From assembly GCA_000611775.1 (NCBI GenBank), contig KK106983.1:3993570-4057569 (forward strand): a DNA stretch of 64,000 bases, written 5' to 3'. Position numbers and translations under genes: made by a program. Each line of letters begins with the position of its first letter. The first letter of the stretch is position 1. Positions 1-64,000 of this stretch are shown here, one piece after another. Under the pieces are notes generated by a model that worked only from the letters and a program-made list of their open reading frames with translations, was not told the DNA's origin and did no database searches. Source of the DNA: Umbilicaria muhlenbergii (taxonomy: Eukaryota > Ascomycota > Lecanoromycetes > Umbilicariales > Umbilicariaceae).

Positions 1-581
1 AAAGAGATGAGGAGGAAGCATCAAAGAAGGAGAGAAGAAACAAGTATAAATGCTGCAAATCTCACATCAAGCACTGTTATGATCAACAGTTCTCATTAAA
101 CTGAGTATAACAAGCATAGATGACTCAAGGCAGATTTACCTTACCTGGGACAGTATAATCATACGATCAACGTGTTGTAGACTTAGATCAACCGGTAAGT
201 CATAAACCTCTAAATATTCATCATTGAGTGTTTGAATTACTTTCACATGCAAACTGTATTTTCAACTGCCTTTTTTCAAAATACATTATGCCTTTCCTTG
301 TCTTCCATGTTCAGCAGCGCACGGCCCGTGGAGGGTGACTGACAAGGGGTGATGCACTTTGCTTGCTCAGCCTCAGTCGAGGCTGAGTAACAGGCAGGAA
401 ATAAGAATTTGAAGTTCTGTCTTCCTGTCAACTTTGCATTAAGAAAGACTTTTGTCAAGCTTCTGTGCCTTCAAAGAGCCTCTGTTGCTTCACTGACTCA
501 TCAGTATTTCAGACTTTGCAGGTGATTGGCTGACCCTATCAGTGAGGTGAAAGCATGACGGAAAATAAGCTTTCGCCTACT
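1..581. other. No gene seen; unassigned sequence left of the spacer
   Basis: Mixed-composition DNA without a credible reading frame. It contains none of the TTACCCGGCC motifs that begin at 622, so it may be a different repeat or a distal part of the rDNA spacer. I see no inverted ends or coding remnant. Confidence 0.4.
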
Positions 582-686
582 TGACTTACCCCGCCCGCCC
601 CCCGGTCCATTGCCGCGGCGCTTACCCGGCCTTGCGCCCCCCCCCCGGGCCTCACATCAGGTCCCCCGCCTGCGCACCACCCCGCC

Positions 687-718
687 AGTTACCCGGCCTT
701 GAGTCGGGCCGGGTAACT
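687..718. promoter_or_regulatory. Reb1-like hairpin 1
   Basis: TTACCCGGCC at 689-698 pairs with GGCCGGGTAA at 707-716 across an 8-nt loop. The stem extends by AG/CT on the outside. Confidence 0.6.
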
Positions 719-804
719 AATGTTCAAGGCCGGGTCAGACACCGCGCACCGCCCCGCTGGTTACCCGGCCTTGCCCCCCCGGTTACCCGCCTTGCGGCCC
801 CCGG

Positions 805-832
805 TTACCCGGCCTTGAGCCAGGCCGGGTAA
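805..832. promoter_or_regulatory. Reb1-like hairpin 2
   Basis: TTACCCGGCC at 805-814 pairs with GGCCGGGTAA at 823-832 across an 8-nt loop. Confidence 0.6.
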
Positions 833-1347
833 CTGATGTGCAGGAGGCGGCTGCACGCCACTTACCCGGCCCTGGGGGGCAGGCACGGGGAGGAGAGCAG
901 GGGACAACAGGCAAACAATCTGCAACACACCTTACCCGGCCCTGGGTGCCCCTCTCACCCACGCGGCCTCCTCCCCTCCACCCCCCCGCCCTGGCCCCCC
1001 TTTCATAGAGGCGGGCAGGGGCAGAAAACCCCTCAGCAGAGCCGCAGGTGCTCAGCAGGCACTGTGCAGAACACAGCAACTTTATAATACCTCAAGCAGC
1101 AGCTCTGATCGCCCCTGAAGGCCCCTGAAGGCTTCAAATTGTTATCACACACCCACAGCACTTGATAAAGCTCACAGCTCATTTTGGCTCATCTCTGCCT
1201 CTCAACCCTCTCTGCATCGTTGCACGTCTTCCCTTACATACTCTCCAGCCCTCACTGGCTCAACCGCCCGCCTACAATTGATGAGAGTCAAAATTTCCTT
1301 GCCGCTGTGACATGACCTCTCAGCCTGCCCGACGTGTGCGCACATGT

Positions 1348-1375
1348 TTACCCGGCCCCGCATTGGGCCGGGTAA
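1348..1375. promoter_or_regulatory. Reb1-like hairpin 3
   Basis: TTACCCGGCC at 1348-1357 pairs with GGCCGGGTAA at 1366-1375 across an 8-nt loop. Confidence 0.6.
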
Positions 1376-1419
1376 GCGGCGCGGCGGTGCGTGACGTTTG
1401 ACCCGGCCTTGAAAATCAG

Positions 1420-1446
1420 TTACCCGGCCCGCTCAAGGCCGGGTAA
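1420..1446. promoter_or_regulatory. Reb1-like hairpin 4
   Basis: TTACCCGGCC at 1420-1429 pairs with GGCCGGGTAA at 1437-1446 across a 7-nt loop. Confidence 0.6.
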
Positions 1447-1484
1447 ACAGTGGTGCGCGGATATCTGCACCACTACACCACTTA

Positions 1485-2278
1485 ACGTATTCTACCCCCC
1501 AACGCCGCCCCCCCCCCCAGTAGGAAAACACGAACACACATAAACATTGATAGAAAATAATAATTCCACCGCAATTGCATGCATTCGATTGGAGAAAGAA
1601 GCGCGTCTTTTGAAGGCCATTGAGGCCTACAATGAAGCTCTTAAAGATTCAGAAAATGCACCTTCCTACCTGATAAGATTTTGGACGGCACTCCACATGT
1701 CAAGCAGCATGTCATACAGCTCAGTAAAGCTGCTACCAAAGCAATTGCAGATCGGATCATACTGGAACATTGAAACAAAGCCCTTGCCGAGGCCAACCAG
1801 CGAAAGCAGTCACGGCAAACTTGATTGAAGAAGGCATATACAGGGCTAGGAAGGGTCTTGATGAAGGAGGAGGCGGAGAAGCTACACAAGGCTGAGGAGA
1901 AGGAGAAGCAGGATCAATTAGTTAATTGACAAGCTAAGAAGGACTTGGCGGAGCAGAGAAGAGAAAGGTGTTGAAGGAGATAAAGCAGCTGGAGACACAG
2001 GCCAGAAAGTTGAAGCGGCTGCAGGATAAGAAGGAGAAGCAGACAGTGAAGGCAGCAGTTGTCACAGCAAAGGCGGCATTGAAGGTTCTAAAATCTATAG
2101 ATCCTACAGCTCTACCATAGACTACAATGTAGAGCTTCAAAACTCTCTATTTAGACTGAAATCTACAGCTCAATTGACGAACTTCTAATTTCTAATCGAT
2201 ATTTTGGTGTTCGGGCAGGGGTGGGGGGGGGGGGGGGGCGGCGTTGTCTAGTGTGCGGCGTTGGGGGGTAGAATACGT
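1485..2278 (+). mobile_element. Internally deleted pogo/Fot1-type DNA transposon
   Basis: The ends are inverted copies of ACGTATTCTACCCCCCAACG (1485 onward and complement ending 2278), flanked by a TA duplication at 1483-1484 and 2279-2280, as expected for the Tc1/mariner-pogo superfamily. The 794-bp body is far shorter than an autonomous element (about 2 kb) and keeps only a transposase tail. Reconstructing the empty site gives TTACCCGGCC, so the element landed in one of the Reb1-like motifs. Runs of C and G lie just inside each terminal repeat. Confidence 0.85.
1547..2120 (+). pseudogene. C-terminal remnant of pogo-type transposase
   Basis: Across more than one frame the sequence reads as the Lys/Glu-rich coiled-coil tail found after the DDE domain of fungal pogo/Fot1 transposases, for example AIEAYNEALKDSEN near 1620 and EAEKLHKAEEKEKQ near 1875. 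Stops and frame changes interrupt it, and the N-terminal CENP-B/HTH and DDE regions are absent. It cannot encode an active transposase. Assignment rests on the tail's composition and on the matching TA-flanked inverted ends. Confidence 0.55.
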
Positions 2279-2752
2279 TACCCGGCCGCGGCCAAGGACG
2301 ACCGGGTAACAGCAGTGCTGAGGGGGATGTGCATGTTGAGACCGTTGAGGCCGGGTAAGCAGTGCTCAGGGCCGGGCCAGGCGTCGGGTGCAAACCAACC
2401 GCGGTGAAAGTTCCGGCCCAGGTGGTAGAAGGCCGGGGAGAGGAGGGGGGGGGATGTGGGTTTCAGAAGTCAAGGCTGGGTCAGATGATGTGAAGGATCA
2501 ACGGCCCCCGGGGCAGTCCTGAGGGCCGGGTGATGCGTGGCAGTGATGCAGGATATCTGACCCGGCCCTGCAGGGAGGAAAAGGGGGTGTGATCAGCACT
2601 GCAGGGCCTGCTCCCTACTAGCTCTCATCCCCTGCAGCCCCGCCGTTTACCCGGCCCCGGGGGCCTTTTGAGCTGCACACAGACCCCCCGCGGGTCCCCT
2701 CCAGGCGCTCACGTGTAGTGGGCGGATGATGGGGGAGAGTGTGTTCTCCGGA

Positions 2753-3110
2753 ACAAATCTAGCCGGCGTCGGGATTACCCTCAGTGGATCGTAACAACAA
2801 GGCTACTCTACCACTTACAGGACCCGGCCGATCACTTAAGTCGTATGCAAAGGATTTATCCCCGCGCATGGTGAAATTGCAATCCGCCGGCTGGCGCCCG
2901 GGACTTCCACCCGGGCGCCGCTGCCGGCCCGCTAAGATTCAGGGCCGAGGCCTATTCGTATCCGACTACGATGTGCGGGAGAAAATCGCCGCGTTCTGGC
3001 ATGGATTCTGACTTAGAGGCGTTCAGCCATAATCCAGCAGATGGTAGCTTCGCGGCACTGCCTTGTCAGACAGCCGCAAAAACCAATTATCTGAATCAAC
3101 GGTTCCTCTC
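2753..3110 (-). rRNA. 28S (large subunit) rRNA, 3'-terminal fragment
   Basis: Read on the minus strand from 3110 to 2753 this matches the last part of eukaryotic LSU rRNA. It begins at GAGAGGAACC of the sarcin-ricin loop, continues through TGCGGCTGTCTGAC, GAAGCTACCATC and GAACGCCTCTAAGTCAGAAT, and ends with GTTGTTACGATC and a terminal GATTTGTT. Everything 5' of the sarcin-ricin loop is missing and LINE sequence replaces it, so no functional rRNA can come from this copy. The neighbouring sequence on the left is the presumed intergenic spacer. Confidence 0.92.
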
Positions 3111-3353
3111 ACTATTTAGGCGGGTGAGCGCGCCGGGCACGACCTACGGGGTCGAGGTGAGATGCTGAGAGGCGTGACGTCCCTACCCGGCCGCTGGTTC
3201 AACTGAGACGTTCCCCCCGGCTTTCCTTGGGGTCGACCGGGGCGAAGTCCAAGTCAAAAGTTCCGTGTGTCCGAAAGTCCACTTCTACCTAGAAAGAAAC
3301 TGTGTTGAAAGCAAAAGGAATGACATAGGAAAACATGCCACCTACCTAGTTTC
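3111..3353 (-). other. LINE 3' non-coding region and 28S junction
   Basis: Between the last LINE stop codon and the 28S fragment lies about 240 nt without an ORF. It contains one TACCCGGCC core near 3184. The boundary with 28S is abrupt, reading AATAGT then GAGAGGAACC on the minus strand. Confidence 0.6.
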
Positions 3354-5018
3354 CTACCTGTTCAAGCAGGCGGGGCTTCCGGGCTTTACGATCCGATAGG
3401 GGTCTTCCCCCCATACCTTTTTGAAGTGGAAGGCGTTGTACCTCCGACTAAACTCTCGCTTCAGGTTCAGCACCATGGCTCTGTCCATCATGATCCGGTG
3501 GAGGATCGCTTTGTGATAGATTCCCCGGGCCGCCCCCTCAGTCAAAACCTCCGCCTGATACTGGTTGTTGCAGTATAACTTCCAGATCTGCCAGGCCGCC
3601 TCTGAGTACAGTATGTGCCACCTCATCAGGTCATATTTTTCCGTCAGGCCGGGCCCGATGGTGAACAGGCCCACCAGATCGTGCCGGTTGGTGGGTCTGG
3701 TCCCGAAGGACTTCCCCCTGGAGGCCTGGTCGTATGTCCGTTCGAAGGTGTCCCACACCGCTTTCGCCGCCTGGCAGTCGATCCACACGTGTTCAATTGT
3801 CTGCAGCTCCCCGTCCAGGGGGCAGGTCTGCATCTCCAGGGACTCCCACACCAGGTCTTCCCCGGTGCAGATCACCCCCAGCAGCAGCCTGTACAGAAGA
3901 TTGTTGGCTTTCAGGACCCGTTCATAGGACCTGATCGCCCCCCACAGTTCAGAAGCCCTCACCACCCGTCTGAGTTTCCGCGTCATCTCGCCTACGATGG
4001 CCGCGACTCTCTCGTTCAGGGATTGCCCGCGGACGATTTCTTCGGTCAGTGCTTTGTAGGCCCACGGGTAGGAGACCTTGTGCAAGGGCGTCCACTCCTC
4101 CCGTCCGGCGGCTGTCAGCCTCATCATGCCGCAGTGCTGGAAGGCCCTCTGCCCCGGCGTCCAGCCCCGGAGGGCCTCCGGGGTTGCTTCCTCCAGCAGC
4201 GTCATCCATCCCTCCGGGAGCCCCCTCATCAAGGTGGCTACTGCCCCGTCGGTTTTCCTGCGGTCAACCCGCGTGTGCCCCAACGCCCTCGGTTTCTTTT
4301 CCAACGGGTCGTAGCAGTCCCCGACCACGTTGATGGCCCCGAACTCCCCGGCCGCCAGGCGGCCCCAGGTGTCCGACGACCACACCTTCGCCCCTGTCAC
4401 CCTGAGCAGGCCCCCTTCGAAGACCCGCGGGAAGTACCAGAAATTGGTGTTCAGGACCTCGACCGCGGTCTCTGGGTGTCTGAACATGAGCGGTCTCTGG
4501 TTGAAGGTGCCGGGGTAACCCCCCAAGAGCGACCACCAAACGTTCCATATGTGCAGCATACTCGGGGCCCTCGTCACGGTGCTTTTTTGCCTGTTCAGCG
4601 CCTGCTTCCACGGGGCGTGCGCTTTTTCCAACCGGACTCCCTCGGTCCTCGTCTGCCGGTTGCAGAGAGCCGTTGCCAGCTGGACCCACGGTAACTCCGG
4701 CCTCTTTTCCATCCTCGCCACCCAGGCGATCGCGGCGGCGCCCTTAATCGACCTCAGGTCCTGAGACCCCAGGCCCCCTTTGGCACACGGGAGGTGCAGG
4801 TTCTTCACCCCGAGGTGTATCACCCGCCCCCCCCATATGAGCTTCTGCTGAAGCTTCTCAATTAAATCCTGGTTCTTCTTAGTGAGCAGCAGGTGGGTTA
4901 TGGCGAACCGCACGCTGGAGACCAGGAGCGTGGTAGCGATCCGGACCCGTGCCCGTTGGGACACCCTCACTTTCACCCAGTAGTCCACAGATTCTTTTAG
5001 TCCAGCGATCAAGTCGTC
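3354..5018 (-). pseudogene. LINE ORF2, C-terminal part (RT connection and zf-RVT)
   Basis: About 550 residues in the same frame as the upstream reverse transcriptase ORF, separated only by a TGA at 5019-5021. The context SF-stop-DDLIAGLKES implies an original Trp (TGG to TGA), a C-to-T type change on one strand. The segment begins with the region that follows the RT thumb in LINEs (VSQRARVRIATTLLVSSVRF, then GGLGSQDL). Near its C-terminal third it has a Cys/His cluster (TCPLDGELQTIEHVWIDC) resembling the zf-RVT domain. It would be expected to bind template RNA. Ends at TAG-type stop near 3354. Confidence 0.85.
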
Positions 5019-6608
5019 TCAGAAGCTCGCGATCGACGCCCTGATGTCCACTCCCACCGGGATGCCTAAGTGTTTATAGGCTTCCCCGGGGGCGACCACG
5101 GTGATTTCGAACGGGAGAGCCCCCGTGTCCATCGTGCCCAGCCCAAGCAATTTGGACTTGTTCCAGTTGATCAAAGCCGCCGACGCCCGTTCGAACAGCC
5201 CTAGAATCCGGCTGATCTCTTCGAGCTCGGCGGCCCCCCTCAGGAAAATCGCCGTGTCGTCGGCGTACAGCGCGCACGACACCCGGCCCCCTCGCGGGAG
5301 CTCGATTCCCCGCAGCGCAGGACTCCTCCTGACCGCCATCGCTAGGGGTTCCATCACCAGGTTGTAGAGGATGCACGACAGCGGGTCACCCTGCCGCACG
5401 CCGCTCCTCACCTGTATCGTTTTCCCTCGGTGGCCGTTCACTTCCGGTACCAGCGTGCCCTCGGCGTAGAGGGCTTTGATGCGGTTGATGAACCGCCGGG
5501 GCACGCCCACGTGCCTCAGGCACTCCCACAGGTAAGTGTGGCTCACACGGTCGTAAGCCTTTTCTTGGTCCAAGAACAGGATCCCGGCCTCCGAGTCCTC
5601 ATCGTCAAAGGTGTCAATCACGCTCTGGATCAGCTTCACGTTGTCCCCGATCAACCGTCCCGGCAGGAAAGCCACCTGATGGTCACCGATGACCTTATCA
5701 AGGGCCGCCACCAGTCGGTGCGCCAGGGCCGCCGTGTACAGCCGATAATCCGCCCCGATGATGGATAAGGGCCGGTAGTTTTTCACCTGAGCTGGGTCGT
5801 CCTTCTTGTACAGCAGGGTCAAGCAACCCCGCTTCAGCCAAGCCGGCAGCGACTTTGCATCCATCATCGCGTTCAGGACCAGCTTCAGGATCTCCACCAT
5901 TTTCCCCCCCAGCGCCGCGATGTTCCGGTAAAGGTCTAACGGCAAGCCATCTTCCCCGGGGGACCGACCCAATTTCCCCCTAGCGATCGCGCTACGCACT
6001 TCCGATCCAGTTAGCGGGGGTTCCAGCTTTCGCCTGTGTTCTGCACTTATTTTCGCCGTCAAATTCCCCAGGAGCTCCCCCCTCGCCTGCCTGTCAGAGG
6101 CTTTCGCGGAGTACAGCTCCCCATAGAAGTCCTCGATCACTTTCAAGATCCGCTTCGGTTCCGTGGCCATCTCCCCCGTTGCGGTGTCCGTCAGCTGCCT
6201 AATGACGCTGACCTTCTCCCTGGAGGCCCTTACTTTCTCATAGAAGTACGCACTGGGGTGCTCGCCCACTATGTATTCTTTCACCATCACGTGGTGACAA
6301 AAGTCACGCCGTTCTTCCTCGTTGAGTTCTTTGAGTTCCATCAGCAAGGCCTCAGTTTCTTCCTCAGGGCGTCCACTGCGCTGCGCTTGCCTCTGCAAGG
6401 TGTGTTTCCGGGAGCCCAGGCGCTGGAAATGTTGACGCTGGCTCCGGATAATCACCCTCTTCAGTTGGTCTTTGGTGGCCTTCCACTGGTTCAGTATCCG
6501 CTCGCACTCCACCTGCCGGTCGCCGTGGGGGTCTCCGGTTAAGAGCGCGTCGAAATTCGCCTCTATCAGCGCCTTGCATTCTTCGAGCACGGGGGTCGAG
6601 TCGATCAT
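5019..6608 (-). pseudogene. LINE ORF2, reverse transcriptase domain
   Basis: 529 residues of non-LTR reverse transcriptase. The catalytic LYADDTAIFL motif lies near the C-terminal third. Other canonical blocks are NYRPLSIIGADYRLYTAALA, HQVAFLPGRLIGDN, LFLDQEKAYDRV (first catalytic Asp region) and GVRQGDPLSCILYNLVMEPL. These belong to the RVT_1 family, which performs target-primed reverse transcription. The frame is closed by a TGA at 5019-5021 before the conserved downstream segment. Upstream, the endonuclease lies in a different frame, so at least one frameshift separates the two halves of ORF2. The helical linker at the start (residues 1-150) is typical of the EN-RT linker. Confidence 0.93.
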
Positions 6609-6727
6609 CGCCCCGGGGGCCCTCCACCGGCTCTTCCCGTTGAAAGGGTGGTTTCAGGCAATAATGGTTGAACAGCTTGATTGCTTGGGTATGCTCGAGG
6701 TGTTGTTCTAACGAGGAGAAATTCTAG

Positions 6728-7543
6728 CTAATAAGCAGGTGGCTGACTAATCCCTCCACACCGTACAACGGGTTCGCCGGGCAGTAATCCACAGTGGTCC
6801 GAGAAATCTACCGGCACGATACTCCAGTTCCTAGTACCCAAGTACCAGTCTGCACGGAGGTAAATCCGGTCGATCCTGCTCTTCCCCACCTCGCTGTTCC
6901 CGACGGCCTGGGAGTTCCAGTGGGTGTACACCCGTTCTTCCGGATAGCACGTCCGCCATCCGTCCACGAAGTCCTGTCCCATCAGCTCGTCCACCATCGC
7001 CCGGTGGCACTCCAGGTCCCGTTGGTCGGTTTCCCGGCGGCTGTTGCTGTCCTCTCGGCTCACCGTCATGTTCCAGTCCCCGCAAAGAAAGTCACACTTC
7101 GGCCTGCCTTCGGAGTTGCGCCGCGCCGCTTGTGCCAGCAGATCCCCCCACAGCAGTCTTTCCCGGAGGGTCGGGGGCGCATACACGCACCCCACCACGA
7201 GATTCTCCCGCGGGGTCGTTATCGGGGCCACGAGGATCCTACCCCCCGCGGCCCCCCAGTCGTTGATCCGGTCCGCCCGGTCTCGGTCGATCACCGCCTG
7301 CGATTTGTCAGTTATAATCATCACCCCGTTCTGCCTGTCCGGCCCGCAGGCGGCCAGGAAGCAGCAGTCCGGGTAGTCGTCCTCCAGTTCCGCGGCCCTA
7401 TTTACATCTACGTGGGTATCCTGTACGGCCAGCACGGCTACCCGGTCCTTACGCATTTGAGTCACTACTCGGCGCATGCGGTTGCGGTCACTTGCGCCAT
7501 TCACGTTCAAAGAGGAGATACGGATCGTTGAGGCTTCATTCAT
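6728..7543 (-). pseudogene. LINE ORF2, AP-like endonuclease domain
   Basis: 271 residues of the exonuclease-endonuclease-phosphatase fold. The N-terminal ISSLNVNGASDRNRM matches the conserved N-x-N-G start. Further blocks are VLAVQDTHVD (catalytic E replaced by D in the usual QET position), GCVYAPP, FLCGDWNMT (D-x-N), SRIDRIYLR and SDHCGL (the final D-H pair). In LINEs this domain nicks the target DNA. The ATG at 7543 lies inside the last codons of ORF1, an ATGAATGA overlap that fits termination-reinitiation known for some LINEs. The ORF ends at 6728, before the RT, in a frame different from the RT. Confidence 0.9.
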
Positions 7544-8684
7544 GGCTAGCTACTTTTGCGGTGGACCGCGCGCTGAGGACGACGCCCGGGCAGGCGCTCA
7601 TCCTCGTGTGCTCGGTCTCACAAAAATCACAAGCCGAACCCGCCGCAACAACGGAACTTGTCCACTCCTTCCCCGCCTTCCCCGTCCCCTGGAACTTCAG
7701 ACTCCGGGTGGCCGTCGACGGCGGCGCGTCGAACTCCACCGCCCAGTCGTCCATCCGGGTCGCCCCCTGGATCCCCTGGTACAGCCGGAAGTCGTCTTGC
7801 GGCCAGGCCGCCCTGGCCGCTTCCAACATCTGGTTCGCCGTGGCGAGAGCTGTGTTCTTGACGGTGTACAGGGACGCCGTCGCCCGCCGGTTGGCCTTGT
7901 AGAGGTAGTGGTGCTCGGCGTCGATCGGGATGGTCGTCCCGTCCGCCTCGGCCACTTCCTCCGGACTTTCGAACTGCAGGGCGTAGTCTCTCCTGAAGGA
8001 CAGACACGCCGTGAGGTTGCCCTTGATGACGCCCGTCTGTGACTCGGAGAGAGCATTCCAGCCGCTGATCATGTCCCGCTTGCTGAGGTCTCTGTCACCG
8101 GGGTGACATTTCGTCGCAACCAGGAAGTTACCCCTCGCCATCTGCCGGGCAAACGGTGTCACGGGGGTGTAAGCCTTGCCCGGCTGGGGGGTGGCCCGGC
8201 CGGGGATCGGGGTGGAGGACCCCGTCGCGGTGGACCCGCGGCGGCGGTCGTCGGGAAGCTTCAGATCAGACATGCCTTTCGTCAGCGCCGCCTTCTCCTT
8301 CTTCTTGAGCTTGGCCGTCTTGCGACGGCCCGCCTTCGCCTCTGCCTTCCTGGCCTCCTTGGCCGCCGCGGTCGCGTGCATGCTCGCGTCCAGGTCGTTC
8401 TGCCCCGGGTCCTCGTCCACCTCCATGCCCTCATCGGCCACGGCGGCCTCCGGCACTCCAGCGGTCAAGTCCCCTTCGCCCGCGGGGGGGTCCAGGTCGT
8501 CGAGGTCGATCTCGAAGTCGTCCAGGCTGTTGGTCTCCGCCGCAGCGGCGGCCCCCGGCCCTTCCATCTCCAGATCATCCTCCACTCCCATCCGACCCCC
8601 ATCTGTTCCCTTTCGGACCTTGACTTGCCCGGGTTCATCCCCCTTCTTGAGGGGTCGCTTCTCCCCGGACTTGCTCGGACTCAT
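7536..8684 (-). CDS. LINE ORF1 (Gag-like nucleic-acid binding protein)
   Basis: 382 residues from the ATG at 8684; the frame is open a little further upstream. The N-terminal half is charged and low complexity: Lys-rich near residue 10-25, acidic around 60-110, and a basic stretch KAEAKAGRRKTAKLKKKEKA. The C-terminal part has a CCHC-like cluster CDFCETEHTRMSAC close to the end, consistent with a zinc knuckle. ORF1 proteins of LINEs coat the RNA. Identity rests on position upstream of the endonuclease and on the knuckle, not on a recognised family match. No internal stop is present. Confidence 0.75.
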   Translation of the reverse strand: MSPSKSGEKRPLKKGDEPGQVKVRKGTDGGRMGVEDDLEMEGPGAAAAAETNSLDDFEIDLDDLDPPAGEGDLTAGVPEAAVADEGMEVDEDPGQNDLDASMHATAAAKEARKAEAKAGRRKTAKLKKKEKAALTKGMSDLKLPDDRRRGSTATGSSTPIPGRATPQPGKAYTPVTPFARQMARGNFLVATKCHPGDRDLSKRDMISGWNALSESQTGVIKGNLTACLSFRRDYALQFESPEEVAEADGTTIPIDAEHHYLYKANRRATASLYTVKNTALATANQMLEAARAAWPQDDFRLYQGIQGATRMDDWAVEFDAPPSTATRSLKFQGTGKAGKEWTSSVVAAGSACDFCETEHTRMSACPGVVLSARSTAKVASHE

Positions 8685-8884
8685 CTCCACCAAAGCCAGT
8701 CCGACGTTAAGGGTGTATCCACTCGAGCGAGTTTCAGCCCTATGAAAAGCCCATTCCGCGTGCGGCAACCAATTCTTTGAGTTTCATTGGTGCGAATCTT
8801 GTAACGTAGAGCCCATAATGTTTCAATAAATTCCCCTCGGGGCCCGCCTTTCGGGGGAGCTAAGCCCCGGGATCCTACGAGCTG

Positions 8885-9345
8885 TCGAGTCATATCAACC
8901 CACATTATTGAGGCCGTCGAGCCACGAATCAAGATTGATATCGAGCCATATAATTGAAGCCATCGAGCCATATTTTCGAAGCCGTCGAACTATATTATCG
9001 AAGCCGTTGAGCCACGCCGTCGAGCCATAAACCAAACCATATATCGAGCCATATAATCGAAGCCGTCGAGCCATATTACCGAAGCCGTCAAGCCACGCCG
9101 TCGAGCCATAAACCAAGCCATTTATCAAACTATAACTGTACGAAACTGTCGCTGGCGTTAGGCCATACCAACCCACGTTATCGACGCCAATGTTGAGCCC
9201 CAACCAACTCATATTATTGAAGCCGTCGAGCCATACTGTCGAAGCGATATTAAACCGTATTATCCAAGCTATCGAGCCATATTACCGAGGCCGTTGAGCC
9301 ATATTATTGAGGTCATTCAACCATATTATTGAGCCATTGATTGTG
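8885..9345. repeat. Degenerate short tandem repeats upstream of LINE ORF1
   Basis: Repeated GAAGCCGTCGAGCCATATTA-like units, roughly 22-30 bp each with variable spacing, fill about 450 bp. Larger repeats such as GCCACGCCGTCGAGCCATAA recur at about 9012 and 9092. Position 5' of ORF1 suggests a monomer-type LINE leader, but it could be an unrelated minisatellite that the element adjoins. Confidence 0.6.
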
Positions 9346-9739
9346 TAAGTGTGTAGGGAAATTTCACACCATTCAGTGGAAATATGAGATGCTCAATAAA
9401 TTCATGCGTCGAACCCAAAGGGGGAGAAAGCAAAATGGAAGAGAATAAGTCAGGGCTGAAAAGCATGGAGGAAACCCTGAATGTTAGTTCAGAGGCATTA
9501 CTGCTACTGTTGTGTGTACAGCAGCTCGTACCATCTCATGTTGACACTAGTCAGTGAGAAAACGGCATAAAAGCAGAGCATTGTCAACGAGAATAGCTAC
9601 CTCTGAGACAATGCACTTTTCTGCCAGGCCTTAGGGCATAGAGAGAACGCAGGGAACAAGGCTACCATTGAGCTCTTAATTGAGGTTGAATTAAGGCGTA
9701 GAATGAAGCCGAAAATTCAAAGAAGTGTTGAGCATAGAA
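9346..9739. other. No gene seen
   Basis: Nearly 400 bp between two repeat arrays without a credible frame or structured element. Confidence 0.4.
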
Positions 9740-10060
9740 GACACAAAGAGAGGCTGAAATTTACTGCCTTGTAGAGGCCGATTTTGAGCCGTACAGAAGC
9801 CGAAACTTTGACGAAACGCCGAGCAGAGAAGGCATAGAACGAGGCTGGTTTCAAGCCGTATAGAAGGCGAAAATTCAACGAACCGTCGAGCAAAGAAGGC
9901 ATAAAGAGAGGCTGATTTCAAGCCGTACAGGGGCCGGAAATTCGACGAAACGTCGAGCAGAGAAGCCATAGGAGAGGCTGATTTCAAGTTATACGAAGGC
10001 TGAAACTCAACGAAACATCAAGCATAGAAGGCATAAAATGAGGCTGAAATTCAGGCAATT
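9740..10060. repeat. Tandem array, about 65-72 bp unit, about 5 diverged copies
   Basis: Units share AGGCTGATTTCAAGCCGTAC, then a GAAGCCGAAAATTCAACGAA-like block, then CGTCGAGCAGAGAAGGCATA. Copies begin near 9752, 9840, 9911, 9975 and 10041. Divergence of roughly a fifth to a third between units indicates an old array. It shares the GCCGT and CGTCGAGC words with the array at 8885-9345. Confidence 0.7.
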
Positions 10061-12443
10061 TTAGGGCGCCTGAGGCCAAAACAGACTGCCGAGACGGCGA
10101 GGACGCTCAGCATCGGCTGCCGGTGAAGAGCTAGTAGCCGACGCTGTTGGTTGTTGCTGAATTTGCTCGCTTGATGTCCATAAGTGCGTGGGCACGCGCT
10201 TGACTGCCACGAACATAGAGGTTTTGATAGAAAAGAAACAGCGAGAGAGTGAGCTGGGGCAGAGAGTACTCACCATAAGATTGAGGTCAACTTAAAGAAG
10301 ACTGTTCTCGCGTTGTTGAAGGAACTTCAAGCGTCGTAGTGAAGACCATCTATTAGTAGGAAACAGCTTCTGCAGTGTGACTCAAGCTGTCATGACATGT
10401 TAGCACACAATCATGAGTATTCGTGATACCGTTCTGTTTGCCTCACGCATCAGCTGGAGGGTGTGGTATCTCCTGAGTCCGCTGGCACGTGACGGTTGAG
10501 TGGGTGTGGCCATACGCCTCTCCAATCGTGTAATACGTGTCTTCTACCTCATAGGTTATTGCCTGCGCGTTCGCTTGATATGTATCAGAAAATCTGTTCT
10601 TCTACGATTCACAAACAAGATTGCCATGTCAGATATGACTTCGGACCGGAGCAAACAATCTTCAAGTTTTGTGGAACGGAGCGTACAAGTAGGTCCTTCA
10701 AAAAAGGACTTTAGTGACACTGACTGTACAAGGAAAAACTCAGCACTAGTGATGCAGGGCGCCGACTCAAAGAGATTTTAGATGGCATCACCTCAAGGTA
10801 TCAGGCGAGGTGGAAGGATGTGCTAACCGTTTGGGCTAACAAAGCGTTGATGGCTGTGATGCACTGTGTACCCAGGGCGCGACCGTGACTCTACAGCGGA
10901 AACGGCGGCCTCGCCGCTATTTATCCACACCCTCAGTGGTCTGGAGACACCAACACTGTAGGAAGGCGTCTTGCCGGTGATGGCGACCCACCTGTAGGCG
11001 GCACGAGTGTTCCTTTCAAGACGCACATATGGGTTGCGGTACGGGTAGAGCCACTGGAACGCGCCTTTGACGGGACTGGTCACAGATGATCTTGTCGGGG
11101 TAGTCAGTAGACTTGGTTCTGAGCTCGGGATCTCCTGTCGAAGAAACTCCTTAGCGGGCCTGAAATCACCGAGTCGGATTTAGAGTACCGCTTGTTCATT
11201 GAGTGTATATAAACAAGTACAGGTCCAGAAAAGACGTTAGATGTTGGATGGATGGGCAAGGTCAAGATCACCAGGTGCGGACATCATTCGAATGGAGGGC
11301 GGCAGTGGCAGAAATGCAAGGAATGGTCATTTTGACATCTTATTTGCAGTTCAACGTATCATATAGAATCGACATCTGAGGGTCGCGGGTAGTATGAACG
11401 ATGCACAGACTGTTGATGTTCGCACTGAAAGGCACATCGCGAACCACATGCTGGGCAATGGCGCCTTGCTGGCCTCTTATCCCGGAGCAGCGACAGTGAT
11501 CTCCCACAGGGTAGGCGGGGCAGGCCACGACGGAACCAGCGTGAGCTGGGAATCGTGCAGTATTGTCCTCGATCGCAATCAAAAGAGCTCAGAATGACGA
11601 GCGCCAGTGGAGCACAGGAACGGAGGGTATTCAGAAGAAACAGCGGGTTCTATCAGAGGAATGTGGTAAGTAACTCGCGCTCCCTTCACGCACTTTCCCA
11701 TCAGGCCCTAACATCTGTCGTAGCGAGGCCAGCCAGGCAGGGTAACGGGCCAAGACAGGCAGAGAGAATTCCAGCGTCGGATAAAGGCTTACACTCCTTC
11801 GGAAATTGGTGTGCTTGAGGATTCGGAAGAGAGTAGGGCTCCCTACGAGAGTCCTCCAGAGAGGGAAGTCCCATCGCGCACGTCGTACGGAGTGTTCGAG
11901 ATGGTACAGGCCAGGACAGTCTATGGTTTCGTCAGTTCTCCTTGGACCAATCTAGAGGTAGACTTTTTCCATGGTGGCCGGGCTCGAGAATAGGGTATTT
12001 AGCCCGCACCCGCAGCACTCGGCGATAGTAGACTGGCTCGGGATGGAGCAGAATCGCCCAAGGCTACTGCAGGGCTAGTACTGTAATCGACATCGAACTT
12101 CGGCCTTGACGATTTGACTCGTTCAATGGTTTAAAGTGATTGACAGCTGCGCTAGAAGGCTGAGGCGGAATCGGGAATATCGTGGGATATAGCTTTAAAG
12201 GCGCTGGCGAAGTAACATTAGCGACGTGGAACAAGCTGAAACATTAGCGACGTACTGGTCGCGCTGTCGACGGTGTTCGATTCGTGCTTGTAATCTTGAC
12301 ACGGCATGAGTACGATCGTTCGGAAAAGCCGCAGTGGGGGAGGATAGAAAGATGAGTCTGATCCAACTTCTTAGATGATCTCACTTTCGCTGTACACTGC
12401 GAGTTCGCGGTTGTAGACTTTTTCGGAAAGATACATCGTCAGC
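10061..12443. other. Long gene-poor stretch
   Basis: 2.4 kb with only short overlapping frames of poor composition and no recognised domain. A direct repeat of ACATTAGCGACGT occurs at about 12207 and 12236. I see no inverted ends, RNA gene or coding remnant. Confidence 0.4.
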
Positions 12444-13062
12444 ATGATTTTTCTACATTCCTTGATCGTCATCGCTTTGGCTCAATTTGCCGCTGTCAGC
12501 CAGGCGGGACCAGTCCCGGGCTCTTTGATATTTGCTCGAAGCCGAGTCTGTGCCAATGCTCCCAACGTCAAAGCCGGAACGTAAGTGCAGCAGACAACTA
12601 TCCTACTCCGGAAGTAACGCAGAGCTAACAAGATATGCCCCCCCCAGGTACTTTACCCGCCGCGAGCTCCTCTCCAGCAGATTCGATCCCCGACCTGAAC
12701 CCGAAATAGTGGCCGTGTGTGTTCCCCACAGCCAGGTCTATGTAGTCATCACGATAGGAATCCAACTGGGCGGGAACACGGTTCAGAGTCTTCTGGAGAA
12801 CGCGGCGCTATACATTCTCAATGTCATCGTGGCGCGCGGCGACGGGGCGCTCCCCAACGGCATGTTCAACTTCCCGGGAATGAACGGTGCGACGTTGCAA
12901 GTGTGGAACGCCAACAACCACCAAACGACGTATGGTGTTTTGGGCGGGGCTCTCTCAGCTCTGCACGATTGGATGAGCAACCATGTGTATACGTCGGCGA
13001 GTTTTGGAATCTTTGATGGGCGGAATCAGGTTGGCAACGGGGTCATCAACGGAAGGCCTTGA
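12444..13062 (+). CDS. Secreted NANNHQ-family protein, copy A
   Basis: Exons 12444-12580 and 12648-13062 give 183 aa. The family is not one I recognise. Residues 1-21 form a signal peptide (MIFLHSLIVIALAQFAAVSQ). Cys near residue 36 (RVCANAP) precedes a phase-2 intron with GTAAGT donor and CCCCAG acceptor. The core then has CVPHSQVYVV, a helix, VARGDGALPNGMF, and WNANNHQTTYGVL near residue 132, ending with FGIFDGRNQVGNGV. Three paralogues lie at 20858, 22058 and 40095. The start is supported by the signal peptide and by the same exon structure in all copies. A secreted, disulfide-bonded product is inferred; function is unknown. Confidence 0.85.
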
Positions 13063-14010
13063 ATTTGGGACGCAAGGAAGGCGGTATTGACAGACGACAT
13101 TGCCGAGGATTATCAAGCGCTGACACCAACTGTCAACCACACAACATGGACGCACATAGCACAGCGGTGTATTGAATAGACGGTTCAACAGTGGACGAAC
13201 CGAATGAGCAGAAAGCCCAACCGTGCGGAGAGTGACTGCGTAGATCCGAGAGGATACACATCGCAATCACTCACCGAGCGCAGCTCGCTTGCGAGGCTCC
13301 CCGCTTTCAGGGCTCTTTGCTCTCGAGGCTCGTTGCGACAGACAAGCTCTCCAGACTCGTGATGCCTCGATCATAGCGAAACACGCCAGGCCTCTGCGTA
13401 ATGCTGCGTCTGCAATCGTGAGGCTCTCAGGCATGGATGACGAGACAGCGATGCTCGGGTGGAGATGCCATGAGATGCAATGAGATGCAACCCATGAGAT
13501 CCAATCCATGGAAAGCCACGTGACCAACACCCTGGCCCCCGCTTTTCGGCTGAATTGACTCTGGACTGGCGGACGGATGATCCGCTCGGCGCTTTACCCC
13601 AAGCGGCGCGGTCGCGAGTCCAATCAGAGCGACTCCAGCTGCAGGAACGCACGGACGTGAATGCGTGCATGGCAGAACGAGCTGGCGGCCTCCCAGGCTT
13701 CCACTCCCCTTCCCCTTCCACTTGCCTTCACGTTACACCGCAGCCTATCTCTCGTCGCTTGTCGCTCGTCGCTTGTCGCTCGTCGCTCGTCGCTCGTCGC
13801 TCGTCTCTCGCCTCCCGTCTCCCTCCCTTCAGCTCGTCCGCTATTCTCCCATTCGATTGTCGCTCGATTCATCGCCGTCGATTCCGTCAGATGTGACACA
13901 AATATCGCCATCCTCCATTCTCGGAGCTTTTGCCGCTATCATTGTGATAGCCACCACCTTCGTTCAAAGCACTCACTCCTGCCACGATCCTTATCGGCCC
14001 AGCCTTCACG
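13063..14010. other. Intergenic region with short repeats
   Basis: No credible gene. GATGCCATGAGATGCAATGA-type repeats lie at about 13463-13510. A pyrimidine-rich run of TCGCTCGTCGCT units (about 13757-13812) lies in the probable promoter or 5' leader of the next gene. Confidence 0.5.
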
Positions 14011-14912
14011 ATGGTGTCAATCGCGAAGATCCTCCTGCTGACCGTGCTCGCGACTCGATCGGTTGCTCAGCAAACCACGATTCTTCCAACAACACTGCCC
14101 GCCTGTGCCGCACAATGCCCGACTCTCCTCCAAGCACAGACCGGCTGCGTCCCGCCGGCGGCTCCGGTCACGAACTCAGCGACCTACCAATCCTGCTTCT
14201 GTCAATCCGGCTACCTATCCTCTCTGTACGCCGCCGCCGCCAGCAATCTGTGTCCGTCATGCTCAACCGGGGATATGAGCGCAATCCAAGCGTGGTACAA
14301 GTCGTTCTGCCCCCAGCAAGCCGCGGCAGCCAATGGCCAGAGCGTGGCGGTCGTGACAATGACCACGAGTGTGCTCGCGACAGCGGCGACGGTCAGTGCT
14401 CCTACTGCGACGCCGACGAACAGTGCAGCTGGGACGAGCGGTGGAACGAGTGGCGGCACCAGTGGCAGCACATCCGGCGGTGATTTGACCGGTCAAGATG
14501 AGACGCCCAATGGATCTCAACAAGGATGGTAAGAATGGCCACTCCCGACATCTTCCGAAGACTCAGGCAGTTGGTGGGTTCATGACTGACGTGTCGACCT
14601 AGGTTCTCGAACCATTGGCGATGGGTCGTCATGCTAATCATCCTCCTTCTCGGTCTCGTCCTGCTAGGGCTCGCCGCAGCGTTGCTCAAGCGTCGGTACA
14701 ACCGGCGCAGAGAAGCCCGAGAGCTAGGTGTCCAACCTGACTTGACTACGTGGGGTCCACATGGAAGCGGTGTGCATGATTTCGGCGTAGGCGAGGGATA
14801 TGGTGCGGGGGGCCAGAGAGGCAAAGGGAAGCAGGGGACCGATGTCAAGATGAGCGAGCCGGAGAAGTCTCATGCGGGAGGAGGGCGGAGGTTGAAGAAG
14901 TCTTGGCTGTGA
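14011..14912 (+). CDS. Secretory-pathway single-pass membrane protein with Cys-rich ectodomain
   Basis: Exons 14011-14528 and 14603-14912 (phase 2, GTAAGA/CTAG) give 275 aa. Residues 1-19 are a signal peptide. The ectodomain has a Cys pattern CAAQCPTLLQAQTGC, SCFCQSGY, LCPSC and SFC that recalls CFEM-like fungal surface proteins but is not a clear CFEM. A Ser/Thr/Gly-rich stalk (TSGGTSGGTSG) leads to a transmembrane helix VVMLIILLLGLVLLGLAAAL, then a basic RRYNRRREAR stop-transfer and a Gly-rich cytoplasmic tail. I infer a plasma-membrane or wall-facing surface protein. Similar integral membrane proteins of unknown role are common in Pezizomycotina. Confidence 0.85.
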
Positions 14913-15298
14913 GGATGGACTTGTACTGAGGGTTATGGCGTAGTCCAGTGGATCTGGGAACTTGGGTGTCTGGACTTTGCAACGGTAAGGTAGATGGAAC
15001 TAGCGCGGTGGGCTCACAATGGCTTAATGATAATGTCGCTACGTCTTGCTTTGCTGTACGATACCCGGGACAAAAGCCGGAGTCGAGAGGATATAATGAG
15101 GCTTTCTTTCGTTGGGCGACCCCAAGGTCATGGGCTTCAGTGCAGTTCCAATGCTATGCATTCGTCTTGGTGGTGATCTAATCATCGTCTTCATAGCTTG
15201 ACACAGGCAAATCAAACGACTGGCAACGACTGGCAACTACGGAGTATTGGCGACTGGTCTCGAGCAAATCCTCGACCTCCATCAGCGCTCCTGCTTAG
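14913..15298. other. Intergenic, no feature seen
   Basis: About 390 bp between the surface-protein gene and the transposon's TA target site. No frame or repeat worth calling. Confidence 0.4.
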
Positions 15299-15300
15299 TA

Positions 15301-15440
15301 CTGTGCTTTGCAAATGCCTGGGCCGTTTTTCGGAAAACCAAAAAAAAAACGTAGATTTTTAGAAAGGCCGCCCCATAGAACCAAATAATCCACCACCACC
15401 CACCACTGCCCCAACCCAACCCTATTCACCCTGTGAATAC
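15301..15440 (+). repeat. Left terminal inverted repeat
   Basis: About 140 bp, near-identical to the complement of 19287-19427. It contains an A-run, a block of ACCACCACCC type, and ends with CCCTATTCACCCTGTGAATA, itself an imperfect palindrome. Confidence 0.95.
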
Positions 15441-15463
15441 GCCTGTTTGACGTCGCCGCTGCC

Positions 15464-15979
15464 ATGCCTTCCAATAAGCAAAAACGTAGGAAAAGTGACG
15501 CCCCTGGCCCCAATTCGTCTCGGAGGCCACGAATCAGTGCCAACCAGGCCCCTCGAGACCACATATCAATGTCTCCACCCTCCCATTCCTCAATAACCGA
15601 CCCTGATGACTCGCCTCCCCCGTCCAAACAAGTACAAGCCACCCAGGCCACCCAAAACGATTCCCTTCTTCGAGACATAGCAGACATAGAGGCGGACGAG
15701 CCTATAGAATTCAAATTTGCATGGAAAACAACGTACGAAGGCCGATTGCTGGAGGAGGACAACAAGTGGTGGCAAATTAGGGGGCCAGTAGAGGAAAGAG
15801 CGGGTTTCCATGAGTTCTATAGACAAGAGGACATCAGGGCCAGAACGCATGCATACAAGAATGGTTGGCTATGCCATTTAGTCAGGGCTAAAGCCTCTGT
15901 CTCATGGGCGAACCAGAAGAAGCAGGACATAGATGTCGGATTGAGAAGGTCAGAGGATCAATCTAGAAGCATACACTGA
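15464..15979 (+). CDS. Transposon-borne ORF of unknown function (left)
   Basis: 171 residues from the ATG at 15464, 23 bp inside the left inverted repeat. The first 60 residues are basic and Pro/Ser-rich (MPSNKQKRRKSDAPGPNSSR). The remainder is folded-looking, with FKFAWKTTYEGRLLEEDNKW and WWQIRGPVEERAGFHEFY, rich in Trp and aromatic residues. I do not recognise the family. It may be a first exon joined to the ORFs downstream, but I found no convincing splice pair. It is not part of the transposase, which is on the other strand. Confidence 0.55.
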   Translation: MPSNKQKRRKSDAPGPNSSRRPRISANQAPRDHISMSPPSHSSITDPDDSPPPSKQVQATQATQNDSLLRDIADIEADEPIEFKFAWKTTYEGRLLEEDNKWWQIRGPVEERAGFHEFYRQEDIRARTHAYKNGWLCHLVRAKASVSWANQKKQDIDVGLRRSEDQSRSIH

Positions 15980-16136
15980 AGAATGAGAGCTCCTGATTGA
16001 TTCAAGTGCTCATGTTGTTTTTCTTCTTGTCTATTCTATTCTATCTATGAAGCACTATCAGGTGAAAACTCTGAATGCGCTAACCACTTTAGGCTTTAGC
16101 CAATCAAGTTCATAACACCTCCGAGCCACATCCAAA

Positions 16137-17577
16137 ATGCCTTCTAGTTTGACAATAGACTATACCAACATAAAGGGATACAATGGGTGGAATACCATAG
16201 AAAGGAGCATTATAAAGGCCAAAACAGCGAAGAAGAAGGAGCTTCGAGTGCATGTGGAACTGGGATTTGCCCGTACAGTGGATGGTGTTCTCACACCAGA
16301 GATGCGTGCTGCGGAGCACGCCACAATTGCCTCAAGCCAGAAGGAGAAGGAGACTGAGAAGGACAAGAAGAAGAAGGTGAGCTGACTTTCTTACTCTATA
16401 TCAATTGAATGAGAGCTGATTGATCGTCTAAAACAAGGGTAGAACGACAGAGAAACTTGTTCAAGAAGCAGAAGAACAAAGCGCTATTCAATCAGTAGAA
16501 GACAGCAGGCTTCAAGTGCTAGTTCAGCAGCATCGCTGTACAAATTCTTGATGTCCTAATGTGAATCACCATTGCTGGGTTCGGGCCACTGACGAAGTTC
16601 ATTTTCGGCTTGTTATAGCCAACTTTCGAGCCTGGAGTTCAGCGATGATTATGGGAGAAGCAGGAGTGACAAATGCGGTTCCACCAAGGATGATACAGAA
16701 GACTTTGACACGGGCAAGAAAGGTCTCTAAAGATCAGGCAACAGACAGTCAATCAGAGTACTCCAGTCATCATGAGTCACAGGCCTCAGGAAATGCAGCC
16801 TTGAGCAGTGGAACTTCTTCAAGAACTTCAGCGCCAGCAGACACAATGAGACAATTGACTGCCATGATGCCCATATTTGCCATGAAAATGCTGGAGAAGC
16901 TCATGAATCCTCCATCTACTCCGCTCACTCCAAGCCCTAACCCCCCTGTGAATATGTTGAGGGGGTTACCCCGACTGCCTTCTGAACCAACTGCTACACC
17001 AACCTCATATGGACTTTCCAGGGCCTCTAGAGATTCTGAATGCCGTCAATCTGAAAGGCCAAGCAGTCCAGTAACAGGTGATCAGCTTCGGGAGTATATT
17101 GACTGGATGAAAAGTCACCAAAAGCCTGGAAAACATGTTCTATTGGAGAACGCTTACGAGGCTTTATCTGCTGAAGATTATGACCTTCAAACCATACAGT
17201 GTTGGAAGGGAGACGTGCATGAAGCCCGTTGGAGAAACCTTGGAATTCCTATTGGATTGAGGCACCAGTTGGCTCAAGACGTTAGTATATTTGCCGCAAC
17301 AGCTACAGTACTGTCTAGTCAGCAGAGGACTGCTCCAGTGATTGTACAATCATCCTCAGCAAGGCCACATATGAAGGCTTTCAGGCCGCTAACTGACAGC
17401 CAATTGTATCAAGACGATTCGTTCATTCCAGAGCCACCACCCGCTATTACTCAAACTCAGGAGGAGGAGGAGACTGAAGCATCAGAGACTGAAGAGGAGG
17501 ATTTAGACACTGACTCTGTTCACTCTGAGGCACATCAAGAGTATGACTTTGACGAGGAAGACATGGAATACTTGTGA
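16137..17577 (+). CDS. Transposon-borne ORF(s) of unknown function (right)
   Basis: An 82-codon frame from the ATG at 16137 (MPSSLTIDYTNIKGYNGWNT) ends at a likely GTGAGC donor near 16377. A second open frame covers roughly 16561-17577, with no ATG at its start, so it is probably a downstream exon. The first part is Lys/Glu-rich (KEKETEKDKKKK). The second has Ser/Pro-rich linkers, a short conserved-looking block LREYIDWMKSHQKPGKHVLL, and an acidic tail (EEEETEASETEEEDLDTD). I recognise no family. The middle exon is uncertain. An acidic tail plus a basic leader fits a DNA-associated protein, but this is a guess. Confidence 0.45.
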
Positions 17578-18307
17578 GAGAGTCAAATTGCTCATTAAAA
17601 GGAGGGGGAGGGGGGGGGTAAACTCTACACATAGGACTGCAGGTGTTTGTGAAAGCTTCTTTATACATACATATGGCTTTTCCAATCATGTAATGTCAAT
17701 GCAATGAGTTCTGAACCAAGACTAAGCTGTGACGCTGTTGTAAACATTGAATTTGCAGAATTTCAGAAGAAATAAATTTACCAAAAATCCAGATCTTGTC
17801 CGGACAACTTGAAACTAACACATATAACAAGGAATAGTAGTCTCTTGAGGCCGCGAAAAGGAGAGCTTGAAGAAATAACATCCAGAAATTACCCCTATTC
17901 ATCTTGTTTCTGAGTGACTTTTCAAGTACCCCCCCCCGGAACTGTCACTCAACCCCTCCGCCTGCTATCCTCCACTCTTCAGTCTAAGATATGACCCTTA
18001 TCTAGACCCTCATCAAGTCCCATAACCTCCAGCTTCATGGTTGTGGATTGGTATGAGGGTGGTCGAATTCAGCTTTTGAGAACTAGTAAGAACGTTAGCG
18101 TTTTGCAATAGTTATGGCGCAAGGGGCAAACCTGAAACATAAAATCAAAAGCTCAACTCAAAGCTCATTGTATGGTATACCGGCTGCTCAAAAGTGGGCT
18201 CCTGGATCTCCCACAGCATGAATTTCTTGAACAGCGTCTCTGAGAAATTGCTCAAAGCCTCCCATGTCTTCAGTGTAGTAGCTCAACTGTACACTATGAT
18301 GTTTAAG

Positions 18308-19261
18308 TCATGACTTCAGTGTGGCGAATGTCATTTCAATGGGGTTTAAGTCCGGTGAATAGGGAGGCAAGTACGCAAGTTCTATACCTGCTTCTTGACA
18401 CAAAGAACGGAATTCCTAAGCAGCAGACATTAACAGAGGCAGCTTTAGCAGTGAGTAGAGGACCTATACATACATCTGAATGGTGTATACTGGCGTTGTC
18501 AACCACCAGAACAGAACGAGGCTCAGACAGTTCAATTCGTCCACATTGAGGAAGCACTTGGTTGGCCACAAAATCATTGAATATGGCCGCAGTTATAGAC
18601 CCATGATGTACTTCCCATGCAATATACCCATGAATTGTATATGCCGGTAGAATACTCCACCTCTTAGACCGCTTCAATGGGGTGGCCAGTCTCGCTGTGA
18701 CCCCTATAGGTGCCCAGCCAAATCGACGGTCTGCTGTACGCTCACAAGCAGCACTCTCATCCATGAACACCAACTGATCAGGCCTCCACTGACTCAGCCG
18801 AATCACTCACTCATCTCGCAGCTCCTGATTTCGGCTGTATTGCCTGCCGAGTCATCTGTTTTCGACTCCAGCCCAATTTCGTAAGGGTTCTACTCATGGT
18901 GCTTTGAGAGACAAAGACATCAAATTCGTCGAAGATAAACCAGCAGAGTTCGTCGAGAAAGGCGAAAGGACATTGATCAAGGTATTCAAGAAGTGCCTAC
19001 ACAATTTTGTTAGCTGAATGAAGCCTGCTTCTTTCTATTGACTTTACTTACCTGCTCCATTGCTGCTGTCAGACTTCTCGCCCTTCCAATTCGCCCCAAT
19101 CTAGGAGCATTGGCCGTCCCATGTAGACGAATATTCTCCTTCACACGGCGAACCTGCCTCTCAGAGACATTGCACTCGTTGGCGATAAAAGGGGTCTTTC
19201 GCCCGCCTCGTAAATGGCTCAATATGGCTTGCAATTTGTCTGCATTTAGTCGTTTGGGCAT
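18308..19261 (-). pseudogene. Tc1/mariner DDE_3-type transposase, damaged
   Basis: From the ATG at 19261 the N-terminus is a helix-turn-helix (MPKRLNADKLQAILSHLRGG, then NVSERQVRRVKENIRLHG). A GTAAGT intron follows near 19048, and the next exon has SQSTMSRTLTKLGWSRKQM. The catalytic half has FMDESA (first D), LVVDNASIHH (second D) and PPYSPDLNPIEMTF (final acid E), all typical of the IS630/DDE_3 superfamily. The frame shifts near 18838 and near 18420, and a TGA at 18807-18809 replaces an expected Trp. The copy is therefore inactive, although its ends could still be used in trans. Confidence 0.85.
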
Positions 19262-19286
19262 GGCGGCGATGATGAGGTCTAGGGCA

Positions 19287-19427
19287 GCCCTATTCACCCT
19301 GTGAATAGGGTTGGGGCAGTGGTGGTGGGTGGTGGTGGATTATTTGGTTCTATGGGGCGGCCTCTCTAAAAATCTACGTTTTTTTTTTGGTTTTCCGAAA
19401 AACGGCCCAGGCATTTGCAAAGCACAG
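19287..19427 (-). repeat. Right terminal inverted repeat
   Basis: Complement of the left end, with a one-unit difference in a short AACCC repeat and a GAAAGG/GAGAGG change. Ends CAG then TA target duplication. Confidence 0.95.
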
Positions 19428-19560
19428 TAAGAGCTTACATAACCTCGATCACGGCTTTTGCCGCGAAGTCTTGTCCTAAGACGAGAGACGGTCGTGCGAC
19501 CCAGCTAATCCCCATCTCCAACCTCGACCCATCCTCCCGCGGCCGACCTTCTTTCTCACC

Positions 19561-20476
19561 ATGCTGACCTCAGCCAAAAATCCTCTGCGAGCATCAGCTC
19601 GAAGCTGCCGATTCCAACCGTCTCTCTTCGCGCCATGCAGCTACCAGGCACCCTCCCCTCAACCCCGACAACGAAGACCCCTCACCTCGAAGCCATCATT
19701 CCTCCAAGTCGCTCGACCGACCTCAAAGTCAATTCCTATCAAGCCTAAACAGAACCGCAATATATCCTCCATCCGCGCGGCATCCACCTCGACCACACCC
19801 ACCTCACCAACCTCCACAGCCTCCGCAGCGGCATCACCCTCAACCGCATCCCCCAACCCAGACTCCACTCTCCCACTAACATGGAACGAATTCCTCCGAC
19901 TGCGCAAAGTGCGGCGTCGCTTCAACCTCGTCGCATCCATGGGTACGGCAACGATGACAACCCTCGCAGGAATATCCGTGCTCTCGCAGCAAGACCTCGA
20001 GGCCTTGAGCGGCCACGTATTCGGGCTGGATCCATTCGTGGTGTTGGGACTCGCAACGGCCGGGTGTGGAGCGGTGGGATGGTTGATCGGCCCGGTGTTG
20101 GGAGGGACGGTTTTTGGGTTTTGGTATCGGAGGTTTGGCGCTCAGATTGCTGAGGTGAGTCCCAGCCTACGGAGATGGAATTGAGAACTGGGAGAAGTGG
20201 TGGGAGGTTTGGTAACGCGCGGAAACTGACTCCATGCGACCGGCACCTACAGAAGGAGCGAGAGTTCTTCCATCGCATCAAGAAGTACAGAGTCGATCCC
20301 TCGAGCCAATCGATCGCGAATCCTGTACCTGACTATTACGGTATTTCACCTCGATACGACTATCAGATGGAATGCTAATCGAGAGACTAGGGGAGCGTAT
20401 TGGTAGCGTGCAAGGATATAGGCACTGGCTTAAAGACCAACGGGCGTACAACAAAAAGAGGGAGAGTTATGTCTAG
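19561..20476 (+). CDS. PAM17: Presequence translocase-associated motor subunit Pam17
   Basis: Exons 19561-20154, 20253-20340 and 20391-20476 give 255 aa. Pam17 is an inner-membrane subunit of the TIM23 import motor that helps drive preproteins into the mitochondrial matrix. The N-terminal 100 residues are Arg/Ser-rich and acid-poor, as in a mitochondrial presequence. The core LTWNEFLRLRKVRRRFNLVA, two hydrophobic segments (TATMTTLAGISVL; PFVVLGLATAGCGAVGWLIG), and the C-terminal KEREFFHRIKKYRVDP and RIGSVQGYRHWLKDQRAYNK are diagnostic. The two small introns restore the conserved C-terminus exactly. It lies only about 130 bp outside the transposon, which inserted in its upstream region. Confidence 0.95.
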
Positions 20477-20857
20477 AGGCTTGGATGATTGACCTGCGGG
20501 ATGGAGCGCAGGCATCTCGAAAACGTTGCTGATGGCGGGCGTACGTGCAGGGCTGGTGCCCGAGCTCGTGTAGGATATTCTACAATTCCGATCTGGGACG
20601 GATCCGCTGCAGGCTGGATTTCGGCGCTCTCGGCATCGGTATGTACATGTAACTAGCATAAAGCGTTTCGCAAAAAGACATCACTCCACCCTCCACGCGC
20701 TCGGTCAATTTCCATCCACCTCGTCAATTCGTCTCCGCCCGCTCGTGCACACCCTTTCCATCCCCACCCGCTCCTACATCCCCTTCCCATCCGCACCACC
20801 ACCCTCCCGCCCACCAAACCCCGCCCACCAAGCCCCACCCACCTATACCCCCCCAAC

Positions 20858-21553
20858 CTACCCCTCCCCCAAGCTCCCCTCCCCGACCTGATTGTCCCCA
20901 TCCCAAATCCCAAACCCCACCTCCCCGTACCCATAAACGCTCATATAATACCTGACCGCCCCCAACGCCGCCTTCAGCACCCCCCACGTAGTCTGATGAT
21001 TATTGGCGTTCCAAGTCTGCAGCACCAAGCCCTGTTCGCCGTTGGCGCCGAAGAGTCCGCCGCCGGGGATGACGCCGTCGCCTTCGGCGACGAGGTGGTG
21101 GGTGATGGTTGTGAGGGCGGATTGGAGGAGGGCGTCGATGGCGGGGCCGGCGAGGGCGTGGGTGACTTTGAGGATGACGTAGGTGCGCGAGGAGGGGGAG
21201 CACCAGACGCGGGTGCGGGTGCCGGGGATGTGGACGAGGGGCGGGGGGATGGGGGGGGCAGAGCGGGGGTGGAGGGGGAAGGGGTCGAGGGAGTCGAGGT
21301 GGAGGAGGGCGCGGGAGTTGAGGGTGGCGGGGGCGAGGCTGCCGGGGGGTAATGGATGTCAGTTGGGGGTTGGAGGAGTGGGGGAAGATGGAGGGACGCA
21401 CGAGCCGGCGGTGATTGAGGGGTCGTTGTCGCATTTGGGGGCGCCGCGGAGGGCTAGGGAGGAGGAGGAGGGGAGGTCGTTGAGGATTGGGGTGCCGATG
21501 GTGAAGACGGCGTGGTAGGCGAGGGCCAGGGCTGCATGAGCGAGGACGAGCAT
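20858..21553 (-). CDS. Secreted NANNHQ-family protein, copy D
   Basis: Exons 21553-21402 and 21338-20858 (minus) give 210 aa. The start MLVLAHAALALAYHAV acts as a short signal peptide. Cys1 lies in APKCDNDP just before a phase-2 GTGCGT/GGCAG intron, at the same place as in the three paralogues. A Pro-rich insert (HPRSAPPIPPPLVHIP) distinguishes this copy. The core is VWCSPSSRTYVILKVTHALA, VAEGDGVIPGGGLF, then TWNANNHQTTWGVL, YYMSVYGYGEVGFGIWDGDN and QVGEG. The second exon is very GC-rich. It is transcribed divergently from copy B across a 504-bp gap. Function unknown. Confidence 0.8.
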
Positions 21554-22057
21554 GGCGAGTGGAGGGCCGTGTGAGGATGTTCTTTCCGAGGGTGGGCCTG
21601 TGAGGTGGTTAGGGTTGTGCGGAGTGCATACGCTTCGAACCGAAGTGACGTTGGGCATGAGCCTTTATGCTCGAAACCTGTCCAGAAAATCGGTGCGTTG
21701 ATGAGTCACATCCAGAGACATGGTCGCGCGTGCTTTGTATAGTTTGGTAAGTACGTGGGGTGTCTCGATGTATCCGTATGGGCGGGTGGGAGTCGGATAG
21801 AGACTGTTTCAGATGGTCTTGGTAAGGAAGCAAGAAAATAGTGAGGATGAGCAAGCGCATGGTAAAACATTTCAGAGGAAGAAGAGATGCGCAACACATG
21901 ACGTAAATATCTAGAGCTAGACAGTCGGGATGAACTGAGTAGTGCTATATGGGGAGAATCCTCTCGATTGTCTCCTAGATTGAAGATAACCACATCCTGT
22001 CGCTCAGGGTCCATTTCATAACCCTTACCGTCTTCTCCTTCTCAAAGCTTTGCAGAT
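21554..22057. promoter_or_regulatory. Shared divergent promoter region of copies D and B
   Basis: The two ATGs face away from each other over 504 bp, so both genes must draw their upstream control from this interval. I see no confident TATA box or named factor site. Pyrimidine-rich DNA (TTCTCCTTCTC) precedes the B start. Confidence 0.55.
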
Positions 22058-22685
22058 ATGCGAGCCTTCGCTCTATCAGTAGTGGGTGCTATAGCCCTGC
22101 TCACTGCCATTGGTTCTCCAACCCCAATAGCTGCGTCCTCGATAACGGAACGACGGTCCAAAGTCTGCACAAACGCCCTATCAACGGTAGCCGGCAGGTA
22201 AGTAAAACGCTGTGTTTTCGAGTGTTAGATACACCTATCTGATGAACTATCTGCAACGCAGCACCTACAATCCCCGCGATCTCGGGCCTTACAAGGTCCG
22301 GCAATCTCGGGGGAAACGAATCCCAACATACTGGTGTGCACCCAATAGCAACGTTTACGTGGTATTCCAAATCATCAAAACTGTGAACGGACCGTCAATC
22401 CCGGAGATGCTGCTATCCCTATTCAACCAACTAAACCGGAAGATCCAACGGAACGGTGACGGTCTGGTTGATGGTGGGGTTTACAGATGGGGTCCAATGG
22501 GGACCGGAGCCTTAGCCAGTTTCATGAATGCCAACAACCACCAGCTGACTTATGGGGTGGTCCGCTCGGCAGTGGCTGCTGTGAGGGATTATATGGCAAA
22601 AGACGGTGATTATGGCGAGTTGTCATTCGAGATCTGGGATGGTGACAACGAAGTCGGCACGGGATTGATTGGATACGCGCCATAG
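22058..22685 (+). CDS. Secreted NANNHQ-family protein, copy B
   Basis: Exons 22058-22197 and 22262-22685 give 187 aa. A signal peptide (MRAFALSVVGAIALLTAIGS) is followed by RRSKVCTNAL with Cys1, then a phase-2 GTAAGT/CGCAG intron. The core reads YWCAPNSNVYVVFQI (Cys2), a helix LLSLFNQLNRKIQ, NGDGLVDGGVYRW, MNANNHQLTYGVV and LSFEIWDGDNEVGTGL. Relative to copies A, C and D the Trp before NANNHQ is Met and the second Thr region is QLTYG. The basic segment between intron and Cys2 (PYKVRQSRGKRIP) may be a processing site. Partner of copy D, head to head. Confidence 0.85.
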
Positions 22686-23212
22686 TGACTCTGTTCCAAA
22701 AGGCTGGGATTTTAGCATGGTCAGGGAGTCGCAAATCGCATCTCCTTTTGTTAGAAGGAGCAATCTCCGAGCTTATTCGGCTTTTTGGTATGCAACAAAG
22801 TTTCAGGGCATCAAGACAACGCAGATTACTTTTCGCGGATTGTGACAACGTAGGAGTGGGAGAATCACAACTGCCTAAGCGGCCTAATCAAGCCGCGGCT
22901 GCCAACATCGCGAACCGTGTTTCAGATGTGGAACACCAAACCTCACCGCCTTCGGCTACCGGGTAACCACGACAAGTGCGTGGAAGGAAGGGTTGTGATG
23001 CGGCTCGTGGAAGCAATTACCTTACAGGAGAAAGACAGTAAACGACAGACTAAGAGATGGAAATGAAAACAGTGTCAAATATCTGCAGTTTGTTTCTTCG
23101 ACAGCAATGCCGTAGTCTGTGATAACATCAGCAAAGTTGCAATGATGACACCCTGAGACTGTTCCTTTACTTTCTCCCTTCACCATTCGGCCGTTGAAGC
23201 GCCTTCAAGAAC
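22686..23212. other. Intergenic, convergent 3' regions
   Basis: About 530 bp between copy B and the convergent RRM-like gene. No credible frame. Confidence 0.45.
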
Positions 23213-25528
23213 CTACACGCCAGCCACTGTGCTCACTTCGGTGCTAAGGCCCTCCGCTTCTCCGGTATCGATGCCGCCCAATTGCTCGCCAACAGGAGAA
23301 AGCGTGCTACCAGTGTCTGAGAGGCCGTCTGACAGTGGTGCCGGAAGCGATGCATGTCTCGCGTCTGCAGTGAGAAGAGCTGCTACCTTTACAAGTGATT
23401 CGCAGACGGCAAGAGGCTCTTGTGAAGCACCATCTCTGGAGTGATGTCCTGTAGTGTATTCTGGAACAGGTCTCTCTTCTGCTTCAATCAGAGCTGGAAT
23501 ACGTACGCCAGAAGTGTATCCCTTACTTCCGCCACCAATACCTCTGTGCTCTTCGGCAGAATGAGCCTCTGCTATCTCTGCCTCGGAGCTGTCCAACGTC
23601 ATTCCATCCAAAGCCGAGCCCGTCTGTTCATCTAGGATGTCCAAAGGCTCTGCGCAAGGATCGGGTGAAAAGGCAATTTTGCACTTTCGGTAGGCGCCCT
23701 TGGATGTGAGAATGCCGTACGCTTTTCCGGCCATCCATGTTGACTCAAACCGAAGCTCCAGCACGCCGTCACTGCGCATATCCACGCTCTCAAGACAATC
23801 TGTCACCATGACAAGACAAACACGTAGATCGCGTCGGAGAGCTTCCGAAGAGATGTTACGAGGGAAATTGCGGATAGTAAGACAGCGCGTATGGCCGTGC
23901 TCGTAGATAGCTTTTTGTAGGGATATGGGCATCGGCCAAGTAGGCGTGGACAACAGCTCAACCTTGACTCTGGAACCGTTTAAAATCAGAGGACGTTGGA
24001 TAGCATAGTCTTCAAACAATACCGCTGCGCGTTCATGGAGGAACGTTATCAGCGCTGTATGAGAGCCGGTGATTGTGATGGTATCCAGGAGCTTCACAGA
24101 TACAACAACTCCACCCCGCACTTTCTCCAGCAATGCGTTCATAGTGACTGTCGACGCAAGGCCTGATATTGAGATTGTTCGGTAGACGTCGCCCACAGAA
24201 GGACCAGGACTGTAGCATATGCCATACTTGAACATGTCTGTGAACGTGTAGTCACTGGGGCCTATCCCGTTCTTGTGTATTGAGATGGCAATTTCGCGTT
24301 CCTGAGCAGACCCGAAGAGCTTGCCAACACCCCACGCCGGCCCCTCAGATGCTGTCGTACCATAGCTGCGGTTAGGTGGGCTCGGATTCCAATTGCTGGC
24401 GCCTAGTCCCACTTTGTCTACTGCCGGTCCTGGTGATGTTGTCTTGCCCATCCGCTTTGTTGCCGCCGTGGATGAGCCATCTAGCACATGGAGTCCTGGT
24501 GAAGTAATCCCTTCAATGGCTGTAGCTGTGGATGCGGATTCTTGCACGGTCAAGAACGTCGACCTATGGTTGTGCTCAGCTACCGTAGATAGAGATGACC
24601 GCGTCCTGTCAGGTTCACCAAAAGAGCTATGTGTTGGCATACCAATACGAAGGCTGCTTTCCGCGGCACCAGTCTGTTCAAGTCAATATAGTTCCATTAA
24701 TCTTATTAGAGGGCTTCTTACCTTGACATCCGTTTGATCGTACCTCGCAGTAATCTCTCCACCAGAGCATGTTGAGAAGTGTCGTACGTATGACGACTCC
24801 TTAGGGAAAACCTCGATAGACCTGAACTCGTTATGCTTGACTCCACCTAAGCCCCATGTATGATCGCGGTGGGAGGGTTGGTGAGCGTCGTCCAGGAGCT
24901 CTTCACTATCATCAGATGCAGAAGAATAGCCGTCGCATTGATCAAGCTCGGGGGTACCTTCAGCAGATGTGGAGGCTTCCAAGTCAGTCAGGTCGATAAG
25001 TGGATCAGTAACAGGCCCGGTACTATCCAGAAGGTGCAACTCCACTCCGGTAGATTGGCAATCTACAGCAGTCGAGGACCCGTTGGACTCCGTGCTAGCA
25101 AGCGTACGGCAGCACTGACATGGCCATTTTCTCAGAGGATCACGGAGGAGTAGAGCCTTTTGCAACTCTGCCTTGAGCTGGTTCTTCTTGGCCTTTGAGA
25201 CAAGCAACTTTTGGCGCAGCTCAGAGACCTCAACCGATGTGCTCCTCAGGCCGATAGTCGTATCTCCTGCTGACAAAAAACGCAAAAGATACCTGTTGCT
25301 GGTATCCGCGGACTCCTTTTGAGCGTTGACGTTGGCAAGCTGTTCTTCCAAAACAGCAACGCGGCTGCGTAGCATACTGAGTAGATCCAGGTTGGCGATG
25401 CATTGGCTTGGCGGTGCGTGAATACAACTATGGTGTGCGGTACCAGGGTTTGGGTGAGGGAATCCATGGGAGAACGGAACGCTAGTGTTCCGAGGCAAGA
25501 CTGAAAGGGGTGTGTCTCGACAAGCCAT
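23213..25528 (-). CDS. Putative RNA-binding protein with coiled coil and RRM-like domains
   Basis: Exons 25528-24722 and 24673-23213 (minus; GTAAGA/AACAG, phase 0) give 755 aa. The first exon has a coiled-coil region (LLSMLRSRVAVLEEQLANVN; LRQKLLVSKAKKNQLKAELQ) and an acidic segment with DSEELLDDAH. In the second exon a segment starting YRTISISGLASTVTMNALLE has the beta-alpha-beta spacing of an RRM, with TALITFLHERAAVLFEDY as its RNP1-like strand. A second one starts TRCLTIRNFPRNISSEALRR and continues to ELRFESTWMAGKAYGILTS. Canonical RNP1 aromatic residues are weak, so divergent RRMs are likely. The upstream frame continues past 25528, but this is the first ATG. Confidence 0.7.
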
Positions 25529-27526
25529 GGCTGCAGTCAGAAAGAGAGAATTGGAGATTTTCGGAGCGGTGTGTATTGACGGCCAAAAAAACCCAAGGGT
25601 GGACAACGATGGCAGTGTTTCAGCAGCAGAAACGCGTAGGTGAGTCTCGTAGAACCCGCTAGTGATTGGTTAGCAAAGGGCAAATCAGGAGTTCTCTTCG
25701 GTGCCGGAGATGATCACCAGGTGAAGAGTCAAGACACGTAAGATCGTGATCGAAACATTGACCACAATCAACCAAGAACTAACAGAAGAAGGAGAGTGAG
25801 GTGAGAGCAGTATCAACAGCAGGAGGCTACAGTGAAAACTGAGAAATATCAGGGCAAAGGCCAAGATAAGCCTCTGCTGACTGTTCCACTGCACCGATAA
25901 TGTATGAGATGGAGGCAGACTGAGCATACCCTAGCAGCCGAACAAGGTCGTTGGTGGTCGTATCTGGGAGGTATGTAAGGGGAGCCCTGGTTAGTGATCG
26001 CACCTGGGATGTCTGTAATGGCAACCGCGGTTGTTAGTGATCGTACTACAGAGAGCTCGCCGGGCTGGAGCACAGGGTTGTAGCTCCTGAAGCAAGCAGA
26101 GAGATGTATGAGATGGAGGTAGACGAGCAGGATCCTCCAAGGCGGGTTAAGGAACGGTGGTGGAAAGAATGAAGAGGAAGAAAGCCTCAACTTTAGCGAG
26201 ATAGCTCTTTATAGGGCTTGGATGATAGTGGGGTAATGTGAATGCTCCTGAGCGCTGAATGATCTAACGTCGTAGTGAATGCTCTCAGGCAGTGAATGCG
26301 CTGCCGTAGTGAATGCCGCGCTTCGTTGACAATGAGGGTTTCTGGAAAGTCTCTCCCGGTAGCTTTACCCTGGGAATGTATGACCTGAGCTATCACCTGG
26401 AGTATACCAGCCGCACTCGTGGGCTTCTTGCAGCTCTAAAACGTCCGGGTTGCCCGCGCCGACAGCACAATACTCAGAGATCTTTCATATGGTGTGTCAC
26501 AGCTTATCAACGGGAGATGCTGCCCTAGCCTCCTGACAGTTTCACAGCAATACATGCTTTGGTACAGTATCTTGCACGGAACGCGATTGGCCCTTTCAAC
26601 GAAGAAACCTGAACAGACGAAAGAAGCTCTAGAGCAAGCGCTGAGGTACGTTGTAGACACATCATAGACACATCGTACACATTGTACATGTAGTACATAT
26701 CAAAACTTTAGCCAATTGTCTGAAAACAGTCGGGGCATACAGACTTCTAAACACGAGTTCTATGATACTGTAAGAGCACTGCTCTTCGAGAAAATGGGAG
26801 AAAGCAGGAAAGATGAAGCATGCGCATGCTTGGCAAACATGGAAAACATAGAGATCACGCTGGAGGAACATGGCCCACGTCACACGAGGTCGACACACGG
26901 GGCGACGGCAAGAATTTACGACTTGATGAGTGTAACCATATGCAGGCAAAGCGATCAGAGCCTGAGGATTCGGGCTGAGGTCGTAGATGAGAGCAGATCG
27001 AACGAATGAGTCGAGAAGGATGGCGAGGGCGAAGACGACAGGAGCGCCACGAATTAGCTCATCTGCGTTTAAAGTGCCGCCCGCCTTACCGAGCACGCCG
27101 ACGTTGTGGAGCCGCGGCCAGGTGTGGGGGCACGGCGGTGCGGCACCAGAGTGATGAGATTGGCCATCTGTGATTCGTCCAGCCAGGCGTGCCAGGCAAG
27201 CCTGGTTCACTCGCAAGCCCAACGTCCTCGAACGCACGCGTGCGGCACGCACGATAGCGAAAAAGGCATCAGGCTAAAGGACCAAGTCGGTCGGACGGCG
27301 TGCGGGGAACCATGTACGACGGGGAAATCGGTATAAGACCGCTGGCCTGGGTCCGCTCCGACGGTGGAACGATCAAGAATGGCGCCCACTTGAGTCTTAC
27401 TAAGAGTCCGCCTTCCGTCATCAGAGACTCCCCTCTCCTTCTTCTTCTTCTCTTTCCTCCTCTCCTTCTCCATCTCTTTCTCCATCTCACAATCTCTTCG
27501 GCAGCGTCCAAGTTTCCAGGGACAAG
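25529..27526. other. 2-kb intergenic region with short direct repeats
   Basis: No gene I can support; open frames at 26660-27250 lack domains and overlap on both strands. GTAGTGAATGC recurs near 26270, 26290 and 26307, and TTAGTGATCG near 25991 and 26035. A pyrimidine-rich leader (TTCTTCTTCTTCTCTTTCCT, about 27442) precedes the transporter start. Confidence 0.5.
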
Positions 27527-29248
27527 ATGAAGTTCAGATCCACTCACGTCGATAGCGACAGCGCCCATTCTCCCTCTGACCTCGACGAGAAGAGAATTGG
27601 CGTTGCTGCAGGAGAATTTGAGACGGTCGGCCATGGCCAGCTACCGCCAGACCCAGATGCAGGGCTCAGCGAGGCGGAGAGAGAACACATTGTGAGCACA
27701 AGTCATCCTGCCCTCCAGACCTGACCCTTTACTAACCATCATCCGTCGCGATCAGGACAAAAAGCTACTGCGGAAGCTCGACATCAAACTCATCCCGTGG
27801 CTCTGCCTCCTCTACCTCTGCAGTTTCCTCGACCGAACCAATATTGGCAACGCAAAGCTCGATGGGCTTCAAAAAGACCTACACATGACCGCGGGAGACT
27901 ACAATGCTGCTTTGTCCATCTTCTTCGTCTCCTATTCCCTTTTCGAACCCCTGACGAATGTGGGTTTATGCTCCCATCCTCCTTTCTTGGTCAACGATAG
28001 TTCTGACTCGTTTCACACTTAGGTCCTACTCAAGCGCCTGAAACCCAGCGTCTTCATTCCCGCCATCATGATCCTCTGGGGCATGGTCATGACATTCATG
28101 GGTTTGTGTCATAACTGGTCTGGTCTCATGGCCGCTCGCTTCTTCCTTGGTAGGCCTTTTCTGTCAAGGTGCAGTGGCAGTGCTCATGCTGATGATAACT
28201 AGGTGTCGCCGAGGCTGGATTGTTCCCTGGTATCACCTACTACCTATCATGTTGGTACAAACGCAGCGAAATCGGCATCAGGGCTGCTATCTTCTTCTCC
28301 GCCGCAGCAGTATCCGGTTCCTTTGGCGGCCTCCTCGCGGCGGCGATTGGAAAGATGACTGGCATTGGCGGGAAAAGAGGATGGGCATGGATCTTCATCC
28401 TGGAGGGCATCGCAACCGTTGTCATCGGTGTCATATCCATCTGGATGGTGCACGATTTCCCAGACGACGCGACATTTCTATCTGACGCCGATCGCGTTCG
28501 CGTGATTCGAAGGCTCAAGAACGACCAACAGTCATCCGCAGAGCATGAGGAGTTCAAGATGGAATACTTCTGGGCCTCGGTCAAAGACTGGAAGACTTGG
28601 CTTTCCGCCCTCATCTATATGGGCGCCGACGCTCCTCTCTACGCCTTTTCACTCTTCCTACCGACCATCGTAGCTGACCTGGGCTACACTTCAACAAGGG
28701 CGCAATTGCTTTCGGTGCCCCCTTACGCTGCCGCGGCAATCCTCACCATCACAATAGGCTATATTGCTGATCGTACGCGCCAGCGCGGTCTGTGCAACAT
28801 CTGCGTCTCTTTCCTTGGCATCGTTGGCTTTTCTATGTTACTGGGCGGAAAATCACCCGGAATACAATACGCTGGCACATTCCTCGGCGCATTGGGCATC
28901 TACCCGTGCATCGCAAACACCATCTCGTGGGTCAGCAACAACACCGAAGGGTCTTACAAACGCGGCGTGACTCTCGGATTCGTCATCGGATGGGGTAACC
29001 TGAATGGGATCGTTTCGAGTAACATCTACCGCGCAAAGGACAAGCCAAGGTACAAGCCAGGTCACGCGGCCGTTCTGGGATATCTAGTCATTTTCCTGCT
29101 TGGAGGCTCCGTATTGCAACATGTATTGCTGAGGAGGGAGAATGCGAAGAGACGAGCTGGAGCAAGGGATGGATGGATTGCGGGTAAGAGTGAGAACGAG
29201 GTTGAGCTTTTGGGCGACAAGCGGCCCGATTTCATCTATACACTATAG
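27527..29248 (+). CDS. MFS transporter, allantoate permease (Dal5/ACS) family
   Basis: Four exons (27527-27691, 27756-27959, 28023-28149, 28203-29248) give 513 aa. The Dal5-type anion:cation symporter family of the major facilitator superfamily carries carboxylates such as allantoate, nicotinate or pantothenate across the plasma membrane with protons. Typical blocks are KLDIKLIPWLCLLYLCSFLD, DRTNIGNAKLDGL, RFFLGVAEAGLFPGITYYLS, GKRGWAWIFILEGIATVVIG and DFPDDATFL. About 12 hydrophobic segments and a short charged tail are present. The exon junctions restore the conserved motif GVAEAG across the last intron. The substrate cannot be told from sequence alone. Confidence 0.93.
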
Positions 29249-29933
29249 CGGTGGGGTTGTTCACCTTATCTGTATGGCCACTAGCTGGAATACTTCCTTG
29301 TCAAGCTTCCTTCACGACATCTACTCATGATAGTGGTGTTCCTCACGAAGAGTTTTGTCCACTCTAGCAATCCTCGATTGCTTGTTTATAAATTATACGT
29401 TTCTTTGACCGTACACAGTTGTGCCACAGTTGCACAAGGGGACCGTCAAGAGTTTCAGTGTCCTGGAGTTGGTGAGGCACTGCCAGAAGCCCCGAGGATT
29501 GATGGATCACTACAGCGATCTCATGTTTCGTCTAACTGTTGCTTGTGACGGCTGAATATACGTTTACGAGATACGCCGCCTGCAGCGATGTGGCACGAGT
29601 GATTAGCTTATCCCTTTGCCCTGGGTTCGTAACATTTCTTGTTACAGTCGCAGGACTTTGTTTCTCTTCTTTCGAATCGCATTTGCTGGAGACACCACAG
29701 GTAGTGAAGCGGCAAAAACCGCCACCTCACTTTGCCATTTTATACTCGGCGTGGTTCTTACCAGACTTCTGCAAGCTTTTGTTCCTCCTTTTCCGTTTCG
29801 CAACTACAGGGTACGCCGCGGGCAGTGAAGTGGCACGTGTGGCAACCTCCTGTGTCTATCTTGCTCTTGTCACTGTCTCGCCCTACCCTTCGGCACTCTC
29901 TTGTTTCCCATCTTCTGTTTATATGTTGCAATC
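29249..29933. other. Intergenic region preceding the mucin-like gene
   Basis: 685 bp with no credible gene. It contains the three-copy repeat listed separately. Confidence 0.5.
29560..29870. repeat. Three diverged tandem copies of about 120 bp
   Basis: Anchors TACGCCGCCTGCAGCGATGT (29572), ACACCACAGGTAGTGAAGCG (29693) and TACGCCGCGGGCAGTGAAGT (29811) recur at about 119-bp spacing, each followed by GGCA(C/A)G-type sequence and a pyrimidine-rich stretch. The array ends just before the start of the mucin-like gene, so it lies in that gene's promoter. Confidence 0.65.
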
Positions 29934-31438
29934 ATGCCTGCTATGCCCATGATGAAAACGGCGGTTCTTACCGCTGTGCTTCTGTTCGTGATATATTCAT
30001 ATGCACTCATGGATACACATTGCAATGTAAGCCATCACTATATTAGTCTTATCGACTCGCTGCAGCCGATGAGCCAACTGCTGACGAACCGATCGAACAG
30101 AACATCGGGACAGCTGTACGACTGTATCTACTTCGTGTACTCATCAAGATGGCTAACAAAGCAGCAGACAACATCGACTACTACTATGAGACTAGAACCA
30201 CGGGACACTCGATCCTATGGTATTGCAAGCGCGACCATCGTTCAACGGACGCTGCCTACCACAAGACCCAATGTCGCTGGAAGTTACTTCACCTACCCGG
30301 ATGGCAGTCAAGGCACCCCTGTATTCGATGCCAACGATACCGTGGATGTTCTCTGGGTGACAAATGTGACTGGTTATTCGATAGAAATAGATTGTGACCT
30401 ACAGGATATCGCAGAACATATATCTTCCAGCATTTCCCAATCTTTAGCGATTAACGATGGAAGTAAGTACTCTCAGCGTTATTTTCTTCCGCAAAGGAGT
30501 CTTGATGCTCATCTAAGTGGCTGACTATATCACAACGTGTAGGTCTTAACGGTTATTTGGTAGATGGCGCACCGTTCAAACTACCCAACGTATCCGCAAC
30601 ATGCATTATGTATATGCTAGATGGCGGTGGCAATTATCTTGCCGAGAGCGCGTTCTTTACAGTTCAAGATGCCACTGCTCCAAGCTCCACGACCTGGGGG
30701 GCCTTACCAACAGGATTAGATTTCACGGTCACCACAGTGGCTTCGGTGGGTGGCGCAATAACATCGTTCACTTCCATCACAACGTCAATGTCCTCCTCGA
30801 CAACACCAACGTCCTCCTCGACAACACCAACGTCCTCCTCGACAACACCAACGTCCTCCTCGACAACACCAACGTCTTCCTCGACAACACCAATGTCCTC
30901 CTCGACAATACCAATGTCCTCCTCGACAATACCAATGTCCTCCTCGACCACATCAATGTCCTCCTCAAAGATATCAGTGACCTCCACAACAACGTCAACG
31001 AATTCCACAACAACGTCAATGACTTTCACAACCACATCAACAGGTTTCACAACAAAATCGACGATCTCCACAGCACCTATGTCGTCTACTCTCATAATCG
31101 TAACCTCCGTCTCAGTAACCTCAATCCCGTCAACCCCCAGATCGTCTACAGCCGCGAACGCACCGGACGCCCCTCCTAGCCTGAGTTCTGCAGTACAAGC
31201 CGGCATCGGTATCGGAGCTGCAGTCGCCGTGCTCGCCGCAGCAGCGCTGCTTCTGTACTTCCGCCGCAAACGCCATGACAGATCCACGGCAACGGCAGAG
31301 CCAGAGGACGCGAACCCTCAGCCCGAGAAGGAGATTATTAAGCTGCCTTACAAAGCTAAGCCGATTCCTGGTTATTTTGAACACCCTGCTTTTAGGGTCA
31401 AAGCTCTCTCCCGAGTTGGCAGGAGCCCGGTTTCCTGA
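29934..31438 (+). CDS. Mucin-like single-pass membrane protein with Ser/Thr repeats
   Basis: Start at 29934 (MPAMPMMKTAVLTAVLLFVI signal peptide). A 39-nt in-frame segment 30027-30065 has GTAAGC/GCAG borders and may or may not be spliced. A certain intron lies at 30463-30542. The product is 461-474 aa. The ectodomain has SYFTYPDGSQGTPVFDANDT and few Cys. It is followed by eight or so 7-residue SSSTTPT-type repeats, further Thr/Ser-rich stalk, a transmembrane helix GIGIGAAVAVLAAAALLLYF, RRKRH and a short cytoplasmic tail. Fungal wall-sensor or Mid2/WSC-like proteins have this layout. O-mannosylation of the stalk is expected. Confidence 0.8.
30787..30966 (+). repeat. In-frame 21-bp coding minisatellite
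   Basis: TCCTCCTCGACAACACCAACG repeats about eight times, the first ones identical, coding SSSTTPT; the last copies drift (SSSTIPM). Identical neighbouring copies suggest recent slippage and likely length polymorphism. Confidence 0.9.
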
Positions 31439-32165
31439 GCTGGAAGCAATCGGGGCTGAAGGGAGATTCTGACCGGTTCTCCGTTGAATGACTCCCGGGG
31501 CAATTTGCTACGAGGATAAAACCGCGTGGTCGGAGGCTCGCGTGAACACGTTGTGCCCATCCCCGCGTTATCCCTTCTCCATATGCTGGGGCATTTCTAA
31601 TACGTATACTGATATTTTTGAAGCTGTCAAGCAACATCGTTTGGAACCGGGGCCCAAAAACCTAACCCTACAGACAGTCAGGGGCGGCTAATAGCCATCC
31701 ACGTTATGAATTACGGCCCATGGCGCCGGGGCGAGCTCCGATACACCCTGATGGCATGAAAGAGATAGCTACGCCGGTACTGCCACAGTCCTGTGCTCTG
31801 CAGACATCATATTAGGCGTTGCGGTTCACAAACAACGCGGGCGTACACGGAGGGCCTCCGAGAAAGACCTCCTATGCCATGCAACAAGAGACGCAGACGG
31901 ACGACGTTGGGTTTCAGCCTACGTAAGAAATAGCACAATCACCACTTTCACCACTGTGACAAGCAGACGATTCATTTCCGTCGTTCGGGTTTATTCACAT
32001 ATATCACAGTTGGGACCAAACTCGAAGGCACACAACTGAATTTAAATACACCGCACCAGCAACCCCAACGGACCTGCCGCTACCGACCAATATACAACGC
32101 AAAATGCCCAATATGATTTTCGACCCTCTCTATCCACAAACGCCCATCCCACCCCCGCCACACCC
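31439..32165. other. Intergenic, no feature seen
   Basis: About 730 bp between the mucin-like gene and the small secreted protein gene, which end toward each other. No credible frame, RNA gene or repeat. Confidence 0.45.
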
Positions 32166-32759
32166 TCAGTATTTCGACGCGGAAGCAGACGTTGTCAACG
32201 ACGAGGTAGCAGATTTCGTGGAGGTAGTCGAATGCTGCTCCTCCTTGGCCACCAACCGACACGCCTCGCCCAAATTGACAGCGGCGACATAATCCTCGAC
32301 CCACTTGGGACAACCGGCCGGAAGCCCGGTCGGCTTCGGATGTTTCTTCCCAGTATGCGTGGAAGAAGAAGTGGTATGACTAGCCGTCGACGGAGTGCTC
32401 GGGCCAGCAGTCGTCGAAGAGCTATGACTACTCGTCGAAGCAGTACTATTATGCGGGACCTTGGAGTGGGGAGTGGTCGTGACCTTGGGAAGTTTCTTGC
32501 AGACCTTCTCCTGCAGATCCGGGGCGACGAGCATGCGGACCCATTGCGGGCAGCCGGCGGGGAGAGGGGTGGATTTGGGGGCTGCGGCGGTGGTGCTGGT
32601 TGCGGTGGTGCTGACGTGGGAGGCTTCTTGGTGGCCGTAGGCTGCTTTGGCGGTGGTGGTGCGGGTGACGGTGACGGTGACGACGTCGGGGTTGGGGGCT
32701 GCGGAGGCGGTGGCGGTTAGGGCTAGGAGGAGGGCGAGCCATTGGGCTTTGGAGAACAT
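32166..32759 (-). CDS. Small secreted protein with duplicated LPAGCPxWV module
   Basis: 197 residues, single exon, ATG at 32759. Residues 1-20 are a signal peptide (MFSKAQWLALLLALTATASA). Two short modules share LPAGCPQWVR...LQEKVCKK (about residues 67-91) and LPAGCPKWVE...LGEACRLV (about 147-170). Each has two Cys about 18 apart, with Ser/Thr-rich linkers between and after. I recognise no named family. The layout suggests a wall-associated or extracellular protein with two small disulfide-bonded knots on O-glycosylated linkers. Confidence 0.8.
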   Translation of the reverse strand: MFSKAQWLALLLALTATASAAPNPDVVTVTVTRTTTAKAAYGHQEASHVSTTATSTTAAAPKSTPLPAGCPQWVRMLVAPDLQEKVCKKLPKVTTTPHSKVPHNSTASTSSHSSSTTAGPSTPSTASHTTSSSTHTGKKHPKPTGLPAGCPKWVEDYVAAVNLGEACRLVAKEEQHSTTSTKSATSSLTTSASASKY

Positions 32760-34069
32760 GGTGGGTGGTGGGTTTAGGGGAAAGTGGTGGTTGAGAAGAA
32801 GTGGTGGTTAGGATGTAGGTTAGTCGTAGGATAGGTGAATCACCAAAATCAGGAGGAGAACGTCGAATGCAAGGAGAGGAAATGAATGTCAGATCAATTT
32901 AGGGGGATATTGACAAGATATGAAGTAGAGTCTCAATCACGGTGACGACTAGAATAAAAGAGGCGCAGGAACGCACGGAAGTATTAAATGCAGGTACGCT
33001 TGAGACGATAATGCCAAGAGCAGCCCAAGGAAAGGTGATTTATATACTATAGTGAAGCAATCCAAAAGAGCGGCAGCGCAAGAGACCGGAGCACTGACAT
33101 AATTGTGGAACACAAGAGGAGGCTGAGCACGTGTTTCCCAGGTTTTGAAGCGTTCTAGACCTGTGTTACAGATGAGGCGACGCGGATGAAGAGCATATTT
33201 TCTCATTACCCTTCTCATTACCCCGGAGAAACGTGTAAATGTCCGATGACTGACACACTCACTGAGAAATCGCATGTTTCACACAAGCAGGCTGAGGGCC
33301 TTCAACAAGGTCGCTTCCCGACTCTGGGCACCTGTACCTTGATCGAAGAAACGCAGACCGGCCGCAATCGTGGCCTCAAGCGCAACGGCAACAGATTAGC
33401 CATAGTCCTCCAAGCAAACGCCACAACCTTCAGGCTCCAGAGCATAAATGTAGACACAAGCTATTCCGACAAGCATCCAGACCAAGCTTTCCGACCGAGC
33501 CTTGAGGAAAAGTCTCCAACACATGGCTACAGCATGGGCTCCAACTTTTCTCCCTTGGTAAATCCAACCGTGAATGGTGGCTCAGCATGTCCCTGACATG
33601 AGTCTGATGGAAAAAGGCGCGCATCGCATACTCGCAAGGCCATGAAAGAAGTGACCCTTGTGGCGGAGTCGTCGCAGATTTCCATCGTGAAGACGGCAAC
33701 TGATGCTCTGCGGTTCAACGTCCAAAGTGCTCTAACCCGAAACGGCTAATGCGATCACAACGGCCATCACGGCTTCCCCTTCGAACTTCGACCTTCTACT
33801 CCCAGTTAGCGGCCTCACTGCTCGCGGCCCAGCTGGGACGCAGGACGCTGCGGCAATTTCAAGATGCATATCCTCTTCCGGTCTCCTGACGACCTATGGG
33901 CGGAGATCGGAGCCAGATGTGGAGTCGCAACAATGTACTCCGCTTCGTACCTTTTCGGTGCCCTGGCCGTGTTGTCGTCGAGTATGTTCCCCGGAGAGCT
34001 CTACAGCTGGAGCATACCAGGGCTTGCCCAAGTGCTGAGGCTGTGCCGTGATAGTCTTCACCGGTCACG
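32760..34069. other. Intergenic, no gene seen
   Basis: 1.3 kb upstream of two divergent secreted-protein genes. Frames of 100-140 codons occur on both strands at 33190-33700 but have no domain, signal peptide or matched splice sites. Confidence 0.45.
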
Positions 34070-36127
34070 ATGACATACCACCGTTTGCATGTTCTCCTCA
34101 GTGTCATTCTGTGCGTTCTCTTTGCCTTGCCGTCAAGCTCCCGCGCGTCAGGATCGCGGACCCCTAACCATGAGGTGTTCAAGCGACAGAGTGCCGCCTC
34201 TGGCCTCCTCAACGATTTCCAGGTCTACGAACCGGTTCTGACCCCGACCGGTTCCAGCGACCAGTATGGCTGCATCTATACAGAGCTCTTGATGGACCAC
34301 TCGTTCGGATTTTCGTATGGGGTGCCGTTCGTTGGTAAAGGCCTATGTCTGCGTGGAAGTCGCTCCAGGTGATCCTGCTGATCCGCCTTTGCCCTAGGAA
34401 GCTACACGCCTCCACCATGCTCCTTCAATCGCGTCACGATGAACTTCACCGTGACCTCGGCTGGCAGACAATTCGACCGTCTTGGCATAATGTACCTTGG
34501 AGATATCGAAGTTTTCCGCACTTCTACCGCTGAGCCCACTGCGAGGGGCATTGTTTGGACTTACACCAAAGAGATGGAACAGTACAACGCGCTTTGGAGG
34601 GAACCGCAAAAAATCATCTTTGACTTGGGCAATCTGATTGATTCAACGTACACCGCGGCTTACAATACTACATTGACAGCGACATTTTTCACCGTACCGA
34701 ATTCCAGGCCCACCGCGGATCAGATCCTGCCCATTTCTGCTCTACAATCGGGTAAGAACATGGGTAGCAACTTCCAAGTACCCTCGCAGAATGCGTCAGT
34801 TTCTTACACGCTGCCTCGGAACATTCAGCGCGCCGTGGTTAGTCTCAGCGCCAATGGGCAGGCAACGGAAGAGTTCTGGTATACGAACGTTCTTTCGTCT
34901 GATGCCAATACTTTCGTCAATACGACAGGGACCTTGTACGGATATTCACCCTTTCGGGAGGTACAGCTCTTTGTTGACGGGCAGCTTGCTGGCGTCAGCT
35001 GGCCCTTTCCCGTAGTTTTTACCGGAGGCATCGTCCCAGGGCTTTGGCGTCCGATCGTCGGGATTGACGCTTTCGATCTGCGCCAACATGAGATCGACGT
35101 GACTCCATTCCTGCCATTGCTGTGTGACGGTAACAGTCACATATTTGAAATTCGAGTTGCAGGACTCGATGATGATGGTTCGGGGCACGCCACACTTACA
35201 GAGACTGTAGGCTCATATTGGGTAATCACGGGAACGATCTTCTTGTTTTTGGACGGTGCAGGTTCTGTGACTACTGGGTCGATGCCCGTTGTCAACCAAT
35301 TGCCACCCCAATTCACCATTTCTTCCGTGGTTACCCAAGATTCAACAGGCGCGAATGAGACACTGGTATATACTACCGAAGCGTCTAGATATCTGTCAAT
35401 CTCATCTACCATCACCACCTCAACCGGATCTTCCGCAGTGTCCTGGGTTCAGCACCTCTCCTACGCCAATTATGGTGCTCTGACCGCACAAGGTCTCGTG
35501 CAGGTGACCAACCAAACCACCGCCGGTATTGACACGTCCTCCAGCGGTTATGTGAATAGCTACAGCTATCCCATCTATGTCAATTCATCCTATTCCATTG
35601 ATGCAGCAGGCGACGTGGGAATCAAGGCCACCATTACCCTCGGGCTCGACTTCAATGTCTTCGGACCATCCGTCTTCCCCTCGGGCATTCAAAGCTTCAA
35701 CATCACGACTCCCGCTCAGTTCAGCCTCGCCGGCAGCATTGTACCGCAAAGCGTCCAGTTCACCAACAACCTCCCGTTTTTCAGCGGGTCCCAACTTTCA
35801 ACAACACAATCGGCCAGCGCGCAATACTACTCCAGCCGAAGGCTATCCTACTCCTTCGGGACCACCGAGCAAGACTTCTCCTTTAAGGGCGTGGAGGTTA
35901 ACGTGCCAGATGTGACTGTTGAATTATATACTAGGCATGTCGTCGCTGTCAACTCGACTGTGACCGAGGACAACCAGACGCTGGTGGGAATGACTTTTGG
36001 GCCTCAGATGGCGGTGGCGGAAATGGCAGAGGCCGGGCCGGCGTCAGATGATGTGTTTAGCGTGAGGAGTTTGCTGGGCAGAGGACCGGGGAAGACGAAG
36101 GTGGAGTTAGCTGGGGGGACATTCTAG
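34070..36127 (+). CDS. Peptide-N4-(N-acetyl-beta-glucosaminyl)asparagine amidase A (PNGase A)
   Basis: Exons 34070-34334 and 34398-36127 give 664 aa. PNGase A-type enzymes remove N-glycans from glycopeptides in acidic, extracellular or vacuolar settings. A signal peptide (VLLSVILCVLFALPSS) leads to YGCIYTELLMDHSFGFSYG and, across the intron, YTPPPCSFNRVTMNFTVTS with LGIMYLGDIEVFRTSTAEPT, IVWTYTKEM and GNLIDSTYTAAYN, the signature blocks of the family. Later blocks include REVQLFVDGQLAGVSWPFPV and IVPGLWRPIVGIDAFDLRQH. Many N-x-S/T sequons are present. Length agrees with fungal members. The intron (GTAAAG/CTAG) is supported because it restores the block exactly. Confidence 0.92.
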
Positions 36128-37093
36128 AGTGTTAACGTGTATGACTATGCATCGACCTAGGGCCTCAGGTAATAGTTAATACGGTGTACGCTCCTGGCGC
36201 ATTTCGGTGAGACCAGTATCAATTCATCCATACTCGGGTGTACAAAGACACAAGGCCTTTCGGCCTCACGCGTGGGGCATCAAAACAATACAAGAAACGC
36301 ACTAATGCACACCAACTTTGTCCGGGATCGCTCGGTGATCGCTTCCGACCCTTGTGTTAGTCTGCTTTGGGGATAGCTAATCAACTTGCAGTCGCAACGT
36401 GGATCTTAACTTACCCGGCCTCAACACACCTTCAAGATGGATGCTATTTAGATAAAGTGATGAATCCAGCACAATGATAAAGGAAAACTGAAGACCTTTC
36501 CTTATATTTCAGCAGCTGAGTATAAACTTTATTCATTTAGTAAATTTTGTGGACTAAAATATATAAATTGAATATAGAAAACTATTAAGAAGAAATATAT
36601 TACATGTGTTATTATTTGTTTACTTTTTAATTACATTAAAAGAAAACATAGTAGTATAATAATTCAATATGATATCTCACTGCGGATGCTAGTAAAAATT
36701 CAGAACAACTGAATATATATTATAAAGAATATTAAAAGCTATTTAAATTACTTTAGACTTATATATTAAATATTTATTTAAATCTCCTTCAGCAAAGTGA
36801 TAAATTACGTATTTAATACAGAGGACAGAAAATTTGTTGAGAGATTCACTGAGTTAAAGTTTAATTATACATCATATAAGAGTGTCAGCATTCACTGAAC
36901 TTTAAACTTTAACTACTTATTACTTTGTTACTTTACACATTACACTCTTTACTCACACAATATATTATCTTATAATAGACATAAACCTCTCACTTACTAA
37001 CTTCAAAGTATCTTTGCAGAACAATATCATAGTTGAGTCTATTGTTCTGATTATATCAGAACTTACTTGCAGTTTTGTGCAAGTTTGCACAAG
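36128..37093. repeat. AT-rich block (36440-37060) and flanks
   Basis: About 600 bp is strongly AT-rich, with long A/T runs such as AATATATAAATTGAATATAG, in sharp contrast to neighbours. A lone TTACCCGGCC lies just before it at 36411-36420. Such blocks in ascomycetes often come from repeat-induced point mutation of old repeats, which I infer here. No coding remnant is readable. The last 15 bases before 37017 form CTTCAAAGTATCTTTGC, also at 42188. Confidence 0.65.
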
Positions 37094-38837
37094 ATGTTAG
37101 GTCAGTACTATGCAACATTTAAGGTTACCACCCAACTGACAGCAGCAGTAACCTCCTCAACATCAACATCCTCAGCTGCGACGACGTCGTCGCAATTGGG
37201 AGTGCTGCCAACCGGCTTAAGGCCTGTGTATCGCGACGCTCGCAGTCGTGCACTATATCCCAGAGATGCGCGCTCCAACTCTTTACCGGGTGGCAGCGCC
37301 AGCTCTCCCAACGCCATCCCAAAGCTGACCAAACAATTCTCCCACGTTCTTCTTCCAGCACGTCCCAAATACATACCAAACTCGGCGATATCTCTGCCTA
37401 CTGGACCATCACTCACTCCAGTCGAGTATGGGGGCCCCAAGATGCACATATCCTCGAGAACTGTCTCACGCGGTCAAGTCCACTTCCAACTAAGCCGAGT
37501 CGCTGATGGCGCGACCACACTTTACCCGGAAGATGTACCTTTGGAGCGCCTCTTCGACTTCATTACGCCCGAGGAGCTGCAGAAGTTCGAGCACGAGCAG
37601 TATGCAGTTGAAGAAGAGCAAGAGAAATTAAGAAAGACGGTCAAGAGGAGAGGACGACCGCCAGGATCAAAGAAGAAGACAACCGTCACAGGGCCGTCAA
37701 CGCAAGCTGGGAGCGGAGACCTGAGTCCCAGGCCTCCGTCGTCTGAGCCAACGTTGTCGGTCACGTCTGAGACCGATCCGCTCCAAAGAGAATCTGAACG
37801 TGACGCCATCGAGAGGGCTCCTCCACAACCAAGTGGTCAAGGCACCACCAGCAGCGCAGCCTCTACACGTTCAACAATATCTCAGCAATCTGAGGAGGTG
37901 GAACAAGGACGATATCAGATGCTGCCTCCTACGCCGCGGCGGATCTTGCAATCCGTAACAAGATCCTCGAGCACTAGCCCTGTACCGGTGAATACCGGTA
38001 AGTTCCTATTCCATTCATGAAACCGTCACCACTGACGGTTTTCCAGCTTCATTCGCCCAAGCACAGCAATATGTGAGCCCTGCCGCAAAGAACAATGACT
38101 CACGTCGACCCAAAACTGTTGCGAACCATCCCTCGAGGTCTCCAGAACATATCAACAACGAAACGAATAGTCATCATATGTCCAGACCTACAGCGACTTC
38201 AAGACCCGCTAGCGTCAGCTCGTCCGCTACTTCCAAAATCGGTCATCCCGCAGATAGCGACGACGAACAAAGTGTGAACAGCGAAGCCCTGCTGCGTCAG
38301 TTCCAAGGACAGAGTGTCCAGAGGCTAAAGCACCAGTCTCCGTTAATCAGTCTCATCTCAAAGCATTCACACACCCCCAACTCAACAAAGACGAAAGCCC
38401 TCATATCATCCTCCTCCCCCATCCTACCCCCATCAGCCTCCAAAAAACGCCCTTCACCCAACAAACCCCCCACACCCACCCCCCGCACCGCCAGAAAGCG
38501 CAAACGCCTCTTCACCCGCAAACCCCCCACCCCCAAGCCCGCCGCCCCCGAAGAAGAAGACTGGTACATCGAGCGCATCGTCGACCACCGCAAACCCAGC
38601 TATCCAAGCCGCTTCCACCTGGAGTACCTGATCAAATGGCGGGACCACCCTGCTGACGAGAATACGTGGCAAAGCGAGGAAAGTCTGGTGGGTGCGGACG
38701 AGATGCTGAAGAATTATCGCGCGAGGGTTGCGGTGGAGGGGGCGGGGGAGCATGGGAGGAGGTGGGTGAGAGCTATGGAGGGGCGGAGTGGGGGGAAAGA
38801 GGAGGATGAGGATGATGAGGAGGAGATGAGTATGTAA
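37094..38837 (+). CDS. AT-hook and chromodomain protein
   Basis: Exons 37094-37997 and 38047-38837 (GTAAGT/CCAG, phase 1) give 564 aa. An AT-hook-like KRRGRPPGSKKK lies near residue 200, preceded by DFITPEELQKFEHEQ and a Glu/Lys-rich helix. Basic, Ser/Pro-rich sequence (ARKRKRLFTRKPPTPKPA) leads to a C-terminal chromodomain, WYIERIVDHRKPSYPSRFHL through LIKWRDHPADENTWQSEESL. The aromatic residues W/Y at its start, W in IKW and W in NTWQ form the usual methyl-lysine cage. An acidic tail ends the protein. I infer a nuclear chromatin reader; a role in heterochromatin is possible. The start next to the AT-rich block is the least certain part. Confidence 0.85.
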
Positions 38838-40094
38838 GGGAGAGGAGAGATGAACGGTGTTGATGTTGGGGAGGTATGATGTGATGATGTGATGGGTACT
38901 GAGATGATACGAATCTTATGAACTGGGCTTTGGCGCTGGGGATCTGGGTGGGGCGATGGCTTTTGCTTGAGCCGGGTTGTTTGCAGCGCTTGCTCTGAAT
39001 GTATACTTTATGGAGCTTGAGTGGGTAAATTAATATCTAATCTTTTGGCTTTGCTTGATCATAGTAATTAATGATCATGGATTATGGCATGGATTATGGT
39101 TGTATTTGGATGTAACGGTACCCAACGTGTTCACTTAGTATTATTGCCTCTAGAAAGCCCTCAGGCATAGAATCAACAGGGGGAGCCCCCACCTAATGAA
39201 GCGCTGGTCTCAGAATTTGAGGATACGAAATCCGTAAAAATCTGGAAACCTTTCAACTCTACAATCCGCAGTACGCAACAAGATTTCGCAGTCCGCTGTG
39301 GTTTTGTCGCCATTGACGGCCCGTATCCCTCTACTCGGAACAACCAATCATTTCGCCCCGACGCCTGCCCTTCCCCCCCCTCCAAGCCCTAGACCTACAT
39401 CCCAACCTAAATCTCACCTGACCGGCACCCTTCCCGCCACACCCACATTCTTCAGCATATTCTATCACTTGTTTGAGTTCTTTGACACACGACGCCGATT
39501 CCACAAGTGCTTTGTTCACGGCACCGCCTGCTGCGGCTGAAACATCTAGTGCGTGCGCGACGTTTCGCTCTTTTTGCAGCCGCAGAGGCGATTTTGCGGC
39601 ACGGTTGGATTTGCGCGCGAGCGACAAATTTTGAGGTCTGGACTCCGGGAGGGGAGTTTGCGGGATAGGTTGTTGAATATAATTCCACGGATCGACTATC
39701 CCCTAAAAACAAGTGGGAAATGCCCAACTATAAGGCCCTGACGTGACTGCCTGGACCCTGAAATTCACCCCGATATCCGACACCCGAAAGCCGACAGCGC
39801 CTAAATTCAACATAGGTTTGAAGCAGAGATGGAGACGGGCGTGCTGGGGAAGAGGATGAAGGGTGCGCTCGGGTAGTTCTGGGAAGAGAGGGGAGGGTCA
39901 AAGGGCGAGTGAGAGATTGCGAAGGTTGAAAGGTTTCTGTTCTGCTACATTCCTACAGTTGACCCGATTTCATATCGTCATTATTATCAGTTGGAGTATC
40001 GCATGTGGTGAACTTCTTGCTACTCGCTGCGTTGGATCTACGTCATCCCATCCCATTCCACCAGCCCTCGTCGTCCCCAAAAGCCCATATCAGC
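38838..40094. other. Intergenic, no supported gene
   Basis: 1.26 kb. A 98-codon minus-strand frame around 39331-39627 has some helical coding character (AHALDVSAAAGGAVNKALVE) but no ATG at its open end, no paralogue and no domain, so I do not call it. Confidence 0.4.
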
Positions 40095-40705
40095 ATGCGA
40101 GTCTCCAAGCTCTCGATCATCCTCAGCCTAGCTCAGCTCTCCCCTCTCGCCTACGCCCTCCCCCTCACCGCTCCCTCCCTCTCTCCTCGACAGGAAATCT
40201 CCCCCAACGCCCAACCAAACTCGTAAGCACCTCCCCCTCCCCCTTTCCCCCTCCACACTCTCTAACCACCCCGCCCAGCCTCCTCGCCACCCGCTCCTCT
40301 CCCCTCCCCCTCCTTCCCCGCTCCCCCACCACGCACATCTACCGCGCCCCCAACTCACAAACCTACATCATCCTCACCCTCCGCCACGCCTTCACCGGCA
40401 CCGCAATTCGGGACCTGCTGACTATGGCCATGCACACAATAAACCTGCAGCTCGACCTACACGGTGACGGACTCATCCCGGGGGGAACCTTCAACCGGGA
40501 ATCTAGCACTACCGGGCTAGTGTTGCGGGCGTGGAATGCTAATAACCACCAGACGACCTGGGGGGTGTTGGCGGCGGCGGTGACGGCGATGTTGGACGGG
40601 ATGGCGAGGGATGGGTGGGGGTGGTTGTGGATGGAGGGTGAGGGCGGGCTGATGTGGCTGTGGCGGGTTGGCTTGGTGGTTGCGGGAGCGGAAGTGCGGT
40701 CGTGA
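40095..40705 (+). CDS. Secreted NANNHQ-family protein, copy C (cysteine-free)
   Basis: Exons 40095-40222 and 40279-40705 give 184 aa. A signal peptide (MRVSKLSIILSLAQLSPLAY) precedes the phase-2 GTAAGC/CCCAG intron found in all paralogues. The core has IYRAPNSQTYIILTLRHAF, HGDGLIPGGTF and AWNANNHQTTWGVL. Both family cysteines are gone: Cys1 is replaced within QEISPNAQ, and Cys2 by Arg in YRAPNS. The C-terminal WDGDNxVGxG segment is also diverged to a Trp/Gly-rich tail (WGWLWMEGEGGLMW). This copy may be neofunctionalised or decaying, although the frame is fully open. Confidence 0.8.
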
Positions 40706-42712
40706 TGCTGGTGTATGCCTTTTGTTGTATGTGTCGGAGGACTGCATTGGCGGACTTTCGTAGGGCATGCCATTGGTAATCACTGGAGACCCTCTAAGTG
40801 CCGGGAAGTAGCTACACACCAACTCTATGTCTTTCCACGTTGTATGTGGCGGTGGCTGCACTCTCGGTGCCTGTATTTCGTTCCTGTGACCTATAGACTT
40901 TCGGGCAGCGACACGTCTTTGGAATGGCCTCGACCTTGGTTTCCAGCCTAAGCAAAATCAAGTGCCCAAGTACGGCAAAGGCAGTAAGGCCTCCTATGGC
41001 GCGAGGATGGTGAATGGTGTTGCGTACATTGAAAACACGAGCATCGAAATAAACTTATAAGAATCATTGGCATTTTGCGTTGGATGCGAAGACGTTCATT
41101 TAGCCTCAATAGCCTAGTACCACGCCCGGATCATATCCACTGAGAGAGATGCCATAGCTATGACGCTCATCCACGGATAATTTGTATAGCGTAAATTATC
41201 CCAGACGACATCAAATGATTTATGACCTCAGTTAGACAAGCTCAGCCTCCGGTGTAAGTGAGCTGATGCTATATGATATGAAGAATACCCCCGCCAGGCC
41301 ACCCATCGGGTAGACGCTTCCAAACCGTATGAGTCGTAGCCGGCGTCTTCACTGAGAAGTTTTCTTCGCAAAGAGCTGAAGGATCCAAAGCAGCAGTAAC
41401 AGTACGTGTAGGAGGGTCAAAGCTGGAGAAAAGTACAAGAGCTTTGTGTCATTTATCGACCGAAAATGCCTCCATCACTGGACTTTGAAACGAAGGAAAC
41501 CTTTGGCGTTGAATTTGAGAGCGAGTAGATGCATTAGCAGAGTACTGGGTAATACAAAGGAGCTGTGCACTCAGGGACCTCCGGAAGCAGTGTGTGGGCT
41601 TTAGGCAGAACAACGTGATCAACCGAATGCTAGGGCACAGCCCGATAGTGAAGCTTGGAAGGAAGTGGCGAAGACCAATGATGGTGGCAAAGCCTTTAAG
41701 GAAGGCAGTGTAGCCACGTAACGTGAACACGGCGTAAAGCCGGTCAATGATCGAGATCACACCGAGCCGCACCCGAGGACAGAAGCGGAAACAGTAGAAC
41801 ATTTGGTAAAAGAAAAGGAATTTCCCTACGTCAGTGGGAGATGTCGACTCGTGCGGGCGAGATGCCGTTCCCATGGGCTGAATGCATGCGCCAAACGGCC
41901 ACGACAACGGCGCAGCATTGAAACTAGAATATATGGCGGTTCTCGATTGGATGGACCCCCGAACATCTCAAAACTGCAAACATTCAACGACTCTGACGGG
42001 AATACTCGGCGCTGCAAAAGCAGCCTGAGGGCCGGGGACAAAAGAAGTGGCACACTCACTTGAAAGCACCTTGAAAAAGGCATATGGCCGCTACAGCACT
42101 CACTCAACAACAAATCATTCCGCACTTCTACAAATTGAGCAATACAGCAATTATATACTAAAAGTTCTATCTATAAAGGTTTGACATCTTCAAAGTATCT
42201 TTGCGCAGTGCTGCAGCTGTTGCAATTCAGGTCATCAACTATTCGCGTATTCTGGAGAGTGTGCCACATAATTTGTTCCTGGCCCTCAGCCTTAGGACAC
42301 AGTGATGGTAAGGTAACATCAGTTTCATCTTGGATCTAATCCTGCGCCCGATCTAATCCTGGGCCCCCTGGCTCCCTTTTGCGCAGAACCACCACAGACA
42401 CCAATGATGCCGCACCTGGCACGTTTGGATGGAGCGGCATTCCGTATGATAGCCTTAATTCAGTTATCGGAGCGGGCGATGTGAGGCACTACAAAACAAC
42501 ACCACTAGGATTGGATAGGGGTTCCCCTTGTCTGCTCATCCTGGTATGATAGTAGTCTCTGTGCCTGTCGTTGACCTGGATCATTTCCTTGAGACGGCCT
42601 GTCATCCTGCAGGGGTTCCAGGTATATACACATCTGACGTTTCTTGCATCCTTCAACTCCTGAAACCAATGCCATTTTACAGAGCGGTGCAAATCGTTCC
42701 TGGATGCCGCCG
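40706..42712. other. 2-kb gene-poor region
   Basis: No credible coding region on either strand. A copy of CTTCAAAGTATCTTTGC (42188-42204) matches one near the AT-rich block at 37001. No inverted ends, RNA gene or tandem array is obvious. Confidence 0.45.
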
Positions 42713-43722
42713 TTATTGCAGCTCGGGGATCTGCCTATCAGTAGGTAATTCGATTCCTCGATCGCCGGGTAATTCGGCTCTATCTCTGGATTCAGATTGT
42801 TCCCTTGCGACGGGGTGTGATATTTGGTAGAGTGCCGTCGAAGGAATAGACAAGGCCGCGACTTGCTGCTGGAGTCTTCGTCTCTTCTTCCTTTCAAGCA
42901 GGAGAAAATAGAGGGCGACTGCCATAAGGAGAATTCCGAGAGGGACTCCGATAGCAGCGATAATTATAGCAGATTTGGAGTGGGTGTTTGAGGTTGTAGC
43001 CGGTGATATTGTTGCCCGGAAATTGGTGGCGGTTGAAGATGTTACAAAGGTAGCTGTTGTGGTATCTGATGTTATGGGGGTTGAGTTTGGCATATGGGAA
43101 GATGTCGGCGATGATGACTCTGTGGTATGCACCTGGGAAGAAGTTGATAATGACGTATTTAGGGTCGGCACCTGGGACGAAGGAGATAAAGATGTCTCTG
43201 GAGAAGGGCCACTAGAGACACTAGAAGAGGCAGTAGTATTGGTCACGTTGACGACCAATATCGCTCCAAAACCCGCAGAGAGGGTGAAGTTCTGTAAACA
43301 GCATCCTTGCCACAGTGCCGGTGAACAAGCGCAGGCGAAAGTGCCCCGGGCGCCATGATCGACGACTTCACAAGGTATAATGTTGTGGCCCGCGGGTTCT
43401 GAGGATGAACATGTTAGCCTACGTTCCCTCATAGAAGGCTTCATTCGAACGAGGCAGCTTACGATCGGGACAAAATTTGGGGCATTCAGGCGCTTGCCAA
43501 TAGCTGTCCGTGCAGATACCCTGATAGATGTACCCTTCGTTGCTATAACCTGCCCTACTTCAGTCCATAAGGTCTACCCTAGTGTTGTTCTACCTGGACT
43601 ACTTACATAGACTGTCACCGATACAGTTCTCCCCGACGTAACAACAGGCGCTATTCTCTGCATCGGGATTGCAAGGGACATAGTTTGCATCAGCGTTACC
43701 TGACTCATCATAGCAAGTCCTT
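42713..43722 (-). CDS. Cys-rich single-pass membrane protein, 5' end unresolved
   Basis: Minus-strand exons 43549-43463 and 43398-42713, with an upstream exon of about 43722-43607 (AG/GACTTGC border). The ectodomain reads TCYDESGNADANYVPCN, NSACCYVGENC, SLCYSNEGYIYQGICTD, SYWQAPECPKFCPD and ACSPALWQGCC, a cysteine pattern common in ascomycete surface proteins. A Ser/Thr-rich stalk and the helix SAIIIAAIGVPLGILLMAVA precede ERKKRRRL and a charged tail. I could not find a convincing signal-peptide exon; the ATG at 43934 with a hydrophobic leader is one candidate. Function unknown; likely a surface receptor or wall protein. Confidence 0.75.
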
Positions 43723-44670
43723 ACCATGGCGACTGATCATTACCGTGATGGAGAAAAATTGAGGAAACATACTACTAATATGACCAGCAGGTCCTTTTTA
43801 GCAGTAGCAACAGTAGGATGGTCAGGATCTAACACAGTAACACTAGTCAACGCCGCGGCATTGCCACCACAGCACCAGGCAAAGCAAGAACTGACTAAAA
43901 TGATTGGACCAGCTTCAACCACGACTGGAAACATGTGTCGTTTTCTGCAACCTCGAGGGGGTTTAGTAGTACTTGAGACGAGTTGTGGCACGGTAGGACC
44001 CCAAAAAAGCATATCTGCCAGAGCATATAACTGTGCAACCAGTTCCACATGCTCTTGTAGGATAGTAGCAAAGATGCCGTGGAGGGAACTGAACAGAGTA
44101 ACGTAAGGTTAGGTGGCTGTGGTTATCACCATGGCCTTTCTAAGTGGGAGGCAGGCGGCGGATCGACTCTCTCAGGCTAGCAACAGAGAGGAGAGACATT
44201 GAAAAGCGTTCAGTATGTAGCTTTCGGATCCAGTGGTCCCTGTGCTTGCCCAGCATAGCCCTTCTGAAGTTTGCCCTTCGATGCTGGGTTGTCGAGGGGG
44301 GCTCTGCTGAATGGCTGAGCCCGCGCCATGCTATGGAATCCCATCTCACCTGCTTAGAGACAGGTTTCAGTCTATCGAACTCGGACGACCGTCTTATGAA
44401 TAGCCATGACCGTGATAAACTTATAGAGTAGCTAGCCCTAGAGCTGAGGGAGGCGCGGAGGAAGGGCGAGACGTCCGAAAAGTTTCCCGGATTTTTACCT
44501 GCGACCAGACAATTGAAAACAGCTTTATGCATTGTAGGACGCCGAGGTTTTGCATCCACCAATCAGTTCCACAGTTCAGTGGGTTAGACTGTGGTGCTAA
44601 CATACAAACCCTTAAAACGCCATCAGCCCTGCCTCATGAACTCCTTTCACTGTGTCAAGTTATTTTGCAG
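43723..44670. other. Intergenic; may hold first exon of the gene to the left
   Basis: About 950 bp. A minus-strand frame at 43740-44048 contains a hydrophobic leader-like stretch (GPIILVSSCFAWCCGG), but its link to the Cys-rich gene is unproven. The rest shows nothing. Confidence 0.4.
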
Positions 44671-45309
44671 TTACTGGTTCGCAGAAATCCTAGCCCGCTT
44701 CGCCTCACAATTGCCACACATATCATGCCCCTCTCTGAAGAACTCCGAAACCGTCTTCTTGCTCTGCCCAGCCAACCCCTCGACCGAAGAACTCTCCATC
44801 GCCTCCATCGGATTCCTCAACAAGAACTTCTTCTTATGCCTCGAACAAACCAAAGGATCCGCCATCAAAGCATGCGAATGCACCTCATGCGTAACGCCCA
44901 AAACCCAAGTCTTCTCCCCCCGCCCTCTCACCACGCTCTTGAACGCCACATAGACCTCCCACCTACACCCGCGCGCATTCGTCTTCTTATGTTGTCTTAC
45001 CCTCGAACTCCCCTCCCCGACATGCGATTCGAGTTTCCGTTTATTCGCAGTCTTGGTGCCGTGGTGGATGCAGGCGTACCGCACGAGGTGTTTTCGTGTA
45101 TTGGCGATGACGACGACGAAGCCGGCGCCGAAGGCGTAGTTTTGGAGACGCTCGATGGCTTGGGAGGGGGAGGCGAAGGTCTCGTTCTTTTGGGGTGGGA
45201 GGAGGTGGGAGGCGGGGATGGCGTTGATGACTTTTTGGATGCTGGGGAGGATGGCGCTAGGCTCTTCGGGGTTCGAGGCGGATGTGGGGGGGGTGGACGG
45301 CGACGACAT
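44671..45309 (-). CDS. FAR1/WRKY-GCM1-type zinc-finger protein, transposase-derived
   Basis: 212 residues, single exon, ATG at 45309 (MSSPSTPPTSASNPEEPSAI). The block FASPSQAIERLQNYAFGAGF, ANTRKHLVRYACIHHGTKTA, ARGCRWEVYVAFK and VHSHALMADPLV has the Cys-Cys-His-His order of the FAR1/WRKY-GCM1 fold found at the N-terminus of MULE transposases and plant FAR1 factors. No MULE catalytic domain follows; the frame stops after CGNCEAKRARISANQ. It may be a domesticated DNA-binding protein or a truncated transposase. A methionine-less extension upstream is open to 45453. Confidence 0.75.
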   Translation of the reverse strand: MSSPSTPPTSASNPEEPSAILPSIQKVINAIPASHLLPPQKNETFASPSQAIERLQNYAFGAGFVVVIANTRKHLVRYACIHHGTKTANKRKLESHVGEGSSRVRQHKKTNARGCRWEVYVAFKSVVRGRGEKTWVLGVTHEVHSHALMADPLVCSRHKKKFLLRNPMEAMESSSVEGLAGQSKKTVSEFFREGHDMCGNCEAKRARISANQ

Positions 45310-45757
45310 GGTCAGTCGGGGCTCATCAAAGACCGTCACAGCAGCTGTAATGATTGTCCACAAGGAAGTGCGGTACAGCTTTCCACGCAGCTGATGACGC
45401 GGGGTATAAACTGCCTCGCACGAGACTCCAGCTAGATGTGCCGGTCCGGACACACCTCCATCGCCAACCCCACAGGGCTTATCTTAGCGCGCCCCGACGC
45501 CCTATGACATCCGCCAAGCCCTCCGCACCACAAATCCCGAAACCGCCGCCTGAATCCTCCCGAACGCCTCAGCCCATCCCGACAGCATCCCCGTCCCGTG
45601 TGCGCCCTTCCCAAACATGTTCTCCAACGCAGCCACCATCCATCCCCCGTGCGCGATGAACTGCTCGCCCAAAAGAAAATGGCGGCCGACGCTGCAATCC
45701 ATCGACTCCTCATTCTACCACAGCCGGGACACGACCGCCGCCGTGGAAAGCACAACA
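45310..45757. other. Short divergent intergenic region
   Basis: About 450 bp between the FAR1-like gene (minus) and the two-helix membrane protein gene (plus). Overlapping open frames on both strands reflect high GC; none is clearly real. Confidence 0.4.
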
Positions 45758-46261
45758 ATGACCGAGATCGTTGATGCGCCCACAACCGAGGACGCCGATC
45801 CACCGTCCGTGCAACCACAACCGCCCGACGGGGAGTTCAAACCTCACGTCGAGGTCAGCACGCCCAGCGACCCCCCCTCTCCCGCACCCGCCATCGACGA
45901 CACACTCCTGACGCGCCTGATCCTCACCCCCCTCCTCTGCGTCTCCTTCCTGCTCTCGCTCCTGCTCGTCGACACGCGCAACCACGAGCGCTCGCACCCT
46001 TCCCCTAAAAATACAGGGACCATTGTTGGAAGACCACGGCTGCCGTGGGTACAGAGGGAGGGGGAGGTGTGGGTGTGGACGGCGAGGAAACGGAAAGTAA
46101 TGAAGCAGGAGATGGGCGAGGCGTTCGAGGTGCGGAAGTGGGTGATGGTTGGGTTGGTGGTGGTGGGGATGGTGGGGTTGGGGGCGGGGTTGGTGGTGGT
46201 GCGGTGGGTTTGGGGGAGGGTGGGGGGTTATTCGTTGGCTGGGCGGGTGGGCTGGGCGTAG
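45758..46261 (+). CDS. Small membrane protein with two predicted transmembrane helices
   Basis: 167 residues from the ATG at 45758 (MTEIVDAPTTEDADPPSVQP). The first 60 residues are acidic and Pro-rich. A hydrophobic segment LILTPLLCVSFLLSLLLVD is followed by a conserved-looking loop RPRLPWVQREGEVWVWTARK and a second segment WVMVGLVVVGMVGLGAGLVV, then a short Gly-rich tail. I recognise no family. The loop is rich in Trp and Arg. The open frame extends upstream to 45617 and the start could be earlier. Confidence 0.55.
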   Translation: MTEIVDAPTTEDADPPSVQPQPPDGEFKPHVEVSTPSDPPSPAPAIDDTLLTRLILTPLLCVSFLLSLLLVDTRNHERSHPSPKNTGTIVGRPRLPWVQREGEVWVWTARKRKVMKQEMGEAFEVRKWVMVGLVVVGMVGLGAGLVVVRWVWGRVGGYSLAGRVGWA

Positions 46262-46777
46262 GCGGGGAGGGCAGGGAATCTAGGTGGTGGGGTTGGAGGA
46301 GCCGGATGTGGGACTGGGATGGGGGTGTCTTGGGTGGAGGGGGTTCGTCTAGATGGATTGGATTTTACGAGAAGTAGGTGGCTTGTTGGCGTGATGTTCG
46401 TGCTTGGTTGACACCAGATAGGACACGACCAGCATACAGTACACACACTTTTCTGTTCGAATGTCGGGGAAGAGCAGCCGGACTGCACCCCTCGGATATG
46501 CACAGCGTACATGTAGTCCACCGGAAAAGTCAATAACCCAACAGCAAGGGTTTCTCGTAACTCTAAACTGCGTAACTTTGAATTCCCTTTTAGTGATGAA
46601 CAATCAATGGGATCCTGTATGCAGGAGTGCAGCACATAACGTCAGAGGAGTGCAGTAATTGTGCTTGGGTAGGCTAGGCGCTTGAAGGTGAGAGAGTAGT
46701 CAGCGAGAGTAATTACCCTCAAGTTTTCTCACGAAAACGGCCATGGCGTGAGGGATTTCAAAGAGAGACAAGAAGTC
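46262..46777. other. Convergent intergenic region
   Basis: About 515 bp between the convergent two-helix protein gene and HIS1, probably both 3' UTRs. No other feature seen. Confidence 0.5.
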
Positions 46778-47965
46778 TTAGCTCGTCCTCGAATTGGCTA
46801 TATCGAGTACAAGAATATCCGTCGCGCCCATATCCGTCAAATCATCCATCACAGTAGCTATTTGCTTCTTCTCTACCATAGAACTGACAGCGACCCAACC
46901 TTCCTCTTCGAGCGTTGTGATCGTTGGCGCCCGTTTTCCAGGTGTGATCTTCTTGGCGCTCTCGAGGAGGGTGCGCTGGACGTTGTATTGGCAGAGGACG
47001 TATTTTTGGGCGCCTGCCTGGCATTAGTGTCTGAGTGGTGGCAAGCGATGGTAGACTTACTGATGACGCCTCTTATCCTAGAGGCTATCAAATCGACGAG
47101 CCTCTGGTTCGAGGGGTGTTTCGACTTGATTAGAACTGCCGTGCTGTCGACGACGGTGTCTATAGCTTTGAGACCCGCCGCCTTCATCGTTTCCCCGGAT
47201 TCTGAAGCAGTCAGCAAACACCGCAAAGGTCTAGAGTGGTTCTTGTAACGCACCTACTAAATCCACTATCCCATCCGCCACCCCCAAAGCGCAAGCCGCC
47301 TCAACACTCCCGCCCACGTACTTTATCTTCGTCCTAAGCTTATTCTTCAACGGCACGTCACCATTCATAACCCCATTCTGGTGTTCCTGCCCCTCCAAAT
47401 GCGCAAAGTATTTCTCCGTTAACCCTACAAAGCTCGTAACCACGTTCCTCCCGACCAACTCCTTGGCATCCTTTATGCTTCCCTTCTCCGGTACTTGCAC
47501 TTGTAGACTGCACTTCCCGAACCCTAGGTCCAAGACCTCCTCTACGCCTGTATCTTCTGTGGGTGGGGAGATGGCTTCATGCTCGGCCACCTGATCGCGA
47601 CCTGTGATTCCCAAATCCACGCGACCTTCGCCTACAAAGGTGGGTATATCGGCAGCTGGTAGGAAGACGAGCGCTATATCATGATTCTTGACTAGGGCGA
47701 TGTCAAGGCGGGTTTCTCGACGAAATTGGATGTCGGAGCCGGAGAGGAGGTCTAAGGTGGCTTGATTGAGGCGTCCCTCTGGTCGAAGAGAGTAAGTCAA
47801 TGTACATGGAGGACTCGAAACCATAGTTGCTTACTTTTGGGGACGGCAAAGAGGAGGCGACCTTCTAGACTTTCTGCGCAGTCAGTCTTCGGAGCCTTTA
47901 CCAGAGAAGCAGTCTTGAGGCGCAATGGGTAGGATTGAGCGGGCTTACTGGTTTACAAGATCCAT
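46778..47965 (-). CDS. HIS1: ATP phosphoribosyltransferase (histidine biosynthesis, first step)
   Basis: Five minus-strand exons (47965-47949, 47869-47835, 47778-47254, 47201-47061, 47013-46778) give 317 aa. HisG/His1 joins ATP and PRPP to start histidine synthesis, in the cytosol, and is feedback-inhibited by histidine. The joined N-terminus MDLVNHLEGRLLFAVPKKGR is the family start. FLPAADIPTFVGEGRVDLGI and SVEAACALGVADGIVDLVES form the catalytic core. GWVAVSSMVEKKQIATVMDD is the C-terminal ACT-like regulatory domain. The first exon is only 17 nt; it is supported by restoring VNHLEGR across the splice (GTAAGC, GAAAG). The start lies head to head with RPS28. Confidence 0.95.
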
Positions 47966-48454
47966 TGCGATGCCTTCTATCACGATCTATGTCTTTGAGG
48001 AAGCAATTGAAGGAAACGACACCTTTCTTGACGGTGCGGAGTATGCTGTAAGCTTAGGAATTCATATGTTGCACGTGGGGCATGCGCCGATGGTGATTGC
48101 GGCGAGAAGAATATGACGCGAGTAGTAGCTTTCCTCCGTATAAGAAATCAATTATACGATTCTCGAATGCCCACCAGCAACTCGTAATCGGCTGTCTAGA
48201 ACTGGTAAAGAAATCTATTGAAAGGAAATGCAAGCCTCCCAAAGATTTCAGCCTTACCGCCCGCTGCCTTAGCGCCCCGCGCTAATGTCGATGCGGCTCT
48301 AGCCCTTGCCCTCCCCAATTCTTGTGGGCGAAAAGTAAGCGAGATTTGCGACAGCATCTTCAACGTCGACAACCTTCGAAGCACCGCCGCCGACTTAATC
48401 CACCTTCTCGTTCCCTGATCCAAACCACAAATCACACCCATCACAACTGCGATC
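47966..48454. promoter_or_regulatory. Divergent HIS1/RPS28 promoter region
   Basis: The two start codons face away from each other across 489 bp. I found no exact Gcn4/Cpc1 TGACTCA site. A leader intron for RPS28 is possible but not demonstrable. Confidence 0.5.
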
Positions 48455-48833
48455 ATGGATTCGTCAAAGGTCCCCGTTAAGCTGGTGAAGGTGACCCGGG
48501 TGCTGGGCCGTACCGGTAGGTGGCAACGCTCCACCTCTCCCACAATAATACTCTCGATGGAATATTTGACGAGTACGGCATCTTCTGACATTATCAGGTT
48601 CCCGTGGTGGTGTCACACAAGTGCGAGTTGAATTCATGGACGACACAACCCGAAGCATCATCCGCAACGTCAAGGGACCCGGTACGTCCAAACACTTTAT
48701 CCGGCACGATCGAACAGAGACTTGATCCCTTTCGCCGCAATAGTGCTCTTGGCTAACATAACGCAAAACAGTCCGCGAAGACGACATCCTCTGCCTCCTC
48801 GAATCCGAACGCGAAGCCCGAAGACTGAGATAG
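48455..48833 (+). CDS. RPS28: 40S ribosomal protein S28 (eS28)
   Basis: Three exons (48455-48515, 48598-48681, 48772-48833) give 68 aa, the normal length. The protein is in the 40S subunit near the mRNA exit. The sequence [60 protein letters not shown] and EREARRLR matches the family throughout. All introns are GT-AG with phases that keep the frame. Divergent from HIS1. Confidence 0.97.
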
Positions 48834-49378
48834 AGTGGGGAAGCTGGTGTGGTGGAGAGATGGGCATAGTGCATTCTGCGGGATAGCTGTTGGCTTCGGC
48901 GTGTCTAGAAAGACTCTGGTGTCTAGAAAGACTTTGCAAAATACAATAAACCAACTCGAAACGATCCACCATCATACATGCTTTACTATTCATACGATTT
49001 GCATGACAGTCCTGTTCTGGAAACCGCGTAACTCCTGGGCGCTATTACCCATCCCGCCACAACCCCCTCCGAACTATCCAACGCAGTGTCTCGGCGAGAA
49101 GAAAAGAATGCAGTGGTATTGGGGCAGGGTTGGAAACAGGCGCCTTGTTATGTTGCTCGTTATTCCCGAACTACCTACCACCTCGACAACGCCCAATATC
49201 CGCTTTCCAATACCTAAACGAACTCGAGCAGCAGCATCTCCTAATCCCAACTCTCCCTTCCCTCCTCATCACTCTCATTTTGTTCCCCACCACCCTCCCC
49301 CCAAACTCATCCCGTTCCGTCCATAAGAACTGCACCATCCCCAATCCAAAGGCAACCTTATCAGCCCTACGACTTCAT
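48834..49378. other. Intergenic, no gene seen
   Basis: About 545 bp, including the RPS28 3' region. A short direct repeat TCTAGAAAGACT occurs at 48904 and 48924. Confidence 0.45.
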
Positions 49379-50530
49379 CGTCGAACGTCGTGGCCCCAGG
49401 AATATACCCCCCCTCCGCCAACAACTCCCAAAAATCTAAACCATGATAACTTTCTATAGCGATATCCGGGATCGCGGCACCATTGGCAAAAGCAACTGCT
49501 GCCAAAAGGGTTTGTCCCAGACAGTCTTGGTTGTGGCATGGTTGTGGAATCTGGAAGATGAGAAACAGGTGAAAAAACGCACCAAAAAGGCCCGAACCAC
49601 CCAAAGGCTGATATCGTGAGATCCTCAACCTTACCCAATCAGACGCCGCCCCTTTCACCGTCGGACGTCGTACCCTCAGAAACTGACACCCTCTCCGCCA
49701 ACTCCTCCCAAAAATCCAAACCATGATAATTTCCTATACAGATGCCCGGGATCGCTGCATCAGTGGCAAAAGCAGCTTCCGCCAAAAGAGTTTAACCCAG
49801 ACAGCCGTGGTTGTGGTGCGGACGACGAGTTTGCGAGGTAGGAAACCGGTGCGAAAAGGCTGCAAAAAGTGGCGAATCACCCAGAGCCTGATGTCAAAGA
49901 TAAGATTACCACCAAGATTGCCACTACCCATCTAATCCAGTTCACCGTCGGACGTCGCGGCCTCAAGATATGACACCCCTCACGGCAACCACTCCTAAAA
50001 ATACAAATGATGACCGTTCATTGTAGAAAGTATCGGGATCGCTGCATAATTGGCAAGCGCCGGTACTTCCAAAAGGGTTTGATTTACAGAGTCAAGGTGG
50101 AGGTAGGAGGGCGTCGGTTGCAAGGGGAAAAATAGGTGCAAAAAGACAGCCAAGAGGCACGAACCACCCAGAGCCTGATAAGATAAGTTATCGTGAGATT
50201 CAATCTGCCCCGATGCAGCCACACCCGGGCCTGTTCGTCGTCGGACGTCGTAGCCCCCAAGCTCGACTGCCCTCACGGCAACGACTGCTAAAAATGCAAT
50301 CGGTGACTTTTCGATGTAGGAAGTATTGGGATCGGTGGAGCATTGGCATGGGTAGATGGTGTCAACAAGGTTTGGTATGGAGGGTTGTGGCTGAGGTGGG
50401 AGAGTGGTGCTTGTGGAGGGTCAAATGGGTGGGAAAAGGAGGCGGAAAGGGGTGGCACGCCCGGACTAAGATTTTCGATGGAGATCGTGAGAACAACGCC
50501 GCCGTCTTAGCCGCCACGAACACGGTAAAC
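49379..50530. repeat. Four diverged tandem copies of about 285 bp
   Basis: CGTCG(G/A)ACGTCG anchors lie at 49379, 49659, 49946 and 50239 (spacing 280, 287, 293). Each is followed by CAACTCCTCCCAAAAAT-type, GGGATCGC, TTGGCAAAAGC, and CCAAAAGGGTTTG-type blocks. On the minus strand each unit translates to a similar string around QTLLAEVAFANDAAIP and, for units 1 and 2, YHGLDFW. Units 3 and 4 carry stops. The copies look like decaying coding sequence. Unit 1 also reads LLAEGGYIPGATTF, which resembles the VAEGDGVIPGG block of the NANNHQ family (weak). Confidence 0.75.
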
Positions 50531-50849
50531 GGTATGGTGTATCTGGATATCTAGGTATCGGTCTGGGTGTCCAGGCATCTGTTACGAATTGAGTATCTCG
50601 ACTGCTAACAAGGTAGCGAATGACCTATGATTGACTGGGTATACTGTATGTAAAAGTGCCGAGTACAACAGCCGCCGTTGTTACCTCAACTTCCTCTCCT
50701 CCCCGCTTCTACCATCCCTGTTCTATCGCTGTGTATCGGAATGACGACAACAACCGCACCTATACACGCGCAAGGCTTCCTCTCGAGCGGCCAGCCAACA
50801 GCACCAATCTCCAGTAGAAGTGGTGCACCACCCAAAGACCGCATCCTCT
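50531..50849. other. Intergenic, no feature seen
   Basis: About 320 bp between the four-copy array and the 3' end of the GPD1-like gene; nothing to call. Confidence 0.4.
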
Positions 50850-52370
50850 CTAAGCGTCCCCCTCGATCAGATCAGGAAGATTCTTAACCTCCGCCTCCCC
50901 TTCCAAAATGCCTTAAGAGAAAAATCATTAGCTTCCCTCCCCATGAACTTCTTCCTAGGATAGAGGAAAAAACTCACGATGCACCCCCGTAAACAACGGA
51001 AACTCCCCCTCCAACCCCCTCGTCCTCAAAAACCCCCAAACCTCCCTCGCCGTCGACGTCCCCTGCAAAATCTGACCATTCAGCTCCCTCTTCTCCACCT
51101 CCCCAATGGGTACCCCCTCCTCCACACTCATCTTCGCGCACCGAAAGTTCCTCCCCCCCGAACAACTCGTGATGAGATCCGCGACGCCCGCGCTCTCCTC
51201 GGTGAAGGTGCCCGCATGCACCGACTCCGCGAAGAACATTTTCCCGAACTTGACCATCTCGAGCAGGCCGACGCGCATGACGGCCGCTTTGGCGTTGTCG
51301 CCCCAGCCGAGGCCGGAGACGAAGCCGGCGGCGATGGCGACGATGTTTTTGAGGGCGCCGCCGAGGGAGACGCCGGCGACGTCGGAGACGACGCGGACGT
51401 GGAAGTAGGGCCGGTGGAAGAGCGTCTTCATGAGAGCGTGGTCGACGGGCGGGAACTCGGCGGGCATGGCGCGGAGTTTCTTTTTATGCCCCGTCTCTTT
51501 GGATTCGCTGGAGTCTGTGATTTTGGTGAGGTCCAGATCGGAGGATTTGGGGGAGGGGCCTTTGGGGGTGGGGTTTTGGGAGTCCATGTGGGGAGGGTCG
51601 TAGGCGATGGTTGTTTCGGAGAATTTCTCTTGCGCGACTTCGTTGGCGATGTTGGCGCCGGATAGGGCGCCGCAGTAGATTCCGAGTTTGGCGCCGATTG
51701 ATTCCGAGAAGAGGCTGACGCCGTCGGTAGAGACGTTGACACCTTTGATACAGGATACCCCGCGGGCGTAGGGGAGAATGTGCCCTTTCATCTGATCGCA
51801 GAGTCCACCGATGAATTGATGCGGCAGGTTGAACACTAGGATTGTGGAGTCCTTGACGGAGTCTTGTAGCGACGGGTTGGCAACAAGATTGTGCGGTAGG
51901 GGTATGTCAGGCAGGTACTTGACGTTCTCGTGGAAGTGGTTGATGAGCTTCGTGAGCTTTTGAGGCTTCGTGGAAAGCTCTGATGATGCATCGTGATGTT
52001 TCGAGTTCTTTGGGACCGTGGTTTCCTCTTCATACACCCACATCTGTACCTCTGGCTCGAAGAGATCCGGATGGGCTTTGGTGTTCTCGGCGACGATTTT
52101 GGCTATGGCAGATCCCCTCCACAGTACTTTTAGCATAAGTATCAGCCTGTCAACGGTAGAGCAAGAGCGAACATACCAGTTGCCTGAACCCACCACCGTT
52201 ACCTTGTGCTTCTTCTCATGAGGCGCGAGTGTAGCCATATTGGCACGATTGGAGGAGCGGTTCGGCGAAGCTTGTCGGGATGAAGAAGAAGAAGCACCTC
52301 CTAGGCTGGATATGACTTGTGTTAAACGTCGAGAAGCTGTTGCGGCAGCAGAAGAGGCTTTGGAGAGCAT
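50850..52370 (-). CDS. GPD1: Glycerol-3-phosphate dehydrogenase (NAD+)
   Basis: Minus exons 52370-52177, 52116-50978 and 50911-50850 give 464 aa, or 420 aa from the inner ATG at 52238. The enzyme reduces dihydroxyacetone phosphate to glycerol-3-phosphate for glycerol and lipid synthesis and redox balance. [20 protein letters not shown] is the NAD-binding loop, completed by intron removal. [60 protein letters not shown] and [17 protein letters not shown] are family blocks. The last exon restores [15 protein letters not shown]. The extra N-terminus ([19 protein letters not shown]) is Arg/Ser-rich, and a Ser/Lys-rich insert near residue 285 is unusual. Confidence 0.95.
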
Positions 52371-53555
52371 GTATGGGGGCTTTAAGGCTTTTGTTATAGG
52401 ATTGCAAGGACCGTTGTTCAAGTCACCGAGGTGAGGTGACGCAGATAGGATTGATAGATAAGATCGTGTGCGAGGTTTCACTGTTGAAGTCGGCAAACTT
52501 GCCAGCGCACGTCAGACGAGAAGTTCGGAACTTTGGATGACATGGATCATCAGCATTGTTGAGGGGCTAGCATGCTACTGATCAATGTGCCCGCTGGTCT
52601 GCCATTCGCTGGAAGGCAAGGAGGTGAGGAGGTAAGGTAGTCGCTGCCATTCGCCGCCGGCCTTCGGCTTTCTTCTCCAGCATACCCGTAAGACGTGATA
52701 AAGGACCGGCTTAGAACAGAGAGGCCGAGGATCCCCTTTAAAAGCGACAAACCCTCATTGTACATAGATCACAGAAACCGCCTGTGGTTGGTATTGATCA
52801 CACCACCTGATACCATGTACGTTGGGATATTTCGAGTTGAGGAAGACGATCCCCATAAGAGACGAACTTTCTCTTCAGGTTTCACTGCTAGGCATGCATC
52901 GGGATATATGCAACTTTATTTGCGGACATGCATCTGCCTGCATCTCCATCCTCAACGATGGGATTCCCGGCAATGCCATTGTCATATTTTACAACCCGTC
53001 GTCAATATTTAACCACCTGAAGATCTAGCTACACTACCTCGCCACAGTTTCCATAAACATTGCTCTTGGACATGTAAGAGAGATGCTCTAACAGCGTTTG
53101 GTTGATCGGGGGGAAACCAACAAATCAAAACGCACCGCTTCCGGGTTCGTACGCGCCGATCTGAGATTTTGTACCTTTGCAAAGATCCACAGCTCCATAA
53201 TTTGACGAGCGACCTTGCCTTTCCTGGTGCCATAATTGGGGATATGGAGGCCTTGAGGCTCAATTCTCCGTGAGGCGCATGGCTGCCCTCGTCAACCAGA
53301 GAGATCGAGGGGAATGGAACTCTCCAGCAAGGCTACAAGGAGCATGGTTCAGCAGGTACCTGGCGACTCAAGCTGCCGCTTTTACTTGACTAAGGGATCT
53401 CAAGGGCATTGATGTTCCTTGGCGTGCCTTCGAGTATGCTCGTGGCGGGCACTGCTTCGCCGTCACAACACATACCCGACATTGCCTATCTGGTTGCAGC
53501 ATAAGAAGTTGTTCGCAGACCGGCCGTCGTTACATGCATCAAAGCGTAATGGAGA
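52371..53555. other. Intergenic, no supported gene
   Basis: About 1.2 kb between the GPD1 start and the 3' end of the MULE-derived gene. Weak frames at 52700-53030 are discussed under rejected items. Confidence 0.45.
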
Positions 53556-54656
53556 TCATGAGTTCGCAACGGATGCTATCAGTCGCGCGGCTTCGAAGTT
53601 GAGTCTTGCGGCTTCGGTATTGAGCCTTGCAGCCTCTTGGCCTAGACGTGCCGCTTGTTGCATTAGCCTGGCTGCCTCCATCTGCGTCTCTTTCGCTGTT
53701 CTCGGTTGAGCTTGTACGGCCTGTGTCGCAGGCATACGACCGTTGTGCATGTTAGGAGGAAGAGTTTGTGGCCCATTCTGAGGTGGCTGTTGTTTTTGAA
53801 ACTGAGGCCGCTGTTGGGCAGTAGGAACGGGAACTTGGGGTCCATTGGTGATCGTAGGGTCAACCGGCATTGCATCCTCCGCTGCCTGAGCCATGCCGTT
53901 CATGGGGAATTGCTGAAGCTGCTGCTGGTTGTTCGCTGTCACCTGAGCGCTTACGGACACTTCATTCATGGATGTAGGTGCTCCATTTGCTTGCGGGCAG
54001 TTCCGCCTGTTGTGACCGGGTTGAAAACACGCCCGGCAATGTTGTTCCTGCTGCCGTGGTAGGTCCTGGTCTGAGGAGTCTGACGGCATGCGGTCCGGAA
54101 TATCGTCGAAATACTCGTCCGGGACAGCTACGTTGGCGTCCGCAGACGCTGGCTGACGTTGTGGGCATCGATGCCTGCTGTGGCCGGTCAAGCCGCAGTG
54201 CCGGCACGGTTTCCTGGTCTTTGGAACCAGCAGCTGCTTCACTTTCTGTGCTTGGCGTAGCGCAATTCTCTGGCCGTATTTCCTCTCCACCGCGTCGATG
54301 ATGGTGGCCGTGGTCGTGTCTTTGTCGATGGTGAGAAGCTTTGGTACAGCTTCTACTAGGAATTTCAACTTGCTCGCTTCCGGCCTTCGGATGGTCTGAG
54401 ATACCAGTTCTTGCGAGGTAGAAACACAGTTGTGAACATCGTCGCAAGTGGTGACTCGTGCATAACCCCACTTCTCATTGAAATTGGCACGAATCCGGAA
54501 TGGACAATCTGGACTTGACCTACAGCCCGCGCGGACACGGTGGCTGTCACTGTCCAGAATGGACGGGGTAAAGTTTCGTTCAATGGCCCATTCACGAAGT
54601 GCTTTCTTGAACTCGATCAGAGTCGGAAAATGCTGGCCTTGCTCTATGGCTGGCAT
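53556..54656 (-). CDS. MuDR-type DNA-binding domain with two zinc knuckles and heptad tail
   Basis: 366 residues, single exon, ATG at 54656. Residues 10-80 match the MuDR/MULE N-terminal zinc-binding region: FPTLIEFKKALREWAIERNF, AGCRSSPDCPFRIRANFN and TTCDDVHNC. Two CCHC knuckles follow, CRHCGLTGHSRHRC and CRACFQPGHNRRNC. A Gln/Pro-rich linker leads to five heptads starting AARL (AARLMQQ, AARLGQE, AARLNTE, AARLNFE, AARLIAS), a probable oligomerising helix. The MULE catalytic DDE region is absent and the frame is intact, so a host-domesticated factor is possible, but a truncated transposase cannot be excluded. Confidence 0.85.
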   Translation of the reverse strand: MPAIEQGQHFPTLIEFKKALREWAIERNFTPSILDSDSHRVRAGCRSSPDCPFRIRANFNEKWGYARVTTCDDVHNCVSTSQELVSQTIRRPEASKLKFLVEAVPKLLTIDKDTTTATIIDAVERKYGQRIALRQAQKVKQLLVPKTRKPCRHCGLTGHSRHRCPQRQPASADANVAVPDEYFDDIPDRMPSDSSDQDLPRQQEQHCRACFQPGHNRRNCPQANGAPTSMNEVSVSAQVTANNQQQLQQFPMNGMAQAAEDAMPVDPTITNGPQVPVPTAQQRPQFQKQQPPQNGPQTLPPNMHNGRMPATQAVQAQPRTAKETQMEAARLMQQAARLGQEAARLNTEAARLNFEAARLIASVANS

Positions 54657-55452
54657 GGTGACAGATCACAGAGAGTAGAATCAATGGCCCTTGAGGGTTA
54701 GGGCACGACCGTGTGGGGGGCGTCACGCTGTGGCATGCTTTTTAGTCAAGCGCAATCGCATTGAGTGCCGGGCGCAATTCTGAGTGGGCGAGCATCTCAA
54801 ACGTACGCAAAAACGAGGCTCCTTCCTGCGGCACTTCCTTGCCCACTGCTGCAAATCTGCAAATCTGCAAATCAGAAGTCGCGACTTATGTGGAGATGGA
54901 GATGGAGATGGAGATGGAGATGCACATGGATCGGTGTGGCATGATAGGGCCGGCGTCGTAGTAGAGACGTTGCTGCTGCAACACGGGCTGAGGCCGGGCC
55001 AAAGACGATCGCGCCCATTCCACACGATCCAAATGCTGAGCCCGCCCGAAAGTCAAGGTGCTGACTCATGCTCGCCTGCCCGTGCTGAGTCATCCGTCTC
55101 GGCCAACCTGCTCGGCGAAATAGAAAAGAAGAAATAACTTGGTCCCGAACACCGCATGGGGCAGTTGCGCCTCGACTGCAGGCTCGAGACTCACGATTGA
55201 CACTGCCTGAGACGCAGTGGGCTCTTCCTCCGAACGGGCGATAAGAACGGGGGAAGCGCTGGCTGATGCTTTTCCTGCGTTGCTATGCTATGGCACCATG
55301 TACATAAATACTTCTCTTCCGCTCTGAAAGCCTTCAACCATTCTTTCACCGGGCCAATTCGTTCACTCGGGAAACGCTTACACTCGCTGCACCCTATGCA
55401 ATCCGCTCTGAATATCCTCAAACAGCCGTATTACTTTTATTCCGCTATCAGT
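54657..55452. other. Divergent intergenic region with microsatellites
   Basis: Carries a (GGAGAT)5 microsatellite at 54892-54921 and a 9-bp repeat GCAAATCTG around 54851. Otherwise no feature apart from the GDB1 upstream region, in which an alternative in-frame ATG lies at 55396. Confidence 0.55.
54892..54921. repeat. GGAGAT microsatellite
   Basis: Five perfect hexanucleotide copies, followed by imperfect GCACATGGA. Confidence 0.95.
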
Positions 55453-58400
55453 ATGGCTCCTCCAAGCAAACAAACCTCAGGCGAGGTCTACCTCCTGCCA
55501 TTGACCGACGGCGGAGCCCCCGACGTTCCTGGCGAGTACATCTACCTCCCGCCGCCCTCGGACCCTGCATACCTCGTCCGCTTTGCTATCGAAGGCACAA
55601 GCTCGATATGCCGTGAGGGTAGCCTATGGGTCAACGCCCCGGCTGCTGGGGAACACTTCCAGCGGGACAACTTCCGCGAGTACAAGTGAGCTTCTCTCCT
55701 CATGATACGAGCAACTAGGTATACTGACCAAAGGTCATAGATTGCACCCGGACTTCACTCGGACTCTCGAGATAGACATTCCTATCGTTTCAGCAGGGGC
55801 CTTCGCATTCTATACCACCTACACTCCTCTACCGGACTTCTCAACCTCGTCTCCAGCAGCACCCAAACCTACTCGCACGAAGACCTACTACATTGACGTC
55901 AGCCCGAACCTTACCCTGAACGGAACCCACATACCTATTGACGCTCTTTCCATCTTCTCCGTGCTTTCGAAATTCATGGGCAAATACCCGAGAGATTTCG
56001 AGAAACACCTGAAAGGCATTGGTCAACGTGGGTACAACATGGTGCATTTCACGCCGTTAATGCAAAGAGGAGAGTCGAACTCGCCATATAGCATATACGA
56101 TCAACAAGCGTTCGACTCGCTGTGCTTTCCCAATGGAGAGGAAGACGTTGCTCGTATGATCGAAACCATGGAAACTGAGTACGGTCTCCTAGGTTTGACC
56201 GACGTTGTCTGGAACCATACAGCGAACAACAGCAAATGGCTGGAAGAGCACCCAGAGGCTGGTTACAACGTCGATACCGCGCCGTGGCTCGAATCTGCGT
56301 TGGAACTTGACACCGCTCTTCTGAAATTCAGCAACGACCTCGAAAAGCTTGGATTACCTACAACGCTCAATACAAGTGGTGACCTAGAGAAGCTTATGGC
56401 CGGTATGAAGACTCACGTGCTCGCCAAATTACGACTTTGGGAGTACTATGTAGTCCACGTCGAGCGGAATGCCGAGGCTGCAGTAGAGGCTTGGACGGCT
56501 GGGAAGATTACATTTCCAGATGGTGGCTTCGGAGGATCCGGAGTTGGCGGACTGGAGGGTGTCAAGGACTGGCCACTGAAACGAAAAGCAGATTTCCTTA
56601 TGGAGAACAGTTTCATTGGAGCGAAGGAACTAGGTCCTCGATACTACCGACGCATCGATCCTCAGGTGGGTGCTGCTCTCCTGACTACTCTCTATGGCCG
56701 GTATGATCCAGAAGACGACGGTGCCCCCGCCCCAGCGGCCGCCATCAGTTCGATGACTAGAATCCTCGATGAGCTCAATTTGCCGTTGTATCGCGAGTAT
56801 GACTCCGACGCGGCGGTGATATATGAGCAGCTGTACAACCGCGTGAAATATGTTCGATTGGATGATCACGGCCCAAAGGCCGGTCCAATTACGCCAGAGA
56901 GTCTTTTCATCGAATCTTACTTCACTAGACTTCCTCTGAACGCTACGACAAAGAAGCACAGCTCCAAGAGCCTGGCCTTGGTAAACAATGGCTGGATCTG
57001 GGCCGCTGATGCCATGAAAGACAATGCAGGCCCAGGCTCTCGAGCTTACTTGCGAAGAGAAGTTATTGTCTGGAGTGACTGCGTCAAGCTACGTTACGGT
57101 AAGTCATCGGAAGACAATCCTTACCTATGGGATTTCATGGCAAGGTACACTCGTCTAATGGCCAAATACTTCGCTGGTTTCCGCATCGACAACTGCCATT
57201 CAACACCTATAGCGGTCGCCGAATACCTTCTAGACGAGGCACGAAAGGTAAGGCCAGACCTGGCTGTCTTTGCAGAACTCTTCACTGGTTCTGAGGAGAT
57301 GGACTTTGTGTTCGTCGAGAGGCTGGGACTTAGTGCTCTTATCCGTGAAGCTATGCAAGCCTGGAGTACCGGTGAGATGAGCAGGCTGGTCCACCGACAC
57401 GGAGGTAGGCCCATTGGTAGCTTCGAGACCGACGAGATCACCGGCAGCGACAAGCTAGCCCTCCAAAATGGACAAACCAATGGCGTCAACGAAGCCTCCG
57501 GTTCCAATGACGAAGTTATTCATAAGATCAAGCGAAGCCCAGTGCATGCCTTGTTCTTTGATTGCACTCATGATAACGAGGTGCCAGCTCAGAAACGCGA
57601 TGCGAGGGATACATTACCTAACAGTGCGCTGGTCAACATGTGCGCATGTGCCACCGGCAGCGTAATGGGCTATGATGAAATTTACCCTAAGCTTCTTGAC
57701 CTCGTCCACGAAAAGCGTGTATACAGTTCCTATTTTTCGGACCACGATGTCAAGATAGGCGGCGGTGAAGGAGGCATCGGTGGTATCAAGAAACTCCTGA
57801 ATCAAATCCATACCTTAATGGGTCAGGAGGGATATGATGAGACATTCATCCACCACGAGGGCGAGTACATCACGGTGCATCGGGTACATCCAAAGTCAAG
57901 AAAGGGGCACTTCCTGATTGCTCATACGGCGTATCCGGGATACGGCAATGGCAACGGTGGCCTGAGTCCTGTACATTTGGCTGGCACCAAAGCGAAACTT
58001 ATGGGTAGTTGGAAACTTGAGGTTGACGCCAGCGACTCCGCTAAAGAAGCTGTGTTGGCCGACAAGAATTTTCTCAGGGGGCTTCCAAGTCGTGTCGTTA
58101 ATTTACAAGGTATCGGTATCGATATCAAAGCTGATGAAACGATCCTCACTGTACCCGATCACTTCCCTCCCGGTAGCATTGCGCTCTTTAAAACTTGGAT
58201 CCCCGGCGCTGAGCATTCCGAAGGCTTGGACAACTTTGTTACCACTGGTGCACGGAAAGCTTTTAGTAAGCTCAGCTTAGTTGACCTGAATTTTGTGCTC
58301 TACCGGTGCGAAGCCGAAGAACGTGATTTCAGCGACGGTCGTGACGGAGTCTATACCATCCCAAACTACGGACCTTTGGTGTACGCAGGACTTCAAGGAT

Positions 58401-60238
58401 GGTGGAGTGTTCTTCGAGATGTCATCCGGAATAATGAACTTGGCCATCCAATCTGCAATCATCTTCGAGACGGTCAATGGGCTCTGGACTACATTGTAGG
58501 CAGGCTAGAACGCATGGCAAAAGAAGAGGGCTTTCAGTCCTTGCATGGACCGGCGCGTTGGTTGGCAGAGCGCTTCGACGCTATCCGCAAGGTTCCAAAC
58601 TTTCTGTTACCACGATACTTCGCTATGACCATTCAAACGGCATACAGCGCGGCCTGGGACCGAGGCCTCGAACTTATGAGCGACGATATTCAGTATGGCC
58701 AGCGCTTCTTACAGAGTCTAGCGATGACCAGTGTGCAGATGACGGGCTATGTGAAGTCGGCCTCGCTATATCCTGACAGAAATGTTCCGTGCCTTGCAGC
58801 AGGTCTTCCCCACTTTACGTGTAGCTGGGCGCGCTGTTGGGGAAGAGACGTCTTCATCTCTTTGAGAGGCCTCCTCCTGGCGACTGGCAGATATGCAGAT
58901 GCCAGAGAGCACATCCTGGCGTTCGCAAGCGTAGTCAAACATGGCATGATCCCCAACCTCTTGAGCGGCGGCAAGCTCCCCCGTTACAACTCGCGGGACT
59001 CTATATGGTTCTTCCTGCAGAACATTCAAGATTACACGAAGATGGTACCCAAAGGAATGAACCTTTTACAGGAGAAAGTGCACAGGCGTTTTCTTCCTTA
59101 TGACGATACGGACTTTCCCTATGACGACCCGCGAGCTTACTCAAAGACATCCACTATTGAGGAAATTGTCCAAGAAGCACTGCAAAGGCACGCTACTGGC
59201 CTCTCCTTCCGCGAAGCCAATGCTGGTCCCAACCTGGACATGCAGATGAAGCCCGAGGGATTCCAGATCGATATCTATGTCGACTGGGAAACAGGTATCA
59301 TCTTCGGCGGCAACCAACACAACTGCGGCACCTGGATGGACAAGATGGGAGAAAGCGAACGCGCCGGAAGCAAAGGCGTCCCCGGAACCCCGCGAGATGG
59401 AGCCGCAGTCGAGATCACCGGTCTCCTATGCAGCACCCTCACCTGGGTCGCTGAACTGCACCAAGCCGGCAACTGGAGCTTCGACGGCGTTCAGACCTCG
59501 GACGGCACGAAAATCTCCTACCGCGGCTGGTCGTCGCGCATCGAGAAGCACTTCGAGCGCTGCTACTACATCCCGCCGGACCCGAAAGACGACGGCAAAT
59601 ACGACGTCAACAGCGCCATCGTCAACCGCCGCGGCATCTACAAAGACCTCTACAAATCGGGAAAGGAATACGAGGACTACCAACTCCGCCCCAACTTCCC
59701 CATCGCCATGACCGTCGCCCCGCAACTCTTCACCCCGGAAAAAGCCCTTGTTGCGCTCGCCCTCGCGGATCAAATCCTCCGCGGCCCCACCGGTATGGCG
59801 ACGCTCGACCCGTCCGATCTGAATTACAGACCTTACTACATCAACGGCGAAGACTCGACGGATTTCAAGACCTCCAAGGGGCGCAATTACCACCAGGGTC
59901 CCGAGTGGTTGTGGCCGACGGGGTTCTTTCTGCGCGCGTTGCTGAAGTTCGATCTTATGAGGAGAGATACGAAGGAGGAGCGCACGGAGGCGTTTCAGCA
60001 GATCACGAGACGGTTGGCGGGGTGTAAGAGGGCGATAGGGAAGTCGGCGTGGGCGGGGCTGCCGGAGTTGACGCAGAGGGGGGGGGAGGTGTGTGGTGAT
60101 TCGGTGAGTTTCTTCTGTTCGTCTCCGGTTGGATGGCCAGGCGGTGCTAACGGTATGTCGTAGTCGCCTACGCAGGCTTGGTCGTCGGGGTGTTTGATCG
60201 ATTTGTACTACGATGCTAAGGAATTGGCTGTGGAGTAA
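55453..60238 (+). CDS. GDB1: Glycogen debranching enzyme
   Basis: Exons 55453-55685, 55741-60103 and 60164-60238 give 1556 aa, the usual length. The bifunctional enzyme has 4-alpha-glucanotransferase activity in the N-terminal half and amylo-1,6-glucosidase activity in the C-terminal half, clearing branch points in cytosolic glycogen. Transferase motifs are LTDVVWNHTANNSKWL, FRIDNCHSTPI (D561), FAELFTGSEEMDFV (E590) and DCTHDNEVPAQKRDARDTLP (D689). C-terminal glucosidase blocks include SWARCWGRDVFISLRGLLLA and NQHNCGTWMDKMGES. The start MAPPSKQTSGEVYLLPL was preferred to 55396 by comparison with family N-termini. Confidence 0.97.
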
Positions 60239-60815
60239 TGCCCGCAGGGTTCATGGTCGAGGTCAAGGTCGGGGGAGAGGTTGGGCCTTGAGGCTGGTGT
60301 AATTGAGTAGATGCGAGTCGGATAAGAAAACGGAAAAGTTTTGCGCCCGGAAACGAAGGAGAGGGGAATGCTGTACATAGAGAAGCTGTTTGAGGGATAG
60401 AATAGGAAGACTATTGTTACCGATCGACATGTTACTCATGAATGGAGCGCTGCAAAGCGGGAGTGTGTCGAAATTGCTTCTGTGAAGAAACTGGGTGTCG
60501 AGTGATAACCCCAGGGTACTTGGTCAGTTTTGTGCATTGAAGCTGTAGGATTTCCCCTTTGTCTTTCGAGCCATCTCGTACCTGTGGTATTATATCTCTA
60601 CCAATTCGTGCTGGTCCGATATAGAAAGTGGCGGAGTTGGCGTTGCAAGAAAACAAAATCCCGAGCGCTTACCGACTACGAGTACGCACCAAAGTCGCGT
60701 GGAAGCGATGTTCAGGGAAATTGCCACACTGGGAGAACACTATACGTTCGACTGTACAAACCACTAATCTAGTAATACCGAACCACGCTGACGAACTACA
60801 GCTACAAGAGCGCAT
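60239..60815. other. Convergent 3' region of GDB1 and CYT1
   Basis: About 580 bp between convergent stop codons; presumed 3' UTRs, no other feature. Confidence 0.5.
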
Positions 60816-62188
60816 TCAGTGCCTCCCCGTTGGCCTGCCCACCGGCGGGTTGTATACAATCTTTCTCGTCTTCATCGGCGACCATTTGTACCTATATCGA
60901 TCGCACATTAGCACACGCGCTGGGTTGATGTTGATTCAACGAGAGAGTGGGGAGGACGTACCGCTTGACCCACACACTCAGAGCGAACAGTACAGTCGTA
61001 ATAACCAGCACCTTCGCGCCCATTTTCTTCCGGTTGTCCATTTCCGGCTCGGCAGACCAGTTGAGGAATTCGACGACGTCTTTTGCCATCTGGGAGGTCG
61101 TGGCGGGGGTGCCGTCTTCGTATTCAACTAATCCGTCGTAGAGTACACGAGCCATTCCGATACCTGCAGCACCAAGTCAGCCTTCGTTCGGCTTATTGTC
61201 TTCCTTGTGAAACCCTACCAGTTCCCGGGAAATAAGGATTAAAGTTCAACCCCGGCGCCAACTGCACTCCTGGCGGCGGTTCCTCCGGGTACCCCGTCAA
61301 CAAACTAAAGATATAATTACATCCACCATGTCTCGCCTTAACCATCAAGCTAAGATCCGGCGGTAAAGCACCATTATTGGCGGCGCGAGCTTCCTCGTCG
61401 TTCTTGTACGGACGAGGAATATAGTCGGAGAGTTTTCCGGGGCGCTTCTCGATCTGGCCTTCGTCGTTGGGCTCGGTGTCGTATTCATTTTCTTCGGCCA
61501 TGGCTTTGGCTTCGTCTACGGTGTGCATGGCGCCGACGAGTGATCGGTAGGGGATACGGGATAGGGAGTGGCATGAGGAGCAGACTTCTCGGTAGACTTG
61601 GAAGCCTCGCCGAAGACTAGAGGTTGTGAGCATGCCGGCTGCTGTGTTGGGGGTTTCAAGGACACGTACGCCTGGTGGTCGAAAGTTTTTGTGAATTTCT
61701 CATGTTCCCATGGGTATTTGGCGGGATGTAGACTGTTTGTGATAGCCAGTCAGTACGTCTCCAGTCCTTGATAAAATAGTCACCCCCTTCCGTTCCGTTC
61801 CTCGGGGAATCCAAAACAACGCCGCTGCCATAGCAAAGACTGAACCTTCTGAGCCGTGGAACTTACCCTTCTTCTTGTGGCGTCATGGCAAATAGTTCCT
61901 GGCCAAACTGGTGATAGTACCAAGCAATTGAACCGACGGCAAGAGCTGTGGCGGCAGACCCAGCCACGGTCAACCGGAAGGGCGAAGAGGCAGCTTCAGA
62001 AGCCGAGCCAGAGGAAGACGAAGAGGCAGACCGCTACAGTTGAAGTTGAAGTAGGCCACCATGTCAGTCTCAGTTGGGACCGTAAGTATGGTGGGAGTGG
62101 AAGGTATGCCTACCACTGTAGCCCGACCAGCAGCATTGCGCGCACCAGCAGCCAAGCGCGCAGAGCGCAAAGCCGATCTCGCCAGCAT
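60816..62188 (-). CDS. CYT1: Cytochrome c1, heme protein of complex III
   Basis: Six minus exons (62188-62114, 62033-61867, 61732-61670, 61616-61219, 61163-60962, 60891-60816) give 326 aa. Cytochrome c1 passes electrons from the Rieske centre to cytochrome c in the inner membrane. The presequence [20 protein letters not shown] is basic. A hydrophobic sorting segment follows ([15 protein letters not shown]). [36 protein letters not shown] (CxxCH heme site) and [14 protein letters not shown] are diagnostic, and [20 protein letters not shown] carries the axial Met region. The membrane anchor is [20 protein letters not shown]. All exon phases keep the frame. Confidence 0.96.
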
Positions 62189-63705
62189 TGTGCTCTAGAG
62201 AGAGAAGGGCGGATCACAACAAAGGAGAGAGTGCTTGGGGGAATTGAGGCGATGCAATTGGCCGAGGGGAAGCGGACGAGGTTGAAGTGGTGATGATTTC
62301 GAGCTTTGACGCGGCCACTCTCATTGGCTGGCATGCTGACTAAGCGGAAAACTCCCCGAACTCGAATCACAACGCGGGATAAACAATGGTGGATTCGACG
62401 AAGCTCATGTTCAGACGATTGACTGTCGTTGAAGGCAAGCAAAGGTATCAGACTGCTCAGCACTCCAGACTCTGGCAGCATTTTGTCCCTTCAGGCAATG
62501 GCAGTATCATCTCTGCGCCCCGTACCATGTTGAAAAGCTGATTCTCTCGTCTGTTTTCACTGTACTGTCGTCGAAGCGCCTTTGCGACGACAACCCTGAC
62601 GCTTCAACACTTGGAACTCCCTCGCGATCATTTACCGATTCACGTTTACTCTCCCTCCACTGCCACCGCTGGCGCTTTGTTGTCAATGGCACCCGCTCGT
62701 CCATGACGACCAACACCTTCGACGCTTACATTACGCCAGGACACGAAATAACTAGGTTGATGACGCAGAGCGCAACAAACCTGTCGAGGGTTCTCTGTTA
62801 TGATAAGGAAGAGATGGTTGTGTCGACAACGCTGAAAGAGGGTTGTACACTTCGTAAATATGTTCTATCCGTCAAGCAATATCGAGAGGCAGAACGTGGC
62901 CGTTTGTAACGAGAGCAGTCCTGGCCATCAACCGCAAGATTAGGGGCGAAGTGAGGCTACATTGGGCCCTGGTGGCGAGCACGAGGCATGAGAAGTTTGA
63001 CCTGCTCTTACCTCTCAATAGAGCTTCCGCGAGGCTACTTGTTGTAGAGGTGCTGCTAGAACCTTTGTCCTCCCGCTAGTCGCCTCTATGGAGGACTGCC
63101 CGACTTGACCTCGTCTGATGTTTCGATCAGGCCTGGATGTTGTCATGTCGATGATGTCCTCATGTCATCACCCCACTTGAACAGTCGGCGAGATCCCTAC
63201 GCCTCGCAAAGCAATCGTGGTGATGCTAGATTGTACACAACCTCACGCCGCTGACGTGGGCGTGGTACCGCGCTCACTGCGGTGTCTGTATGGTAGAGGG
63301 ATGCTCTGCTGATCATGTAGACCTCACGTGGTCCCTTATAGAGGGTGGCCGTAATTACGCGAGGGGCTCGCGTCATTACGCCGGCCCCCTGCCTCTGTTT
63401 ATCTCCCATACAAATTTGGTGCGATAAGTACAATATCTCGGGGTCCGCGTAATGTGTCGACCCCCAATAATCATGCTTATTGCTGCTCACCACCCCCCCC
63501 ACCCNCCCCTCCACCCCAAAAAAAAAAAAACCACTTTTCGCCCCTGCTTTTTGGAAAGGGAGCGCTTCTGGATAGACCTCTCCACCTTCCACATAAACCT
63601 CTGAACTTCCGCATAGACCCTACTAACCTGATTGGGTATAAATACGTGTAGTAGACTGCGTCACTGCCTCATGAGCTCCGTGAATGAAGCCTGCCCTCTT
63701 CAATC
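62189..63705. other. 1.5-kb region with no supported gene
   Basis: Short frames only. C- and A-rich tracts and one undetermined base (63505) lie at about 63490-63530. A TATA-like GGGTATAAATACGTG lies at 63635 upstream of the ORF starting at 63706. Confidence 0.5.
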
Positions 63706-64000
63706 ATGGCAGAATTTTCTGATTCTCTTTCAAGTTCTGTAGCAGAATTCCACGACGTCATGGAGGACTTTGTGAACATTCAAATATCAGATTTCAATGA
63801 AGAATTGAATGAAGAAAACCCTGACAAGTCATCTCCTGAAACTGTTGTCAACTACCCTCTCATGCAACTGCTTTCTTCACTGACTGATCAGTCCTTTCCT
63901 ACCCTCACTGTCTTGATTCAGAAGGTGAATCTACATGCTGTCAAGCAAGACTACATCATCATCAAAGCAGGGTATAAAAAGAATGAAAATAATGAAGTGA
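63706..64000 (+). CDS. N-terminal part of an unidentified protein, cut by the window end
   Basis: Open from ATG at 63706 to the edge, 98 codons: MAEFSDSLSSSVAEFHDVME, then QISDFNEELNEENPDK, then VVNYPLMQLLSSLTDQSFPT and KQDYIIIKAGYKKN. The acidic leader followed by a basic IIIKAGYKKN segment could be the start of a MULE/FAR1-like transposase, but this cannot be confirmed here. A TATA-like element lies 70 bp upstream. Codon use is more AT-rich than in neighbouring host genes. Confidence 0.5.
   Translation, partial: MAEFSDSLSSSVAEFHDVMEDFVNIQISDFNEELNEENPDKSSPETVVNYPLMQLLSSLTDQSFPTLTVLIQKVNLHAVKQDYIIIKAGYKKNENNEV

Follow-up and report, generated by a model that had tools for sequence, protein, structure and literature searches.

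The RALPH candidate effectors of Blumeria graminis have an RNase-like fold. Passages of PMC10462633 describe them as one massively expanded secreted fold, of whose 279 members 262 belong to a single species, and call such single-genome expansions rather rare. Passages of two other papers describe 107 small secreted IGY paralogs in Marssonina brunnea, with low pairwise identity, a unified exon structure and two conserved cysteines (PMC4367982), and Venturia secreted-protein families of up to 75 members (PMC9632046). Because the RALPH, IGY and Venturia families exist, large secreted families in one genome are a known kind; the family reported here resembles them in these respects, but differs from RALPH in having a predicted KP4/Gink2-like fold and in belonging to a lichen mutualist rather than a pathogen. 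In the papers reached we found no description of this sequence family, of the fold assigned to it or of so large a set in a lichen fungus, and a literature search for a named family, covering articles apart from their supplements, did not find the NANNHQ signature.

For U. muehlenbergii, passages of PMC9232553 give a 34.81-Mb genome that comprises 7 scaffolds and 8,294 genes, and they report 107–207 small secreted proteins per lichen fungus among six genomes; those available from an 11-species Umbilicaria study report 703 changed gene families with no GO enrichment, and name no secreted family (PMC12492740). The present family is a concrete candidate, open to testing, for the means by which a lichen fungus handles its alga or its neighbours, and we supply for it a profile, a predicted fold, two putative protease sites and a conserved pole that may bind a ligand. 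The window analysed is a 64,000-base stretch (C3:3993570-4057569) of the 34,788,950-base Umbilicaria muhlenbergii assembly, which has 7 contigs (C1–C7), and it contains four members, genes A to D:

12444..12580, plus strand, gene A exon 1: predicted signal peptide, conserved Cys, end ..NAPNVKAG
12581..12647, plus strand, gene A intron: phase 2, GTAAGT..CCCCAG
12648..13062, plus strand, gene A exon 2: linker; VCVP with the second Cys; domain predicted to fold as beta-(alpha-beta2)2
12907-12924, plus strand, gene A NANNHQ
21402..21553, minus strand, gene B exon 1
21339..21401, minus strand, gene B intron: phase 2, GTGCGT..CGGCAG
20858..21338, minus strand, gene B exon 2: NANNHQ at 20993-21010
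22058..22197, plus strand, gene C exon 1
22198..22261, plus strand, gene C intron: phase 2, GTAAGT..ACGCAG
22262..22685, plus strand, gene C exon 2: modelled domain; NANNHQ at 22527-22544
40095..40222, plus strand, gene D exon 1: conserved Cys absent
40223..40278, plus strand, gene D intron: phase 2, GTAAGC..GCCCAG
40279..40705, plus strand, gene D exon 2: NANNHQ at 40535-40552; domain profile end unmatched

The original prediction of four secreted proteins with a shared gene structure holds for most particulars. All four gene models stand, encoding proteins of 183 (A), 210 (B), 187 (C) and 184 (D) aa, and each is split at the same position by a single GT-AG intron in phase 2; the exact splice acceptors of A and C were set by alignment because alternative acceptors also yield open models. 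NANNHQxTxGV is present in the second exon of all four, a Cys lies on either side of the intron in three (D has neither), and a hydrophobic N-terminus predicts a signal peptide in A, B and C by hydropathy score and in D by eye. The proposed GDGxxPxG turn is found in three of the proteins, and C has GDGLVDGG instead.

The prediction of a four-member, locally expanded family was not borne out. We found about 170 family places on all seven contigs, a lower bound obtained by merging by hand the searches with protein C (at least 151 matches) and protein B (at least 152), in each of which 150 candidates were scored, and with degenerate DNA for NANNHQ (76 exact matches), with counts on C4–C7 taken from match coordinates alone and the two-domain gene C2:1722292-1723131 counted twice. 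The family is beyond chance, since the NANNHQ search gave 76 matches against none in the reversed control and C and B, each used as the sole query, recover the other three window proteins at E 1.8e-15 or better. The approximately 170 places amount to about 2% of the 8,294 annotated genes and about equal the whole small secreted set (107–207) reported per lichen fungus, suggesting that many members may be absent from annotations or mis-modelled in them. Among the 127 loci read on C1–C3, window included, the domain lies in one open frame in 115, and 12, D among them, are interrupted or partial.

Members lie closer together than expected from random places on two contigs (14 versus 1.9 within 5 kb of each other on C1, 11 versus 1.0 on C2), with no such excess on C3 (1 versus 0.5) or C4 (1 versus 0.4). 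Neighbours are nonetheless no more alike than random pairs (median identity 0.344 versus 0.345 for 25 neighbour pairs within the examined loci, none mutually best), and we reject local tandem expansion. Genes A to D are scattered members with four separate placements in a 135-row FastTree tree, in which few forks are supported (17 of 132 starred). Ten Lasallia rows take nine placements and five Hypocenomyce rows take five, the starred branches alone forcing at least seven and at least three changes respectively, and three Teloschistaceae rows form one clade. Because the window, Lasallia and Hypocenomyce rows scatter over this weakly supported tree, the repertoire seems to be older than the split of the three genera. 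Pairwise identity among 114 paralogs has a median of 0.345 and does not exceed 0.617. The dinucleotide indices gave no strong RIP mark in the window and examined family regions, and RIP is not supported as the cause of missing young copies.

The gene structure is shared across the family. A splice scan favouring no phase yielded models for 92 of the 115 genes and none that was acceptable for the other 23; the intron is in phase 2 in 90 of the 92 and in phase 1 in two, and 82 of the 92 allow phase 2 only. Many first exons end in a sequence like C-A-N-A-P-x-T-V-A-G, and the junction reads AG|T in 57 of the 90 phase-2 genes and AG|S in 13. These 90 proteins have a median length of 188 aa (range 163–338) and are mostly single-domain, and none has a C-terminal stretch over the threshold for strong hydrophobicity. 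Both Cys are present in 70 of the 90, neither in 11 and one alone in nine, a pattern in keeping with a disulfide between them; exactly two Cys follow residue 20 in 53 proteins, one protein has five, and none has more. Of two conserved Arg, one precedes the first Cys by four residues (52 of 72 genes) and the other lies in the linker ahead of the second Cys (95 of 107), with LxxR at each site in 46 of 72 genes (shuffles gave 8.0 and 10.5) and at both in 31 of 72, the Cys and LxxR counts being made by regular expressions that misassign a few genes. Conservation is strongest in the loops GDG, NxNNHQxT and DGxNxVGxG, and the domain is acidic (median pI 5.0, below 6.5 in 63 of 72).

As the original prediction supposed, the proteins match no named family: Pfam has none for the four window proteins or the wider family. 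Searches with the window proteins gave no hmmscan Pfam match at E 1 and none in NCBIfam, and the matches obtained elsewhere read as chance, namely six Pfam families with one member each among 66 homologs (best E 0.01), five with one member each among 130 members (best E 0.003) and three, one and one PDB sequences for the queries A3, A4 and A5 (best E 0.026). Kp4 and Stress-antifung were absent from the Pfam matches of the 66 homologs (threshold 0.1) and of the 130 members (0.01). IGY membership was rejected: of the 90 proteins, that of gene C alone contains the IGY string, at its C-terminus rather than after the signal peptide, QMxIP occurs in none, and models with one intron fit this family in a scan of single-intron models, whereas IGY genes have two. 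The proteins do have the features by which passages of PMC10462633 define orphan candidate effectors, which are a predicted secretion signal, a mature length below 300 aa and no Pfam domain.

Structure prediction, one of the checks that had been proposed, points to a KP4/Gink2-like fold. The AlphaFold2 model of the gene C domain (pLDDT 89.6, pTM 0.84) has elements in the order E31-40, H45-64, E73-76, E83-89, H97-114, E118-126 and E129-138, with a short E22-25 before them, an order that equals the beta-(alpha-beta2)2 given for the Gink2/KP4 fold class in passages of PMC10462633. Zt-KP4 (PDB 8acx) is the top-ranked structural match for this and a second model, also in plain Foldseek; ginkbilobin-2/DUF26 has the same Z as KP4 when the gene C model is compared and is among the top four for the second model, for which KP4 itself (1kpt) is absent among the matches listed. 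The family is predicted to fold like the fungal killer toxin KP4 and plant ginkbilobin-2. It shares with Zt-KP4 and KP4 (Pfam Kp4, PF09044) this predicted sandwich, secretion and a similar domain size, but the sequences are unrelated, and the family has the NANNHQ signature and mostly two Cys where Kp4 proteins have a multi-cysteine scaffold. In the same genome 14 loci score above the Kp4 cut-off; none of them coincides with a family place, and two lie 0.7 and 2.2 kb from one; the proteins of three of these loci share six invariant Cys, and hhalign of the family against these three gives a probability of 0.2%. Without a profile match or that scaffold, Kp4 membership was rejected. Ginkbilobin-2/DUF26 (PDB 3a2e, 6grf, 6gre; Stress-antifung, PF01657) would share the predicted fold class, and its Cys arrangement differs from that of the family. 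DUF26 membership was rejected on sequence, with no PF01657 match among 130 members at E 0.01 and none in a genome search, a weak result as no control matched.

Another proposed check, a profile search of protein databases, found relatives outside the window. Named homologs from the first protein search are from Lasallia, Umbilicaria and Hypocenomyce, all Umbilicariales; these searches score at most the best 8000 candidates by shared-word matching and may miss distant homologs. A profile of 130 members then recovered 40 proteins, one from a Caloplaca, which as query returned 21 more to give a set of 22 (P0134-P0155). The 15 named rows, Caloplaca query included, are from 14 species of Teloschistaceae genera such as Xanthoria and Gyalolechia; Fulgogasparrea was placed there by look-up, and the remaining genera we take to be Teloschistaceae. 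Aligned by hhalign to the Umbilicariales family, the set gives 99.65% probability over 117 columns, extended with full-length rows to 159 columns that include the exon-1 Cys segment. Both families have that segment, the LC(T/A)PGTET strand, DGV, the TWGVL helix, the WDGxNQVG hairpin and the same top structural folds, but the Teloschistaceae proteins have an insert in the NANNHQ loop, about one copy per species as far as a shared-word search sees, and, in 20 of 22, a dibasic KR in the linker. Their weak Pfam rows include a phage holin in three of 22 (best E 0.058). Only six of the 22 models have a full signal-peptide start, so annotation seems often to overlook the short first exon.

The family itself, its gene structure, its conservation and its homologs are observed. 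We put at about even chances the interpretation that this is an old, dispersed, uncatalogued family of predicted secreted proteins, processed by a kexin-like protease, tied by a disulfide, and sharing a ligand pole while the remainder has diverged. The protease would cut at two conserved positions that often read LxxR: the first precedes the first Cys by four residues, and the other lies some eight residues ahead of the second Cys. The mature protein may then be a short peptide joined to the domain by one disulfide. The linker Arg is unlikely to be structural because the linker is modelled with low confidence, and the conserved Arg sites, together with KR in 20 of 22 Teloschistaceae homologs, argue for such cuts and a two-chain product. 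By the order of the elements, the most conserved loops (GDG, NxNNHQxT and DGxNxVGxG) would fall at one pole of the sandwich, and we infer from this a ligand site common to all members. The ligand would be extracellular, and a glycan of the cell wall or matrix is the most plausible candidate; ginkbilobin-2 binds mannose. The diverged remainder may serve different partners, whether the photobiont, other microbes or the wall of the fungus itself.

An alternative explanation, which we consider unlikely, is that the proteins are killer-toxin-like antimicrobials, each paralog harming particular fungi, bacteria or algae in the manner of KP4, and many targets accounting for the large repertoire. Killer toxins mature by kexin-like cuts to a form with a disulfide-linked second chain, as predicted here, and the top structural matches are KP4 toxins and antifungal ginkbilobin-2. 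The 14 canonical Kp4 loci also favour a toxin, as does a Cladonia grayi KP4-like gene with a value of 150, taken as co-culture fold change, in an expression table in passages of PMC6652019. However, the acidic domains speak against a cationic membrane toxin, the scaffold common to the three Kp4 proteins is missing, a separate canonical Kp4 set is already present, and varied targets would need no single conserved set of polar loops. It is also improbable that these are interface effectors acting on the algal partner (recognition, wall loosening or immunity) and diversified for photobiont choice, even though passages of PMC9232553 and PMC6652019 report lineage-specific small secreted proteins induced early in Gyalolechia flavorubescens resynthesis and small secreted proteins induced in Cladonia co-culture respectively. 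Passages of PMC9232553 further put 75% of U. muehlenbergii small secreted proteins as species-specific, in a data set that included no close relatives, and those of PMC10462633 have the predicted fold widespread among fungal candidate effectors. Against this, the repertoire seems older than the genus split in the weakly supported tree, and the 114 paralogs compared included none of the young tandem copies that arms races typically leave.

Structural or housekeeping wall or matrix proteins, for example in desiccation or as matrix glue and numerous through dosage or neutral drift, would be consistent with acidic, mostly single-domain, predicted secreted products without a strongly hydrophobic C-terminal stretch, with a strongly conserved shared core and with a high open fraction (115 of 127); dosage does not explain the low paralog identity, and we regard this as very improbable. 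A long-stable recognition or binding code at the surface between fungus and alga or fungus and microbe, made up of about 170 distinct, disulfide-tied and kexin-processed KP4/ginkbilobin-fold proteins that act together, a set grown in Umbilicariales from an approximately one-copy Lecanoromycetes (Teloschistaceae) protein, is decidedly doubtful; if it were true, the shared pole would hold one glycan and the variable surfaces would tell partners apart.

Gene D covers profile positions 21–126 only, where full members reach approximately 143–147 of 160. Its Lasallia counterpart, P0002, is 82% identical over 109 columns and retains the domain end, so D has probably suffered damage or alteration. The GC content of the window is 53%, compared to a mean of 46.8% given for the U. 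muehlenbergii genome in passages of PMC9232553.

Around the family genes, the window contains mobile-element sequences and other genes, of which those for Pam17, the MFS transporter, HisG, glycerol-3-phosphate dehydrogenase and glycogen debranching enzyme are of an ordinary, everyday kind:

3354-8783 (-), a non-LTR-like retrotransposon with several long open frames
14011-14529 (+), Cys-rich secreted protein
18339-18806 and 53559-54665 (-), pieces of transposases, one DDE_3 and the other MuDR-type, which carries a zinc knuckle
19561-20181, Pam17
28199-29245, MFS transporter
34382-36124 (+), PNGase A peptide-N-glycanase, between family genes C and D
47234-47830, HisG
50958-52511, glycerol-3-phosphate dehydrogenase
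55706-60160, glycogen debranching enzyme

The Cys-rich secreted protein reads like a CFEM protein, and a Pfam match is absent at E 0.001. Within the non-LTR-like element, one frame (5022-6653) matches RVT_1, and the other frames were judged by eye.

Canonical Kp4 killer-toxin loci (PF09044) are also present in the genome of this lichen fungus, U. muhlenbergii, where we find 14 above the cut-off, two of them no more than 2.2 kb from a place occupied by the family. Among the public Teloschistaceae models of family homologs (P0134-P0155), 16 of the 22 are missing the full signal-peptide start, probably because a short first exon was overlooked.

Elsewhere in the assembly, the family member at C1:10663892-10664266 stops 13 bases short of the end of that contig (10,664,279 bases), and the locus L063 on a second contig (C2:1722292-1723131) carries two consecutive family domains within a single open frame.
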